From Anadara kagoshimensis (Eukaryota; Mollusca; Bivalvia; Arcoida; Arcidae): 64,000 bases of DNA. Below, in pieces: positions 1-64,000 of this stretch. Location of the stretch: the NCBI GenBank assembly GCA_021292105.1, contig CM037868.1:34537523-34601522 (forward strand). The letters run 5' to 3'. A program made the position numbers and the translations under genes. Numbering within the stretch: position 1 is the stretch's first letter; every line of letters starts with the position of its first letter. The notes beneath the pieces were generated by a model, which worked only from the letters and a program-made list of their open reading frames with translations, was not told the origin of the DNA and made no database searches.

Positions 1-1009
1 GTGATTAGTTTTTCATGACAGTATAAACTTAGTTCTGACATTTTACAGATTTGCTCCTTCAATCAGATTCTAATTAAAATAATTTGAATATTTTTGGTCC
101 AATATAAAACATGTAGTTGGGTTGAAGATCTATGATTGATGGAATGGAATTTAGCATGTTTAGGTCACAGTCAAAAATATTTCATTTATACTGAGACATC
201 ACCAATTGTAGATGAAGTATGTAGCAGAATTTTTGAACTTTGCATTGTGCTCAGGGCAATGTGCAGGGATGGTCTTTAACATGTAACACTTGCCAGTTTT
301 TAGCCGTCTCTTCCAAAGGACCCTGTGACACATTTCTAAATGAGTCACCAGCTGGAATTTGAACCCACAACCTTTAACATATGGAGAGAGAGCACTACAC
401 ACTGAGCTACTGTAGTTGTGCTGTAAAAACAGTTGAAACATTGCATGTCCATAGTATAGTCCTTACAATATATAATTTTCATTAGTCAGAAAGTCAAGGT
501 ATTTCCTTGGCTAAATTTGGCTAAATATATTTTGGTTCTTTGGATATAATTTCAATCCCTTGAACTGTTAAAAAAATTGGTTTCACAATGTTGGTCCAAG
601 CACTACTGATGGGGAATGTTGTATTCCGTAACAGTCGTCTAGTGTTGTAAAATCAACTCTAGTATTGCAATACTGTGGTTCGTCTATCAACGGTGGAATT
701 TACAGGTGTGAAAACAGGTAGACCTACCGGTTGTCCAGTTCTCTTATTTGCTAAAGTTGCAGACACTTTCTGCATCTATGGCTAAAAATCAGTCCTTTAA
801 CACCCGCCATTTTCATGATGGCAATGAAATGGAGTGCCATGAACTATGAACAAGTAAAGTTCATAAAAGTTCATCATTTCTAAAGAGTTTTTGTTATTTC
901 GGTTATCGCCCTTTTAAACGTCGGAGATTGAGTTTTACTGCGGCTAAATCATTCGGATTATTAATCAACAACACCACGACAACACAAATGACAGGTGCCT
1001 GACGAAATC
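1..1009. other. 5' flank of the RNF180-like gene, with SINE remnant
   Basis: No coding region is supported. About 190-425 is a degraded tRNA-headed SINE in reverse orientation, ending in a B-box-like GGAATTTGAACCC. About 580-660 is the reverse complement of an interspersed repeat also present near 32570 and 58830 (ACTAGACGGCCGTTTC core). A promoter for the gene presumably lies between about 700 and 1009, but I see no clear TATA or initiator. Confidence 0.5.
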
Positions 1010-1139
1010 ATGACAGAACACATATTTAGATGTAGAAAATGCAGAGAAAAATTATTTGATGGGTGTTTTATTGTTACAGAACATAATGTTCAAATGTTTA
1101 CACCAGCAGAAAGTGATGACACAGAAGAGAAAACGTGCA
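1010..1139 (+). CDS. RNF180: RNF180-like coding exon 1
   Basis: The start is the ATG at 1010; the frame is also open from a GTG at 995, but that has no initiator. A four-codon upstream ORF (ATG at 988, ending TGA) overlaps the leader and could dampen initiation. The exon encodes residues 1-43 plus one base. It holds the CRKC motif (C8, C11), the first half of what is likely a split zinc-binding module. I place the donor at 1140 (gca|gtatga), because this leaves phase 1 and joins cleanly to exon 2, restoring a Cys-Ser-Thr run. Reading past the donor gives unrelated residues and a stop at about 1195. Confidence 0.82.
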
Positions 1140-4100
1140 GTATGATTTTTTTCTATCAGTCTATTAGTGTTCACAGGTCGACTCTACATGCGTGATAACT
1201 AGATCTTATCCGAAAATTCTGACCAAGATCTTTAAGATTGTAAGTCTTGTGTCAAAATTTTGTATTTAAGCCTTGTATAGAATTTTCGGGAATCTTTTTA
1301 AGAATATTTAAGTCTTGGTCAAAATGTTGGGACTATTTGTAAGTTTTGGGACTGTGTTCAGAGTTTGTTCCTGGTCTTTGCTGGTTTGGTGCATGTGTGT
1401 GCGACTGAAGAAAAAAATTCCACTGATGTCAGGAATCGAACCTGATCGCCAATTTGAAAGGGCAGTGCTTTACCATTTTGCCTAAAATTAAGGTATCCCA
1501 TATCTAAGGCTTACATCCCAGTCTAGAATATTCCACTTATATCAAGATGTCACCAGCTATAGGTGAAGTGGCAGTGATTTAATTTTTACCTTTGCAGTGC
1601 GCTCAGGCAATGTCCAGGGAGTGTTCTTTAATGTGCCACAACTGCCGTAACGGTGCAGTGTATAAGTTTTTAAGGTCTCTTCTAAAGGATCCAGTGACTT
1701 TTATTTATAACTGCTGAGTGTTTGACGAAAAACATAAAATATACTCAGGAGTTGAAAATTCTTCAAGTCCGATGCACGGGACTAGAAATTTGGCAAGCAG
1801 GACTTGGCAAAAAATCTACTGAAAAGCCCATTGGGCTTAAATACTCAGAAGACCAATGCATTTTATTTCCGACTGTCTTGAAAAAATCTTGAAAAACCAT
1901 CTGTAGTCACATTGCCCTGTTGTTGTTTACATTAATTCTTGATCATTACAGTGCTTGTAAGAAATGTTAGTCATTTGGTAGGCAGTTCAAGCGTTCAATT
2001 GATAAAGAAAATTCTAGATAGTGATAGTACTTGTAATCGCTTCAAATATTCATGTCCGATTATGTGGCTGTTTAATTTTGATTTCACATCTAACAAGCAG
2101 ACTGCATCAGGCTCCAATGGTCAGAAAAGAATGTCACAAAACAATAAAGACACCAAGTATGATAAGGACAAGCGTGTCCGATTGTTTCAACAGCCATGGA
2201 TCAACAAATTTCCATGGATAATTTATGATGAGGATAATGCAGACATGTATTGTAAATACTGTCGAAAAAACCTCTGACTGCCGATAGAAATGATGCATAT
2301 TGATTTGTGTCTTTCTTGATTTTGCCATAAACTCTGGACTTGATAAAAAAAATTAGGGGGGCTTTTGATTTTCTGTATAAAAAAGTCCTAGGCTTTAACT
2401 CATCTGAAAAAAATTTTCAACCCCGATACTAAGATTTAATTTGGTTTAATTTTCAGGTACGTCTGTTGGTACATTATGGTATATGAATTCCGATTTAATC
2501 CCAGACTGGATTGGAGAAACAATTAACAAGGTAATTGATTACTTACTTTACTTAGGCCTTGAACCCCTGGTGGGGCATAGGCCATCCACAACTGCCCGCC
2601 ACTGTCTCCGGTCCTGGGCGATCCGCTCTAGCTCCCCCCAGGAGCAGCCGGTTTTCTTGACATCTGCCTTGAGGTCCCTTCTCCAGGTGTTCTTGGGTCT
2701 GCCTCTCCTTCTCTTCCCTTGAGGATTCCAGGTCAGGGCCTGGCGAGTGATGGTTGATTGTTGGAGAATAATACATCTGACCAAGATCACAACATCAGAC
2801 TGAGGGCTTTAGCTCATTTCAGTTATATCGGGGCATTACCAGCAAAATGTAAAAAGGTAATTGATTGTTGGAGAATAATACATCTGACCATGATCCCAAT
2901 ATCAGACTGAGGGCTTTAACTCACTTCACTTATATTGGGACATTACCAGCAAAAATGTGAATTGGGCATTTAAAAAATACTGATGATTATGGTTGACTAA
3001 TTGATTTAAAGGGGTTCTATGTGCCAGGTACTAATACATCACTTATATTGGGTTGCCACCAGCTAAAGTTGTAGTGCAGACATTTTATACCTTTGCCATG
3101 CAATGTATAGGAAAAGTTCTTTTAACATGCCATGCCTACCATGACATGGGGAATCAGTATTTAGGTTTTCAAGTTTTTTCATATCTAAGTGTCAAGTGGT
3201 TGGCAAAAGAACAGTTACTACCTATTTTCAAGTCCTTGTCAGACTCGGGCAGGCTTTGAATCCCCACACCCTCTCAAATATGTAATTTGTTGATGACATC
3301 TTCACCAGCTTCTGACCACCTACCAACCAGTTGTGGCGGTCTACCCAAGGAAAGTGCACAGACTGGTAGCAGCCAAACTATGACCAGGGCTGGGTAACTC
3401 GAAGCTCTCTTAGCAGTTTAGTAACGAACACTTAACTCCTTTATGTTATATAGGCATTAAGTGTTCGTAACTGCTAAGAGAGCTTCGAGTTAACCAGCCC
3501 TGGTCTGCAATGACAATTTATGATGGTATAACTTCTATGTTTTGTGCTTTTTAGGAGAGACAAAAACCATTTTCAAGTAAATATTTTGAAACTTTGCAGG
3601 TCTGTTACTCATAACTTGAGGATGCTGTGTACTTTTTTTCTAGATTGAACAATTCAAAATAGCTGCAACTTGTATATCTTTCCTCATGTTCCTATTATTA
3701 ATATTTTATCATACTCTTTAAATATTTTCCCTCCCCTGCTCACATAATGACGGGCCTATTTTTCTCCACTTAGCATCTCTTGTTTCATATTTTATCATAC
3801 TCTTTACATATTTTCCCTCCCCTGCTCACATAGTGACGGGCCTATTTTTCTCCACTTAGCAGTGCTCTTGTTTCATATTTTATCATACTCTTTACATATT
3901 TTCCCTCCCCTGCTCACATAGTGACGGGCCTATTTTTCTCCACTTAGCAGTGCTCTTGTTTCATATTTTATCATACTCTTTACATATTTCCCCTCCCCTG
4001 CTCACATAGTGACGGGCCTATTTTTCTCCACTTAGCGGTGCTCTTGTTTCATATTTTATCATACTCTTTACGTATTTTCCCTCCCCTGCTCACATAGTGA

Positions 4101-7100
4101 CGGGCCTATTTTTCTCCACTTAGCAGTGCTCTTGTTTCATATTTTATCATACTCTTTATATATTTTCCCTCCCCTGCTCACATAGTGACGGGTCTATTTT
4201 TCACCACTTAGCTGTGCTCTTGTTTCATATTTGATCATACTCTTTGCATATTTTCCCTCCCCTGCTCACATAGTGACGGGTCTATTTTTCTCCACTTAGC
4301 GGTGCTCTTGTTTCATATTTTATCATACTCTTTGTGTATTTTCCCTCTCCTGCTCACATAGTGACGGGCCTATTTTTCTCCACTTAGCAGTGCTCTTGTT
4401 TCATATTTGATCATACTCTTTACATATTTTCCCTCCCCTGCTCACATAGTGACGGGCCTATTTTTCTCCACTTAGCAGTGCTCTTGTTTCATATTTTATC
4501 ATACTCTTTGCATATTTTCCCTCCCCTGCTCACATAGTGACGGGCCTATTTTCTCCACTTAGCGGTGCTCTTGTTTCATATTTTATCATACTCTTTGCAT
4601 ATTTTCCCTCCCCTGCTCACATAGTGACGGGCCTATTTTTCTCCACTTAGCAGTGCTCTTGTTTCATATTTTATCATACTCTTTGCATATTTTCCCTCCC
4701 CTGCTCACATAGTGACGGGCCTATTTTCTCCACTTAGCAGTGCTCTTGTTTCATATTTTATCATACTCTTTGCATATTTTCCCTCCCCTGCTCACATAGT
4801 GATGGGCCTATTTTTCTCCACTTAGCGGTGCTTTTGTTTCATTTATTTTCAGTGTCAATGGACTAAAGGAAAGATTAATTGTCTAAAATGTAACGGCAGA
4901 CTGGGATCGTTTGATTTCTTGTGTATCGGAAAATGTCCGTGCCGAAAATCGTCACTGCCACCTATCCATATTTTACAAAACAGGGTAGACCATCATCTTG
5001 TGATGAAAGTCCAAAAATGTGATACAAAAAGTAATAGATTTAAACAAAGGATAGATCACGATGACTACCAAGTGAATAGCGATATCACTTACAATAATTC
5101 AGGTGATGTCATGGTTACAGAAAAAAGCGAAAGAAACCAGAAACAAGGTGAGATAACTCATGAAGTTTATTATTAAACATTGCAAACAAATATTAATAAA
5201 ATGAGGTCCCGTGTCACAGTAGGCATGGCACGATAAAGAACCTTGTTGTATAATGCCATCAGCGCAACACACAAGCAAAATTTCTGCACCTTCGTCTACA
5301 GCTGGCGACATCTCGATTAAAATGAAATATTCTTGACTGGGACGTTAAACACTATTACTCATTCACTCCTCAGTCACTGTGGTTTTATTAATATTTGAAA
5401 AATAAACCAGGTTCCGTGTCATGGCAGGTATGGCATGATAAAAAACACTGCTGTATAATGCCGTAAGAGCAATGCGCAGGCAAAATTTGTCCACCTTCGC
5501 CTATAGCTGGCAACATCTCGATGTCAGTGAAATACTCTTGACTGGAATGTTAAACATTATTACTCAACTCTGAACTCTGATTGAAACTGCATAGAAAACC
5601 TTACTGTGAAAAATGGCTTAGGTGCAATATAACAGGCACACATCCTTTAACTTGTAAAAAAAATGTTTAATAGAATCTATTGCTACTGGTCATATGAGAG
5701 GCTTGCCAAGTTATAGACCAAATACAAAAGACTGAGGGTTGAGATTTCCCTATCTCATATGACCAGTAGCAATTGATTATATTTCTCACAGCTTGAATAT
5801 TTTTCTTTAAAAATCAATTCAAAGCTTCTAGGGTCACAGAAATCAGCTGGTTATTCAGGCGTAGCATGTAGCCTGTCTGAACCCAAGGGTAAGACAAGGA
5901 AATTCCACATAGGTAAAAATGTGGGATTTCCATGTCACAGGTGTGAAAAATCAATGTCTTGAGTGTCCTTTTGTCTTCAATTGGATCATATAGATCATAC
6001 TAGTCTAAAATAAAAATTATAAGCTAGCAGATACAGTCAAACCTGTCAATAAATGTCACTTAAGGGGACCAGTAAAAGAAGCCTGTATGGACAGGTGGTC
6101 CTTATATGGAGGTTCAAATAACACAAATAGCAGGGCTTTTGGGATAAAATTTTACTGGCTTTTAAAGGCAGGTGGACCTTTTATAGAGGTGGTCTTTAAG
6201 GCAGGTTTGACTGTAATTGTTTTTCCACTTTGTAGGGTTGAATCTTTGATTGAATGGGGTTTTATATCTCAGTCAAGAATATTTCATTTATATCAAAATG
6301 TCACTGTCTGTTGCAGAAATGTTTGCTTTTGCAGTGCCCTCAGGGAGGGTCCTTTAATGTGCAACACCTGCCATGACATGGAGGAATGGTTTGTTAGGTC
6401 ATGGGAATTGTCTAAAAGTTTGTCAAAAAATAAATTCATATATCATATTTCCTTTGTTTGTAGATGTCGTATTGGATGACTTACTGTTAAGTGTCATAGA
6501 CCATTCATCTACTAAAGAGCTTGAAGTAACAAACAATGACCCTACTACATCAAACTCTATTTCCGATAGATTGACCCAGTTTTCCGGTGTTAGATTAGAA
6601 GACTTTTCTTCTGCAGCTGCCGGTAGATCTAGTAGATTAGCCAACAACAAAAGCAACAGTATTACTTCTCAAAGCACAACTGGACCATTAACAAGGTTAC
6701 ATAACAACAGATTAGAACATTTGGCCAATATGAGTACTTGTAATAGATACAGTTACCTCGCCGTGGATGAAGAAGAGGCTATCGTAGGCGATGAGAATAC
6801 AAGTAACCATGGTAACAAAGCTAGAGACCGAGACAGCTTACCTTCTGTCACAACTTCAAATACATGTAGATTTAGTAAATTTGATGAAGAAGATGATCAT
6901 AAGGATACTCAAAATATGGTAAGTTCTATATACTAGTACATGTAGTTTCTTCCTTTGGTAACTAAGTTGGTAGAGTGCTTTCTTCAAATTTGAGAGATTG
7001 TGGACTCAAACTCCAGCCTGGCCTTACCAAGATTTGAAAATAGCTATCGCTAGCAACAAACCGCCAATTCATGGCTAAGGATGGAGTAGACAATGACACA

Positions 7101-10100
7101 TAAACTGGTTGTAAATTTATTATAATTACAACCTAACATTTTAATGTATCTCAAAACCAACTGACATATAAAAAAATTATGTGTATATAGTTTTAGAGTT
7201 GAGTCGAGTAATGGAGTTTAACGTCCCAGTCAAGAATATTTCACTTATATCGAGACGTCGCCTATATATATATATATATGTAATATTAGAAACATTTAAT
7301 CCTCTTGCTGCAAACAGACATATGTGTACTCTACCGACAGTCTGCCACACAGACATACATGTCCTTTCAATGGAATTGACAACTCTTGGTTAAAATATTA
7401 AGAAAAACTCAAATTCTTTTAAAAGTAAACAAAAATGTAAAATGTTGACTATTGAGATAATAATTTTCAATTAACTAATGATGTCATATGACTACAAGCG
7501 TGTCTGACGTCATATTCTATTGTTGACGTCATTTCATTTCGCATTGTGATCTTCAATTTGGCACTGCCAACGTTACGTTGAAAATTAATCTGGCAGCAAG
7601 AGGGTTAAGATGACACCAGACATGCCAAATATTGGTAGAAAGTAATATGTTTATAAAAGATTCATCAAAAAGCCCAATTTTAATTACTTTTCCAAAATTT
7701 CCATATATTATATAATTAATAAATTCCATCTTTATGATTGGCTAAAATGGTAACACGTGACCATTTGATCTCACATGATATACCACAGATTTCTGAAAAA
7801 TCCGGTGAATATCAAATTGAGTGTACGTCATTGATTTTTGTTGACATTCTGGTGTAAAATTATTATAATTCATCAATTAAGTGTGCACAAGTGATTGTGC
7901 CTCATCCAGGATGACTTTTATTTTTTCCATAGAACGTTGAGTTATGGCACCATCAATTTAGTGTGTAAAGATTGTGTCTCATCCGGAATGTCAATTATTT
8001 TTTCATAGAATCAGATTTAAAAAGTCAGATTGATCTTATTACTGAGGGATAATTTTTGTGCGATTTCCTGGCCTCAACCAGGGCGAGCAGGGGAGTCTAA
8101 CATAGGTAAAATAGCTAAATTGCCTGGTCACAACCGAAGTGCCACAGTGGCTAAATTATATAATAAAACATTTATGAATTTTTTAGTGGTTGTATATGAT
8201 GTGATAATCACCGGGAAATAAATAGTGACCTCGACTGTCGCCTTGGTCAGTATTTATTTTTACAACCACTAAAAAGTTCATAATTGTATTTTTAATTTAT
8301 CAGTATTGTTTTTATGTGATATATCTATTCAAATTCCCATCAATGACAGCTCTAACTGCAAAGATAAAAATTCTCTGCCACAATACCTATAACTTGTGAT
8401 GTCTCGATATAAATGAAATCTTTTCTTTTTTTGCAGGATGATGACTTGATGTACCCGGATGAACACACCTGCGCAGTTTGTTATGAGTTATATTGTAGTC
8501 CAATGAAATGCAACCCGTGTAATCATGTGTTTTGCGAGTGCTGTTTACGTCTGCTAGGCAAGAGGATGTCGGCCATGAGAATGCTTTGTCCACTTTGCAG
8601 ATCTACCATCACAAAATGTGAACGAGACAAAGGTTAGTTTTTAAAAATTTTGGCCAGAATTGATCATTGATTTAAAGACGGTATTTCGATTCAGATTGTA
8701 TTTCGATATTAAGTGGTTGCAAATATACTGATATAAATAAATAACTTAATAAGTAATGTCGAAATGAGATATTTAAAGGTATCTGGCCCTCTAGAACTAC
8801 CAACTTCAACCTTATCCGCTTCAAGTGTCGTTACTATGAACACATAAGTGTTTTATTGATTTAATTGTCTTTGTACCATCTTTTTTTTTGCTAAAATAGT
8901 TTTTCTGATTAGGCTTTGAATTTGCAAATAAGACCCTGAAAAGACCCGAAAAGTCTTTAAATTTGGAGTCCAAATGTCTGTACGAACCCTGACCACAACC
9001 CTTGTAGTAAATACAAGTCATAGAAGCCTTAAATAAAGCTACATATGTAAATACAATCTGGTTAAAAAAATATGATAATATCATTCTTTACAATTATTTG
9101 ATGTTCAGTTGATTTAAGTCCGCTGATTATGGCATGAGACACTAACAAAATCTAAATGCACATTGCCTTCAACACATTGCAAAGATCAAAACTTATGCCA
9201 CTTTATATCTTGATATAATGTAAACATTTTTGACAGGGATGTTAAAAATCCAATACCTGGTGATATCTTGATATAAGTGGAATATTCATGACAAGGATGT
9301 GATAAACTCAAATCAATCAATCAATCAATCAGCACAACAAAAGGTAAAAAAAAATCCTGGCACTTCAAATATAGCTGGTGACTTCTTGATATAAGTGGAA
9401 TATTCTTGACTGGGACGTGATAAACTCCAATCTTTCAGTCAGCACAAAAAAAAATAAATACTGCCACTTCAAATTTTCCTGGTGACATATATCAAGTAAA
9501 TACATGTAATTCTAAATAAATAATTAAAAACAATTCTTAAAAAAAAAGAAATATTTAAATATTTTAATAGATACCACATATTTTTCACTCATTTGTATAC
9601 CAGTATCAACAATAAATGTTTACGCGTTAATAAGAGGTGACCCCTATATAAAGCTCACCTGTCTATTAAGTCCACTTTTTTTCAGTCCCCTGGGTGGTTT
9701 TTATACACAGGTTGTACTGTATTCTTGACAAGGATGTAAAACTCCAGTCAATCAGAGCACTTCAAAGGTAATAGTTTCTGCCACTTGGTAATGGTTTAAT
9801 ATAAGTGGAATATTCTTGACAAAGATGTAAAACCGCATTCAGTCAGTTAACCAAGGGAGGTAACTCCCTATTTAGTCAGTTAACCAAGGGAGGTAACACC
9901 CTATTTAGTCAGGTAATCAAGGGAGGTAAGACCCCATTCAGTCAGTTAATCAAGGGAGGTAACACCCCATTAAGTCAGTTAATCAAGGGAGGTAACACCC
10001 CATTAAGTCAGTTAATCAAGGAATGTAGCACCCCATTCAGTTAGTCAATCTAGGGAGGTAAAATCCCATTCAGTCAACCAATCAAAAGAGGTAACAGTTA

Positions 10101-12971
10101 ATCTAGGGAGGTAACACCCATTAAGTCAGTTAGTTAAGGGAGGTAACACCTCATTCAGTCAGTTAATCAAGGGAGGTAACACCCCATTCAGTCAGTTAAT
10201 CAGGGAGGTACACCCTAGTCAAAGGGAGGTAACAAGTACCCCCATTCTCAGTTAATCAGGGAGGTAACACCCCATTTAGTCAGTTAATCAACATGATCAG
10301 GGAGGTAACAACCCATTCAGTCTACCAATCAATGAGGTAACACCCCATTCATCAGTAAACCAAGGGAGGTAACACCCCATTCAGTTAGTCAATCTAGGGT
10401 CTCACACCAGGGTTTCTGTCTACTTCCGGGATAGGGACCCAAAGAGTACACTAGAGAATACATGTTTTCTTTGAAATTGACCCTATTTTGATACATAAAA
10501 GGTATTTGCTTACACTACAGTGATGAATTTATTGAATTATAGTATTTTGTCTTTGGATTTGACCAAAATTGGGTACAGTTGGTGTAGGTATAAGTAGGGC
10601 AGTGTAGGGTTAAATCATAGGTCATGTTGGTGATGAGGCCAACTTCCTGTGTAGATTTTTGCACATGTTTTGAATTTGTGTTACTTTGAGAGAGAATAGC
10701 GAAAAAAGTAATTGCAGAGCGTACACTTTATACAGCAGTTTTTGACAGACTTAGATATAAGATTAGTAAAAAAGGGGGTTTGATGTCTGATATCGGTAAC
10801 ATATCTTCAGGGGGGGATAGTAAATAGGGGGTACTTTGGATCAAAATTAGGGTTATTTTCAAAATGTACACTGTGATATGACCCCCCATGTATAATACAT
10901 TTGCCAAAGGTATTTTTGTACTGCATTATGGTATATGCAAGCTCAAATGTTGTTTTCTTAAAATGAATTAACAGTATTGTTATTTTTTCAGTATATTTTA
11001 CATACTGTCCCTTTGTATTTTAAAAATAGGGGCTGAAAAAGGGCCATTTTTGAGTTGACCACAAAAACTGTGGTGTGAGACCATAAGAAACACACTGAAA
11101 ACCCATAAAAAGGCACATATATGCAACATTTCACCATTTATTGATTTAATTTATTATGTATAAACATATAATTGTGTTTAGACATGAATTCATACAAAAA
11201 TTGCAGACACCATGTGGTATTTATACCAGTTTAGGGGTCAAAAGGTCATCATACCTATATTGCTTCATTGAAGTTTTCTGCAGTATTTTCATTGTTAAAC
11301 ACTAAAAATGACTATAAAATCATTAAAAATAAGTATTTATTAGTGTGAACAGTAAACAATTTTGATAAAATCAGATCTGTATTAGTTCAGTATTAATAAT
11401 TTTTACAAGAAACAGTGTGTTTTTTCATAAAACAATGAAAAATCACAGTGTGATACTCATTCAACTATTGCAAAAAGACACAAAATAGTGTCAAAGTACA
11501 TTAGGATTGACACTTATATGCAAATATATAGATGCATTAGGTATGCTATGTCCAAAAATGGGGGATATTTTCATGATAACACTTTATATGGCCATATAAT
11601 ACCCCAAATATAAGTAATACTTTTGTGCAGAAACACTAGCTTGGATGTGCAGAAAATAGCCAAATTATGGGGTGCACACAGTTACATGTAATAGGTGCTA
11701 TGGGAGGAAAGTACACATGAAAGTATGTCATGTCATATATCATTTTATTCAGAATTTCAATATCTGTCTGCCAAATAAATAAAATCAGCACCTTTAAAAT
11801 GAAAAAAAGATAACATGATATCTTATGATGATAAAAGATAAGATGAGGTAACACCCCATTCAGTCAACCAATCAAGAGGTAACAGTTAATCAGGGGAGGT
11901 AACACCCCATTCAGTCAGTTAATCAGGGGAGGTAACACCCCATTCAGTCAGTTAATCAAGGGAGGTAACACCCCATTCAGTCAGTTAATCAGGGGAGGTA
12001 ACACCCCATTCAGTCAGTTAATCAAGGGAGGTAACACCCCATTCAGTCAGTTAATCAGGGGAGGTAACACCCCATTTAGTCAGTTAATCAACATGATCAA
12101 GGGAGGTAACAACCCATTCAGTCTACCAATCAATGAGGTAACACCCCATTCAGTCAGTAAACCAAGGGAGGTAACACCCCATTCAGTTAGTCAATCTAGG
12201 GAGGTAACACCCCATTCAGTCAACCAATCAAAAGAGGTAACAGTTAATCAGGGGAGGTAACACCCCATTCAGTCAGTTAATCAAGGGAGGTAACACCCCA
12301 TTTAGTCAGTTAATCAAAGGAGGTAACACCCCATTCAGTCAGTTAATCAAGGGAGGTAACACCCCATTTAGTCAGTTAATCAAGGGAGGTAACACCCCAT
12401 TCAGTCAGTATATCAACATGATCAAGGGAGGTAACCACCCATTCAGTCAACCAATCAATGAGGTAACACCCCATTCAGTCAGTTAACCAAGGGAGGTAAC
12501 ACCCATTTAAGTCAATTTTGTTATATTTTAGATATGATTATCACCCTACAAGACCTTTATGAAAACGAGTACAAGACAAGATTAAGACAACAACGAAAGT
12601 TTTTAGGTAAAAAATTTTATCCACTTCCCCATGAAAGTGGAGGTGGTATGCCTCAGAGACACTGTAATAATCGGGTCGGCAGGAGAGGAAGACAACATCC
12701 ACCAGCAAACAATCGTCAACCAACTTTGAGTTACATGTCTTTCTTTTTTGTCCTGTGGATACTAATTATATGTATAGGACTACTTATAGGAGGTTTTGTA
12801 AAAGTAATGACCTTTATGTTGTCACCGTTTTTACTGATATACGATCTTTTGTCGCGCTTGAAAAATCTGAGACCGAGCCGCAACATTTGCATTATCGTCG
12901 GTGCATTTTTATCTGTTGGTCTTGGTGTTGTCATCATTGAATTCGTGAATATTAAGTATCTCGGGCATTAA
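1010..12971 (+). CDS. RNF180: RNF180-like (Rines) membrane-anchored RING E3 ubiquitin ligase, six coding exons
   Basis: I join exons 1010-1139, 2457-2530, 4853-5147, 6464-6918, 8437-8632 and 12532-12971 into a 529-residue protein; vertebrate RNF180 is about 590. Every junction is GT/AG and phases run 1,0,1,0,1 without a frameshift. Order of parts: an N-terminal CRKC pair (C8, C11); a Trp-rich stretch containing [12 protein letters not shown]; a second Cys group with C78, C81, C96 and C98 and a conserved RLGSFDF; a low-complexity Ser/Asn/Asp linker (about 167-318); a C3HC4 RING with ligands near C330, C333, C346, H348, C351, C354, C369 and C372; a basic segment; and a hydrophobic C-terminus. 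The order and spacing match RNF180, an ER-anchored E3 reported in mammals to act on ZIC2 and MAO-A. Function here is inferred from the family. Transcript ends and any 5' non-coding exon are not determined. Confidence 0.88.
2131..2277 (+). pseudogene. Fragment of a ZNF862/hAT-type zinc-finger protein in intron 1
   Basis: The frame starting at the ATG at 2131 reads an Asn/Lys/Asp-rich lead, then [19 protein letters not shown] and [10 protein letters not shown], then stops. The W-x-x-KFPWL-x-YD...M-x-C-x-x-C pattern is that of the N-terminal TTF/BED-like finger in ZNF862-like proteins and hAT-derived transposases. Nothing of the rest of such a protein follows. It lies in the sense orientation between exons 1 and 2 and is best read as a transposon or retrocopy remnant. 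Family assignment is from memory of the motif. Confidence 0.55.
2457..2530 (+). CDS. RNF180: RNF180-like coding exon 2
   Basis: A short 74-base exon sits between a pyrimidine-rich tract ending in CAG (2454-2456) and an AAG|GTAATT donor. It contributes 24 codons reading [10 protein letters not shown] then [14 protein letters not shown]. The WYMN...LIPDWI signature aligns with the corresponding Trp-rich stretch of vertebrate RNF180, which is the strongest reason to accept so small an exon. Two bases complete the split codon from exon 1 and it leaves in phase 0. Confidence 0.85.
2548..2790 (-). mobile_element. 3' end of a non-LTR retrotransposon (RT C-terminus)
   Basis: On the minus strand an 80-residue frame reads [20 protein letters not shown], then [11 protein letters not shown], then a [21 protein letters not shown] segment with a CPTRG end and a stop codon. 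The WNPQGKRKRGRP...W...E...W..L...AQDR..WR..V.GLC.TRG pattern is the well-known C-terminal tail of endonuclease/reverse-transcriptase LINE proteins in invertebrates. Only this 5'-truncated end is present. It lies 18 bases beyond exon 2, in intron 2, antisense to the gene. Confidence 0.75.
2757..3000. repeat. Direct repeat of about 110 bases in intron 2
   Basis: The phrase starting TTGTTGGAGAATAATACATC at about 2757 recurs at about 2867, each followed by a similar CAGACTGAGGGCTTTA and a cATTACCAGCAAAA segment. This is a two-copy tandem duplication flanking the LINE end; it may be the LINE 3' UTR. Confidence 0.6.
3383..3505. repeat. Near-perfect long hairpin (palindromic MITE) in intron 2
   Basis: The left arm begins ACCAGGGCTGGGTAACTCGA and the right arm ends with its complement TCGAGTTAACCAGCCCTGGT. 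The arms are about 50 bases each, nearly perfect, with a short AT-rich loop around 3435-3450. This is the shape of a small foldback MITE. A transcribed hairpin of this kind would also fold into a long double-stranded RNA. Confidence 0.8.
3706..4845. repeat. 88-bp minisatellite, about 13 copies, adjoining exon 3 acceptor
   Basis: The unit starts CATATTTTATCATACTCTTT and contains TCCCTCCCCTGCTCACATAG and TATTTTTCTCCACTTAGC. Starts at 3786 and 3874 fix the period at 88. Copies differ at a few positions. The last unit is cut after CTTTTGTTTCAT and runs directly into the exon 3 acceptor at 4852. Each unit carries a pyrimidine tract ending in TAG that resembles a 3' splice site. Confidence 0.93.
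4853..5147 (+). CDS. RNF180: RNF180-like coding exon 3
   Basis: The acceptor is the TTATTTTCAG ending at 4852, directly abutting the last unit of the 88-bp minisatellite. The exon starts [20 protein letters not shown], closely matching the QW..GK.NC..C..RLG.F pattern of RNF180, then gives a CPC motif. With C8/C11 of exon 1 these cysteines (C78, C81, C96, C98) probably form a zinc ribbon. The rest of the exon is polar linker. Donor AAG|GTGAGA at 5148, phase 1. Confidence 0.87.
5185..5580 (+). repeat. Two tandem 3' halves of a tRNA-headed SINE in intron 3
   Basis: Two copies (about 5200-5375 and 5405-5580) share the SINE body: GTCCCGTGTCACAGTAGGCA, then ATAGCTGGC.ACATCTCGAT, then ATATTCTTGACTGGGACGTT and an ACTC-rich tail. 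Both lack the tRNA-like head, consistent with 5' truncation. Confidence 0.7.
5675..5777. repeat. Inverted repeat in intron 3
   Basis: The arms ATCTATTGCTACTGGTCATA (from 5675) and the complementary TATGACCAGTAGCAATTGAT (ending 5777) enclose about 50 bases. This is probably a short MITE remnant. Confidence 0.7.
6032..6215. mobile_element. MITE with TACAGTCAAACCTG terminal inverted repeats
   Basis: The left end TACAGTCAAACCTGTC and right end GCAGGTTTGACTGTA are complementary over at least 14 bases, and the ends begin and finish in TA, as in Tc1/mariner-type non-autonomous elements. The body carries AAGGCAGGTGGACCTTTTAT-like sequence. Related copies are at 18883-19065 and 38418-38600, and a partial end is at the last bases of the window (about 63980). 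Confidence 0.8.
6235..6410 (-). repeat. SINE body fragment in intron 3
   Basis: The stretch with TCAGTCAAGAATATTTCATT, then TGCAGTGCCCTCAGGGAGGG and ACACCTGCCATGACATGG is the reverse complement of the SINE body seen at 59095-59370. It lies 50 bases before exon 4. Confidence 0.6.
6464..6918 (+). CDS. RNF180: RNF180-like coding exon 4 (linker)
   Basis: The acceptor TTTGTTTGTAG ends at 6463 and the donor ATG|GTAAGT is at 6919. The exon supplies about 151 codons of polar, Ser/Asn/Asp-rich, probably disordered linker, from [16 protein letters not shown] to an acidic [12 protein letters not shown] end. This is the least conserved part of RNF180 proteins, so identity rests on its position, open frame and phase agreement (1 in, 0 out) rather than on recognisable motifs. 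The frame also runs open for about 90 bases upstream, but that is SINE-derived intron. Confidence 0.78.
8172..8282. repeat. Inverted repeat in intron 4
   Basis: The arms TATGAATTTTTTAGTGGTTG (8173-8192) and the complementary CAACCACTAAAAAGTTCATA (8263-8282) enclose about 70 bases. A palindromic MITE is likely. Intron 4 otherwise holds a SINE body fragment near 7195-7265 and a (TA) run near 7263-7280; I see no gene in it. Confidence 0.7.
8437..8632 (+). CDS. RNF180: RNF180-like coding exon 5 (RING finger)
   Basis: The acceptor TTTTTTTGCAG ends at 8436 and the donor AAAG|GTTAGT is at 8633. The exon encodes the complete RING: CAVC, then [12 protein letters not shown], then CPLC, giving Cys-x2-Cys-x12-Cys-x-His-x2-Cys-x2-Cys-x14-Cys-x2-Cys. 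All eight zinc ligands are present, so E2 recruitment and ligase activity are expected. Spacing and the CxPCxHxFCExCLR core are those of RNF180 rather than of the TRIM genes further along. It leaves in phase 1. Confidence 0.92.
8633..9831. other. First part of intron 5, repeat-rich, no gene seen
   Basis: Several SINE body pieces recur here (ATATAAGTGGAATATTCTTG phrases near 9270, 9390 and 9790), and a degraded relative of the TACAGTC MITE near 9600-9720. Open frames in the stretch lack any coding signature. Confidence 0.5.
9832..10395. repeat. 33-bp minisatellite, first block
   Basis: The unit is GGGAGGTAACACCCCATTCA followed by GTCAGTTAATCAA. There are roughly 15-17 imperfect copies, several with deletions. 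The block ends at 10395 in CAATCTAGGG, where a 1.45-kb non-repetitive stretch begins; the array resumes at 11846 mid-unit, as AGGTAACACC. Confidence 0.9.
10396..11845. other. 1.45-kb non-repetitive block splitting the 33-bp array
   Basis: The block interrupts the 33-bp array. A short inverted repeat (GGTCTCACACCA near 10399 and its complement TGGTGTGAGACC ending near 11083) delimits an inner segment of about 690 bases that looks like a MITE. The remaining 11084-11845 is AT-rich and I recognise nothing in it. Open frames here, including one on the minus strand near 11636-11854, have no coding signature. Confidence 0.55.
11846..12512. repeat. 33-bp minisatellite, second block, before exon 6
   Basis: This is the same unit as in 9832-10395, roughly 20 copies, with a higher-order pattern: a longer variant containing AATCAACATGATCA recurs near 12090 and 12410 and also in the first block near 10285. 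It ends about 20 bases before the exon 6 acceptor. Confidence 0.9.
12532..12971 (+). CDS. RNF180: RNF180-like terminal exon 6 (membrane anchor)
   Basis: The acceptor TTATATTTTAG ends at 12531, about 20 bases beyond the 33-bp minisatellite. The exon encodes a basic segment ([19 protein letters not shown]) followed by a hydrophobic tail: [18 protein letters not shown], then [12 protein letters not shown], a basic loop, then [19 protein letters not shown]. The stop codon TAA is at 12969-12971. A C-terminal membrane anchor is a defining RNF180 feature; vertebrate proteins are usually drawn with one segment, whereas here two or three hydrophobic stretches are visible. Confidence 0.87.
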
Positions 12972-13689
12972 TGGTGATGGTAACAGTTCTGTAACCATGG
13001 TAACGGTAAAATTTGGAATCTTTATTTTAACACAATTTGCATACTTGTCTCCCCTCACGGTTTTGGCAACCATTTGGTTGTCAGTTAAAATTTATGATTA
13101 AAAAAAATTGGGTAGTTTCCGGTAATTGGAGGCAATTTTCTAGTCCATGTATATAGTGAAAGATCAACGTCATTTTGACCAAAGGGCAACGTATAAATAC
13201 TGTCCAAGGGCGCAAGACAGGGATCAAATGTTACAAATTTGTTTAAAAATGGCTTCTTAACGTCTTTGTCATGAAAGTGATGATTATTAGGATCCTCAGA
13301 TGCTTAGAAAAAGTGAGAGATAAACATATCCATTGGAAATTTTCTCGCACAAAGGTTAGAGGATATCACATGGTACAGAATTAAATGCCATTGGTTTCAA
13401 TTGGCGGGCCCTATGGGTCTTTCTTTATAATTTATATCTTGTTACACATATCCAAAGTGTGATTTATGCATTAGTCTGTGTAAACTAAACTTCTATGCAT
13501 CACCAGGGCTCAAAGTTGTGACTAAAATTGGCGCCACAGAAACTAAAACTGATTTTTGACAACTTTTTTGCTATGAGTCGCCAATTTGGCCACCGAAATT
13601 GCCGTCAACAAAATCCAACTGTGATCATTTCCAGTTAAAGCTTTTAGTTCACTGAACTTTTTTAAATCATTTTAATTTTACAATAAGTA

Positions 13690-13830
13690 ATAGGGTACCC
13701 TTCCAGAGCACCTGGCCTCACTTCCCTGGTGGAAGTTCACGTGTCTAACCTAACTTGTCAGTTCCAAAGTTTTTACTTTGCTTCTGGATTGTGATTCGGA
13801 AATAGATTAGTATGTTTGTTTTTGATTAAA
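13690..13830 (+). repeat. Interspersed repeat family 'CTTCCAGAGCACCTGGCCTC'
   Basis: The core runs CTTCC.GAGCACC.GG.CTCACTTCCC-TGGTGGAAGTTCACGT, then TTTACTTTGCTTCTGGATTG, then GTGATTCGGA and a TATGTTTGTTTTTGAT end. Other copies are near 25640, 32330, 34390, 34750 (reversed), 35045, 58570 and 63890. Three of them (25370, 34110, 63770) are preceded by a longer shared body with GTCATCACAGTATTGTTGAT or similar. Confidence 0.75.
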
Positions 13831-13945
13831 TAATTTGTTTTAAATCGCTTTTCCAACATCCAAAAGATTACATTGTAGTACGGTAGTTTATGAAAAATGC
13901 AACAAACTAAGTCGTTATTTCTCAAAAGAAAATGGATTCATAAAG

Positions 13946-14325
13946 CAGAGCTCCAGATAAGAATTTGACATGAAGGGTCATTACCCCCAATTTTTTCTAA
14001 AGGGTATCCTCGCTGTAAAATCTAAAGAGTATAAACACTGATCCATAAAAATGTAAAGAGTATTTTCAATTTTTAAAGCCATTTATTCAAATAAGTATAA
14101 TTTTAATAATACAGTAACATCATCTTCATTGTGACTGTGGCATTTTACAGGTAATTTGGTCAGGAATTCAACCCCCATCGCAGGCTCTACTGTTATAAGA
14201 ATTGTTAAGGGTAATTTAAAAGGATTTTCAAAGGGTTTTGATACCCTTACATTGACAATTTCAAGGGTATTTGAGAAATAAATCAAAGGGTATTTACACA
14301 GTCACTCCTTTTATCTGGAGCTCTG
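13946..14325. mobile_element. 380-bp TIR element, CAGAGCTCCAGATAA ends
   Basis: The left end CAGAGCTCCAGATAAGA and right end TTTTATCTGGAGCTCTG are complementary over about 15 bases. TAAAG sits immediately outside both ends (13941-13945 and 14326-14330), consistent with a 5-bp target duplication. hAT elements often begin CAGAG but make 8-bp duplications, so the superfamily is open. No transposase frame; the body holds repeated AAAGGGTAT phrases. Confidence 0.75.
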
Positions 14326-14598
14326 TAAAGTCCAATAACTCCTCTCATTTTGAGGAGAAGCAGGATGAAATCTAATTTGGTTAAGCTTACTGGAAAAAAA
14401 AATTTCTTTATAGTTTCATTTTTGGCAATAGTTGTGTCTGTCCCAACAACCTGGATTTCAAAAACCAATATCTTTAAATCATCGTGGATTTCCATTCCTC
14501 TAGGCAGTCTTATAGGAAGAGTATGATAGACTGCATATTTGGCCTTCCAAAAAACCACAAAAAGCAAAATGCAACATGAACTTGTAAATTAAATATTT

Positions 14599-14880
14599 AT
14601 ACTCCCGCAAACGAAGTTTAAGAGGTATATAGGAATCACCCTTTCTGTCTGTGTGTCTGTTTTTTCGTCTGTCTGTCCATCTGGTTGTCCGTCCCAATAT
14701 CGTGTCCTCTCCATATCTTCCATGTCTACAGATCAATTTTGATCAAACTTGGCACAAATGTAAACAAAATATGAGAAGATGTCTCAAATACCAAATTAAT
14801 GTCCATAAGTCAAAGGTCAAGGTCAGAATGGCAATGTTGGGGCGGAGGTATTTGGCTCTCCAGAGACAGTTCTAGTTATG
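14599..14880. repeat. Interspersed repeat with GTCTGTCTGTCC tract
   Basis: It begins ATACTCCCGCAAACGAAGTT, then a CTGTCTGTCCATCTGGTTGT tract, then GATCAAACTTGGCACAAATG. This layout is common in mollusc genomes as a non-autonomous element. A reverse-oriented relative with GGACGGACGGAC and ATATACCCCC lies at about 60300-60470. Confidence 0.6.
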
Positions 14881-15958
14881 TAAAGCTATGTAACTACACA
14901 AATTTAATATGGATTGTTGATTTCGAGTTTAATTTTTGTCACCTTACTCCTAAATCAACCACAAACAAATGGGTCCATTCAAGGATTTGAGCACAATTGT
15001 TTAGTAGAATTGATTGGCACTTGAAAAATTCTTGATAAGGAGACACACTTGCTTCTAGATTTAAAAAAAAAAGTCGCTTTGAGCCCCTGACCATTCATAA
15101 TTATACATTTTGTATGTTATAATAGGTTTCCATACATCTGACATGTTTGGTGTGGTTTTATTTTTTTTTTTTTTTATTAAATGTTGTACTTTTGTTTTTA
15201 TTTAAACGTTTTGTTTTAGTTTTATTTCAATGTTTTCTTTTCATTTGAAACATTTTATTTTCTTTAAAATTTTTATTTTTGTTATTTGAATGATTTATTT
15301 TTATGTTTATTTAAACCATTATATACTGTTAATGGCAGACCATTCACTTATATGTAACAAGAAGAACCGTACACAACGGTGAAACATGTTTTACAAAGAA
15401 TAAATTAATTCAGTTATTTTTTAGGAAACATTTTAACTTATTTTTAAGCGTTACCCACACAAAGGATGAACTTTAGCGGCATATTTGGAGATATATATAT
15501 ATATATACACATGACTTTTGTATATATATATTATATAGATATAATATATATACCAGTATTTAAAAATTAATAAAATATTTTTAATATTAAAACTAGTGTT
15601 TTTTTGTCTAGGATTCTTAAAATAATTGAAAACTGTTTTCTGGATTTTTACTGTTTATGTTTATGTCACAAGCAAGAGGTGAAGTGGCAGAATGTTAATC
15701 TTTGATGAAAATGTCAGCAGCTATAGGTGAAATGGCAATTCTTGTTGTTATTACATCTTAAGTAAAATCTAGCAATTTGATTGGATAAGAGCTATGGAAC
15801 TATTTGTATGGTATTGATCAAAGCATGAAATGCAATCAAGTTAAAATTTCAGGAAGGGAGGCAACTGAAGCAAAATTACTGTCACATAGTCACATGCAGA
15901 GCTATCTGACATTATAAATATGCGACAGAATAAATTATTACACAGGTCTTATCTATAA

Positions 15959-16093
15959 TGGCTTCTTTCTGACATGCAGATAATTTCGGTCGACATAAAA
16001 TTATCTCAACTTGTCGTGATATTAACATGATTAAGTCAACATGTCCAGATAATTTTATGTCGACTGCAATTATCTTGATGTCAGAAAAAGGCC
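15959..16093. repeat. Inverted repeat with GTCGACATAAAATTATCT arms
   Basis: The left arm starts GGCTTCTTTCTGACATGCAG and the right arm ends ATCTTGATGTCAGAAAAAGG. Both also share the GTCGACATAAAATTATCT core and its complement. The arms are about 50 bases with a 30-base loop. This is a small foldback element. Confidence 0.75.
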
Positions 16094-16395
16094 ATCATAC
16101 TTATACATGTAAATTGCTAGATTTTAACATAAAGTGTACTCTCACCATGTCAGAAATGCCTGGAATTGTTCTTAATTTAAATTAAGCAACTTTGGTATTA
16201 TTATAATTTTGTTACTTTCAAGATATTCAGGAATTTAAGATGTCATTTCGAAAAACAGCCAAAGGTCATTCCAGGTATATTTCAATTTAGTCAATTTTTT
16301 TTATTAATTGTGCTATAAAATGTTGTCAAAATTTACTAGATTTAAGTTAGGAAAAATCTTAGTTAAAGAATGATTGTGAAACCGGGGCCAGGTCC

Positions 16396-16500
16396 CTTCT
16401 GAAGAGTGACAATTCTAGATGTCAGGTGACATCTTTCTGAAGAGTGACAATTCTAGATGTCAGGTGACATCCCTTCTGAAGAGAGAAAATTCTGGACGTC
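16396..16500. repeat. 53-bp tandem duplication
   Basis: CTTCTGAAGAGTGACAATTC followed by TAGATGTCAGGTGACATC occurs twice in a row and starts a third time (CCCTTCTGAAGAG). Confidence 0.75.
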
Positions 16501-16523
16501 CTAAACATGTACATTTATCATAA

Positions 16524-17010
16524 GTACAGACCTGTCAAAAGTTTAAGACCAAGCTAACAAAGAGAAGTTAAAGTTTGAATGCTGAGTAGCTTAGACATGG
16601 ACTATAGGACATGGATAGCTAGTGGCCAAATTGATAGATTGCTGATGTCGAAAAACCAAAAAATCTTTTGATTTATGTTTTTATATGATTTCTAATATCA
16701 TTACATTCGTTCTATGCCTAAGGTTAATTACTTAGGTCATCCTAATGTCAATGGCCATGTACCTCTATAGCTAGGCAATTATCAAAAACTTACAGTCAAG
16801 TCATTACATTAGGATGACCAGAGTAATTAACCAAAATATAGCCAAAAGTACAATTCTGAAAAAAAAACCAGAAAGTATTTGGGATTATTTTTATGTGGTT
16901 TCTAATATCATTACAATATAGCTAACAAGTGTCCCAGATTACCTGCCGATTCGTTAGCTCAGTGTTTAACTTTCGACATGTTTGTACTGATGTTTATTCT
17001 ATTGTGTATA
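16524..17010. mobile_element. Foldback/MITE family 'TACAGACCTGTC', copy in unit 1
   Basis: The left end is GTACAGACCTGTCAAAAGTT. Near 16965 the complementary end reads GTTTAACTTTCGACATGT and TTGTACTGA. The subterminal motif ACATGGATAGCTAGTGGCCA matches the repeat unit of the 51-bp satellite at 44990. Other copies are at 35519-36060, 49757-49976 and 61135-61372, with lone ends near 18330 and 37790. Confidence 0.75.
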
Positions 17011-17022
17011 CTACTATCTTGA

Positions 17023-17395
17023 AGCCGCGGTGGCCTAATGGATAGGACGTGAATCTTCAAATCCAGGGTCTCTTGCCACTCTTGAGTTTGAGTCCCGCTC
17101 AGACCTCATGTGGGAAAGTGAAATTTCCTTGCCATTGGCCTTTGCTGGTTCACCCGATGTCGGTATTAAATGTGACTAGGGGAGTGGTATGCTTGTCTGT
17201 GGCGTACTGACTCGGTGACCTAGCACCTTAAAGTCGCCCTGGTACAAGGTACACTGTACAACACACTCACACTTCACATGCATACACAAACTTGTTCATA
17301 GATTATTCCATAGACTAGTAGTTTCCCGTCGCAAATATCTGAAAAATTGCTGCTGCTACGTTAGCAACATTCAACCAACAAACCAGTCTTTATCA
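17023..17395 (+). repeat. tRNA-derived SINE, second family, unit 1 copy
   Basis: The head resembles a tRNA: GCCGCGGTGGCCTAATGGAT holds an A box and GAGTTTGAGTCCCGCTC a B box. The body includes CTTAAAGTCGCCCTGGTACA and CACACTTCACATGCATACAC and ends with CATTCAACCAACAAACCA. Other copies are at 36105-36475 (+) and 63358-63735 (-). The anticodon-arm region is too altered for a functional tRNA. Confidence 0.8.
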
Positions 17396-17932
17396 CTTAG
17401 TGAGGTAATGCTGTAACACAAACAAAAGTTATGACATTCTCAAAATTATTTATTTCAAGGGATGTAATCTTGACAGCTGAACTTAAATTGCAAATACATG
17501 TCACACTACTCGTCTAATTGTGTACGACATCACCTAGGCAACGTTTCAGAAGTCAAAAGTGATCACAAGACCAAGTTTGATTATACATGTAAATTTATTC
17601 ATAAGATTTCAAATGTATAGGAAAATCTTTGACCTGTCTGCTTGACCATTGATATAAATATTTATCACGGACCAACTGCAGCACAGGTGTTAATTTCGTT
17701 AACATCATGATATATGCTCACCCCATAAAGTAAACCAAGTATTAACTTGGATCTCAACACTACCCATGTATTGGATGGACCCTTCTATTTGAATATTCCT
17801 TATAAAAGGTCAAGCTGACAGGTCGATGTTTTTTACCTATATTCAAATATTACACTCAGATTATTAAACTAAAACTATGATTAATTCCATGTTGTGTTCC
17901 CATATTGTTTCTTTCAAACTATTATTTTGATC

Positions 17933-18143
17933 CAATTGACGTATCGCCGGCCACGCCCACAGTGTTATGTCAAATGACCGGATGCTTGATTTACAAGCAA
18001 AAAGAATGAAAACCCGGCCTGAATAGCGCCATTTAATGACGTCAATGACACTAAAATGTCATTAGTTGCCGTGACGCTGCTTTGGTACCGTGATGGTGGC
18101 CAGTGTCGGAACATTGTTGGCGTGGCCGGCGATACGTCAATTG
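17933..18143. mobile_element. 211-bp palindromic MITE, unit 1 copy
   Basis: The ends CAATTGACGTATCGCCGGCC and GGCCGGCGATACGTCAATTG are perfect complements, extending through CACGCC with few mismatches. The centre contains TGACGTCA-like and GGTACC sites. The unit 2 counterpart at 36998-37205 has a diverged left arm (GACATTTCGCC). Confidence 0.85.
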
Positions 18144-18882
18144 TCTAAATACATATTGTATCAACTACTTGCTAACTCCCCGTGTACAAGGAGTAGCTTT
18201 ATCTACAGAGACCTAAACCGCACACACAAAACTTTCTTTGGGTCCTAATTTTATACTCAGATAAGGTAATTAATATTCATGATCCCAGGTGTTTCATATC
18301 ACTTCTAATTCCTATAATTCTAATGTTAAACTTTTGACAGACCTGTACTGTACATAACAGTCTTTATAACATAAGTACATGTACTACTAGTATAGGCAAA
18401 CAACAGTGACCTGTCCGTTTGACCTTTCATTAGGAATATTCATATAGGAGAATCCACCTATCACATGGGTAGCATTAGGATTTTACACTTAATATGAATA
18501 CACATTCCCAGCGATTAGTGTTCACAACATAGAAGAAATAGACACGCGTGCCCTTATTACTTAAATTAACCTGTCCATAATGAATATTTAAATCAAAGGT
18601 CAAGCGGACAGGTCAATGTTGTTTACCTATATATATATATATGCCATTCTTAAAAAAATATTTACAGACTGTAAAAATAATACAAACAATTTTATACAAT
18701 ATATAATATACTGAAATAAAATATACATAGGTGATATTTCAAAAAGTAAAACAATAATAAAATCAAAATCAACTTATAGAGATAAAAAACAAATACAATA
18801 AACATATATATATAATGAAATAAAATATGCATAGGTGCTATCTAAAAAAATGGGAAGCAATTATAAAATGGAAATAAATAAA

Positions 18883-19065
18883 TACAGTCCAACCTGTCAT
18901 AAAGGCCACCTCTATATAAGGACCACAGGCCTATGAATGCCACTATAATTGTACCCCAATTGTTCTTTATTCGTGTTATTTGAACCTGTATATGAAGGCC
19001 TACTGCCAATAAAGGTCACTTTTACTGGCTCTCTTGGGTGAATTTTAAAGACAGGCTTGACTGTA
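18883..19065. mobile_element. TACAGTC-type MITE, unit 1 copy
   Basis: The left end TACAGTCCAACCTGTCATAA and right end ACAGGCTTGACTGTA define a copy of the family seen at 6032-6215. It is shared with unit 2 (38418-38600), so it was inserted before the segmental duplication. Confidence 0.75.
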
Positions 19066-20224
19066 CAAAAAATCCCTATTTTTTGTATTTTGGCATATGA
19101 TGCTATTTTGATAAAAGTGAAAAACATTTATGAAATAAACTTATAGAAATAAAAACCAAAGACTAAAAACCATTGTTATTTTTTCATATTTTGGCTTAAG
19201 GGAGCAGAAAGAATGCCTTGCAAAGAAAAATGCAAATAAAAAATAGATAGAACTTTCCGTGAGCCAAAATACAAATATAACACTGTAACAGTAACTTTTA
19301 AATTAAGAATAATAATATTTATACATCCAGTTTTCAAAAACCTAAAAATAGAATCAGGGCTTTTTCTGGTCAGTAAAAAGACCATTCCCAGTGTCAAGAC
19401 ATACTTTTTTCCCAATTTTGTAGTAGGTAAAATTCCCAAATGAATGAACAATAAGCAAGAAAAGTGACAAAACTCTTTAAGGTTGGTATTAAACATATAT
19501 GGTATATTAACTGATTTGAAACAAACATTTGCCTGAGTGTAAGAATGTAATTAAAGACGTCAAAATGGGCATCTTTATTTTCCAAAATGGATTATGTTGA
19601 TTGATGGTATTCCACATTTACAGATATTGGTGTCAACTGATTTTAGCGAACACATGCTACTGCAAGTACCAATTTAATTACAGTTTGGTAGATTCAAATA
19701 ATGACCCGGTTTCACAATCATTTTTTAACTTAGATTCCCCTTGACTTCAATCTGGCAAATTTGATTGCGAGTAATTTTGTTTGTTGTAAATATATTCATG
19801 CATTTAAGGTGACATATTAAAGATTACTCTAAGCGTTGAAAGTTCTTATTCGTAGTACCGTAATATATTGTGCAAATTTGCCAAATTTAGGTTAAAGAAT
19901 GCTTGTTAAACTGGATTGGGTATGTACCTGTATGGTCTTAATTGAAAATCATAGTCGTCTTAAAGATGCAGTATCGCCCGAAATCGTTAAAATTACCGGC
20001 GATTCCTATCCCGTCTTATAGGCAGAGTAGCCTTATAGTCGAGAATATGGTAATAAACGTAAGCGTTTTTCCTTGCTGTCAAATTAAAAAAAAGATTTTT
20101 ATTAATTTCATGTAGCTATGAATTTAACACTTTTTAAAGATTTTCCTCAACTTAAATCTGATATACCTAGCTAAATTTATAATTTGGAAAAGTAACCTTC
20201 ACTTGAAATTTTTGCGTTACTTTG

Positions 20225-21346
20225 TACTTAGTTTTTTGTCATATTGTAAATGTTCAATTATGCAGGACGAGAATACAAAGAGAACAAAGAACTGAATTCT
20301 GAAGGGTTAATCCAAACCTTAAATTAAAACATGTACCGGTATTACATTTCCTGTTTAATTTCAGTACTAAGAGCAGGAGACAAAGAACTGTTTAGTGTTG
20401 CCATCAAACTGAAATCCATAAGTTAGTCCAAACCTTGAATTAGAACACGTACCGGTATTACATTTCGCCACCGCTTAATTTCAGTACTATCACAGTTCTT
20501 TTTTCAAGGTTTTATCATATTGTAAATGTTTATTTGTGCAGGACGAGAGTATAAAAACTATAAACAGTCAGTTGGTGTCAACACCAAACTGAATTCCCAA
20601 AGGTTGATCCAAACTTAAAATTAAAACACATATTGGATTTTCCACTTGATTTGCACTTTATCAAAACTCTTTTATTAGGTATTATCATGTTGTAAATGTT
20701 CACTTTTGCAGGACAAGAGCAGGAGACAACGCATCGGACGTCAGTGTGGCCATTAAATTAAACATAAATTTGTTTAAACCTTGAATTAAAATACTTACAG
20801 ACATTGGCATTTCCCGCTTAATTTCAGTACCATCACAATTTTTTGTTTAAGCTTTTATCATATTGTATATGTTCATTTGTGTGGGGCAAGAGCAGGAGAC
20901 AAAAAATCGGTCAGGTCGCCATCAAACTGAATTCCAAACGGTTGAATGCAAAAATTGAGTTAAAACACATAAGGTTTTCTACTTGATTGGAGTCTCATTC
21001 TTTACTCTTTGTTTAGGGTTTTATCATATTGTAAATGTTCACTTTTGCAGGATAGGAGTATGAAACAAACAATCTGTCACTGTTATCATCAAACTGAATT
21101 CCACAAGGTCTGCCCAAACATTGAATCAAAACATTTATTAAATTTGACACTCGATAGGAATCTTATTTCAATTCTTTATTTAAGGTTTTATCATATTGTA
21201 AATGTTCACTTTTGCAGGATAGGAGTATGAAACAAACAATCTGTCACTGTTATCATCAAACTGAATTCCACAAGGTCTGCCCAAACATTGAATCAAAACA
21301 TTTATTAAATTTGACACTCGATAGGAATCTTATTTCAATTCTTTAT
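20225..21346 (-). repeat. Echo array of the TRIM-A 3' end (tandem last-blade copies)
   Basis: Downstream of the TRIM-A stop codon the minus strand repeats the sequence for the last ~30 codons plus 3' UTR. The two nearest copies (about 21182-21346 and 21015-21181) are 165-167 bases each and nearly identical to the gene's own end; at least four older copies follow near 20880, 20690, 20510 and 20240. Each carries TTTTATCATATTGTAAATGT, the complement of the codons for NIYNMIK. The newest copies create plus-strand shadow frames. Confidence 0.85.
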
Positions 21347-23305
21347 CTAAGGTTTTATCATATTGTAAATGTTCACTTTTGCAGGATAAGAGTATGAAAC
21401 AAACAATCTGTCACTGTTATCATCAAACTGAATTCCACAAGGCCGGTCTAATTCTGTAAGTAGGATCCTTATCAAAACCCCCTCTGATGATAACTGAATC
21501 ACATTTCCTGATGATTGTCCAGCAATATAAACATTCCCCTCCCTGTCTGATGTTACACCACGTGGATTCCGTAACTCAGGATGTGTGAATTTCTGAACCT
21601 CTTGTAGGTCTCTGGATCTCACAAAGTGACAAGAGTGACTGTTGTAGTTAGTGTAAACAATCTTTCTCTCTCCGTAATTAACGATAGTTACACCTACTAT
21701 AGCACCGTTTGTGTTGATTTCCTTCTCTTTCTTTCCATCTTTATCTAATATCAAAAGTGTGTTGCTACATTCGACATAAAGTTTGTCGTCACTACTAGTT
21801 ATACCATAACACGAGGCACCTAATGATTCTGTTTTCTTTACTGTTAGTGTTGGAATGTTTATGTAGTCAATAGCATTGTCATTGCATCGTGTTACCACCG
21901 CAGTAGTGGGATCAATCATACAGACATCATACACCAAACCTGATAAGTCACCACTTTGTTTGATCAAGTCACCTTTACTTTTAAATAAAGCAAGTCTCTT
22001 TGAAGCGTATAATGGTAATAGTAATGTGTTATCTGGCATAAAACATCCCCCATAAAGCCATGTATCAACTCCATATTTGTCTTTGATAGAAAAAGAAGAC
22101 ACAAGTTCAGGCATGCATTCTTTTAAATTCATTTTCACTGGTTTTGGGTACTTTGCAGCAGATACACTCACTCTCTCTGTGACATCTATCTGCCCAACAG
22201 TCTGTAACTCCGTAATCAACTTTTGAACGTCGCCATTCAATCTAAACTCGTACTCAATTATTTTATGTTTTGCCTGTATTTGTTCCAATTCTGTCATTTG
22301 CTCTTTTTCTTGTTCTAATATTTTCTTCATTTCTAAAAACATTTGAGGCTCACTTGAATGTGTTCTGCATGTTTCCATCATATTCATACAATTTTCTACA
22401 ATTTTGTTCCTGTTCTCTATGTCCTCAATGGAACTGGTCAGTTCTTGTACTCTTTGGTTGTGTTTTTGTGTAAGCTCTTGAAAAAAATTCGAAAGCAACT
22501 TATCAAATTTATCAATGATCCTCTGTCTTGTATCTTGTAATTCTTTCTCAATAGCTGTCTTCTGGTCTTCCAATGTTTTGATTATCCCCCTTTTATCGTT
22601 GATGAGATCTTGATTTAAAACACTGGTATCTTTCAAGCGTTGTAACAGGTCGACAAGATCTTTGGAATCTAGAACCCCATTGGCTGCCTCTTCAAGCGTT
22701 GTAACCTGATCACACTTCCGGTGATGTATGGTTATACACGTTGTGCAACATGGTTGGTTATGGTCCATGCAAAAAGCCTCTATACTCTTACCTCTGTGAT
22801 TTTCACACATCATATTCGACGTTATCAAAGGAATGACCGACATTTCTTCTATATTTTTCAAAATGTGGTATCTTGATATTTTTTGATTCTTGTGGACAGA
22901 TGCGCATACCTGACAAAACGCTTCGTTACATTCTAAACACCAACTTACTGCTGTGACATCATGATCCATCGATTTACAAGGATCACAAAGTTTTACTTTC
23001 GCTTTCAGTTTATTTTGATCCATCAACGAAACTATCGTATGATTTAACGGAAATTGTTTGGCCCACTCATTATGGTTAACCTCTGGATCTGGAGGTGTTG
23101 CCGGCCGTCTACAGACAGGACAGTTGAATTGGGATTTTTCAACTTTATTTTCACTTTCACTTTTAAAAGCGGAGATTATATACGAGTTAAGACAAGTCTC
23201 ACAAAAGTTATGAAGACATGGAAGACATTTTGGTGTTTTAAATTCCTCCAGACATATAGGACACGTAGTTATATCAATATCTTTTGTTGGTTTTGATAAA
23301 GCCAT
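21347..23305 (-). CDS. TRIM-A: RING/B-box/coiled-coil/NHL-like propeller protein
   Basis: This is a single coding exon of 652 codons. The frame is open upstream to 23353, but I choose the ATG at 23305 because all four paralogues share MALSKPTKDIDI from that point. The RING is C3HC4 (C15, C18, C30, H32, C35, C38, C62, C65). B-box 1 has C107, C110, C123, C126, C131, C134; B-box 2 has C167, H170, C179, H182, C187, C190. A heptad-like, Glu/Lys-rich coiled coil spans about 211-385. The C-terminal 240 residues look like a beta-propeller, with a clear NHL-type repeat (GVTSDREGNVYIAGQSSG) at about 580. Likely a ubiquitin ligase of the TRIM2/3/56/71-like architecture; bivalve expansions of this class have been proposed to act in immunity. 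Head to head with TRIM-C; its closest relative is TRIM-B. Confidence 0.92.
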   Translation of the reverse strand: MALSKPTKDIDITTCPICLEEFKTPKCLPCLHNFCETCLNSYIISAFKSESENKVEKSQFNCPVCRRPATPPDPEVNHNEWAKQFPLNHTIVSLMDQNKLKAKVKLCDPCKSMDHDVTAVSWCLECNEAFCQVCASVHKNQKISRYHILKNIEEMSVIPLITSNMMCENHRGKSIEAFCMDHNQPCCTTCITIHHRKCDQVTTLEEAANGVLDSKDLVDLLQRLKDTSVLNQDLINDKRGIIKTLEDQKTAIEKELQDTRQRIIDKFDKLLSNFFQELTQKHNQRVQELTSSIEDIENRNKIVENCMNMMETCRTHSSEPQMFLEMKKILEQEKEQMTELEQIQAKHKIIEYEFRLNGDVQKLITELQTVGQIDVTERVSVSAAKYPKPVKMNLKECMPELVSSFSIKDKYGVDTWLYGGCFMPDNTLLLPLYASKRLALFKSKGDLIKQSGDLSGLVYDVCMIDPTTAVVTRCNDNAIDYINIPTLTVKKTESLGASCYGITSSDDKLYVECSNTLLILDKDGKKEKEINTNGAIVGVTIVNYGERKIVYTNYNSHSCHFVRSRDLQEVQKFTHPELRNPRGVTSDREGNVYIAGQSSGNVIQLSSEGVLIRILLTELDRPCGIQFDDNSDRLFVSYSYPAKVNIYNMIKP

Positions 23306-25369
23306 TGCTATCACATGACTTCTTATACTGTCATATATGCGTAATATTGACAAATTATATCACTCAACAAACCTCATCTTGATCAATCAATGTCATTGTT
23401 TCAATGTTTTAAATCTAGTTTATAATATGTTGCCATATAACACGGTAAATACACACTACACATACCGTAATACTAACAATGAGCTCTTTTCATACCTTGT
23501 AGTTCTTTGGCGATAGTTCAATCAATGTGAACTTTGTCACCAAGGGAGATAATTAGCAATATTTTTTAAGTGTTAGCTTTCCAAAAAAGAGAACGAATCG
23601 TTGTTGCTATGACACAAAATTGAAATTTAGATAAAACGAGGCAATTTCATTTCATGTATGTTTTAATGATTATTCAGCCACACTTCTTGAAATTTGAACT
23701 CGATGTCGTGCTAAATTTCCCCAAGAATAATAACAAAACAGTAGATCCTGAATAAACTGTACACGTATTTTAGACTTTGTATGTATTCTCCATTTGGATG
23801 GAAATAATAAATAGGGTTTTCATGTATCGAAGAAAAATAGTCAGCAACATAAATAGATAAATATATAAATACGTTTAACACCTTTACATACGAGTTCAGC
23901 TCCATGTACCCAGCGTTATCCATAAGATTCAAAATTGAATGACTTGACTGAATTCGATTTATAATTTTTTATGTCCCAGTCAAGATTCTATCTTCTTTTT
24001 TAAAGCCAAAGAAGAGACCGTTCCCAAATAAACATACAGATATTTAGTTGAGATTTTAGTACTTAATAATCCTAAATTTATGTCTCGGTCAAGATTTTTG
24101 TTTTTGTTTTTTTTTCTTGTTTTTTTTTTTTTTTTTTGTTAAATCTGTAGAAGAGTCTGTCGCCAAATAAGTATACATATATATACTTAATTATATTCAC
24201 ATGTGATGATTGTCGCTAGCTAAGCTGGAGATAATTTGCAAGTTTTCAAAGTTTTTTACTTCTGTGATTGTGAATTGTGTTTGTGTCATAATGACCATGC
24301 CACGTTGTCAGTTACCCAGTGGTCAGTCATCGATAGCTCTTGGTAACGAGGTTTGTGAAATTTACATGGAAGAGTTATTCCGCCTGATCATTATACAATA
24401 TTTTTGCAGTCGAGTATTGGCACAGAAACAAAATTAATCTGTTTGGCGGTGGATCCGCTTTGATCTCAATCCATGGATATTTTTTTTTCAAAAAGATAGT
24501 GTGTGTATTCGAAATGTGTGAAGGTAGACAATTTCTTGCAGTTTTAAGGCCAAGAAAGATCAAGTGGCCCAGTTCCCAAATAGTACCTCTAAAACATTTG
24601 TTGCTTATATTAAGCGGTACAGCTGCTTAAATCTTATTGGTACAACCAATATGTAATTGAAAATTAGTAAATGTGCTGCAAAAAAATTCTTAAAATATAT
24701 GTTTTATCCCTAGTAAATTGGTACGCGGGATCCGGGTAAGGTTCAAATAATCACAAAAAGTAACAACGTGCTTAGCATGTGGCACACGGCGTGACTATCA
24801 CACAACAACGGCCAATGAAATAATACGATAATTACAAGTTATAAAATGAAATGAAAGTACCGGATATGAAAAATAGTTTAAATTAACAACATATAGCAAG
24901 TATTACCCCATAAACAGTTTTACACGAAAGAAAAACGATAAGATATAAGTAAGGTAACTATAAAGTGTACCTATGAACTCGCGGTAATTAGAAATATATA
25001 TATATGTTAAAATATAAAAAATGAGATACCAAGCGTGACATAAATAAAACAATCACCGAAACTTTAATTTATTCAGCAACTACTACACACAGCAACTTAA
25101 ATTGATTTCGTATGCAAGTTTAGAATGTGGCCCCATGCCGCAAGTCTGACAGACAACTTCCATCTGTTTACAACTTAGATTATTTTTCGACATTTATGGT
25201 CAATGGTTAAAGTTAAAAGCGGAGGTACCCAAAGTAAGTAGTACATGTAGCTCACAAATTTCTTGTCATACGACTATTTTAATATATAGGATAACTTCAA
25301 ATGACATACCGGGTTATAGCTGTATGATGACATAATGACAGCAATATACCTGCTTCTCCTGCTTATGGT

Positions 25370-25785
25370 GTATGTTTTTCCCAATTAATACGCTATGGTA
25401 GAGCTTGTTCCCACTACAGGGACTTTTTTCAACAAAGTAAGCTGCTTGCAAATAAATTGTTGACCCAGGGATATTGCAAGCCTAGGCTTATCAAGGACTT
25501 CAAAAAGTTTTATGGCCGTCATCACAGTATTGTTGATAAGTTTGATGTCTCTGTGTCCAGGATTGCCCTTGATATATTTGACGTCTCATAGTTCTATGTT
25601 TCTTTCACACAATTTTGATTACACGTGGAGGTAAACAGGAGGTGCTTACCCTTCCGGAACACCCGACCTCACTTCCCTGGTGGAAAGTTCATGTGTCTAA
25701 CCTAGCTTGTCAGTTCCAAAGTTTTTACTTTGCTTCTGGATTGTGATTCGGACATGAATTAGTATGTTTGTTTTTGATAAGTGAT
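25370..25785 (+). repeat. Long copy of the CCTTCCGGAACACCCGACC repeat family
   Basis: It begins near GGTGTATGTTTTTCCCAATT, runs through GGTAGAGCTTGTTCCCACTA and GTTTGATGTCTCTGTGTCC, and ends GGATTGTGATTCGGACATGA. It matches 34095-34525. It lies in the part of unit 1 that has no counterpart in unit 2, so it was inserted after the duplication or lost from unit 2. Confidence 0.75.
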
Positions 25786-26099
25786 AAAAGTTTCATTTAA
25801 AGTTTGCGTGAACTGTGAGTGGTAAAACAAATGATGAAATTTACAAAAAAATAGCTCAATATAAATGATAAGGAAATGTTGAACAGGCTATAAAACTCGT
25901 GTTAAACGTTATTATCAAGCACTTTTGAGGGATTACCTACTATTTTATAAGATGCAATTCATACTGAAATTAAAACCACTTAAGTAGCTCAGTTGGCAGA
26001 GTGTTCGTTCTTATCTTGGTGAAGTAGTGTGTTTGTTTAGTGTTGCGGAGCCGCCATAGGTACCGGAACTGCTAGTATCTTTCAGGTATCGGGGATCAC

Positions 26100-26435
26100 A
26101 CTGAGAATAGACGTTCTGTTTCTTTGCCCTCTGTTGGTAGAATGTTTGCTTTGCTAGTGGGTAAGTGTGGGTTTGAACCCCGACCGGGTTTGAACCAAGA
26201 CATGAAAGTGGATAGTGATTGTTCTTTCGTCAAGCACTCGGCAATACGAAACGAAATCAACGGTTCTTTCGGATGGGAACTTAACATAAACAAGGTCCCT
26301 TGTAACGGTAGGAGTGGCACAATAACGAATCATGCTGAATAATGAACAGGAAAAATTTCTTTACCTGCTATAACTGGCGACGTCTCGATATAAGTGAAAA
26401 GCCATTGATTGGGACATTAAACACCATTCTAACAT
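26100..26435 (+). repeat. tRNA-headed SINE, unit 1 copy upstream of TRIM-C
   Basis: The head has GGGTTTGAACCCCGACCGGG as B box; the body runs through TCAAGCACTCGGCAATACGA, GGTTCTTTCGGATGGGAACT and ATAACTGGCGACGTCTCGAT, and ends TTGGGACATTAAACACCATT. The counterpart in unit 2 is at 48010-48335. Confidence 0.75.
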
Positions 26436-26939
26436 AGCCCGGCTCTTCTTTCATATAAAATATATGAAGAGAGCCAGTCGTGGTAAAATAATCGATAACC
26501 CGTTGCTGTTCAGTATTTGTGACATTTATGTTTTCAGAGCACTAAGTCCCGCCTTCTTTGACGCCATTTTATCACTTCAACGAATTTAGACACGACTTCT
26601 TTGACGTTACAATATAGAAAGGAAACCAAAATCAGACTTAACGAGATGTTAAAGGGTCATGCTTGTTTACTGAAATGTAAACGTTATTTTTGTCAATAAG
26701 TTTATGTAAGAAAAAAAACCAGGGATTGTAAATGTTCTTCTATAAATAAATTAAATTAAACCGTGAATTGTTTCATGGTATTTGATGACCTTGTTATGAG
26801 TATGTGAAATTTAATATAACCATATAATGTGTGCAATTTTTAAATGTTATTCAAATGCTGAATTATGGCTCTAGTTAATCAGGAAACACTAGATTATGTT
26901 TTATACAAAACTTTCATTTGAAAAGAAATACTAAAATGT

Positions 26940-27900
26940 GCATGATTTTTTGGAAAGCTATTACTTACCAAGCATGTGTTATTATCTCCCTTTGCAATGT
27001 TCATGTTTTTTTTGTTTATAAAACAATAACTTTATTGTTTTATATTAACAATTATATATCATTATATTTTATATACTGAAATCCATTTTAAAAGTAAAAC
27101 AAAGAGGTGTGTTTTTGGAAACCTATGACTATTAATTAAAAAAAGTTTTGTTTATTATCTCCCTTGGTAATGGCCATGTTGTTTAATTGAGGTATACTTT
27201 GGAACATGAATGGACAGGTTTACGACTATCCCGGTATGTTAAAATTTCAATGTATTAAGTGCAATTGTTTATTGACATTTCAATGCTAATTAATCAAGAT
27301 TTAATACAAAAATTCATTTTAACAGTAAGCAAAAAGAATGTTTTTGAAAGCTATCACTATTACTTAAATAAAGATATGTGTATTATCTCCCTTGACAATG
27401 GTCATGTTGTCTATGGGGGTATACTTCGGAACATGAATGGACTCTTTTTTGACTATTCGGGTATGTAAAAAAAATTAAATGTAATGTGGACAATTTTCAA
27501 TGATATCCCAATGCTGATTAATTAAGAAACAATAGATTATGTTTTATAAAAAAAATCTTTTAAAAGTAAAGCAAACTTTTTTTGGAAAGCTATTACTTAC
27601 AACAGATTTGTTTATTATCTCCCTTAGCAATGGTCGTTATTGACCGGTGTATGGCTATTCGGTAATGTCTTAATTTAAGTGTAATGTGTACGATTCTTCA
27701 ATGATATTCCGATGCTGAAATATGAAATTTACAGGAAGTAATTGATTAGTATTTATACAACAAATATTTAAATGTGAATGTTTTTTGGAAAGCTATTACT
27801 TACAAAATATTGGTAAATTATCTCCCTTGGCAACTGTCATGTGATATGGTGTTAGTTATCAGGACATTATTGGGCTTGTTTATGATTATTCGGGTATGTT
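26940..27900 (+). promoter_or_regulatory. Five-copy upstream cassette array of TRIM-C
   Basis: TTATCTCCCTT occurs at 26992, 27155, 27383, 27615 and 27818, spaced 163 to 232 bases. Copies also carry an upstream GGAAAGCTATTACTTAC or similar, and several a downstream ATGGTCATGTTG, GGTATACTTCGGAACAT and ACTATTCGGGTATGTTAAAA. The same cassettes precede TRIM-D and a reverse-oriented single copy precedes TRIM-A and TRIM-B. The position suggests tandemly amplified regulatory sequence, but the TTATCTCCCTT word is also common in mollusc repeats, so a regulatory role is inference. Confidence 0.5.
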
Positions 27901-28056
27901 AAAATTTTGAATTTTACTTGTACATTTATTCAATGTTACTAATAAGTGAGAGGAAATGGCTACATAAAAAAGATATTGATATAACTGTGTGGCAAAGAGG
28001 CTTAACTAATCGCTTGTGTCGACAAGATATCCTGGCCAGATATAAGAGATGCAGCA

Positions 28057-30018
28057 ATGGCTTTATCAAAACCAACAAAAGATATCGATATAACTATGTG
28101 TCCTATTTGTCTGGAGGAGTTTAAAACACCAAAAAGTCTTCCATGTCTTCATAATTTCTGTGAGACATGTCTAAACTCGTATATAATATCCGCCTTCAAA
28201 AGCGAAAGTGAAAACAAAGTTGGAAAATCCAAATTTAACTGTCCTGTTTGTAGACGTCCGGTAACGCCCCCAGACCAAACTGAAGAACATCAAGAATGGG
28301 CTAAACAATTTCCGTTAAATCATACGATAGTTTCGTTGATGGATCAAAATAAACTGAAAGCGAAAGTAAAGCTCTGTGATCCTTGTAAATCGATTGATGA
28401 TGACGTCATTGCTGAAACATGGTGTTTAAACTGCAATGAAGCCATGTGCCAATTGTGTAGTTCTCTACACAAGAGACAAAAATTTTCGAGAGACCATGAT
28501 TTGATAAATATAGCAGAAATGCAAACCATACCATTGATAACATCATTACATGCCTGTAGAAATCACAAAGGAAAGAGTGTTGAGGCATTTTGCAAAGACC
28601 ATAACCTGCCATGCTGTGCAACGTGCGTAGCAATTCACCATCGTAAGTGTGATCATGTGATGACACTCGAAGAGGCGGCTGATGGAATACTTGAATCCAA
28701 AGATCTTTCGGATCTGTTAGAACGCTTGAGAGGTACCAGTGCCATAAACCAGAAGATTGTCAGCGAGAAAAGGGAGAACATCAAGAAATTAGAAGATCAA
28801 AAATCTGATATTGAGAAAGAATTGCAAGCGACAAGACAGAGGATCATAGATAGCTTTGATAAGTTGCAATCGACGTTTATGCAAACGTTTACACAAAAAC
28901 ATAATCAAAAAGTGAAGGAACTAACCAACTCTATAAATGACATAGAGAATAGAGACAAAGTTATACAGAACTGTGCCGATCTAATGGAAACGTGTAAAAC
29001 GTGTTCCAGTGAAACTCAAGTGTTCTTAGAAATGACAACTATATTGGAGACAGAAAAAGAAGAGGCCGAAGCGTTAAAATGTATGCTAGCGGAACACAAA
29101 AAAGCTGAATATGCGTTCAGGATAGATGACGAAATTACCAAATTGGCAAGAGGCTTCGACCGGTTTGCAAAGATAGAAATTGTAGAGGAATCAAATTCAA
29201 GTATTGAGAATTACCCAAGATCGGTCAGCAACGTTAACCTCAAAGAATGTGTACCTGAGCTAGTATCTTCATTCTCCATTAAAGAAAAATTTGGAGTTGA
29301 TTCCGCTGTTTATGGGATTTCTTGTTTGCCAGACAACAAATTATTAATACCACTCTTTTATGGTAATAGATTAGCAGTCTTTAATACAAATGGAGACCTC
29401 TTACAACAGAGTGGAGAATTAGCAAACATGTTAGACGTGACTGTTCTTGATTCGAGTACAGCAGTATCAACACAAGGTGGTTGTTGTACAACGATAGCTT
29501 ACATAAACATTCCAACACTAACAATCAATAAAACAGTATCAGTAGGTAGTAGTTGTTATGGGATAGCAAGTAGTGACAACAAACTTTATGTCGGATGTAG
29601 TGACAAACTTTTGATATTAGATAAAGATGGAAACAAAGAGAAGGAAATCAACACAAAAGGAGGAATATATGGTGTAACTATCATTAATCATAGAGAGAAA
29701 AAGATTGTCTATACAAACTACAGCAGTAATTCCTGTCACTTTGTTAGATCCAGTGACCTACAAGAGGTTCAGAAATTCACACATCCTGAGTTACAGAATC
29801 CACGTGGCGTAACATCAGATAGGGAGGGCAATGTTTATACTGCTGGACAATCATCAGGAAATGTGTTTCAGTTATCATCAGAGGGAGTTTTCATAAGGAT
29901 CCTACTTACAGGATTAGACACACCTTTTCGAATTCAGTTTGATGATAAGAGTGACAGGTTTTTTGTTTCATACTCCAAACCTGCGATAATTAACATTTAC
30001 AATATGATAAAACTCTAA
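28057..30018 (+). CDS. TRIM-C: RING/B-box/coiled-coil/NHL-like propeller protein
   Basis: This is a single coding exon of 653 codons from ATG 28057. Domain spacing is the same as TRIM-A: RING C15, C18, C30, H32, C35, C38, C62, C65; B-box 1 C107 to C134; B-box 2 C167, H170, C179, H182, C187, C190; coiled coil about 211-385; propeller to the end with GVTSDREGNVYTAGQSSG. It differs from A/B throughout the linker and coiled coil (for example QTEEHQEW instead of PEVNHNEW, and LCSSLHKRQK in B-box 1), so it is a distinct paralogue class shared with TRIM-D. All zinc ligands are intact. Its own last residues (TPFRIQFDDKSD...PAIINIYNMIKL) differ from the copies echoed downstream. Confidence 0.92.
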   Translation: MALSKPTKDIDITMCPICLEEFKTPKSLPCLHNFCETCLNSYIISAFKSESENKVGKSKFNCPVCRRPVTPPDQTEEHQEWAKQFPLNHTIVSLMDQNKLKAKVKLCDPCKSIDDDVIAETWCLNCNEAMCQLCSSLHKRQKFSRDHDLINIAEMQTIPLITSLHACRNHKGKSVEAFCKDHNLPCCATCVAIHHRKCDHVMTLEEAADGILESKDLSDLLERLRGTSAINQKIVSEKRENIKKLEDQKSDIEKELQATRQRIIDSFDKLQSTFMQTFTQKHNQKVKELTNSINDIENRDKVIQNCADLMETCKTCSSETQVFLEMTTILETEKEEAEALKCMLAEHKKAEYAFRIDDEITKLARGFDRFAKIEIVEESNSSIENYPRSVSNVNLKECVPELVSSFSIKEKFGVDSAVYGISCLPDNKLLIPLFYGNRLAVFNTNGDLLQQSGELANMLDVTVLDSSTAVSTQGGCCTTIAYINIPTLTINKTVSVGSSCYGIASSDNKLYVGCSDKLLILDKDGNKEKEINTKGGIYGVTIINHREKKIVYTNYSSNSCHFVRSSDLQEVQKFTHPELQNPRGVTSDREGNVYTAGQSSGNVFQLSSEGVFIRILLTGLDTPFRIQFDDKSDRFFVSYSKPAIINIYNMIKL

Positions 30019-30059
30019 ACAATGAATTGAAATAAGATTCCTATCGAGTGGCAAATTTA

Positions 30060-31045
30060 ATAAATGTTTTGATTCAATGTTTGGGCAGACCTTGTGGAAT
30101 TCAGTTTGATGACAAAAGTGACAGATTGTTTGTCTCCCGTTCCTATCCTGCAAAAGTTAACAGTTACAATATGATAAAACCCTAAGCAAATAATTGAAAT
30201 AAGATTCCGTTCGATCGAAACATTTAATTCATATTTTGATTCAAGGCGTGGGTCAACCGTTTGGAATTCAATTTGATGATAACAGTGACAGATTGTTTAC
30301 CTCCCGTTCCTATCCTGCAAAAGTTAACATTTACAATATGATAAACAAAGAATTGTAAAAAGATTCCATTCGAGCGGAATACATATTTTGATTCAAGGCG
30401 TGGATCAACTGATTGTAATTCAGTTTGTTGATACTATGACAAGCTTTTGGCAAAAAAAAATGAAATAAGATTCCATTCCAGCGGAACATTTAATACATAT
30501 TTTGATTCATGGCGTGGGTCAACCGTTTGGAATTCAATTTGATGATAACAGTGACAGATTGATTGTCTCTCGTTCCTGTCCTGCAAAAGTTAACATTTAC
30601 AATATGATAAACAAAGAATTGAAATAAGATTCCATTCGAGCGAAACATTTAATTCATATTTTGATTCAAGGCGTGGGTCAACCGTTTGGAATTCAATTTG
30701 ATGATAACAGTGACAGATTGTTTGCCTCCCGTTCCTATCCTGCAAAAGTTAACATTTACAATATGATAAACAAAGAATTGTAAAAAGATTCCATTCGAGC
30801 GGAATACATATTTTGATTCAAGGCGTGGATCAACTGATTGTAATTCAGTTTGTTGATACTTTGGCAAGTTGTTGGCAAATAATTGAAAAAAGATTCCATT
30901 CGAGTGGAACATTTAATACATATTTTGATTCAAGGCGTGGGTCAACCGTTTGGAATTCAGTTTGGTGATAAGTTGGACAAGTTTTTGGTATCCTGTTCCT
31001 ATCCTGGTAAAGTGAACATTTACAATGTGGTAAAACCTTAAGCAG
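30060..31045 (+). repeat. Echo array of the TRIM 3' end behind TRIM-C
   Basis: About seven partial copies of the last ~30 codons plus 3' UTR follow the stop codon. Copy 1 reads open from 30084 to a stop at 30183-30185 and encodes GRPCGIQFDDKSDRLFVS then RSYPAKVNSYNMIKP, closer to the TRIM-A end than to TRIM-C's own. Copy 2 reads open from 30254 to a stop at 30356-30358 (QPFGIQFDDNSDRLF...). Later copies near 30410, 30530, 30690, 30840 and 30950 vary, some truncated. Confidence 0.85.
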
Positions 31046-31243
31046 GCAGTGTTTAAAAGTATCATTATACAAGTTAGAACATCGGGCTTTTTTTTTTTTT
31101 TTTTTTTTATTGAACCACGTGATTGATACATTTACAGGTCTTTACGATCTGACCTCATTGTCTTGTATATTATTATTATATATGTAAGATCTGAGGCATG
31201 TTCAAGTATAGGGCTATAACAATATACTGGTATGAAATGCCGA

Positions 31244-31706
31244 ATTGCCTCACTCACACATTCACGGATTACCTCGCCGGATTAGCTACGGATACGATGC
31301 GGCATCATTCGTGGTATTCTGTAGTTGTTCGTAGCTTTCCGTATAGTAGCTGTAGTCATACGTAGTCATTCGTAGTAGTATTTCTATATCCTTGACAATT
31401 TTTGAACATGTTCAAAATTTGACTACAGATCAAACAATCGTAGTATATCCTTACTAAATCGTATATGTACGCACTGATCCGTTCTAGTCTCCATCAAACC
31501 CTATTAACCCGTGCTTATAAGTAAGCCCGAACTCGTCAAGGATTCATACGGTTAGTTACGGTTAACTACGTACATGAACTAGTGCGTCCGGATCTGATCC
31601 GTACCGGACTACGGAAATTGGCTTTTCCGGGATCATCCGTGAAATTTAATCCGTACCGGTACCGGCAAGATGATTCGTGAATGTGTGACTGGGGCCTTAC
31701 GATGGT
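31244..31706. mobile_element. TIR element rich in CGTAGT/CGGAT motifs, unit 1 copy
   Basis: The left end GCCTCACTCACACATTCACG and right end CGTGAATGTGTGACTGGGGC are imperfect inverted repeats. The interior is unusually CpG-rich for this window, with repeated CCGTAG, TACGGAT and CCGGAT words. The unit 2 counterpart is about 57506-57957. No transposase frame. Confidence 0.7.
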
Positions 31707-33099
31707 ACCGCGATATGTGTTGCCTACAGTATATCGGGTTTTCGGTGGTACAAAATTGTATGCCACTACGTACTAAATGAAGTACCATTTAGCCATTTTC
31801 TCGTTCATTCTAGTTTTGTTATTTCAATATCCTTTACAGAATTGATTTGTTTTGTGTCTGGTAAGCAATTTGATTTTTCTAGTTGCTGACAACATTTTGC
31901 ATATTCACGACGCTCACATCGGTTCCTAGAAATCCTAGAAATACAGGATTGGACCAGCCAGCGTGTTCCTTCCAAATATGTCCTAACTAGGGGGGGGGGG
32001 CAAACAGCTCAATTTCATTTAACTTTTTTATGAATTATATACATTTACATCATGAACAGTACATACATTATTGAAATATCTTAAAACAAAGGCAAATCCG
32101 ACACTATTCAGTAATTACATTTACGGTCAGAACCAGTTTTTTAGGGACCAGTGCGAGTGTATTGACAGCTAACACATACTTGAACGCGCCTCGGATAAAA
32201 CGTGATTGCACCTAAAATAAAATAAAAACAATCATTCTGAACATGTGCCACATTATGAAATAACGATTTAAATTAAGGAAAATGCACTGATAAATTCAAA
32301 AGGCATCTATGATTAAAAGTAGGAGCTTAACCTTCCGGTGCACCCGGTCTCGCTTCCCAGGTGGAAGTTCAATGTGTTTAACTTAATTTGATAGTTTTCA
32401 GGTTTTTTACTTGGCTTGAAGATTGTAATTTGGACATGAAATTATGGATGTTCTAAGTTTTTCTTTTCAATATTTTAAGATTCAGCATGTAATCAAATGT
32501 AAATTGTAGATCACTAGTAAATTAAACTATATATTTATAGCAGAAATTGTAATTGTTATTCACATATTATACCAGTTTTAATTTTACAGCACTAGACGGC
32601 CGTTTCAGAATACAATTACTCATCAGAAGTGCTTGGACCAAAATTATAAAACCAAAATTATTTTTAAGATGTTGAAAAGCTACCTAAAGGACCAAAATAT
32701 TTTACCAAATTAAGTTAAGGAAATACTTTGCATGAGGGAGTACACCTTAGTTTTTGAGAAATTTGAACTTGCAGGAAATTTAGACAATTATAGTATATTT
32801 CTGACAATAACACAAAATTATTGCCTACTGAGTTTGTGATATCCTAATCTAGAAATTTAGTTTTCTCCACCATCCCTGAAACGATCGTCTCAGTATAACT
32901 AAAGGAATCTTGACTGAGGAGTTAAACAACATTATTTACATATTGTACCAGTTTTAATTTTACAGCACTAGACGGCCTCATCAGTAATGCTTGGACCAAA
33001 ATTATGAAATCCATGTGACCGCTCTACTACTTCCAATAGTTGTGAACCCACTGCACTAAGAGTTAGCTATTGTATGCTCATTGGAAATGATTTTTGGAT

Positions 33100-33600
33100 T
33101 CCTTCATTTGAGATTCCATTGCCAATGTTTTAGCAAATTTAATTCCACTCGTTCTATGAACAACTAAAATGTCGTTTAGCTGTTGTTTACTAGTTGGAAA
33201 AGATTTTTGATTGATGTACATGGACTACCTAAACATTTAACTCATTTGAGAGATCCCATCGCCAATGTTTTAGCAAATTCAATTCCCCTCGTTTTATGAA
33301 CAACTAAATTGTCATTTAGCTGTTGTTTACTGGTTGGAAAAGATTTTTGATTGATGTACATGGACTACCTAAACATTTAACTCATTTGAGAGATCCCATC
33401 GCCAATGTTTTAGCAAATTCAATTCCACTCGTTCTATGAACAACTAAATTGTCATTTAGCTGTTGTTTACTGGTTGGAAAAGATTTTTGATTGATGTACA
33501 TGGACTACCTAAACATTTAACTCATTTGAGAGATCCCATCGCCAATGTTTTAGCAAATTCAGTTCCACTCGTTCTATAAACTAAAATTGTTTGCTCGTTG
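33100..33600. repeat. 140-bp tandem repeat, about 3.5 copies
   Basis: The unit includes CTCATTTGAGAGATCCCATC, CCAATGTTTTAGCAAATTCA and TTGATTGATGTACATGGACT. Starts at 33241, 33381 and 33521 give a period of exactly 140. Unit 2 has only a single relative near 59010-59070, so the array expanded in one unit. Confidence 0.85.
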
Positions 33601-33649
33601 GAAATTATGTTAAATTCCTGTACAAGAACTCCCTAAATAGATCACCCAT

Positions 33650-33998
33650 TTGAGTTGAGTTGAGTAATGGTGTTTAACGTCCCAGTCAAGAATATTTCAC
33701 TTATATCGAGCCGTTGCCAGCTATAGGCGAAGGTGCAGAAATTTTGCCTGTGCGTTGCGCTTATGGCATTATACAGCAGGGTTCTTTATCGTGCCACACA
33801 TACTGGAACACGGGACCTCGTTTTTTGAAGTTCCAATCCGAAAGAACCGTGACTATCCTTTCGTAATTCTGAGTGCTTGGCGAAAGAACAGCCACTACCC
33901 ACTTTCAAGACTTGGGTCAGACCCGCTCGAGTTCGAACCCACGACCTCCCACTTCCGAAGCGACCACTCTACCGCAGTGGTTAATCACCAATTTAAAA
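33650..33998 (-). repeat. Full-length tRNA-headed SINE
   Basis: Read on the minus strand, the head has GGTCGTGGGTTCGAACTCGA (B box). The body follows with AAGCACTCAGAATTACGAAA, GAACCGT phrases, and CTATAGCTGGCAACGGCTCG, ending TTGACTGGGACGTTAAACAC. Its plus-strand complement gives the familiar TTAACGTCCCAGTCAAGAAT start. A plus-strand open frame across it is not a gene. Confidence 0.8.
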
Positions 33999-35518
33999 TC
34001 CCATCGCAAATATTTTAGCAAATGAAATTCCACTTGTCCCATAGATATTTCATCTAAATTATCTTAGGTCAAGCCGTTGGTGTACTCATTGAAGTTATGT
34101 CTTATGGTGTATTTGTTTCCCAATTAATACGCAATGGTAGAGCTTGTTTCCACTACATGGATTTTGTACAACGAAGCAAGCTGCTTGCAAATAGTTGACT
34201 CAGGGATATTGCAAGCCTAGGCTTATCAAGGCCTTCAAAAAATTTTATGCCTGTCATCACAGTATTGTTGATAAGATTGATGTCTCTGTTTCGGGGATTG
34301 ACATGGATGTATTTGAAGTCCCATAGTTCCGTTTTCCTTTTACACAACTTGATTACACACGTGGCGGATGTAGCTAGCTAAACAGGAGTTGCGTACCCTT
34401 CCGGAACACCCGACCTCACTTCACTGGTGGAAGTTCACGTGTCTAACCTGACTTGTCAGTTCCAAAGTATTTACTTTGCTTCTGGATTGTGATTCAGACA
34501 TGGATAGGTATGTTTGTTTTTGATCATGTAAAGGAACTCCCTAAACAGTTTCCTCATTTGAGATGCCATCGCCAGTGTTTAACACATTAAAATTCCATTT
34601 GTTCTAGTTACTTGCATACAGCAATGGTCTTGTGCTGCCTCACCGTCGAATCCTAAGCCGAGACCATCCTGGTCCACAGTGAGGATATGTGTATATAGAT
34701 ATTGCATCTCAAATATTTAAGGTCTAGCTGTTGGTGTACTAATTTAATCAAAAAACAAACATACTAATCCATGTCCGAATCACAATCCAGAAGCAAAGTA
34801 AAAACTTTGGAACTGACAAGTTAGGTTAGACACGTGAACTTCCACCAGGAAAGTGAGGCCGGGTGCTCCGGAAGGGTAAGCACCTCCTGTTTACTAAATT
34901 ATTTCTAATTCATATGCAGGGATCCCAAAACAGTTTTCCCATTTGAGATCCCACTGTAATGATGTTGACACCCCAATCAAGAATCTTTCACTGATATCTA
35001 CCCCTTCTAAAATAATCCGCAGTAGCCAGTAAAACAAGATATTGTTACCGTTACGTAGCACTAGACCTCACTTCCCTGATTGAAGTTCACACATCTAATT
35101 TGCATGTAATTTGTCAGTTTTCAAAGTTTTTACTTTAATTTTTGGATTTTGATTTGAACTGGTATGTTTGTTTTATATATATATATAAATGTTTATTTAA
35201 TAGATTTTAACTTTGGAATCAGTTATTAAATGCTTATCAGAAAATAATTACAATCGTACCGAATTCTCTTCGATAAACCTTTTGAGAGTAACTGATGATG
35301 TTGATCAATTCAAATTTCAATTAGCCAAGGGCAAGTTATTCATGAATGGAGAGATTTGTGCACGAAATCTTTAAATGTCAGCACATTGAATAAAAACTTA
35401 TGATAACAATTTATGGCGAGATTTACACATGAACAACTAAAGTAGTCGCTCAATATGTTCAATTCAATCAAAAGTTCTATCTTTTAACGTCAACAAATTG
35501 AATAAAAACTTCTGTTAA

Positions 35519-36060
35519 GTACAGACATGTCAAAAGTTTAATACCAATCTTACGAAGTGGAGCTAAAGTTTAATGCCAAGTGTCGGAGATATGGATGGCT
35601 AATGGCCAAAATGACAGATAACAGATGTCGAGATGTAGACCTGAGTAATAAACCTATAAAAAATATAGCTGAAAGTACAGTTTTGAAAAAAACAAAATAT
35701 TTGGGTTTATTTTTATATGATTTCTAATGTCATTACATGCGTTCTATGCCCTTCTGATATATTTTCTGGATTTTCAAAATTGTACTTTCAACTTTCGACA
35801 TTGTATTATCTTTAAATAAAATAATTGCTGGGGTCATCCTCATGTCAATGGCCAGGGAAGCCTTTGTACCTCTAGGCAATTATTTAATAACTTACAGTCT
35901 GGCCATTACACAAGGATGACCTATGTAATTGTTGAAAAACCAGAAAATATTAGATTTTTATATGGTTTCTAATATTATTACAATATAGATAACAAGGGGC
36001 CCAGATGAGCTCCTGATTTGTTGGTTTAGTGTTTGGCTTTCGACAGGTCTGTACTGTATA
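35519..36060. mobile_element. Foldback/MITE family 'TACAGACCTGTC', copy in unit 2
   Basis: The left end is AGTACAGACATGTCAAAAGT and the right end GCTTTCGACAGGTCTGTACT. The subterminal GGAGATATGGATGGCTAATG matches the 51-bp satellite unit. It marks the left limit of detectable homology with unit 1. Confidence 0.75.
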
Positions 36061-36104
36061 CACCCATGTTTATTCTATATTACATACTACTAATACTCTC
36101 TTGA

Positions 36105-36475
36105 AGCCTATTGTATAAGACGTGAGTCTTCAAATCCTGGGTCTCTCGCTGCTCTGAGTTTCAAATCCCGCTCAGACTTCATGTTCTCATGTGGGAAAGT
36201 GAATTTTGCCGTTAGCCTTTACTGGTTTACCCGGTGTCAGTATAATCTGACTTGGTGAGTGGTAAGCTTATCTGTGGCATACTGACTCCATGAGCTAGCA
36301 CCTTAAAGTCGCCCCAAGTGTGTGCTACTACAAGGCAGACCATACAACAGACTCGCACTTCACATGCATATACGAAATTGTTCATAGATTAATCCAGAAA
36401 CTACTAGTAGTTTCCCGTCGCAAATAGCTGAAAAAAAGTGATGCGACGTTAAGCAACATTCAACCAACCAACCAC
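36105..36475 (+). repeat. tRNA-derived SINE, second family, unit 2 copy
   Basis: This is the counterpart of 17023-17395. The A-box region is shortened (the GGTGGCCTAATGGA segment is reduced to CCTATTGTATAAGACG), so decay has continued since the duplication. It ends CATTCAACCAACCAACCA. Confidence 0.75.
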
Positions 36476-36997
36476 CAGTCTTTTTCACTTAGTGAGGTAA
36501 TGCTGTAACACAAACAATGGTTATGACATTTAGAAAATCATTTATTTCAAGGGAGAGAATCTTGACAGCTGAATTAAATTGCAAATAAATGTCACACTTC
36601 TCGTCTAACCGTGTCCGACATCACGTTGCAGAAGTCATAAGTGATCATAAGACCAAGTTTGATTATACACATAAATTTATTCATAAGATTTCAAATGTAT
36701 AGGCAAACAACTTTGACCTTTCCGCTTGACCTTTAATTCAAATATATATCACAGACCAAGTGCAACTTTGTATAGGGAGCATCATGATATATGCTCACCT
36801 CATAGAGTAAACCATGTATTAACTTGGATCTCAACACTACCTATGTATTGGATGGACCCTCCTATATGAATATTCCTTATAAAAGGTCAAGCGAACAGGT
36901 CGATGTTGTTTACCTATATTCAAATATTACACTCAGATTATTAGACTAAAACAATGATTAATTCCACATTGTGTTCCCATATTGTATTATTTTAATC

Positions 36998-37205
36998 CAA
37001 TTGACATTTCGCCGGCCACGCCCACAATGTTCAGTCAAATGACCGGATACTTGATTTACATGTAAAAAGAATGAAAACTCGGCCTGAATAGTGCCATTTA
37101 ATGAAGTCACTGACACTAGAACATCATTAGTTTCCGTGACGCTGCTTTGGTACCGTGGCGGCCAGTGTTGGAACATTGTGGGCGTGGCCGGCGATACGTC
37201 AATTG
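36998..37205. mobile_element. Palindromic MITE, unit 2 copy
   Basis: The ends CAATTGACATTTCGCCGGCC and GGCCGGCGATACGTCAATTG are shared with 17933-18143. Confidence 0.8.
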
Positions 37206-37289
37206 TCTAAATACATATTGTATTAACTACTTGCTAACTCCCCGTGCACAAGTAGTAGTTTAATCTACAGAGTCCAAAACCGCACACAC

Positions 37290-37770
37290 AAAACTTTCTC
37301 TGATTCCTTTTTTTATACTCAGATAAGGTAATTAATATTCATGATCCCAGGTGTTTCATTAATTCTAATGTTAAACTTTCTCTGACTCCTTTTTTACACT
37401 CAGGTAAGTTAATCAATATTCATGATCCCAGGTGTTTCACTAATTATAATGTTAAACTTTCTCTGACTCTTTTTTTACACTCAGGTAAGTTAATTAATAT
37501 TCATGATCCCAGGTGTTTCATTAATTCTAATGTAAAACTTTCTCTGACTCTTTTTTTACACTCAGGTAAGTTAATTAATATTCATGATCCCAGGTGTTTC
37601 ATTATTCTAATGTAAAACTTTCTCTGACTCTTTTTTTACACTCAGGTAAGTTAATTAATATTCATGATCCCAGGTGTTTCATTATTCTAATGTAAAACTT
37701 TCTCTGACTCCTTTTTTACACTCAGGTAAGTTAATTAATATTCATGATCCCAGGTGTTTCATTAATTCCA
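37290..37770 (+). repeat. 80-82-bp tandem array with CAG|GTAAGT in each unit
   Basis: The unit is TTTCTCTGACTCTTTTTTTA, CACTCAGGTAAGTTAATTAA, TATTCATGATCCCAGGTGTT, TCATTAATTCTAATG. GATCCC markers at 37343, 37423, 37505, about 37586, 37666 and 37746 give six copies. Unit 1 has a single, older-looking copy (18235-18300) with ACTCAGATAAGG, so both the expansion and the GTAAGT form are unit 2 features. Confidence 0.85.
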
Positions 37771-38090
37771 ATTTGTCTGTCAGCTTAATGTTAAACTTTT
37801 GACAGACCTGTACTGTACATAACAGTTTTTAAAACATAAGTACATGTACTACTAGTGTAGGCAAACAACAGTGACCTGTCCGTTTGACCTTTAATTAGGA
37901 ATATTCATATAGGAGAATCCACCTCTCACATGGGTAGCATTAGGATTTCGCACTTAACATGTATACACATTGCCTGCGATTAGTGTTCACAACATAGAAG
38001 AAATAGACACGCGTGGCCCTATTACTTAAATTAACCTGTCCATAATGAATATTTAAATTAATGGTCAAGCGGACAGGTCAATGTTGTTTA

Positions 38091-38093
<3 letters not shown>

Positions 38094-38171
<78 letters not shown>

Positions 38172-38172
38172 A
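38094..38172. repeat. (TA)n microsatellite
   Basis: There are about 38 TA dinucleotides with one TTTA break. The unit 1 counterpart near 18631 has only about eight. Confidence 0.95.
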
Positions 38173-38417
38173 CCATTCTTAAAAAAATATTTACAGACTA
38201 AAAATAATTACAAACAATTTTATACAATATATAATATACTGAAATAAAATATACATAGGTGATATTTCAAAAAGTAAAACAATAATAAAATCAAAATCAA
38301 CTTATAGAGATAAAAAACAAATACAATAAACATATATATATATATATATAATGAAATAAAATGTGCATAGGTGCTATCTAAAAAATGGGAAGCAATTATA
38401 AAATGGAAATAAATAAA

Positions 38418-38600
38418 TACAGTCCAACCTGTCATAAAGGCCACCTCTATATAAGGACCACAGGCCTATGAATGCCACTATAATTGTATCCCAATTGTTC
38501 TTTATTCGTGTTATTTGAACCTGTATATGAAGGCCTACTGCCAATAAAGGTCACTTTTACTGGCTCTCTTGGGTGAATTTTAAAGACAGGCTTGACTACA
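38418..38600. mobile_element. TACAGTC-type MITE, unit 2 copy
   Basis: The left end is TACAGTCCAACCTGTCATAA; the right end has lost bases (CAGGCTTGACTACA) compared with the unit 1 copy at 18883-19065. Confidence 0.7.
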
Positions 38601-39779
38601 AAAAATCCCTATTTTTTGTATTTTGGCATATGATGCTATTTTGATAAAAGTGAAAAACATTTATGAAATAAACTTATAGAAATAAAAACCAAAGACTAAA
38701 AAACATTGTTATTTTTTCATATTTTGGCTTAAGGGAGCAGAAAGAATGCCTTGCAAAGAAAAATGCAAATAAAAAATAGATAGAACTTTCCGTGAGCCAA
38801 AATACAAATATAACTCTGTAACAGTAACTTTTAAATTAAGAATAATAATATTTATACATCCAGTTTTCAAAAACCTAAAAATAGAATCAGGGCTTTTTCT
38901 GGTCAGTAAAAAGACCCATTCCCAGTGTCAAGACATACTTTTTTCCCAATTTTGTAGTAGGTAAAATTCCCAAATTGAATGAACAATAAGCAAGAAAAGT
39001 GACAAAACTCTTTAAGGTTGGTATTAAACATATATGGTATATTAACTGATTTGAAACAAACATTTGAAATCACAGTACTGCCTGAGTGTAAGAATGTAAT
39101 TAAAGACGTCAAAATGGGCATCTTTATTTTCCAAAATGGATTATGTTGATTGATGGTATTCCACATTTACAGATATTGGTGTCAACTGATTTTAGCGAAC
39201 ACATGCTACTGCAAGTACCAATTTAATTACAGTTTGGTAGATTCAAATAATGACCCGGTTTCACAATCATTTTTTAACTTAGATTCCCCTTGACTTCAAT
39301 CTGGCAAATTTGATTGCGAGTAATTTTGTTTGTTGTAAATATATTCATGAATTTAAGGTGACATATTAAAGATTACTCTAAGCGTTGAAAGTTCTTATTC
39401 GTAGTACCGTAATATATTGTGCAAATTTGCCAAATTTAGGTTAAAGAATGCTTGTTAAACTGGATTGGGTATGTACCTGTATGGTCTTAATTAAAAATCA
39501 TAGTCGTCTTAAAGGGGCAGTATCGCCCGAAATCGTTAAAATTACCGGCGATTCCTATCCCGTCTTATAGGCAGAGTAGCCTTATAGTCGAGAATATGGT
39601 AATAAACGTAAGCGTTTTTCCTTGCTGTCAAATTAAAAAAAAGATTTTTATCAATTTCATGTAGCTATGAATTTAACACTTTTTAAAGATTTTCCTCAAC
39701 TTAAATCTGATATACCTAGCTAAATTTATAATTTGGAAAAGTAACCTTCACTTGAAATTTTTGCGTTACTTTGTATTTA

Positions 39780-41033
39780 GTTTTTTGTCATATTGTAAAT
39801 GTTCAATTATGCAGGACGAGAATACAAAGAGGACAAAGAACTGAATTCTGAAGGGTTAATTCAATCCTTTAATTAAAACATGTACCGGTATTACATTTCC
39901 CGCTTAATTTCAGTACTAAGAGCAGGAGACAAACAACTGTTTGGTGTTGCCATCAAACTGATATCCATAAGTTAGTCCAAACCTTGAATTAGAACACGTA
40001 CCGGTATTACATTTCGCCACCGCTTAATTTCAGTACTATCTTGTAAACTTAATGTTTATTTGTGCACAGTACAAAGACTATAAACAGTCAGTAAGTTTCA
40101 CCATCAAACTGAATTCCCAAAGGTTGATCCAAAGTTTAAATTAAAACACATATTGGATTTTCCGCTTGATTTGCACTTCATCAAAACTCTTTTATTGGGT
40201 ATTATCATATTGTAAATGTTCACTTTTGCAAGACAAGAGCAGAAGACAAAGCATCGGACGTCAGTGTGGCCATTAAATTAAACATAAATTTGCTTAAACC
40301 TTGAATTAAAATACTTACAGACATTGGCATTTCCCGCTTAATTTCAGTACTATCACAATTTTTTGTTTAAGCTTTTATCATATTGTATATGTTCATTTGT
40401 GTGGGGCAAGAGCAGGAGACAAAAAATCGGTCAGGTCGCCATCAAACTGAATTCCAAACGGTTGAATGCAAAAATTGAGTTAAAACACATAAGGTTTTCC
40501 ACTTGATTGGAGTCTCATTCTTTACTCTTTGTTTAGGGTTTTATCATATTGTAAATGTTCACTTTTGCAGGATAGGAGTATGAAACAAACAATCTGTCAC
40601 TGTTATCATCAAACTGAATTCCACAAGGTCTGCCCAAACATTGAATCAAAACATTTATTAAATTTGACACTCGATAGGAATCTTATTTCAATTCTTTATT
40701 TAAGGTTTTATCATATTGTAAATGTTCACTTTTGCAGGATAGGAGTATGAAACAAACAATCTGTCACTGTAATCATCAAACTGAATTCCACAAGGTCTGC
40801 CCAAACATTGAATCAAAACATTTATTAAATTTGACACTCGATAGGAATCTTATTTCAATTCTTTATTTAAGGTTTTATCATATTGTAAATGTTCACTTTT
40901 GCAGGATAGGAGTATGAAACAAACAATCTGTCACTGTTATCATCAAACTGAATTCCACAAGGTCTGCCCAAACATTTAATTAAAACATTTATTAAATTTG
41001 ACACTCGATAGAAATCTTATTTCAATTCTTTAT
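39780..41033 (-). repeat. Echo array of the TRIM-B 3' end
   Basis: This has the same organisation as behind TRIM-A: three near-identical 165-167-base copies next to the gene (starting about 40867, 40702 and 40535), followed by older copies near 40375, 40200, 40040 and 39785. One more recent copy is visible than behind TRIM-A, and the 40040 copy is cut short. Confidence 0.85.
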
Positions 41034-42992
41034 CTAAGGTTTTATCATATTGTAAATGTTCACTTTTGCAGGATAAGAGTATGAAACAAACAATCTGTCA
41101 CTGTTATCATCAAACTGAATTCCATAAGGCCGGTCCAATTCTGTAAGTAGGATCCTTATCAAAACCCCCTCTGATGATAACTGAAACACATTTCCTGATG
41201 ATTCTCCAGCAATATAAACATTGCCCTCCCTATCTGATGTTACGTCACGTGGATTCTGTAACTCAGGATGTGTGAATTTCTGAACCTCTTGTAGGTCTCT
41301 GGATCTTACAAAGTGACAAGAGTGATTGCTGTAGTTAGTGTAAACAATCTTCCTCTCTCCGTAATTAACGATAGCTACACCTCCTATAGTACCGTTTGTG
41401 TTGATTTCCTTCTCTTTCTTTCCATCTTTATCTAATATCAAAAGTTTGTCCTTACATCCGACATAAAGTTTGTTGTCACTACTAGTTATTCCACCACACC
41501 AGACACCTAATGATTCTGTTTTCTTTACTATTAGTGTTGGAATGTTTATGTAGTCAATAACATTGTCATTGCATCGTGTTACCACCGCAGTAGTGGGATC
41601 AATCATACAGACATCGTACACTTCACCTGATAAGGCACCACTTTGTTTGATCAAGTCACCTTTACTTTTAAATAAAGCAAGTCTCTGTACATCGTATAAG
41701 GGTAATAGTAATGTGTTATGTGGCATAAAACAGCCTCCAAAGAGCCATGTATCAACTCCGCTTTTGTCTTTGATAGAAAAAGAAGATACAAGTTCAGGAA
41801 TGCATTCTTTCAAATTTATTCTCACAGGTTTTGGGTACTTTGCAGCAGATACACTCACTCTCTCTGTGACATCTATCTGCCCAACAGTCTGTAACTCTGT
41901 AATCAACTTTTGAACATCGCCATTCAGTCTAAACTCGTACTCGACTATTTTATGTTTTTCATGTATTTGTTCCACTTCTGTCACCTGTTCTTTTTCTTGT
42001 TTTAGTATTTTCTTCATTTCTAAAAACATTTGAGGCTCACTTGAATGCGTTCTGCATGTTTCCATCATATTCATACAATTTTCTACAATTTTGTTCCTGT
42101 TTTCTAGGTCTTCAATGGAACTGGTCAGTTCTTTAACTCTTTGGTTGTGTTTTTGTGTAAGCTCTTGAAAAAAATTCGAAAGCAACCTATCAAATTTATC
42201 AAGGATCCTCTGTCTCGTATCTTGTAATTCTTTCTCAATAGCTGTTTTCTGGTCTCCCAATGTTTTGATTATCCCCCTTTTCTCGTTGATGAGATCTTGA
42301 TTTAAAGCACTGGTATCTTTCAAGCGTTGTAATAGGTCGACAAGATCTTTGGAATCTAGAACCCCATTGGCTGCCTCTTCAAGCGTTGTAACCTGATCAC
42401 ACTTCCGGTGATGTATGGTTATACACGTTGTGCAACATGGTTGGTTATGGTCCATGCAAAACGCCTCTATACTCTTACCTCTGTGATTTTCACACATCAC
42501 ATTCGACGTTATCAAAGGAATGACCGACATTTCTTCTATATTTTTCAAAACGTGGCATTTTGTTATTTTTTGTTTCTTGTGGACAGATGCGCATACCTGA
42601 CAATACGCTTCGTTACATTCTAAACACCAACTGACTGCTGTGACGTCATCATCCATCGATTTACAAGGATCACAAAGCTTTACTTTCGCTTTTAGTTTAT
42701 TTTGATCCATTAACGAAACTATCGTATGATTTAACGGAAATTGTTTGGCCCACTCATTATGGTTAACCTCTGGGTCTGGAGGCGTTGCCGTTCGTCTACA
42801 GACTGGGCAGTTGAATTGGGATTTTCCAACTTTGTTTTCACTTTCACTTTTAAAAGCGGAGATTATATACGAGTGTAAACAAGTCTCACAAAAATTATGA
42901 AGACATGGAAGACATTTCGGTGTTTTAAATTCCTCCAGACATATAGGACACGTAGTTATATCAATATCTTTTGTTGGTTTTGATAAAGCCAT
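41034..42992 (-). CDS. TRIM-B: RING/B-box/coiled-coil/NHL-like propeller protein
   Basis: This is a single coding exon of 652 codons; I take the ATG at 42992 although the frame opens three codons earlier at a GTG. All RING ligands (C15 to C65), B-box 1 (C107 to C134) and B-box 2 (C167 to C190) residues are conserved, followed by the coiled coil and the propeller. By hand alignment it differs from TRIM-A at about 55 of 652 positions: about 11 in the first 210 residues, 16 in the coiled-coil part and 28 in the propeller. Propeller changes are often radical (for example Asp to His, Leu to Glu, Ser to Trp, Tyr to Gly). It is intact, so both duplicates may be functional. Confidence 0.92.
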   Translation of the reverse strand: MALSKPTKDIDITTCPICLEEFKTPKCLPCLHNFCETCLHSYIISAFKSESENKVGKSQFNCPVCRRTATPPDPEVNHNEWAKQFPLNHTIVSLMDQNKLKAKVKLCDPCKSMDDDVTAVSWCLECNEAYCQVCASVHKKQKITKCHVLKNIEEMSVIPLITSNVMCENHRGKSIEAFCMDHNQPCCTTCITIHHRKCDQVTTLEEAANGVLDSKDLVDLLQRLKDTSALNQDLINEKRGIIKTLGDQKTAIEKELQDTRQRILDKFDRLLSNFFQELTQKHNQRVKELTSSIEDLENRNKIVENCMNMMETCRTHSSEPQMFLEMKKILKQEKEQVTEVEQIHEKHKIVEYEFRLNGDVQKLITELQTVGQIDVTERVSVSAAKYPKPVRINLKECIPELVSSFSIKDKSGVDTWLFGGCFMPHNTLLLPLYDVQRLALFKSKGDLIKQSGALSGEVYDVCMIDPTTAVVTRCNDNVIDYINIPTLIVKKTESLGVWCGGITSSDNKLYVGCKDKLLILDKDGKKEKEINTNGTIGGVAIVNYGERKIVYTNYSNHSCHFVRSRDLQEVQKFTHPELQNPRDVTSDREGNVYIAGESSGNVFQLSSEGVLIRILLTELDRPYGIQFDDNSDRLFVSYSYPAKVNIYNMIKP

Positions 42993-44814
42993 TGCTATCA
43001 CATGACTTCTTATACTGTCATATATGCCTTAATGTTAACAAATTTTATCACTCAACAAACCTCCTTTTGATCAATAAATGTCATTGTTTCAATGTTTTAA
43101 ATCTAGTTTATAATAGATTGTTACCATATAACACGGTAAATACACACTACAAATAGCGTAATACTAACAATGAGCTCTTTTCCTACCTTGTAGTTCTTTG
43201 GCGATGGTTCAATAACTGTGAACTTTATCACCAAGGGAGATAATTAGCAACATTTTTTTAAGTGTTAGCTTTCCACAAAAGAGAAAAAATCGTTACTGCT
43301 ATGACACAAAACTGAAATTTAGATGAAAACGAGGCAATTTCATTTCATGTATGCCTTTAGTGATTATTCAGTCACACTTCTTGTACTTTGAAGTCGATGT
43401 CGTGCTAAATTTTCCCAACGAAAATAACAAAACAGTAGATCCTGAATAAACTGGACACGTATTTTAGACTTTGTATGTATTCTCCATTTGGATGGAAATA
43501 ATAAATAGGGATTTCATGTATCGAAGGAAAATAGTCAGCAACATAAATAGATGAATAAATATATAAATACGTTTAACACCTTTACATACAAGTTCAGTAT
43601 GTTCGGGGTTTTTTTTGGTTTTTTTTTTAATCTGAAGAGTCTGTCGCCAAATAAGCATACATATATATATTTAATTACATTCACATGTGATGATTGTCGC
43701 TAGCTAAGCAGGAGATAATTTGTAAGTTTTCAAACTTTTTTACTTCTGTGATTGTGAATTGGACAGGACCATTGTGTTTGTTTAGTATTGGCACAGAAAC
43801 AAAATTTGTTTGGCGGTGGATCCGCTTTGATCTCAATCCATAGATACGTTTTTTTTTTAAAAAGATAGTGTGCGTATTCGAAATTTGTGAAAGTAGACAA
43901 TTTTCTTTCAGTTTTAAGGCCAAGAAAGATCAAGTAAGTAGCCCAGTTTCCAAAAAGTACCTCTAAAATGTTTGTTGCTAACATTAAGCGGTACAGCTGA
44001 TTAAATCTGATACATAAATATTATTGGTATAAACAATATGTCATTGAAAATTAAAAGATATACAAAAATGAGCTGCAACAAAATTCCTAAAATATCCCTA
44101 GTAAATTGGTCCATAGGGTCCGGGTTGGGTTCAAATAAGTGACAACGTGCTTAACATGTGACACACGGCGTTACTATCATACACAACAACGGCCAATGAA
44201 ATGCTACGATAAATAAACCAATGAAATTACACGTTACAAAACGAAAGTGCCCTTATTAAAGTGACCGGATATGAAAAGAGTTTACATTAACAACACGTAG
44301 CAAGCGATACCCCATAAACGGTTTACTCAAAAGAAAAAAAATATGATATAAGTATGGTAACTATAAAAGTGAAATCACGGTAACTAGAACTATAATATGA
44401 ATATTAAAGTTGTCAACGAGTATTCGTGTAATCGAGTACTCAATCGGAAAATCGGTAACCGATCACAATTTTAATAATCGGCATGGGGCCACTCGTTGCA
44501 CTGTTTATTGTAAGTTAAAATTGGTAATCGAAGTTGTGGGCGGCAGTCAAAAGGGTGGGTCGTACTTTTCCCGATCGGAAAATAATTACTTTATTTCCAT
44601 GTTTGTTATATCCTTCGATTCACATTAATCGTGCGTGCCACTTATTTAGTTTAAAATGCGATACCACGCGTGACATAAATAAAACCCTCACCAAAACTTT
44701 ACTCTGCAACTACTACACACGACCACTTAAAATTTTGATTTTGTGTGCAAGTTTAGAATGTGGTCTCACCCCGCAAGTCTGCCAGACAACTTGTATCTGT
44801 TTACAACTTAGTTT
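42993..44814. other. Upstream region of TRIM-B
   Basis: This is collinear with 23306-25185 of unit 1. It holds one CAAGGGAGATAA motif (43231), a T-run near 43605-43630 and no coding region. Similarity to unit 1 stops after TTTACAACTTAG at about 44811, where the foldback block begins. Confidence 0.6.
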
Positions 44815-44927
44815 GTAATAACGCGAATTGAAAGGCGTAATAACGCGAATTAAAAAGCGTCATAACGAGAATTGAAAGGCGTAATACGCAAATTGAAAGG
44901 GGTTATAACGCGAAATACTGTCGTACT

Positions 44928-46396
44928 AACAGTATGGGCCTGTCGGAAGTTTTACACTGCGCTAACGAAACGAAGTTCGGCTTCCGAGTGACCGAGATAT
45001 GGACAGCAAGCTGCCAAAATATAAATCTCAGCCACCGAGTGATCGAAATATGGACAGCAAGCTGCCAAAATATCAATCTCAGCCACCGAGTGACCAAGAT
45101 ATGGATAGCTAGCGGCCAAAATATAAATCTCAGTGACCGAGATATGGACAGCAAGCTGCGAAAATATAAATCTCAGCCACCGAGTGACCGAGATATGGTC
45201 AGCTAGCTGCCAAAATATAAAGCTCAGCCACCGAGTGACCGAGATATGGACAGCTAGCTGCCAAGATATAAATCTCAGCCACTGATTGACTGAGATATGG
45301 ACAGCAGGCTGCCAAAATATAAATCTCAGCCACCGAGTGGCCGAGATATGGACAGCTAGCTGCCAAAATATAAATCTCAGCCACCGAGTGACCGAGATAT
45401 GGTCAGCAAGCTGCCAAAATATAAAGCTCAGCCACCGAGTGACCGAGATATGGACAGCTAGCTGCCAAGATATAAATCTCAGCCACTGATTGACTGAGAT
45501 ATGGACAGCAGGCTGCCAAAATATAAATCTCAGCCACCGAGTGACCGAGATATTGACAGCAAGCTGCCAAAATATAAATCTCAGCCACCGAGTGACCGAG
45601 ATATGGACAGCTAGCTGCCAAGATATAAAACTCAGCCACCGAGTGACCGCGATATGTACAGCAAGCTGCCAAAATATAAATCTCAGCCACCGAGTGACCG
45701 AGATATGAACAGCAAGCTGCCAAAATATAAAGCTCAGCCACCGTGTGACCGAGCTATGTACAGCTAGCTGCCAAAATATAAATCTCAGCCACCGTGTGAC
45801 CGAGCTATGTACAGCTAGCTGCCAAGATATAAATCTCAGTCACCGAGTGACCGAGATATGGACAGCAAGCTGGCAAAATATAAATCTCAGCCACCGAGTG
45901 ACCCAGATATGAACAGCAAGCTGCCAAAATATAAATCTCAGCCACCGAGTGACCGAGATATGGACAACAAGCTGTCAAAATATAAATCTCAGCCACCGAG
46001 TGACCGAGATATGGACAACAAGCTGCCAAGATATAAATCTCAGCCACCGAGTGACCGAGATATGGACAGCAAGCTGCCTAGATATAAATCTCAGCCACCT
46101 AGTGACCGAGATATGGACAGCAAGCTGCCAAAATATAAATCTCAGCCACCGAGTGACCGAGATATGGACAACAAGCTGCCAAAATATAAATCTCAGCCGT
46201 CGAGTGATCGAGATATGGACAACAAGCTGCGAAAATATAAATCTAAGCCACCGTGTGGCCGAGATATGGCCGAGATATGGACAACAAGCTGCGAAAATAT
46301 AAATCTCAGCCACCGAGTGACCGTGATATGGACAGATAGCTGCAAAGATATAGAGCTCAGCTAACGAATGACCGAGATATGGACAGCAAGCTGTCA
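44928..46396. repeat. 51-bp satellite array, about 27 copies
   Basis: The unit is GACCGAGATATGGACAGCAA, GCTGCCAAAATATAAATCTC, AGCCACCGAGT. Because 51 is a multiple of three, several frames on both strands stay open and give repetitive pseudo-proteins; these are not genes. The array opens with GTATGGGCCTGTCGGAAGTT, which resembles the end of the TACAGACCTGTC element family, and the unit matches that family's subterminal segment. Confidence 0.9.
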
Positions 46397-46528
46397 AGAA
46401 ATAAGGCGTACGAACGCGAATTGAAAGGCGTTGTAACGCGAAATAAAGGCGTGTTAACGCAGATGCCTACAATAATGATGTGGAGGTCCTGGGGTTCAAT
46501 CTCTAACCCCTCTTTACATACATATTAA

Positions 46529-46530
<2 letters not shown>

Positions 46531-46576
<46 letters not shown>
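46531..46576. repeat. (GT)n microsatellite
   Basis: There are about 22 GT dinucleotides between the satellite and the right iterons of the foldback block. Confidence 0.97.
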
Positions 46577-48009
46577 ACAACTATATGTAATGTAATAAGC
46601 TGTTTTATATGTATTTATTCTATGAAAATTCAAAAACTGCACATCATCAATGAACATATTATTCAGTAAAACATAGTGAAAGGTTTCTTTTCAATGTTAA
46701 AGGTTTTTTTTCATAAAGTGTATCATTTTATTTATGGGGATGGAAATCTTTTAAGTAATCTGAAATATAAACATTGGCAATATACACATGGCTATTTATT
46801 AAAATGTTTCCTGTCCAATTGTCAATCGCTAACTTTTAACAATGATTAAATGACATTTGTGACATCTAAGTATGAAAAGATCAACGTTTAATCACTTGCA
46901 GTTGCCTTAAGCTGTTCAAACTAAAACCAATCTGTTTGTGGTGAGGGTGTTAACCTATGGAGAGAAACATTCTTCAGGGAAGTGACTGCTCTATATATGG
47001 AAAAAAAGGCATTATAACGCCTTTTTACTTCGCGTTAGTACGCCTTTTAATCCTTTCAATTAGCGTTATTACGCCTTCTAAATGTGTTATAATGCCTTCA
47101 TTTCGCGTTATATACATGTAACGCCTTTCAATTCGCATTATTACGCCTTTCTAAATGCGTTATAATGCCTTTATTTCGCGTTATTACGCCTTTATTTCGC
47201 GTTATTACGCCTTCTAATTCGCGTTATAATGTCTTTCAATTGGCGTTATTACGCCTTTCTAAATGCGTTATAATGCCTTTATTTCGCGTTATAACGCCTT
47301 TGAATTCGCGTTATAACGCCTTTTTTCGCATTATAACGCCTTTATTTTACGTAATTACGCTTTTCTTTTCTTTGCTCATGTGCTTAATAGGCTTTCGTAT
47401 TGTATAAACCAAAATCAGGTACATTCTTTGCGATGGTGATATTCAACAACTAGAATGTTGAATAACAAAATTATTTTTTTCCATCACGGCGTCGATGTCT
47501 ATGTAAATCGAGTTTGAAGCCAAATGTTTTCATTAAAATGGGAGAGAAACAATCCATTATAAGACTGTCGCAAGCCTCGTCTCTGACTGAGATGTTCAAT
47601 CCCTCAGGTGAGATTTCCCTATCCTACATGGATACTCATAATGGATTCTTATAATTTACTATATAGGATATTCTTCAATCACATAAGTGATCACAAAAGT
47701 TTCATTTTAAGGTTACGTGAAGTGCGAGTGGTAAATCAAATGACTACATTTACAAAAAAATATCACGATGTAAATTATAAGCAAATGTTGAAAAGGTTAT
47801 ACAACTCAAGTTCAATGTCATTATCAAGCACTTTTGAGGGATTGCCTACCATTTTAAAAGATGCAATCCATTCTGTAATTAAAACCACGTCATTGGCTCA
47901 GTTGGCAGAGTGTTTGCTCTTATCATAGTGAAATTGTTTGTTTTAGTGTTGCGGAGCCGCCATAGGTACCGAAACTGCTAGTATATTTCAGGAATCGGGG
48001 ATCACACTG

Positions 48010-48335
48010 AGAACAGACGTTCTATTTCTTTGCCCTCTCTGTTGGTAGAAATGTTTGCTTTGCTAGTAGGTAAGTGTGGGTTTGAACCCCGACCGGGTCT
48101 GACCCAAGACATGGAAGTGGATAGTCAAGCACTCGGCAATACGAAACGAAATCAACGGTTCTTTCGGATTGGAACTTAACATAAACGAGGTCCCTTGTAA
48201 CGGTAGGAGTGGCACGATAATTAATCATGCTGTATAATGAACAGGAAATATTTTTTCACCTACTATAACTGGCGAGGTCTCGATATAAGTGAAATTTCAT
48301 TGATTGGGACATTAAACACCATTCTAACATAGCCC
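48010..48335 (+). repeat. tRNA-headed SINE, unit 2 copy
   Basis: This is the counterpart of 26100-26435, with GGGTTTGAACCCCGACCGGG as B box. A 14-base stretch (TGACTGTTCTTTCG-like) is missing from the head-body junction, so it reads GGATAGTCAAGCACTCGGCA. Confidence 0.75.
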
Positions 48336-49756
48336 GGCTCTTCTTTCATATAAAATATATGAAGAGAGCCAGTCGTGGTAAAATAATCGATAACCCGTTG
48401 CTGTTCAGTATTTGTAACATTTATGTTTTCAGAGCACTAAGCCCCGCCTTCTTTGACGCCATTTTATCATTTCAACGAATTTAGACACGACTACTTTGAC
48501 GTTACAATAAAGAAAGGAACCCAAAATCAGACTTGAGAGGTTAAAGGGTCATGCTTGTTTACTGAAATGTAAACGTTATTTTTGTCAATTTTGTCAAAGT
48601 TAATTTAAGAAAAAATCAGGAATTGTAAATGTTATTGTATAAATAAAATAAAATAAAGCCTGGAATGTTCCATAGTATTTGATGACCTTGTTATGAATAT
48701 GTGAAATTTAATATAACCATAATGTGTGCAATTTTTAAATGTTATTCAAATGCTGAATTACGGCTCTAGTTAATCAGGAAACACTAGATTATGTTTTATA
48801 CAAAACTTTCATTTGAAAAGAAAGGCTAAACTGTGCATGATTTTTTGGAAAACTATTACTTACTATTGAACTATGTGTTATTATCTCCCTTTGCAATTAT
48901 TATCATGGTTTTTTTGTTATGTTACTTTATTGTATTATATTAACAATTATTTATAATTATATTTTATATACAAAAAACCCTTTTTAAAAGTAAAGCACAA
49001 AAGTGTTTTTGGAAACCTATGACTATTAATTAAAAAAAGTTTTGTTTATTATCTCCCTTGGTAATGGCCATATTGTTTTATTGAGGTATACTTCGGAACA
49101 TAAATTGACTGGTTTACAACTATTCGGGTATGTTAAATTCGAATGCATTAAGTGCAATTCAGTAGGATAGCCAAGTCCAAAATGTGCGTTGGTTTTAAAA
49201 TTTGAGACCTTCCGCGGTAAATAAAAAGGGATTACTTTTTGGCAAGTGTCTGAACCCGAAAAAAATTCGCCATTTTCAGAATCGTTTTTATACCAAAAAA
49301 ATAACATTTCTAGCTACGAATATGATGCAAGCGTGTGAGGAATTAATTAAACTTTCTACATGTATCAAAAAGTCCGAGATAAAACGCCACATTTACTTAA
49401 AATTACTGATATCCCGACGATAACCGATTTCTCTTGAAAATCAACAGAAATTTCTTCTCCATTTTTGAAACTGGTACGTTTTTTGTGTAAAGAATACTTT
49501 TCCTAGAAATTTTAATACAATGCCAGAAAATTATTATAGTTTACGCCTGTAAATTATCGTACCTGGTGCATGAGGGTTAAATATGCGAAAATTGCAAAAA
49601 TCCAACAGCATGATTTCAGTACGTCTTGTTGTCAATGAAAACAAATATGGCCGCGACCTTGATAAGCATTGTTCCAACGTAATGACGTAAACAACGTTTC
49701 TCCTGTCAAATATATAGGTCAACTGTCTACTGTATACACAGTACACGCGATGTACA

Positions 49757-49976
49757 GTACAGACCTGTCGAAAGTTTAACACTAAGCTAACCAAAAGAAG
49801 TCAAAGCTCGACTGCCGAGTGCCTAAGATATGGAAAGGTAGCGGTCGAAAAGCTGCTGAGAGATAGATGGCAACTGCTGTCGATATTTATAAACACCAAA
49901 CGAGGGACCAATATGGACTGTCGGCACTAATTCGTTAGCTGGATGCTAAACTTTGTACAGGTCTGTACTGTATTTA
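49757..49976. mobile_element. TACAGACCTGTC-family element nested in the TIR element
   Basis: The ends TACAGTACAGACCTGTCGAA and the complement-like TTTGTACAGGTCTGTACTGT bound 220 bases. The subterminal part reads GACTGCCGAGTGCCTAAGAT then ATGGAAAGGTAGCGGTCGAA, the recognisable precursor of the 51-bp satellite unit. Confidence 0.8.
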
Positions 49977-50059
49977 TCGATTTTTTTGCAACAGGCATCC
50001 TCATCTGGCACACATCATATGACGTGTTTGTTGATGGAGATACTTTAGGACCCCAACAG

Positions 50060-50161
50060 GAATAAATAAATAAATGATAAATAAATAAATAAATAAATAA
50101 GAAATTCTACAGAGAAATAAGTTAGAGCTGGGACACAGTATGTTGAGCAGGTTACAAAAAA

Positions 50162-50212
<51 letters not shown>

Positions 50213-50269
50213 CTCAGAAATTGTTCAGAGAAATAAGTTAGAACTGGGACACAATATTTCAGCAGTTAA

Positions 50270-50328
<59 letters not shown>

Positions 50329-50385
50329 GTAATTCTACAGAGAAATAAGTTAGAGCTGGGACACAATATGTCAGCAGTTAATAAT

Positions 50386-50416
<31 letters not shown>

Positions 50417-50463
50417 CTATAGAGAAATAAGTTAGAGCTGGGACACAATATGTCAGCAGTTAA

Positions 50464-50514
<51 letters not shown>

Positions 50515-50765
50515 GTAATTCTACAGAGAAATAAGTTAGAGCTGGGACACAATATGTCAGCAGTTAATAAATAAATAAATAAATAAGAAATTCTACAGAG
50601 AAATAAGTTAAAGCTGGGACACAGTATGTTGAGCAGGTTACAAAATGTCTAGCAGGTTAGAGATGATAATAAATGAAAATAAATAAATAAATAAATAAAT
50701 CAGACATTCTACAGAGAAATAAGTTAGAGCTGGGACACAGTATTTTGAGCATGTTAGTGATGATA
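50060..50765. repeat. Composite array of (AATA)n and a ~50-base spacer unit
   Basis: About seven copies of TTCTACAGAGAAATAAGTTA, GAGCTGGGACACAATATGTC, AGCAGTTAA alternate with runs of (AATA) of very different length (4 to 15 repeats). It is entirely inside the TIR element. Confidence 0.9.
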
Positions 50766-53240
50766 AATAGGGTAAATACATAAAAAGAGATCCAAATAAG
50801 TTGCATTTTGTCTTTCCTCAAGGTACTAACATGAAATGTGGCATGGCTACCATGGAAAGTAACCTCAGATATTTTTTGGAAAAATAAAACAAATATTTTT
50901 ATATGAACAAAATTAACATTTAAAAAATAAAAGATATTGAATTACTAAAAAGTTAAAAAAAATTATGAACAGGCAGATAGTTAGAAATTTTGTCATACTG
51001 TTGTTTGTTAAATGAATGACAAGTGGGCCATAATAGCATTTAAAAGGACTAAAATTGTCTAAATTATCAAATTTAATTTAGAAACTACACAAACAGGTGA
51101 TTATATGGGGGGGGGGGTACTTTCTAGTTGTTCTGGCTGTGATAAATAGATAAATCATTTACAAATAGATCAATGGGATCATATGGCAGTGTTCATTCTA
51201 GAAAGGGGCTGTTGATCCTTTATTTTGCCAAATGGCACCGTTGTAAAGGCCATAGTGGGCCACATTTGAAATTAGATTTCAAATGCAAGTTCAAAATATT
51301 TGATAACATTGTCATATATGAAAGCTACATTATATGAAACTTTTAAATACTTCATTACAAAAGCTTTTACATCAGCCTAAAAGACTACAAGTCACATCAA
51401 ACATTAGATGTATGCAAAATTATTGATGTTAATCAACTTATTAGAGGAATTTTATTAGAAATGAACCCATCTGAAAAAATCCTAGAATGAACACTCATGG
51501 TTATTACTGTTTACACAAAGTGGAACATTTTTCAAAGAAAAATGCATTATGTGTGACTAAACCAACTTTGTAAATTGTAATCATGTTGAATGTCTCATTT
51601 TATGTAAAATTAAAACATAACATTTATGAATGTTTCATTTTATATAGAATTAAAAAATCAACAAAATATCAATATCCTTAACATACTGGGAATTTTATAC
51701 CATAACACATATATGAATTGAATGCTTCTCTTGATACTGAATACCTCTTTTTTTCACCACATGAAATGCTTTTCATGCACCCCTATCTGAAGTGTAGCAT
51801 ACAGGTAACAGCATAGGTTAAAATCTTACTATGTAAGAAAGTTTGCCAGTTCTCTTGTTGAGTGGTGTAGCCTAACTATTTTGAGTTTGGGGCCAGCTCA
51901 CTTCATAAAAGAATTTGTAACAGTAATAAATGGCTTAAATGTGTAAACATTAAGTGACCCACACTCGATTTAGAAGCCATTGGCTACTGGGCCCCTGCAA
52001 ATCTTCATCCCTGTACCTAGTTCCCCCCCTTAATCTCATTTACCTGATTATAATTGAAATACTAGTAATCTTGAATGGAGTGTGTATACCAACCAATCAA
52101 TTCTAAATTCAACTGATAAATCAATAAATCTGGAATAGGCCTAGTGTATTACAATTATTTTAAATTCTTTCAAACTAATAATGCCCATTTGGATACACTG
52201 TGTCAAGAATTTCACTGCATTTGCATAAACTTATTTCTTAATGTTATTATAAAACCAGTTCCCATGAATTTTCCTGAAAGAAGGTGATATTTATTTATCG
52301 GAATTTTACAATTTTACAGAAACTACTGAAATTTCTAAATATTTTACAGATCTGTATTTAAACATTATAATATGGAGTTAAATTTTTAACCAAGTCAAAT
52401 GAAATCCACATGATTGGTATTCACTTTTCCTATTTCCTACTTCCACATAGTCTATTTTAAATGTTATTTGTGATATGTCAAGTTGACTTAAAACTTTTAA
52501 TGAAGCAAAATAATCAACTTTTCATGTCTAAATTGTACTAAAATAATAATGCCGGGGTTATTGGCATCAGAACAGAAACAAAAATTTAAATAATAAAGAC
52601 CAATCTTGTGTTGACTCTGGCTAAACTAACATGGGAGATGTTTCCTCATTTTGGGAAATATTTCATAAAGAAAAATCCAGTCTAACCCTCTTTAATGATG
52701 TTACCTTATTTATCCAATGATATGTACTGATATGACAGACAGGTTCTGTTTATTTTTTGCCAACAAAGCAAAATCAGTTGGTAATTTTCAGTAATTCTGA
52801 GTCCCTAACTAGCCCTACATGAGCAGGTTGCACTGTACACTGTATTGGTACAGATCCCGAGTCCATATGGGTAAAATTAGAACACATGCGTATCTAATGT
52901 GTTCGACAGCCATGCAGATCGATCATACATGACAAATAAGGCAAAAAAGCTTGACTATTTTGTCCAAAATACACGATGACATTTTCTGCATGCTAAAATT
53001 GGGATCGAAGCGGGGCGAATGCTAATCAAATATGTCCGACTAGAAGTAGTTCCAAAAAATCGGCAGATTAGACGAGAAATGGGGTGAAAATACAATATTT
53101 TTAAGGAAAAACTTACTTTATTTCAACAAAAATATATCCACAGCGTCTCTCGATTATCAAATTTATACATTACATACAATAAGGAAGCTGTCTTAGCATT
53201 TTTTCTGTGTCAAATTAGCCGGAAAGGGGGCGGCCCATGA
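50766..53240. other. Interior of the TIR element, no recognised content
   Basis: AT-rich sequence with a G10 run at 51109-51118. No coding region and no repeat shared with the rest of the window that I can see. Confidence 0.5.
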
Positions 53241-54761
53241 TCGAGAATCCGGCAATGTCATCGATTTTTTCGACATTTGAAACTGGTACGTTTTTTGTGT
53301 AAAGAAAATTATTTGACAAATTATACATCAAAATAACCGTGAGAAAAAGTTATTTCCGTTCATGTAAAAACATCTTTGGTGCATGAGGAACTGTGTACAC
53401 AGAATGATATTTTTTAAAGTTTCAGTTTTCAATTTTTCGCCGGTGCCTAACATTCAATTACGATTTAAATTGTTAAATTCTCACCGACTTTGATAAAAAT
53501 CGTCTTTAATGACTTACTTTTGTCCTCAAAAGACGATAAAATACTACAAATAGTATTAAAAACTCGCAGTGAAATAAATATTATGTAATTTTACCGCCTC
53601 GAGTGAATTCAAATTTTTGACAATTTTTTCACTTTGTCTGCGCGTGAAATTTTGTTTGATGAATCAATGCGTTGGCCGGGTTGGCTATCCTACTGATTGT
53701 TTATTGACATTTCATTGCTAATTAATCAGGATTCAATACAAATTTTTTTTTTCACATTAAAGCAAAAACATTTTTTTGGAAAGCTATCACTATTACTTAA
53801 GTAAAGATTTGTTTATTATCTCCCTTGGCAATGGCCATGTTGTTTAATTGAAGTATACTCCGAAACATTAATGGATTGGTTTACGACTATGTTAAAGTTT
53901 AAATGTTTTGTTTCCGATTGTTCAATGATATTCTAATGCCGATTAATCGGGAAGCAATAGATAGTGTTTTATACATAAATTCATTTTAATTAAAAGCAAA
54001 AACGGAAAGCTAATTCTATTACTTACAAACTGTTGGTTAATTATCTCCTGTAGAAATAGTCATGTGGCGTGTTGTTTTATGGGGCCGGGGTATAATCCAG
54101 AACATTAATTGATTGTTTTTAACTATTCGGGTATGTAAAAAATTTAAATGTAATACAGGCCATTTTCAATGATATCCCAATGCTGATTAATCAAGAAACA
54201 ATAGATTATGTTTAATAAAAAATTATTTAAAAAGTAAAACAAAAAATTTTTGGAAAGCTATTACTTACAAAAGATTTGTTTATTATCTCCCTTGGCAATG
54301 GCCGTGGTATACTTCGGAACATTAATTGACAAGTGTATTGCTGTTTGGAAATGTTTAGATATAAGTGTATGCAATTCCGATGATATTCTGATGCTGAAAT
54401 ATGAAGTTATTAGGAAGTAATTAATAAGGATTATCATTTATACAAAAATTTAGTAAAAAAACAATGTTTAAATATGAATGCTTTTTTTGGAAAGCTATTA
54501 CTTACAAAAGATTGGTTAGTTATCTCCCTTGGCAATTGTCATGTGATATGGAGTTATATATCAGGACATTAATGGGCTGGTTTATAACTATTCGGGTATG
54601 TTAATATTTGGAATTTTACTTGTACATTTATTCAATGTTACTAATAAGTGAGAGGAAATGGCTACATAAAAAAGATATTGATATAACTTTGTGACAAAGA
54701 GGCTAAACTAATCACTTGTGTCGACAACATATCCTGGTCAGACCATATAAGAGATGCAGCA

Positions 54762-56723
54762 ATGGCTTTATCAAAACCAACAAAAGATATTGATATAACT
54801 ACGTGTCCTATTTGTCTGGAGGAGTTTAAAACACCAAAATGTCTTCCATGTCTTCATAATTTCTGTGAAACATGTCTAAACTCGTATATAATTACTGCCT
54901 TCAAAAGCGAAAGTGAAAGCAAAGTTGGGAAATTCCAATTCAACTGTCCTGTTTGTAGACGTGCGGTAACGCCCCCAGATCAAACTGATGAACATCAGGA
55001 ATGGGCCAAACAATTTCCGTTAAATCATACAATAGTTTCGTTGATGGATCAAAATAAACTGAAAGCGAAAGTAAAGCTCTGTGACCCTTGCAAATCGATT
55101 GCTGATGACGTCATTGCTGAAACATGGTGTATAAACTGCAATGAAGCCATGTGCCACTTGTGTAGTTCTCTACACAAGAGACAAAAACTTTCGAGAGACC
55201 ATGATTTGAAAAATATAGCAGACATGCAAACTATTCCATTGATAACATCATTACAGGCCTGTAGAAATCACAAAGAAAAGAGTGTTGAGGCATTTTGCAA
55301 GGACCATAACCTACCATGCTGTACAACGTGCGTAGCAATTCACCATCGTAAGTGTGATCATGTGATGACACTTGAAGAAGCAGCTGATGGAATACTTGAA
55401 TCCAAAGATCTTTCGGATCTATTAGAACGTCTGAGAGGTACCAGTGCCATAAACCAGAAGATTGTCAGCGAGAAAAGGGAGAACATCAAGAAATTGGAAG
55501 ATCAAAAATGTGATATTGAGAAAGACTTACAAGCGACAAGACAGAGGATCATAGATAGCTTCGATAAGATGTACTCGACGTTTATTCAGAAGTTAACACA
55601 AAAACACAACCAAAAAGTGAAGGAACTAACCAACTCTATAAATGACATAGAAAACAGAGACAAAGTTATACAGAACTGTGCCAATCTAATGGAAACGTGT
55701 AAAACGTGTTCCAGTGAAACTCAAATGTTCTTAGAAATGACAACTATATTGGAGAGAGAAAAAGAAGAGGTTAAAGTCTTAAAACTCATACTGGCGGAAC
55801 ACAAAAAAGCTGAATATGAGTTCAGAATGGACGACGAAATTACCAAATTGGCAAAAGGCTTTGACAGTTTTGCAGAGATAGAAATTGTGGAGGAATTAAA
55901 TTCTAGTATTGAGAATTACCCAAGAATGGGTGGCGGCGTTAACCTCAAAGAGAGCGTACCTGAGCTGACATCCTCATTCTCCATTAACGAAAAGTGTGGA
56001 GTAGATTCCGGTGTTTATGGGATTTCTTGTTTGTCAGACAACAAATTATTAATACCACTATTTCAGGGTAAAAAATTAGCAATCTTCAATAAAAATGGCG
56101 ACCTTTTACAACAGAGTGGAGAATTAGCAAACATGTTAGACGTGACTGTTCTTGATTCAAATACAGCAGTTTCGGCACAAGGTGGTAGTTGTAGAACGGT
56201 AGCTTACATAAACATTCCAACTCTAACAGTCAATAAAACAGTATCAGTAGGTAGTAGTTGTTATGGGATAGCAAGTAGTGACAACAAACTTTATGTCGGG
56301 TGTAGTAACAAACTTTTGATATTAGATAAACATGGAAACAAAGAGAAGGAAATCAACACAAATGGAGGAATACATGGTGTAACTATCATTAATCAGGGAG
56401 AGAAGAAGATTGTTTACACTAGCTACCACAATCACTCTTGTCACTTTGTTAGATTCAGTGACCTACAAGAGGTTCAGAAATTCAGACATCCTGAGTTACA
56501 GAATCCACGTGGTGTAACATCAGACAGGGAGGGCAATGTTTATATTGCTGGAGAATCATCAGGAAATGTGTTTCAGTTATCATCAGAGGGAGATTTCATA
56601 AGGATCCTACTTACAGGATTAGACAGACTTCTTAGAATTCAGTTTGATGATAAAAGTGACAGGTTTTTTGTCTCCTGTTCCAACCCTGCGACAATTAACA
56701 TTTACAATATGATAAAACAATAA
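54762..56723 (+). CDS. TRIM-D: RING/B-box/coiled-coil/NHL-like propeller protein
   Basis: This is a single coding exon of 653 codons from ATG 54762, with the same leader context (GAGATGCAGCA-ATG) as TRIM-C. All RING, B-box 1 and B-box 2 ligands are present at the positions given for TRIM-C. Coiled coil about 211-385, then the propeller with GVTSDREGNVYIAGESSG. Differences from TRIM-C lie in the coiled coil and propeller (for example IPLFQGKKLAIFNKNG against IPLFYGNRLAVFNTNG). It is intact despite the 4.5-kb insertion upstream. Likely a ubiquitin ligase with a ligand-binding propeller; target unknown. Confidence 0.92.
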   Translation: MALSKPTKDIDITTCPICLEEFKTPKCLPCLHNFCETCLNSYIITAFKSESESKVGKFQFNCPVCRRAVTPPDQTDEHQEWAKQFPLNHTIVSLMDQNKLKAKVKLCDPCKSIADDVIAETWCINCNEAMCHLCSSLHKRQKLSRDHDLKNIADMQTIPLITSLQACRNHKEKSVEAFCKDHNLPCCTTCVAIHHRKCDHVMTLEEAADGILESKDLSDLLERLRGTSAINQKIVSEKRENIKKLEDQKCDIEKDLQATRQRIIDSFDKMYSTFIQKLTQKHNQKVKELTNSINDIENRDKVIQNCANLMETCKTCSSETQMFLEMTTILEREKEEVKVLKLILAEHKKAEYEFRMDDEITKLAKGFDSFAEIEIVEELNSSIENYPRMGGGVNLKESVPELTSSFSINEKCGVDSGVYGISCLSDNKLLIPLFQGKKLAIFNKNGDLLQQSGELANMLDVTVLDSNTAVSAQGGSCRTVAYINIPTLTVNKTVSVGSSCYGIASSDNKLYVGCSNKLLILDKHGNKEKEINTNGGIHGVTIINQGEKKIVYTSYHNHSCHFVRFSDLQEVQKFRHPELQNPRGVTSDREGNVYIAGESSGNVFQLSSEGDFIRILLTGLDRLLRIQFDDKSDRFFVSCSNPATINIYNMIKQ

Positions 56724-56759
56724 ACAAAAAATTGAACTAAGATTCCTATCGAGTGGAAA

Positions 56760-57310
56760 ATTTAATACGTGTTTTGATTCAAGATTTGGACAGACATTGT
56801 GGAATTCAGTTTGATGACAAAAGTGACAGATTGTTTCTCTCCCGTTCCTATCCTGCAAAAGTTAACATTTACAATATGATAAACAAAGAATTGAAATAAG
56901 ATTCCATTCGAGCGGAATACAAATTTTTTCAAGGCGTGGGTCAACCGTTTGGAATTCAATTTGATGATAACAGTGACAGATTGTTTGTCTCCCGTTCCTA
57001 TCCTGCAAAAGTTAACAGTAACAATATGATAAACAAAGAATTGAAATAAAATTCTATTCGAGTGGAATACATATTTTGATTCAAGGCGTGGGTCAACCGA
57101 TTGTAATTCAGTTTTGTTGATACTATGACAAGTTTTTGGCAAATAATTGAAATAAGATTCTATTCGAGCGGAATATTTAATACATATTTTGATTCAAGGC
57201 GTGGGTTAACCGATTGTAATTCAGTTTGTTGATCAGTTGGACAAGCTTTTGGTATCATGTTCCTATCCTGCAAAAGTGAACATTTACAATGTGGTAAAAC
57301 CCTAAGCAGG
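56760..57310 (+). repeat. Echo array of the TRIM 3' end behind TRIM-D
   Basis: Four or so copies (about 56785-56890, 56935-57035, 57085-57140 and 57205-57305) of the last-blade segment with GGAATTCAGTTTGATGACAA, CCCGTTCCTATCCTGCAAAA and ACATTTACAATATGATAAA. The first reads ACAGATTGTTTCTCTCCCGT. This tail is shorter than that behind TRIM-C. Confidence 0.8.
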
Positions 57311-57505
57311 CTTAGTGTTTAAAAGTATCATTATACAAGTTAGAACATCGGGCTTTTTTATATTTTTTTTTTTATTGAACCACGTGATCGATACATTTAT
57401 AGGTCTTTACAATCATTGTCTTGTATATTATTATTATATATGTAAGATCTGAGGCATATTCAAGTATAGGGCTATAACAATATACTGGTATGAAATGCCG
57501 AATTG

Positions 57506-57957
57506 CCCCACTCAAACATTCACGGATTACCTCGCCGGATTAGCTACGGATACGATCCGGCATCATTCGTGGTATTCTGTAGTGGTCCGTAGCTTTCCGT
57601 ATAGTAGCCGTAGTCATACGTAGTCATTCGTAGTCGTATTTCTATATCCTTAACAATTTTTGAACATGTTCAAAATTTGACCACAGATCAAACAACCGTA
57701 GTATATCCTTACTAAATCGTATATGTACGCACTGATCCGTTCTAGTCTCCATCAAACCCTATTAACCCGTGCTTATAAGAAAGCCCGAACTCGTTAAGGA
57801 TTCATACGGTTAGTTACGGTTAACTACGTACATGAACTAGTGCGTCCGGATCTGATCCGTGCCGGACTACGGAAATTGGCTTTTCCGGGATCATCCGTGA
57901 AATTTAATCCGTACCGGTACCGGCAAGGTGATCCGTGAATGTGTGACTGGGGCCTTA
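57506..57957. mobile_element. TIR element rich in CGTAGT/CGGAT motifs, unit 2 copy
   Basis: This is the counterpart of 31244-31706, with ends CACTCAAACATTCACGGATT and ATCCGTGAATGTGTGACTGG. Confidence 0.7.
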
Positions 57958-58569
57958 CGATGGTACCGCGATGTGTGTTGCCTACAGTATATCGGGTTTT
58001 CGGTGGTACAAAATTGTATGCCACTACGTACTAAATGAAGTACCATTTAGCCATTTTCTCGTTCATTCTAGTTTTGTTATTTCAATATCCTTTACAGAAT
58101 TGATTTGTTTTGTGTCTGGTAAGCAATTTGATTTTTCTAGTTGCTGACAACATTTTGCATATTCACGACGCTCGTATCGGTTCCTAGAAATCCTAGAAAT
58201 ACAGGATTGGACCAGCCAGCGTGTTCCTACCAAATATGTCCTAACTAGGGGGAGGGGGCAAACAGCTCAATTTCATTTAACTTTTTTATGAATTATATAC
58301 ATTTGCGTCATGAACAGTACATATATTATTGCAATATCCTAAAACAAAGGAAAATCCGACTCTATTCAGTAATTACATTTACTGTCAGAACCAGTTTTTT
58401 AGTGTGAGTGTATTGACAGCTAACACATACTTGAACGCGCCTCGGGTAAAACGTGATTGCACATAAAATAAAATAAAAACAATCATTATGAACCTGGGTC
58501 ACATTATAAAATAACGATTTAAATTAAGGAAAATGCACTGATAAATTCAAAATGCACCTATAAGTAAAA

Positions 58570-58695
58570 GTAGGAGCTTAACCTTCCGGAGCACCCGGTC
58601 TCGCTTCCCAGGTGGAAGTTCAATGTGTTTAACTTAATTTGATAGTTTTCAGGGTTTTTACTTGGCTTGAAAATTGTAATTTGGACATGAAATTA
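58570..58695 (+). repeat. CCTTCCGGAGCACCCGGTC repeat copy, unit 2
   Basis: This is the diverged copy of the family, shared with 32325-32450 in unit 1 (CTCGCTTCCCAGGTGGAAGT). Confidence 0.7.
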
Positions 58696-59086
58696 TGGAT
58701 GTTCTAAGTTTTTCTTTTCAATATTTTAAGATTCAGCATGTAATCAAATGTAAATTGTAGATCACTAGTAAATTAAACTATATATTTGTAGCAGAAATTG
58801 TAATTGTTATTTACATATAATACCAGTTTTCATTTTACAGCACTTGACGGCCGTTTCGGAATACAATTCCTCATCAGTAGTGCTTGGACCAAAATTGTGA
58901 AATCCATGTGACCTCTCTACTACTTCCAATAGTTGTGAGCCCACAGCACTAAGAGTTAGCTATTGTATGCTCATTGGAAATAATTCTTGATTCATGTACA
59001 TGCTTTCCTTCATTTGAGATCCCGCTGCAAATGTTTTAGCAAATTCAATTCCACTCGTTCTATGGACAACTAAAATATCTATAATC

Positions 59087-59378
59087 TAGCTATTGCTAGA
59101 GTGCTCGCTCCGTAAGTGGAAGGTCGTGGGTTCGAACCCCGGCCGAGTCGGACCCAAGACTTGAAAGTGGGTAGTGACTGTTCTTTCGCCAAGCACTCGG
59201 CATTACGAAATAAAGTCACGGTTCTTTCGGATGGGAACTTAAAATAAACGAGGTCCCGTGTCACGATGGGCTTGGCAAAATTTCTGCATCTTCGCCTATA
59301 GCTGGCGACATCTCGATATAAGTGAAATATTCTTGACTGGGACGTTAAACACCATTACTCACTCACTCACTCACTCGC
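59087..59378 (+). repeat. tRNA-headed SINE, best-preserved plus-strand copy
   Basis: The head reads GTGCTCGCTCCGTAAGTGGA then GTCGTGGGTTCGAACCCCGG (B box). The body carries AGCACTCGGCATTACGAAAT, GGTCCCGTGTCACGATGGGC and TATAGCTGGCGACATCTCGA, and the 3' end is TTAAACACCATT followed by an (ACTC)n tail. It lies just beyond the end of unit 2. Confidence 0.8.
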
Positions 59379-59394
59379 TAAATAGATCACCCAT

Positions 59395-59735
59395 TTGAGA
59401 CCCCATCGGACATATACTCAATTGGAAGGGTGCTCACTTCTTGTGTATGAGGTCTTCAATATCGAACCTGGTCGATTATGACCTAGATTTGAAAATAGGT
59501 AGTGACTGTTCTTTAGCAAAACACTCTGCTTTTACAGATGAAAGTCACAAGGTCTGAAAAAGACCTGAAAGACCGATGACCTGTGTCACAGCAGGTTTGG
59601 CAGTCTAAAGAACTGAGTTGACTCCATAGGTAGAAATTTCTTCCACTTCACATATAGCTGGTTACTTCTCAGTATAAGTGAAATAGTTTTGACTGGAGTT
59701 CAAACCCCCATTCAATCATTCAATCAATTTATGGG
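59395..59735 (+). repeat. Diverged tRNA-headed SINE
   Basis: The head has CTCAATTGGAAGGGTGCTCA (A box) and TCGAACCTGGTCG; the body has AGCTGGTTACTTCTCAGTAT and GTTTTGACTGGAGTTCAAAC, with an ATTCAATCATTCAATC tail in place of ACTC. Confidence 0.65.
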
Positions 59736-59739
59736 ATTC

Positions 59740-61130
59740 ACCAATGCACTGGATAATTTAAGATGTATAGTATTCACACTATACCAGAATACCATTAGTA
59801 CCTTGATAATAATCAGGGATAACGGAGGAAACTGGAGTGTACAGAGAAAAAACATTTTTGTCGAGTAAATGGAGATGTCATTTCTTTGCAATTTTCGTTA
59901 TCCAAATCAGTTTTATAAAAATATTAATAATTTATTATGGCGTTTTCAAAAACTGTCATTGCCTTTGCAATGAGCTTATGTGAGGCGTTTTAATTTTGAA
60001 ATGTGAACAAAACAGAGGCATATAATTAGTCTCTTTTAAGACAAAAACCTTTATTCGTCATAATTGTCCCCTTAGAAAAACGTATGGAGAGGAACTATAT
60101 TTGATATGCGACACTTCGTCTCATGATGGTTTCTATTTGTGTCAAGTTTGACCAAAATTCAGCCATAGGAGCAGCAGACAGGATGGACAGATCTCTTTCA
60201 ACGAAACTATCACTCCCTAAACTAGAAAAACTGTGAGCCACAAGCTCACAAAAATACCCCGCTACACACATAAAAAAACCCATCGGATCAAATTTTTATA
60301 TAGAAAGTGCACATCTACATTATATCACAAAGATTGTGTGAAAGTTTCATGAAAATCCATTGAAGGGTTTAGGAGGAGTCGCAGATAAGAGATAGGTACC
60401 CTAAGGAATAACGGAAGGACGGACGGACACCCCTATCACTATATACCCCCACTTTTTAAGCGGGGGGGGGGTATGACGGGGGCTCTACTGACCGAGCTAT
60501 CTAGACAGATACTTTTTAGTGGCCCTTGGTCCAATTTGAGAAAATGTTCGGTTGGACTTCATATTGCGCGCAATATACCATGCAGTCCACAACTTCCGAG
60601 GCCAACATATCTGGAAATTGATAAAATTTTTAAGATTTCAAATTTGTCAGGTTTAAGTTCAGGAAAATCTGAGCTAAGTAAAGGGGTTACGCCGCCGTAC
60701 CACGTGATCAATACCTCTTAACGTTTGTACGGAACATTTTGGAAAACGTCAAAGTTACAAATTCCCAGAATAACGTCGTTTTTACGGGAAAGCGTCATAT
60801 TGTGCGATTCCATTTCAATTGGAAACAAGCGTTTCACAGACACGTTAGAAGGTATCACGTGGTACAGCGGCGAACCCCATTATTGTTAAAAACGGTATGT
60901 TGTGTATCAACCGGTGCCTAAAACCATCAGAAAACCGTGCTGTATCGATTATTTGGATCATGTTATCTCAAAGAAAAACATTTTGCTGTTAAAATTACAT
61001 TTATTACACAAACAATTCATGACTCAACAAATCGGACTTTGTCCAGCAGAATCGCACAACGGCTGTTCTCACAATTTGTAATTCATATAACGTCCATTGT
61101 CAATCTTTAGTGTCTTTTACCACACTGGTT
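59740..61130. other. Unassigned region with a GACGGACGGAC-type repeat
   Basis: No gene is supported. About 60300-60475 is a reverse-oriented relative of 14599-14880 (GTTTCATGAAAATCCATTGA, GACGGACGGACACCCC, TATATACCCCC). Open frames at 60473-60721 and 60739-60921 carry no recognisable domain. Confidence 0.5.
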
Positions 61131-61134
61131 TACT

Positions 61135-61374
61135 TACAGTACGGACCTGTCGAACGTTTAACACTGAACAAACGAAATGGAGTCGAAAGTCGACTGTAGA
61201 TAACCAAAATCTGGATACCTATTAGCTAAAAAATATATTGCAGCTACCAAAATTAAAGCTGTTATGTCTTAAACATACACGGGAAATCCTGAGATGGGCT
61301 GACAATTCCACACTAAAGCATTATATAAGTTAAGTGTTAAACTTCCGACAGGTCAGTACTGTATGTAGCGTGCC
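61135..61374. mobile_element. TACAGACCTGTC-family element
   Basis: The ends TTACAGTACGGACCTGTCGA and GACAGGTCAGTACTGTA bound about 235 bases with subterminal AACACTGAACAAACGAAATG and AAATCTGGATACCTATTAGC. Confidence 0.75.
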
Positions 61375-61432
61375 AATCAGATTACAACAATTATCAATAG
61401 AACCCGAAAGCTTTCAAAATGTGTCATTTAAT

Positions 61433-61707
61433 CAGGCCCGTAGGAAAATGGGTGCAGCCCCTCCCCCCCCCCAACTTTTTTTTGCAAGATTTTATTCAGT
61501 TTCTAAGACATGTAATTCATTATCTCTGTAAAAATGCAATATAATTCAATATAAATTATTGATTTAATGTTGACGATACGGTTTCCGGAAAATGATTTTT
61601 TTCCGTTTTCGTCTTGTTGTTTATTTATATGATCTTTCTTCCTATTTATTACACTATAGACTTAATATTTGGCCACCCCATTTTTTAAATTTGCTGCTAC
61701 GGGCCTG
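61433..61707. mobile_element. 275-bp TIR element with TTTAAT target duplication and an empty-site copy
   Basis: The ends CAGGCCCGTAG and CTACGGGCCTG are perfect 11-base inverted repeats. TTTAAT flanks both sides (61427-61432 and 61708-61713). The uninterrupted sequence GTCATTTAATCCAGGGTAAA survives in a tandem copy at about 61868. The body has a C10 run and no transposase. The end sequence looks hAT-like, but hAT elements make 8-bp duplications. Confidence 0.85.
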
Positions 61708-62010
61708 TTTAATCCAGGGTAAAAACGCCTTTGTACACATGTGCGTCTGTCCTACCAAGTTCCTTAATCATTCAAAACGGCAACACTGTGTGTACTATCT
61801 CCCACTTGTTTCCAGTTAAGTTTCAATAACGTTTCAACATTCCCGAAACCGAAAGCTTATTGAGTTTGTCATTTAATCCAGGGTAAAAACGAATGTCTGT
61901 TCTACCAGGTTCCTTAATCATTTAAAACGGCAACACTGTGTGTACTATCTCCCACTTGTTTCCAGTTAAGTTTCAATACCGTTTCAACATTCTCGAAAAC
62001 CATCATTTAT
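61708..62010. repeat. Tandem duplication of about 150 bases
   Basis: TTTAATCCAGGGTAAAAACG, CCTTAATCATTCAAAACGGC, AACACTGTGTGTACTATCTC and CCACTTGTTTCCAGTTAAGT occur at about 61708-61845 and again at about 61872-62000. The first copy is the one interrupted by the TIR element. Confidence 0.85.
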
Positions 62011-62369
62011 CAAAGGTCAGCAAATGTAATGAAAATTCTTTTGAATACGACTAAGTTCAAGGCTGCTCGCTGGGCCACTTTCGGCAGATATTCTGGCCAA
62101 CTTCACAATTCAAAATCTAGAGGTTTTTCACATACAGTTGACTTATTTTAACTTTTTAAACAGTATTTTGGGATTTTTTATCCCTTTTTTCTTATTCACA
62201 ATACTGGCCATTATGATGTGAAGTTTCACAGCCGGAAGTGTCCCTGCCTCATTCACAAAGGGTTAGCGAGAGACCATTCGGTTTTAGTTTTATCCAATAT
62301 AAGGTCACCTTTCTGACGCATCTCCTGGAAATAAAAAAGTCCATATAACAAATCAAGTTGTCCGACTGC

Positions 62370-62677
62370 ATGGTTTATTGACCTATGGGCACCAATATTG
62401 AACGAGGGTCAGTATTGATAAACATGGGTCAATAACCAATATATAGACCTCTTATCTGTGTTTTAATTTCAACCAATATTGAACGAGGGCCAGTATTGAT
62501 AAACATGGGTCAATAACCAATATATAGACCTTTTATCCGTGTTTTAATTTCAACTAATATTGAACGAGTGTCAGTAATGATAAACATGGGTCAATAACAC
62601 ACATATAAACCTCTTATCCGTGTTTAAATGACAACCAATATTGAACGAGGGCCAGTATTAATACACATGCGTCAATA

Positions 62678-62745
<68 letters not shown>

Positions 62746-63231
62746 CTCTTATGCGTGTTTTAATTTCAACTAATATTGAACGAGGGCCAGTATTGATAAA
62801 CATGGGTCAATAACCAATATATAGACCTATTATCCGTGTTTTAATTTCGACCAATACATTTGTATTAAACGAGGGTCAGTATAGATAAACATGGGTAAAT
62901 AACACATTTATAGACCTCTTGTCCGATTTTTAATTTCAACCAATATTAAATGAGTGTCAGTATTGACAAACATGGGTCAATATTACATATATAGACCTCT
63001 TATCCGTGTTTTAATTTCAACCAATACATTTGTATTAAACGAGGGTCAGTATAGATAAACATGGGTAAATAACACATATATAAACCTCTTGTCCGTGTTT
63101 AAATTTCAACCAATATTGAATGAGTGTCAATATTGATAAACATGGGTCAATATTACATATATAGACCTCTCCGTGTTTAAATGACAACCAATATTGAACG
63201 AGGGTCAGTATTAATAAACATGCTTTAATAA

Positions 63232-63266
<35 letters not shown>

Positions 63267-63356
63267 GACCTCTTATGCGTGTTTTAATTTCAAAAAATTA
63301 AAACTAGTGTCAGTATTGATAAATATGGGTCAATAACACATATATAAACCTCTTGT
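62370..63356. repeat. 81-bp minisatellite with internal CA/TA microsatellites
   Basis: The unit is TATTGAACGAGGGTCAGTAT, TGATAAACATGGGTCAATAA, CCAATATATAGACCTCTTAT, CCGTGTTTTAATTTCAACCA. Starts near 62400 and 62481 give a period of 81; there are about 11 copies. Two copies contain (CA)n(TA)n expansions (about 62680-62740 and 63233-63265) grown from the ACACATATATA part of the unit. Higher-order pairing is visible: a variant with ACATTTGTATTAAACGAG appears twice. Confidence 0.92.
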
Positions 63357-63357
63357 C

Positions 63358-63735
63358 CGTTGGTTGGTTGAATGTTGCTTAACGTCGCATCAACAATTTA
63401 TCAGCTATTGGCGACGAGAACTACTTAATTAATCTCTATGGATTAATCTATGAACAATTTTTGTGTATGCATGTGAAGTGCGAGTGTGTTGTATGGTCTG
63501 CCTTGTACTAGCGCGCACTCAGGGCGACTTTACCGTGCTAGCTCACAGAGTCAGTATGCCGCAGACAAGCGTACCACTCCCCCAGTCCATTAAACTGATA
63601 CCAGGTGAATCAGTAAAGGCCAACGGTAAGGAAAATTCACTTTCCCACATGTGGTCCGAGCGGGACTCGAACTCACAGCGGTGAGAGACCCTGAATTTGA
63701 AGACTGACGTCTTATCCATTAGGCCACCGCGCCCT
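63358..63735 (-). repeat. tRNA-derived SINE, second family, reverse copy
   Basis: Its minus strand starts GCGCGGTGGCCTAATGGATA and has GTGAGTTCGAGTCCCGCTCG, ending in TTCAACCAACCAA. This is the best-preserved copy of the family, with near-consensus A and B boxes. A plus-strand open frame across it is spurious. Confidence 0.8.
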
Positions 63736-63769
63736 CCCTCTTATCCGTGTTTTAATTTCAATCAAAATG

Positions 63770-64000
63770 TTTTATGACCGTCATCACAATATAGACTTAC
63801 CCTAGATATATTTAACGTCTCATAGTTCCATGTTCCTTTCATTCCTATTTTGATTACATACTTGGCGAGTGTACATGTAGCTAGCTAAACAGGAGGCGCT
63901 TGCTCTTCCGGAGCACCCGGTCTAACTTCTTTGTAGAAGTTCATGTTTATAACTTATTTGTCAGTTTCAAAGTTTTTACAGTCGAACCTGTATATAAAGG
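63770..64000 (+). repeat. CCTTCCGGAGCACC repeat copy and MITE end at the window edge
   Basis: GACCGTCATCACAATATAGA and AACAGGAGGCGCTTGCTCTT, TCCGGAGCACCCGGTCTAAC belong to the interspersed family. The final bases (TACAGTCGAACCTGTATATA) are the start of a TACAGTC-type MITE cut by the window end. Confidence 0.65.

Follow-up and report, generated by a model that had tools for sequence, protein, structure and literature searches.

Behind the stop codons of four TRIM genes in a 64,000-nucleotide stretch of the Anadara kagoshimensis genome (hereafter the window) stand tandem copies of the last part of the coding sequence, here called echoes. The locus raises the question whether such tails are a passive product of duplication or a store from which gene conversion could replace the last propeller blade of the adjoining gene. 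The original prediction had put forward both ideas, and our analysis supports the first. It describes a recurrent change at the 3' end of expanded TRIM genes in one animal, the tandem duplication of about the last blade and the stop, and the apparent transfer of one tail array between gene copies.

TRIM genes of the window and their tails

Gene A (21347..23305, minus strand, 652 aa) is a single ORF with RING, B-box, a probable coiled coil and an NHL-type propeller, followed by gene C (28057..30018, plus strand, 653 aa), gene B (41034..42992, minus strand, 652 aa), a duplicate of A, and gene D (54762..56723, plus strand, 653 aa), a duplicate of C. All four are intronless RING/B-box genes of 652-653 codons each. 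They lie in a segmental duplication, the left copy with A, C and their tails at 16725..32651 and the right copy with B, D and theirs at 35822..58902, these being the outer limits of matches between which similarity is not continuous. The four predicted tails are present, yet are not independent and count effectively as two, since the B/D block (about 35.8-58.9 kb) is a second copy of the A/C block (about 16.7-32.7 kb).

The Pfam models zf-RING_UBOX and zf-C3HC4 and the SBBP beta-propeller repeat scored above cut-off in all four genes; zf-B_box exceeded its cut-off in gene A alone, the scores of B, C and D falling short. The alignment of gene A with the TIF1-beta and TRIM25 chains runs past the B-boxes, and the region between the B-boxes and the propeller is probably a coiled coil. 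The last 133 aa of gene A resemble the designed Pizza6/Pizza7 propellers and PknD (best E 5.6e-15) and, more weakly, the NHL domains of TRIM2/3/71, and the Pfam NHL model had no match in the four genes. Judged by sequence, the N-terminal RING/B-box and the C-terminal NHL-type beta-propeller place them among the TRIM-NHL genes. Rfam models at gathering thresholds gave no match in the whole window.

A search of the window with a repeat profile, with best E-values down to 3e-53, counted 7, 8, 7 and 4 echoes behind A, B, C and D (truncated units included, split matches merged by hand), in agreement with the predicted four to eight copies behind every gene; outside the gene ends and tails the profile gave chance-level matches only (E 3.8 or more). 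The tail of A lies at about 20200..21346 on the minus strand (A1 at 21281-21115, A2 at 21114-20949). That of B, at about 39748..41033 on the same strand, has one 167-bp unit more and otherwise matches it unit for unit, the older units being 86-99% identical. The tail of C (30019..about 31048, plus strand) includes a duplicated two-unit block, in which C2+C3 resembles C5+C6, and that of D (56724..57308, plus strand) has three echoes fewer. Units repeat every 167 bp in A/B and every 150-167 bp in C/D, and truncated ones are shorter. The unit had been taken for the final ~30 codons plus 3' UTR; the tandem copies are there, but the far end of the supposed UTR is decayed coding sequence, GTTTTAATTCAAGGTTTGGACCAACC at that place corresponding to VLIQGLDQP, which is in frame in other TRIM genes. 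The unit is therefore about one full last blade (~40 codons), a stop and ~40 nt.

Frame and stop are retained in A1, A2, B1-B3, C1 and C7 only among the 26 window echoes; C2, C4, C5, D1 and D2 have kept the frame and lost the original stop, and the others are frameshifted, stopped early or truncated. The first two copies behind C had been expected to be open to a stop, which holds for C1 (30084-30250); C2 also has an open frame, but its original stop is gone and its ending is NKEL. As also anticipated, C1 sides with the end of gene A (76/87) rather than with that of its own gene C (70/87).

Occurrence of the unit and of other echoes in the genome

One echo was used as DNA query against the 1.1 Gb assembly and returned at least 62 matches, such counts being lower bounds, with 62 of 62 on a single contig (C12), where they form the four clusters of the window and 13 more. 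Each of these 13 was fetched; a TRIM gene end is present in every one and a tail in 11, which with A-D gives 15 tail-bearing TRIM genes with this unit. Dispersal of the unit apart from TRIM genes, one of the patterns named beforehand as speaking against the original prediction, was not found, as all 17 clusters stand at a TRIM gene end; another, clock-like decay of the echoes with no exchange, does not fit what is seen.

These results also bear on a mobile or satellite repeat, for example a Helitron/Helentron-borne array as in oysters, with a captured TRIM end. The array has a short period, the window is rich in further arrays, and such arrays are reported in bivalves: Helentron elements of Crassostrea gigas, in the accessible portions of their descriptions, have short, satellite-like tandem arrays dispersed in the genome (PMC7492417, PMC8268682). 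Unlike these, the TRIM unit is confined to one contig and stands at TRIM gene ends wherever it was read, and other TRIM lineages have different echoes, of their own ends and of different lengths. We give a mobile origin next to no chance, and for this unit it is refuted unless dispersed, diverged copies were missed.

In a tree of the units spanning at least 80 model positions, grouping is by position inside subfamilies, and the terminal units of C, D, L048 and L049 fall together (88/90, not starred). Units within one locus are most alike in A1/A2/B1-B3 (coding part) and in L045_1 to L045_4; elsewhere likeness is mostly by position across duplicates. Copy number differs between recent duplicates, with 7 in A and 8 in B, 7 in C and 4 in D, and 6, 5 and 3 in L045, L046 and L047, the variation that unequal exchange leaves under concerted evolution.

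Echoes extend to other parts of the family. Among the 51 TRIM 3' ends read (TRIM genes only), 23 have their own coding end copied downstream, and the echoes of other TRIM lineages repeat different ends, their own, and differ in length. From the differing unit lengths and flanks, by our count, TRIM 3' echoes would have arisen separately at least about six times. At L086 a perfect 190-bp tandem copy of the coding end has 3 bp of microhomology, TTT, at the junction; its unit matches 18 places in the genome, and two adjacent copies stand at L086 alone. At L060 a 79-bp array includes about 17 coding bases; it is not among the coding echoes counted here. At the 5' end no echoes were found in 20 distant TRIM genes (L074-L093, of which the 3' ends were also read), a sample made up of fetched loci; for L064 and L065 the reading covered the 3' end only. 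Among 14 near genes (without L041), a 5' echo of 54-62 bp occurs in L045-L047, and C and D have 5' matches of 19-24 bp only.

An array selected as such, for instance a series of stops and poly(A) signals insulating crowded genes, would fit the AATAAA found in L039-L044 and A-D either across the stop or 40 nt past it. However, AATAAA/ATTAAA is absent within 70 nt behind the tail-bearing L045-L049 and AATAAA within 1 kb behind L048/L049, the tail-less L050, L054 and L060 each have one, and A-vs-B conservation of the first echoes is no higher than that of about 1.4 kb of flank past the tail, so that we hold selection of the array to be most improbable. A poly(A) or terminator function was rejected since signals are lacking behind several tail-bearing genes. 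Purifying selection on the echoes was likewise dropped, the likeness of the first echoes between A and B being uninformative because it continues into the flank past the tail. A splice-acceptor role was also discarded: by eye, CAG stands directly before the blade only in A1, A2, B1-B3, C1 and D1 of the window, and most other window echoes have CAACC or nothing in its place.

Direction of copying between genes and echoes

Silent cassettes feed expressed genes by gene conversion in pilS/pilE, in vlsE and in the chicken Ig pseudo-V genes. If the echoes were a donor store of this kind, they would provide gene conversion with replacements for the TRIM gene's last blade, and there is some likeness: partial copies of blade length, some of them frame-intact, adjoin an expressed-type gene, gene end and first echoes did exchange at A/B, C1 is closer to gene A than to gene C, and the best last-blade match of L044 is L047_1, an echo at another locus (0.94 vs 0.93 for genes).

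Sites of the last blade decide otherwise. A site was taken as echo-supporting where a gene agreed with one of its own echoes and with none of the chosen sister genes, and as sister-supporting where it agreed with a sister gene and with none of its own echoes; the sister genes were chosen by us, and own echoes with fewer than 60 comparable sites were left unranked. Over the 15 tail-bearing genes, 10 sites favour copying from echo to gene and 101 favour descent shared with sister genes, and in none of the 15 does the best own echo come closer to the gene end than the best sister. L049 has four echo-matching and three sister-matching sites, and the blade of L050 is slightly nearer to the A/B echoes (0.92) than to the A/B genes (0.90). 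The VLIQGL-type blade start, found in 52 of 52 classifiable echoes (54 in total, two without a start being set aside), has not been taken up by any of A-D, L048 and L049, six genes in all. Window echoes past the first ones mostly have a shifted frame, an early stop or a lost original stop; the 26 do not form a set of open-frame cassettes, and no expressed-gene tract derived from own silent copies was found in the 15 tail-bearing genes. A donor store is very unlikely on these grounds: in contrast to the cassette systems, TRIM echoes decay, copying runs from gene to echo and no donation was detected.

The coding parts of A1 and A2 are near-identical to the end of gene A and A3-A7 are decayed; A1, A2 and B1-B3 open with a foreign blade start and continue as the end of the A/B genes. 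The nearest relatives of A3 and A4 are units of L039-L047, and A5 ties. Gene end to echo, in A1, A2 and B1-B3, is the sole clear direction of copying; flow from gene to tail is seen and flow from tail to gene was not detected. If the tails are passengers, they advise caution in calling partial copies near immune-type genes donor cassettes without a directional test.

Apparent transfer of a tail between paralogues

The blade starts of the echoes do not always agree with those of the genes they follow, as 24 of the 52 VLIQGL-type echoes stand behind genes with a RILLTGL-type start. Among 31 aligned genes, RVL(I/L)(Q/R) starts occur in L039-L047 and L052/L053 only, and RI(L/P)xT-like starts in the outgroup clade, L050, L054 and L060. 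A single clade of tail-bearers was rejected for codons 1-400 (25 genes, lnL 135 worse), and L050, which has no tail and was aligned from codon 149 onwards, is the sister of A/B (100/99). The foreign blade start in the echoes, together with a gene-body tree that splits the tail-bearers, suggests that the tail moved between paralogues by ectopic exchange.

Across body clades, the mean synonymous p-distance of tail-bearers is 0.24 in codons 501-550 and 0.23 in codons 551-604 (56 pairs, 14 genes), against 0.49/0.43 and 0.49/0.40 for pairs of tail-bearing and tail-less genes in the same codons (44 and 26 pairs), L044 being left out of these means. Exchange between loci did take place; it shows in the tail transfer and in how alike the codons ahead of the last blade are. 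Tail-bearers are also more alike further 5', in codons 1-100 (0.29 vs 0.45) and 201-300 (0.42 vs 0.60). The tail-less L052/L053 compare with A, C and L039 about as tail-bearers do in codons 551-604 (0.23-0.31) and are less alike in codons 501-550 (0.37-0.43). For the short stretch of codons 490-609 (L061, L064 and L065 omitted), AU tests rejected none of seven groupings (p 0.26-0.44), so the tree was not used as proof and the conflict in that stretch is based on distances, the pairs being related and not independent of each other. The last blade as a divergent island between homogenised flanks was rejected, because the UTR behind the blade also differs (8-14/39 sites).

A tail already present in the ancestor of the 20-gene clade and lost in L050, L052/L053 and L054/L060 would need no transfer between loci. 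It would account for the homologous units of all 15 tail-bearers, for the sequence directly past the stop, which is recognisably related, and for the shared grouping of the C/D and L048/L049 terminal echoes (88/90). It requires, however, a VLIQGL-type ancestor, reversion to the RILLTGL type in A-D, L048-L050, L054 and L060 and three losses; by eye, the 3' flanks of L050, L052 and L054 seem related neither to the tail nor to one another, and codons 501-604 of tail-bearers are more alike than most of the gene body. We consider an ancestral tail rather improbable.

Recurrent tandem duplication, with unequal exchange and transfer of a tail between paralogues, is probably the best account, the tails being non-coding passenger arrays. 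Slippage or microhomology-mediated repair would first duplicate the last blade, the stop and a short 3' UTR in tandem, which is tolerated as the gene is left intact; echoes, one of them fresh, are present in several TRIM-NHL lineages, where this may have happened independently. Partial tandem gene duplications and minisatellites grow by slippage, microhomology repair and unequal exchange, and the tails share with them the short head-to-tail units, hybrid units, duplicates differing in copy number and, at the single fresh junction (L086), microhomology. They differ in that about the same boundary of last blade, stop and UTR is taken repeatedly in one family, and in that one array apparently passed between paralogous loci. 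This 167-bp array of C12 would have been born in the L039-L047 clade, whose gene blades start with RVLIQGL or close to it, and would then have grown and shrunk by unequal exchange, as the copy numbers of recent duplicates suggest. Ectopic exchange between paralogues may have brought it to the A/B and C/D/L048/L049 loci, to judge by the foreign start of the echo blades there and by the conflict with the gene-body tree. Exchange among tail-bearing genes may also have homogenised codons about 400/490-604, and at A/B the end of the recipient gene would have been copied over the first echoes.

The tails could further act as shared homology past the stop that keeps the 3' halves of diverged TRIM-NHL genes recombining, with blades shuffled between RING/coiled-coil bodies and tail-less sisters dropping out. 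Such a role is unlikely though credible, and is weakened by the likeness of tail-bearers also in codons 1-100 and 201-300 and by the tail-less L052/L053, which have part of the tail-bearers' likeness. If tails do promote exchange, they offer a simple structural reason why some paralogues keep recombining and others diverge.

No such TRIM tails are mentioned in the titles and opening abstract lines of the matches listed in open-licence literature. Biomphalaria FREP genes, likewise a molluscan immune gene family, are described in the accessible parts of the reports as diversifying somatically, gene conversion being a term used (PMC3313920 and others). The TRIM tails, in contrast, are known from one germline assembly. 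We know of no tail of partial copies in FREP genes. The NACHT-WD genes of Podospora anserina (het-d/het-e family), with concerted evolution of WD repeats, differ according to the available part of their description in that their units are in frame and bear on recognition specificity; the TRIM extras lie past the stop with no flow into the gene detected. The two are alike as multigene families of beta-propeller blades with variable unit number, in which unequal crossing-over or gene conversion exchanges units both inside a locus and from one locus to another (PMC1805685).

Four TRIM genes and their tails in the window

Four intronless TRIM genes lie in the window, A (23305-21347) and B (42992-41034) on the minus strand and C (28057-30018) and D (54762-56723) on the plus strand. 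They show RING and B-box hits, and their C-terminal propeller resembles designed NHL propellers and, less closely, the NHL chains of TRIM2/3/71. As originally predicted, all four stop codons are directly followed by head-to-tail copies of the gene end. These copies, here called echoes and numbered by locus, amount to 7, 8, 7 and 4 in the tails of A, B, C and D, respectively (truncated units counted). The unit had been described as some 30 codons plus UTR; this length was corrected, since the far end of the supposed UTR is decayed coding sequence. This end, GTTTTAATTCAAGGTTTGGACCAACC, reads VLIQGLDQP and lies in frame, slightly changed, in the outside TRIM genes L039-L047, so that the unit comprises about one whole NHL blade, its stop codon and roughly 40 nt of UTR.

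Genes A and C, tails included, are located in one block of a segmental duplication and B and D in the other, so the window contains two tails, each present twice. The tails of A and B correspond unit by unit, with one additional 167-bp unit in B; identities are 99% for A2 vs B3 and for A3 vs B4, 94% for A4 vs B5, 86% for A5 vs B6, 93% for A6 vs B7 and 98% for A7 vs B8. The tail of D has three units fewer than that of C, which contains a two-unit block in duplicate. Genes A and B diverge by ~5.6% (107/1900 sites), whereas the stretch that begins with the last blade, takes in the first echoes and reaches out to ~18.8 kb diverges by ~1% or less, except for 4-18% in four 100-base steps across older echoes. 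A recent block exchange or a younger shared origin would have covered gene end, tail and flank as one. The coding sequence (~5.6%) diverges more than its flank (~1%, 18800-21450 compared with about 38200-41140).

Another local array also differs in copy number between the duplicate blocks, a 140-bp unit with 3.4 copies in C's block (33110-33581) and about one in D's (58956-59095). Further arrays, with units of 88, 33, 81, 51 bp and others, lie at 3701-4842, 9827-10399, 11883-12504, 37290-37772, 44984-46404 and 62391-63222, so tandem growth is generally common here.

Echoes at TRIM ends across the genome

The genome (1.115 Gb, 36 contigs) was searched with echo A1 as the DNA query, which gave 62 matches, every one on a single contig, C12. 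All 13 match clusters beyond the window's four coincide with TRIM paralogue ends; 11 of them have tails of 2-6 further units, and at L050 and L051 the query matched the gene's own end only. A mobile repeat spread without TRIM genes, which the original prediction had set against its own reading, was not found, and this confinement to C12 and TRIM ends speaks against a dispersed mobile repeat within the sensitivity of the search. Oyster Helentrons carry satellite-like arrays, described as dispersed (PMC7492417, PMC8268682). At least three tail-bearing genes (L042, L044, L046) are frame-broken with their tails still in place.

A protein search listed 70 matches, with scores for the best candidates only, and 14 further TRIM ends (L052-L065) and 20 distant ones (L074-L093, 30-34% identity) were read. 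The 167-bp tail occurs in none of the ends L052-L065. Behind L055-L057, however, their own end is echoed in decayed form, with a longer unit that measures several hundred bp. L057 additionally has a 94-bp direct copy fused in frame, altering the C-terminus; this copy (oriented 471-658) repeats the last 30 codons and no UTR, the old stop is lost and the new C-terminus is MTKPALMDTV. Right behind the stop of L054 and L060 lies a 79-bp array, which in L060 includes some 17 coding bases. Of the 20 distant genes, five (L079, L082, L086, L092, L093) are followed by echoes that copy the gene's last blade. A coding echo was thus seen at 23 of 51 TRIM 3' ends (window 4/4, L039-L051 11/13, L052-L065 3/14, L074-L093 5/20), a non-random sample with 17 ends found through the echo itself. 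On a conservative count these echoes would have at least about six separate origins; L079 and L082 may share one.

At L086 two copies are identical across 190 bp, a fresh duplicate with a 3-bp microhomology (TTT) at the junction; the perfect tandem duplication (116-498) comprises last blade, stop and UTR. Its unit matches 18 genome places (16 over at least 170 bases), with two adjacent copies at L086 only. The duplication may be of very recent date or polymorphic, or it may be an error of the assembly.

No coding echo was found at the 5' ends of the 20 distant genes, against 5/20 at their 3' ends (Fisher by hand, two-sided p ~0.047); counting every kind of tandem array, 7/20 3' flanks and 3/20 5' flanks contain one. 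One distant gene, L078, has a 53-bp array of ~17 copies from the stop codon on (oriented from 303), with no other coding part. Copies can nevertheless arise at 5' ends: in a test of 14 near genes, L045-L047 showed an echo of 54-62 bp that involves the start codon region, and C and D showed 19-24 bp matches only. As a 5' counterpart of the tails, the L045-L047 echo repeats the start region (about -45 to +15) immediately 5' of it, at ~105 to 45 bases ahead of the ATG, with a period of ~59 bp.

Gene trees, blade types and likeness between genes

A tree of 25 genes on codons 1-400 does not unite the tail-bearers in a single clade, and forcing it to do so lowers the log-likelihood by 135 units (AU p 5e-106). 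Tail-less L050, aligned from codon 149 on, is sister of A/B (100/99) and tail-less L052/L053 of L039-L047 (95/98); C, D, L048 and L049 group with L054/L060, which lack the 167-bp tail, on codons 1-500 (100/100), not clearly so on 1-400. One blade type, RILLTGL...FDDxSD or near, occurs in A-D and L048-L050; L054, L060 and the outgroup clade likewise have starts resembling RI(L/P)xT. The second, RVL(I/L)QGL...FD(G/V)DTD or near, occurs in L039-L047, with RVLIRGL in L052/L053. Since outgroups have the first type, the second is most simply read as derived. All 52 classifiable echoes (of 54) have a second-type start, 24 of them behind first-type genes; the simplest history would be a tail born in the L039-L047 lineage and then passed to other loci, and we infer that the tail was transferred and not lost three times.

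For tail-bearers that belong to different body clades (14 genes in 56 pairs), synonymous p-distances average 0.24 in codons 501-550 and 0.23 in codons 551-604. Pairs of a tail-bearing and a tail-less gene average 0.49 and 0.43 across clades (44 pairs) and 0.49 and 0.40 within clades (26 pairs); all these pairs are non-independent. Tail-bearer distances are also lower at codons 1-100 (0.29 vs 0.45) and 201-300 (0.42 vs 0.60), not at 301-400 (0.76 vs 0.69), so the likeness is patchy and not limited to the tail side. Tail-less L052/L053 are as close to A, C and L039 in codons 551-604 (0.23-0.31) as tail-bearers are, and less close in 501-550 (0.37-0.43). Divergence of C from A drops between codons 480 and 500 (48%, 18%, then 13%); for A vs L039-L047 it drops after codon 400, at a position varying by gene, and the likeness stops at ~codon 605, with 24-36% differing over 605-625, 13-20% over 626-652 and 8-14 of the first 39 UTR sites. 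The last blade is thus of a separate type in A/B (near L050) and in L039-L047 (near L052/L053), and of the A/L050 type in C/D/L048/L049. AU tests on the short stretch of codons 490-609 rejected none of seven groupings, which limits the argument from gene likeness.

Direction of copying and proposed mechanism

In their coding parts, A1, A2 and B1-B3 share 98-99% identity with the end of the A/B genes, yet they have a foreign blade start. Such hybrids would be expected if the gene end is copied into the tail and the crossover or conversion falls in the conserved core GGAATTCAGTTTGATG. Further out behind A, A3 and A6 read FDG and A4 FNG; A3 and A4 are closest to L039-L047 units, and A5 is tied between both types. 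The reverse direction had been proposed in the form of a donor store, with echoes rewriting the gene's last blade. It could draw on L044, whose blade is matched best by an echo from a different locus (L047_1, 0.94 vs 0.93 for genes), and on the L050 blade, slightly closer to A/B echoes (0.92) than to A/B genes (0.90). It fails the directional test: over 15 tail-bearing genes, 10 sites side with one of the gene's own echoes and differ from every chosen sister gene, 101 side with a sister gene and differ from every own echo, and in none of the 15 is the best own echo closer than the best sister gene. At L049 the counts are 4 and 3, and its four sites fall at residues mostly common to A, B and L050, so ancestral states suffice.

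Among the titles and abstract openings listed on bivalve and mollusc TRIM, NHL, TRIM expansion and partial tandem duplication of gene ends, none concerns such tails. In snails, diversification of the FREP genes, also a molluscan immune family, is described as somatic. The tails are probably passengers of recurrent local tandem duplication: copies would form repeatedly behind a tolerant boundary, arrays would grow and shrink through unequal exchange, and ectopic exchange among paralogues would spread them; as the copying process, unequal crossover is more plausible than conversion. The closest described case met is that of the Podospora NWD genes (PMC1805685), whose WD-repeat blades evolve in concert and are exchanged within and between loci; there the exchanging blades lie inside the frame.
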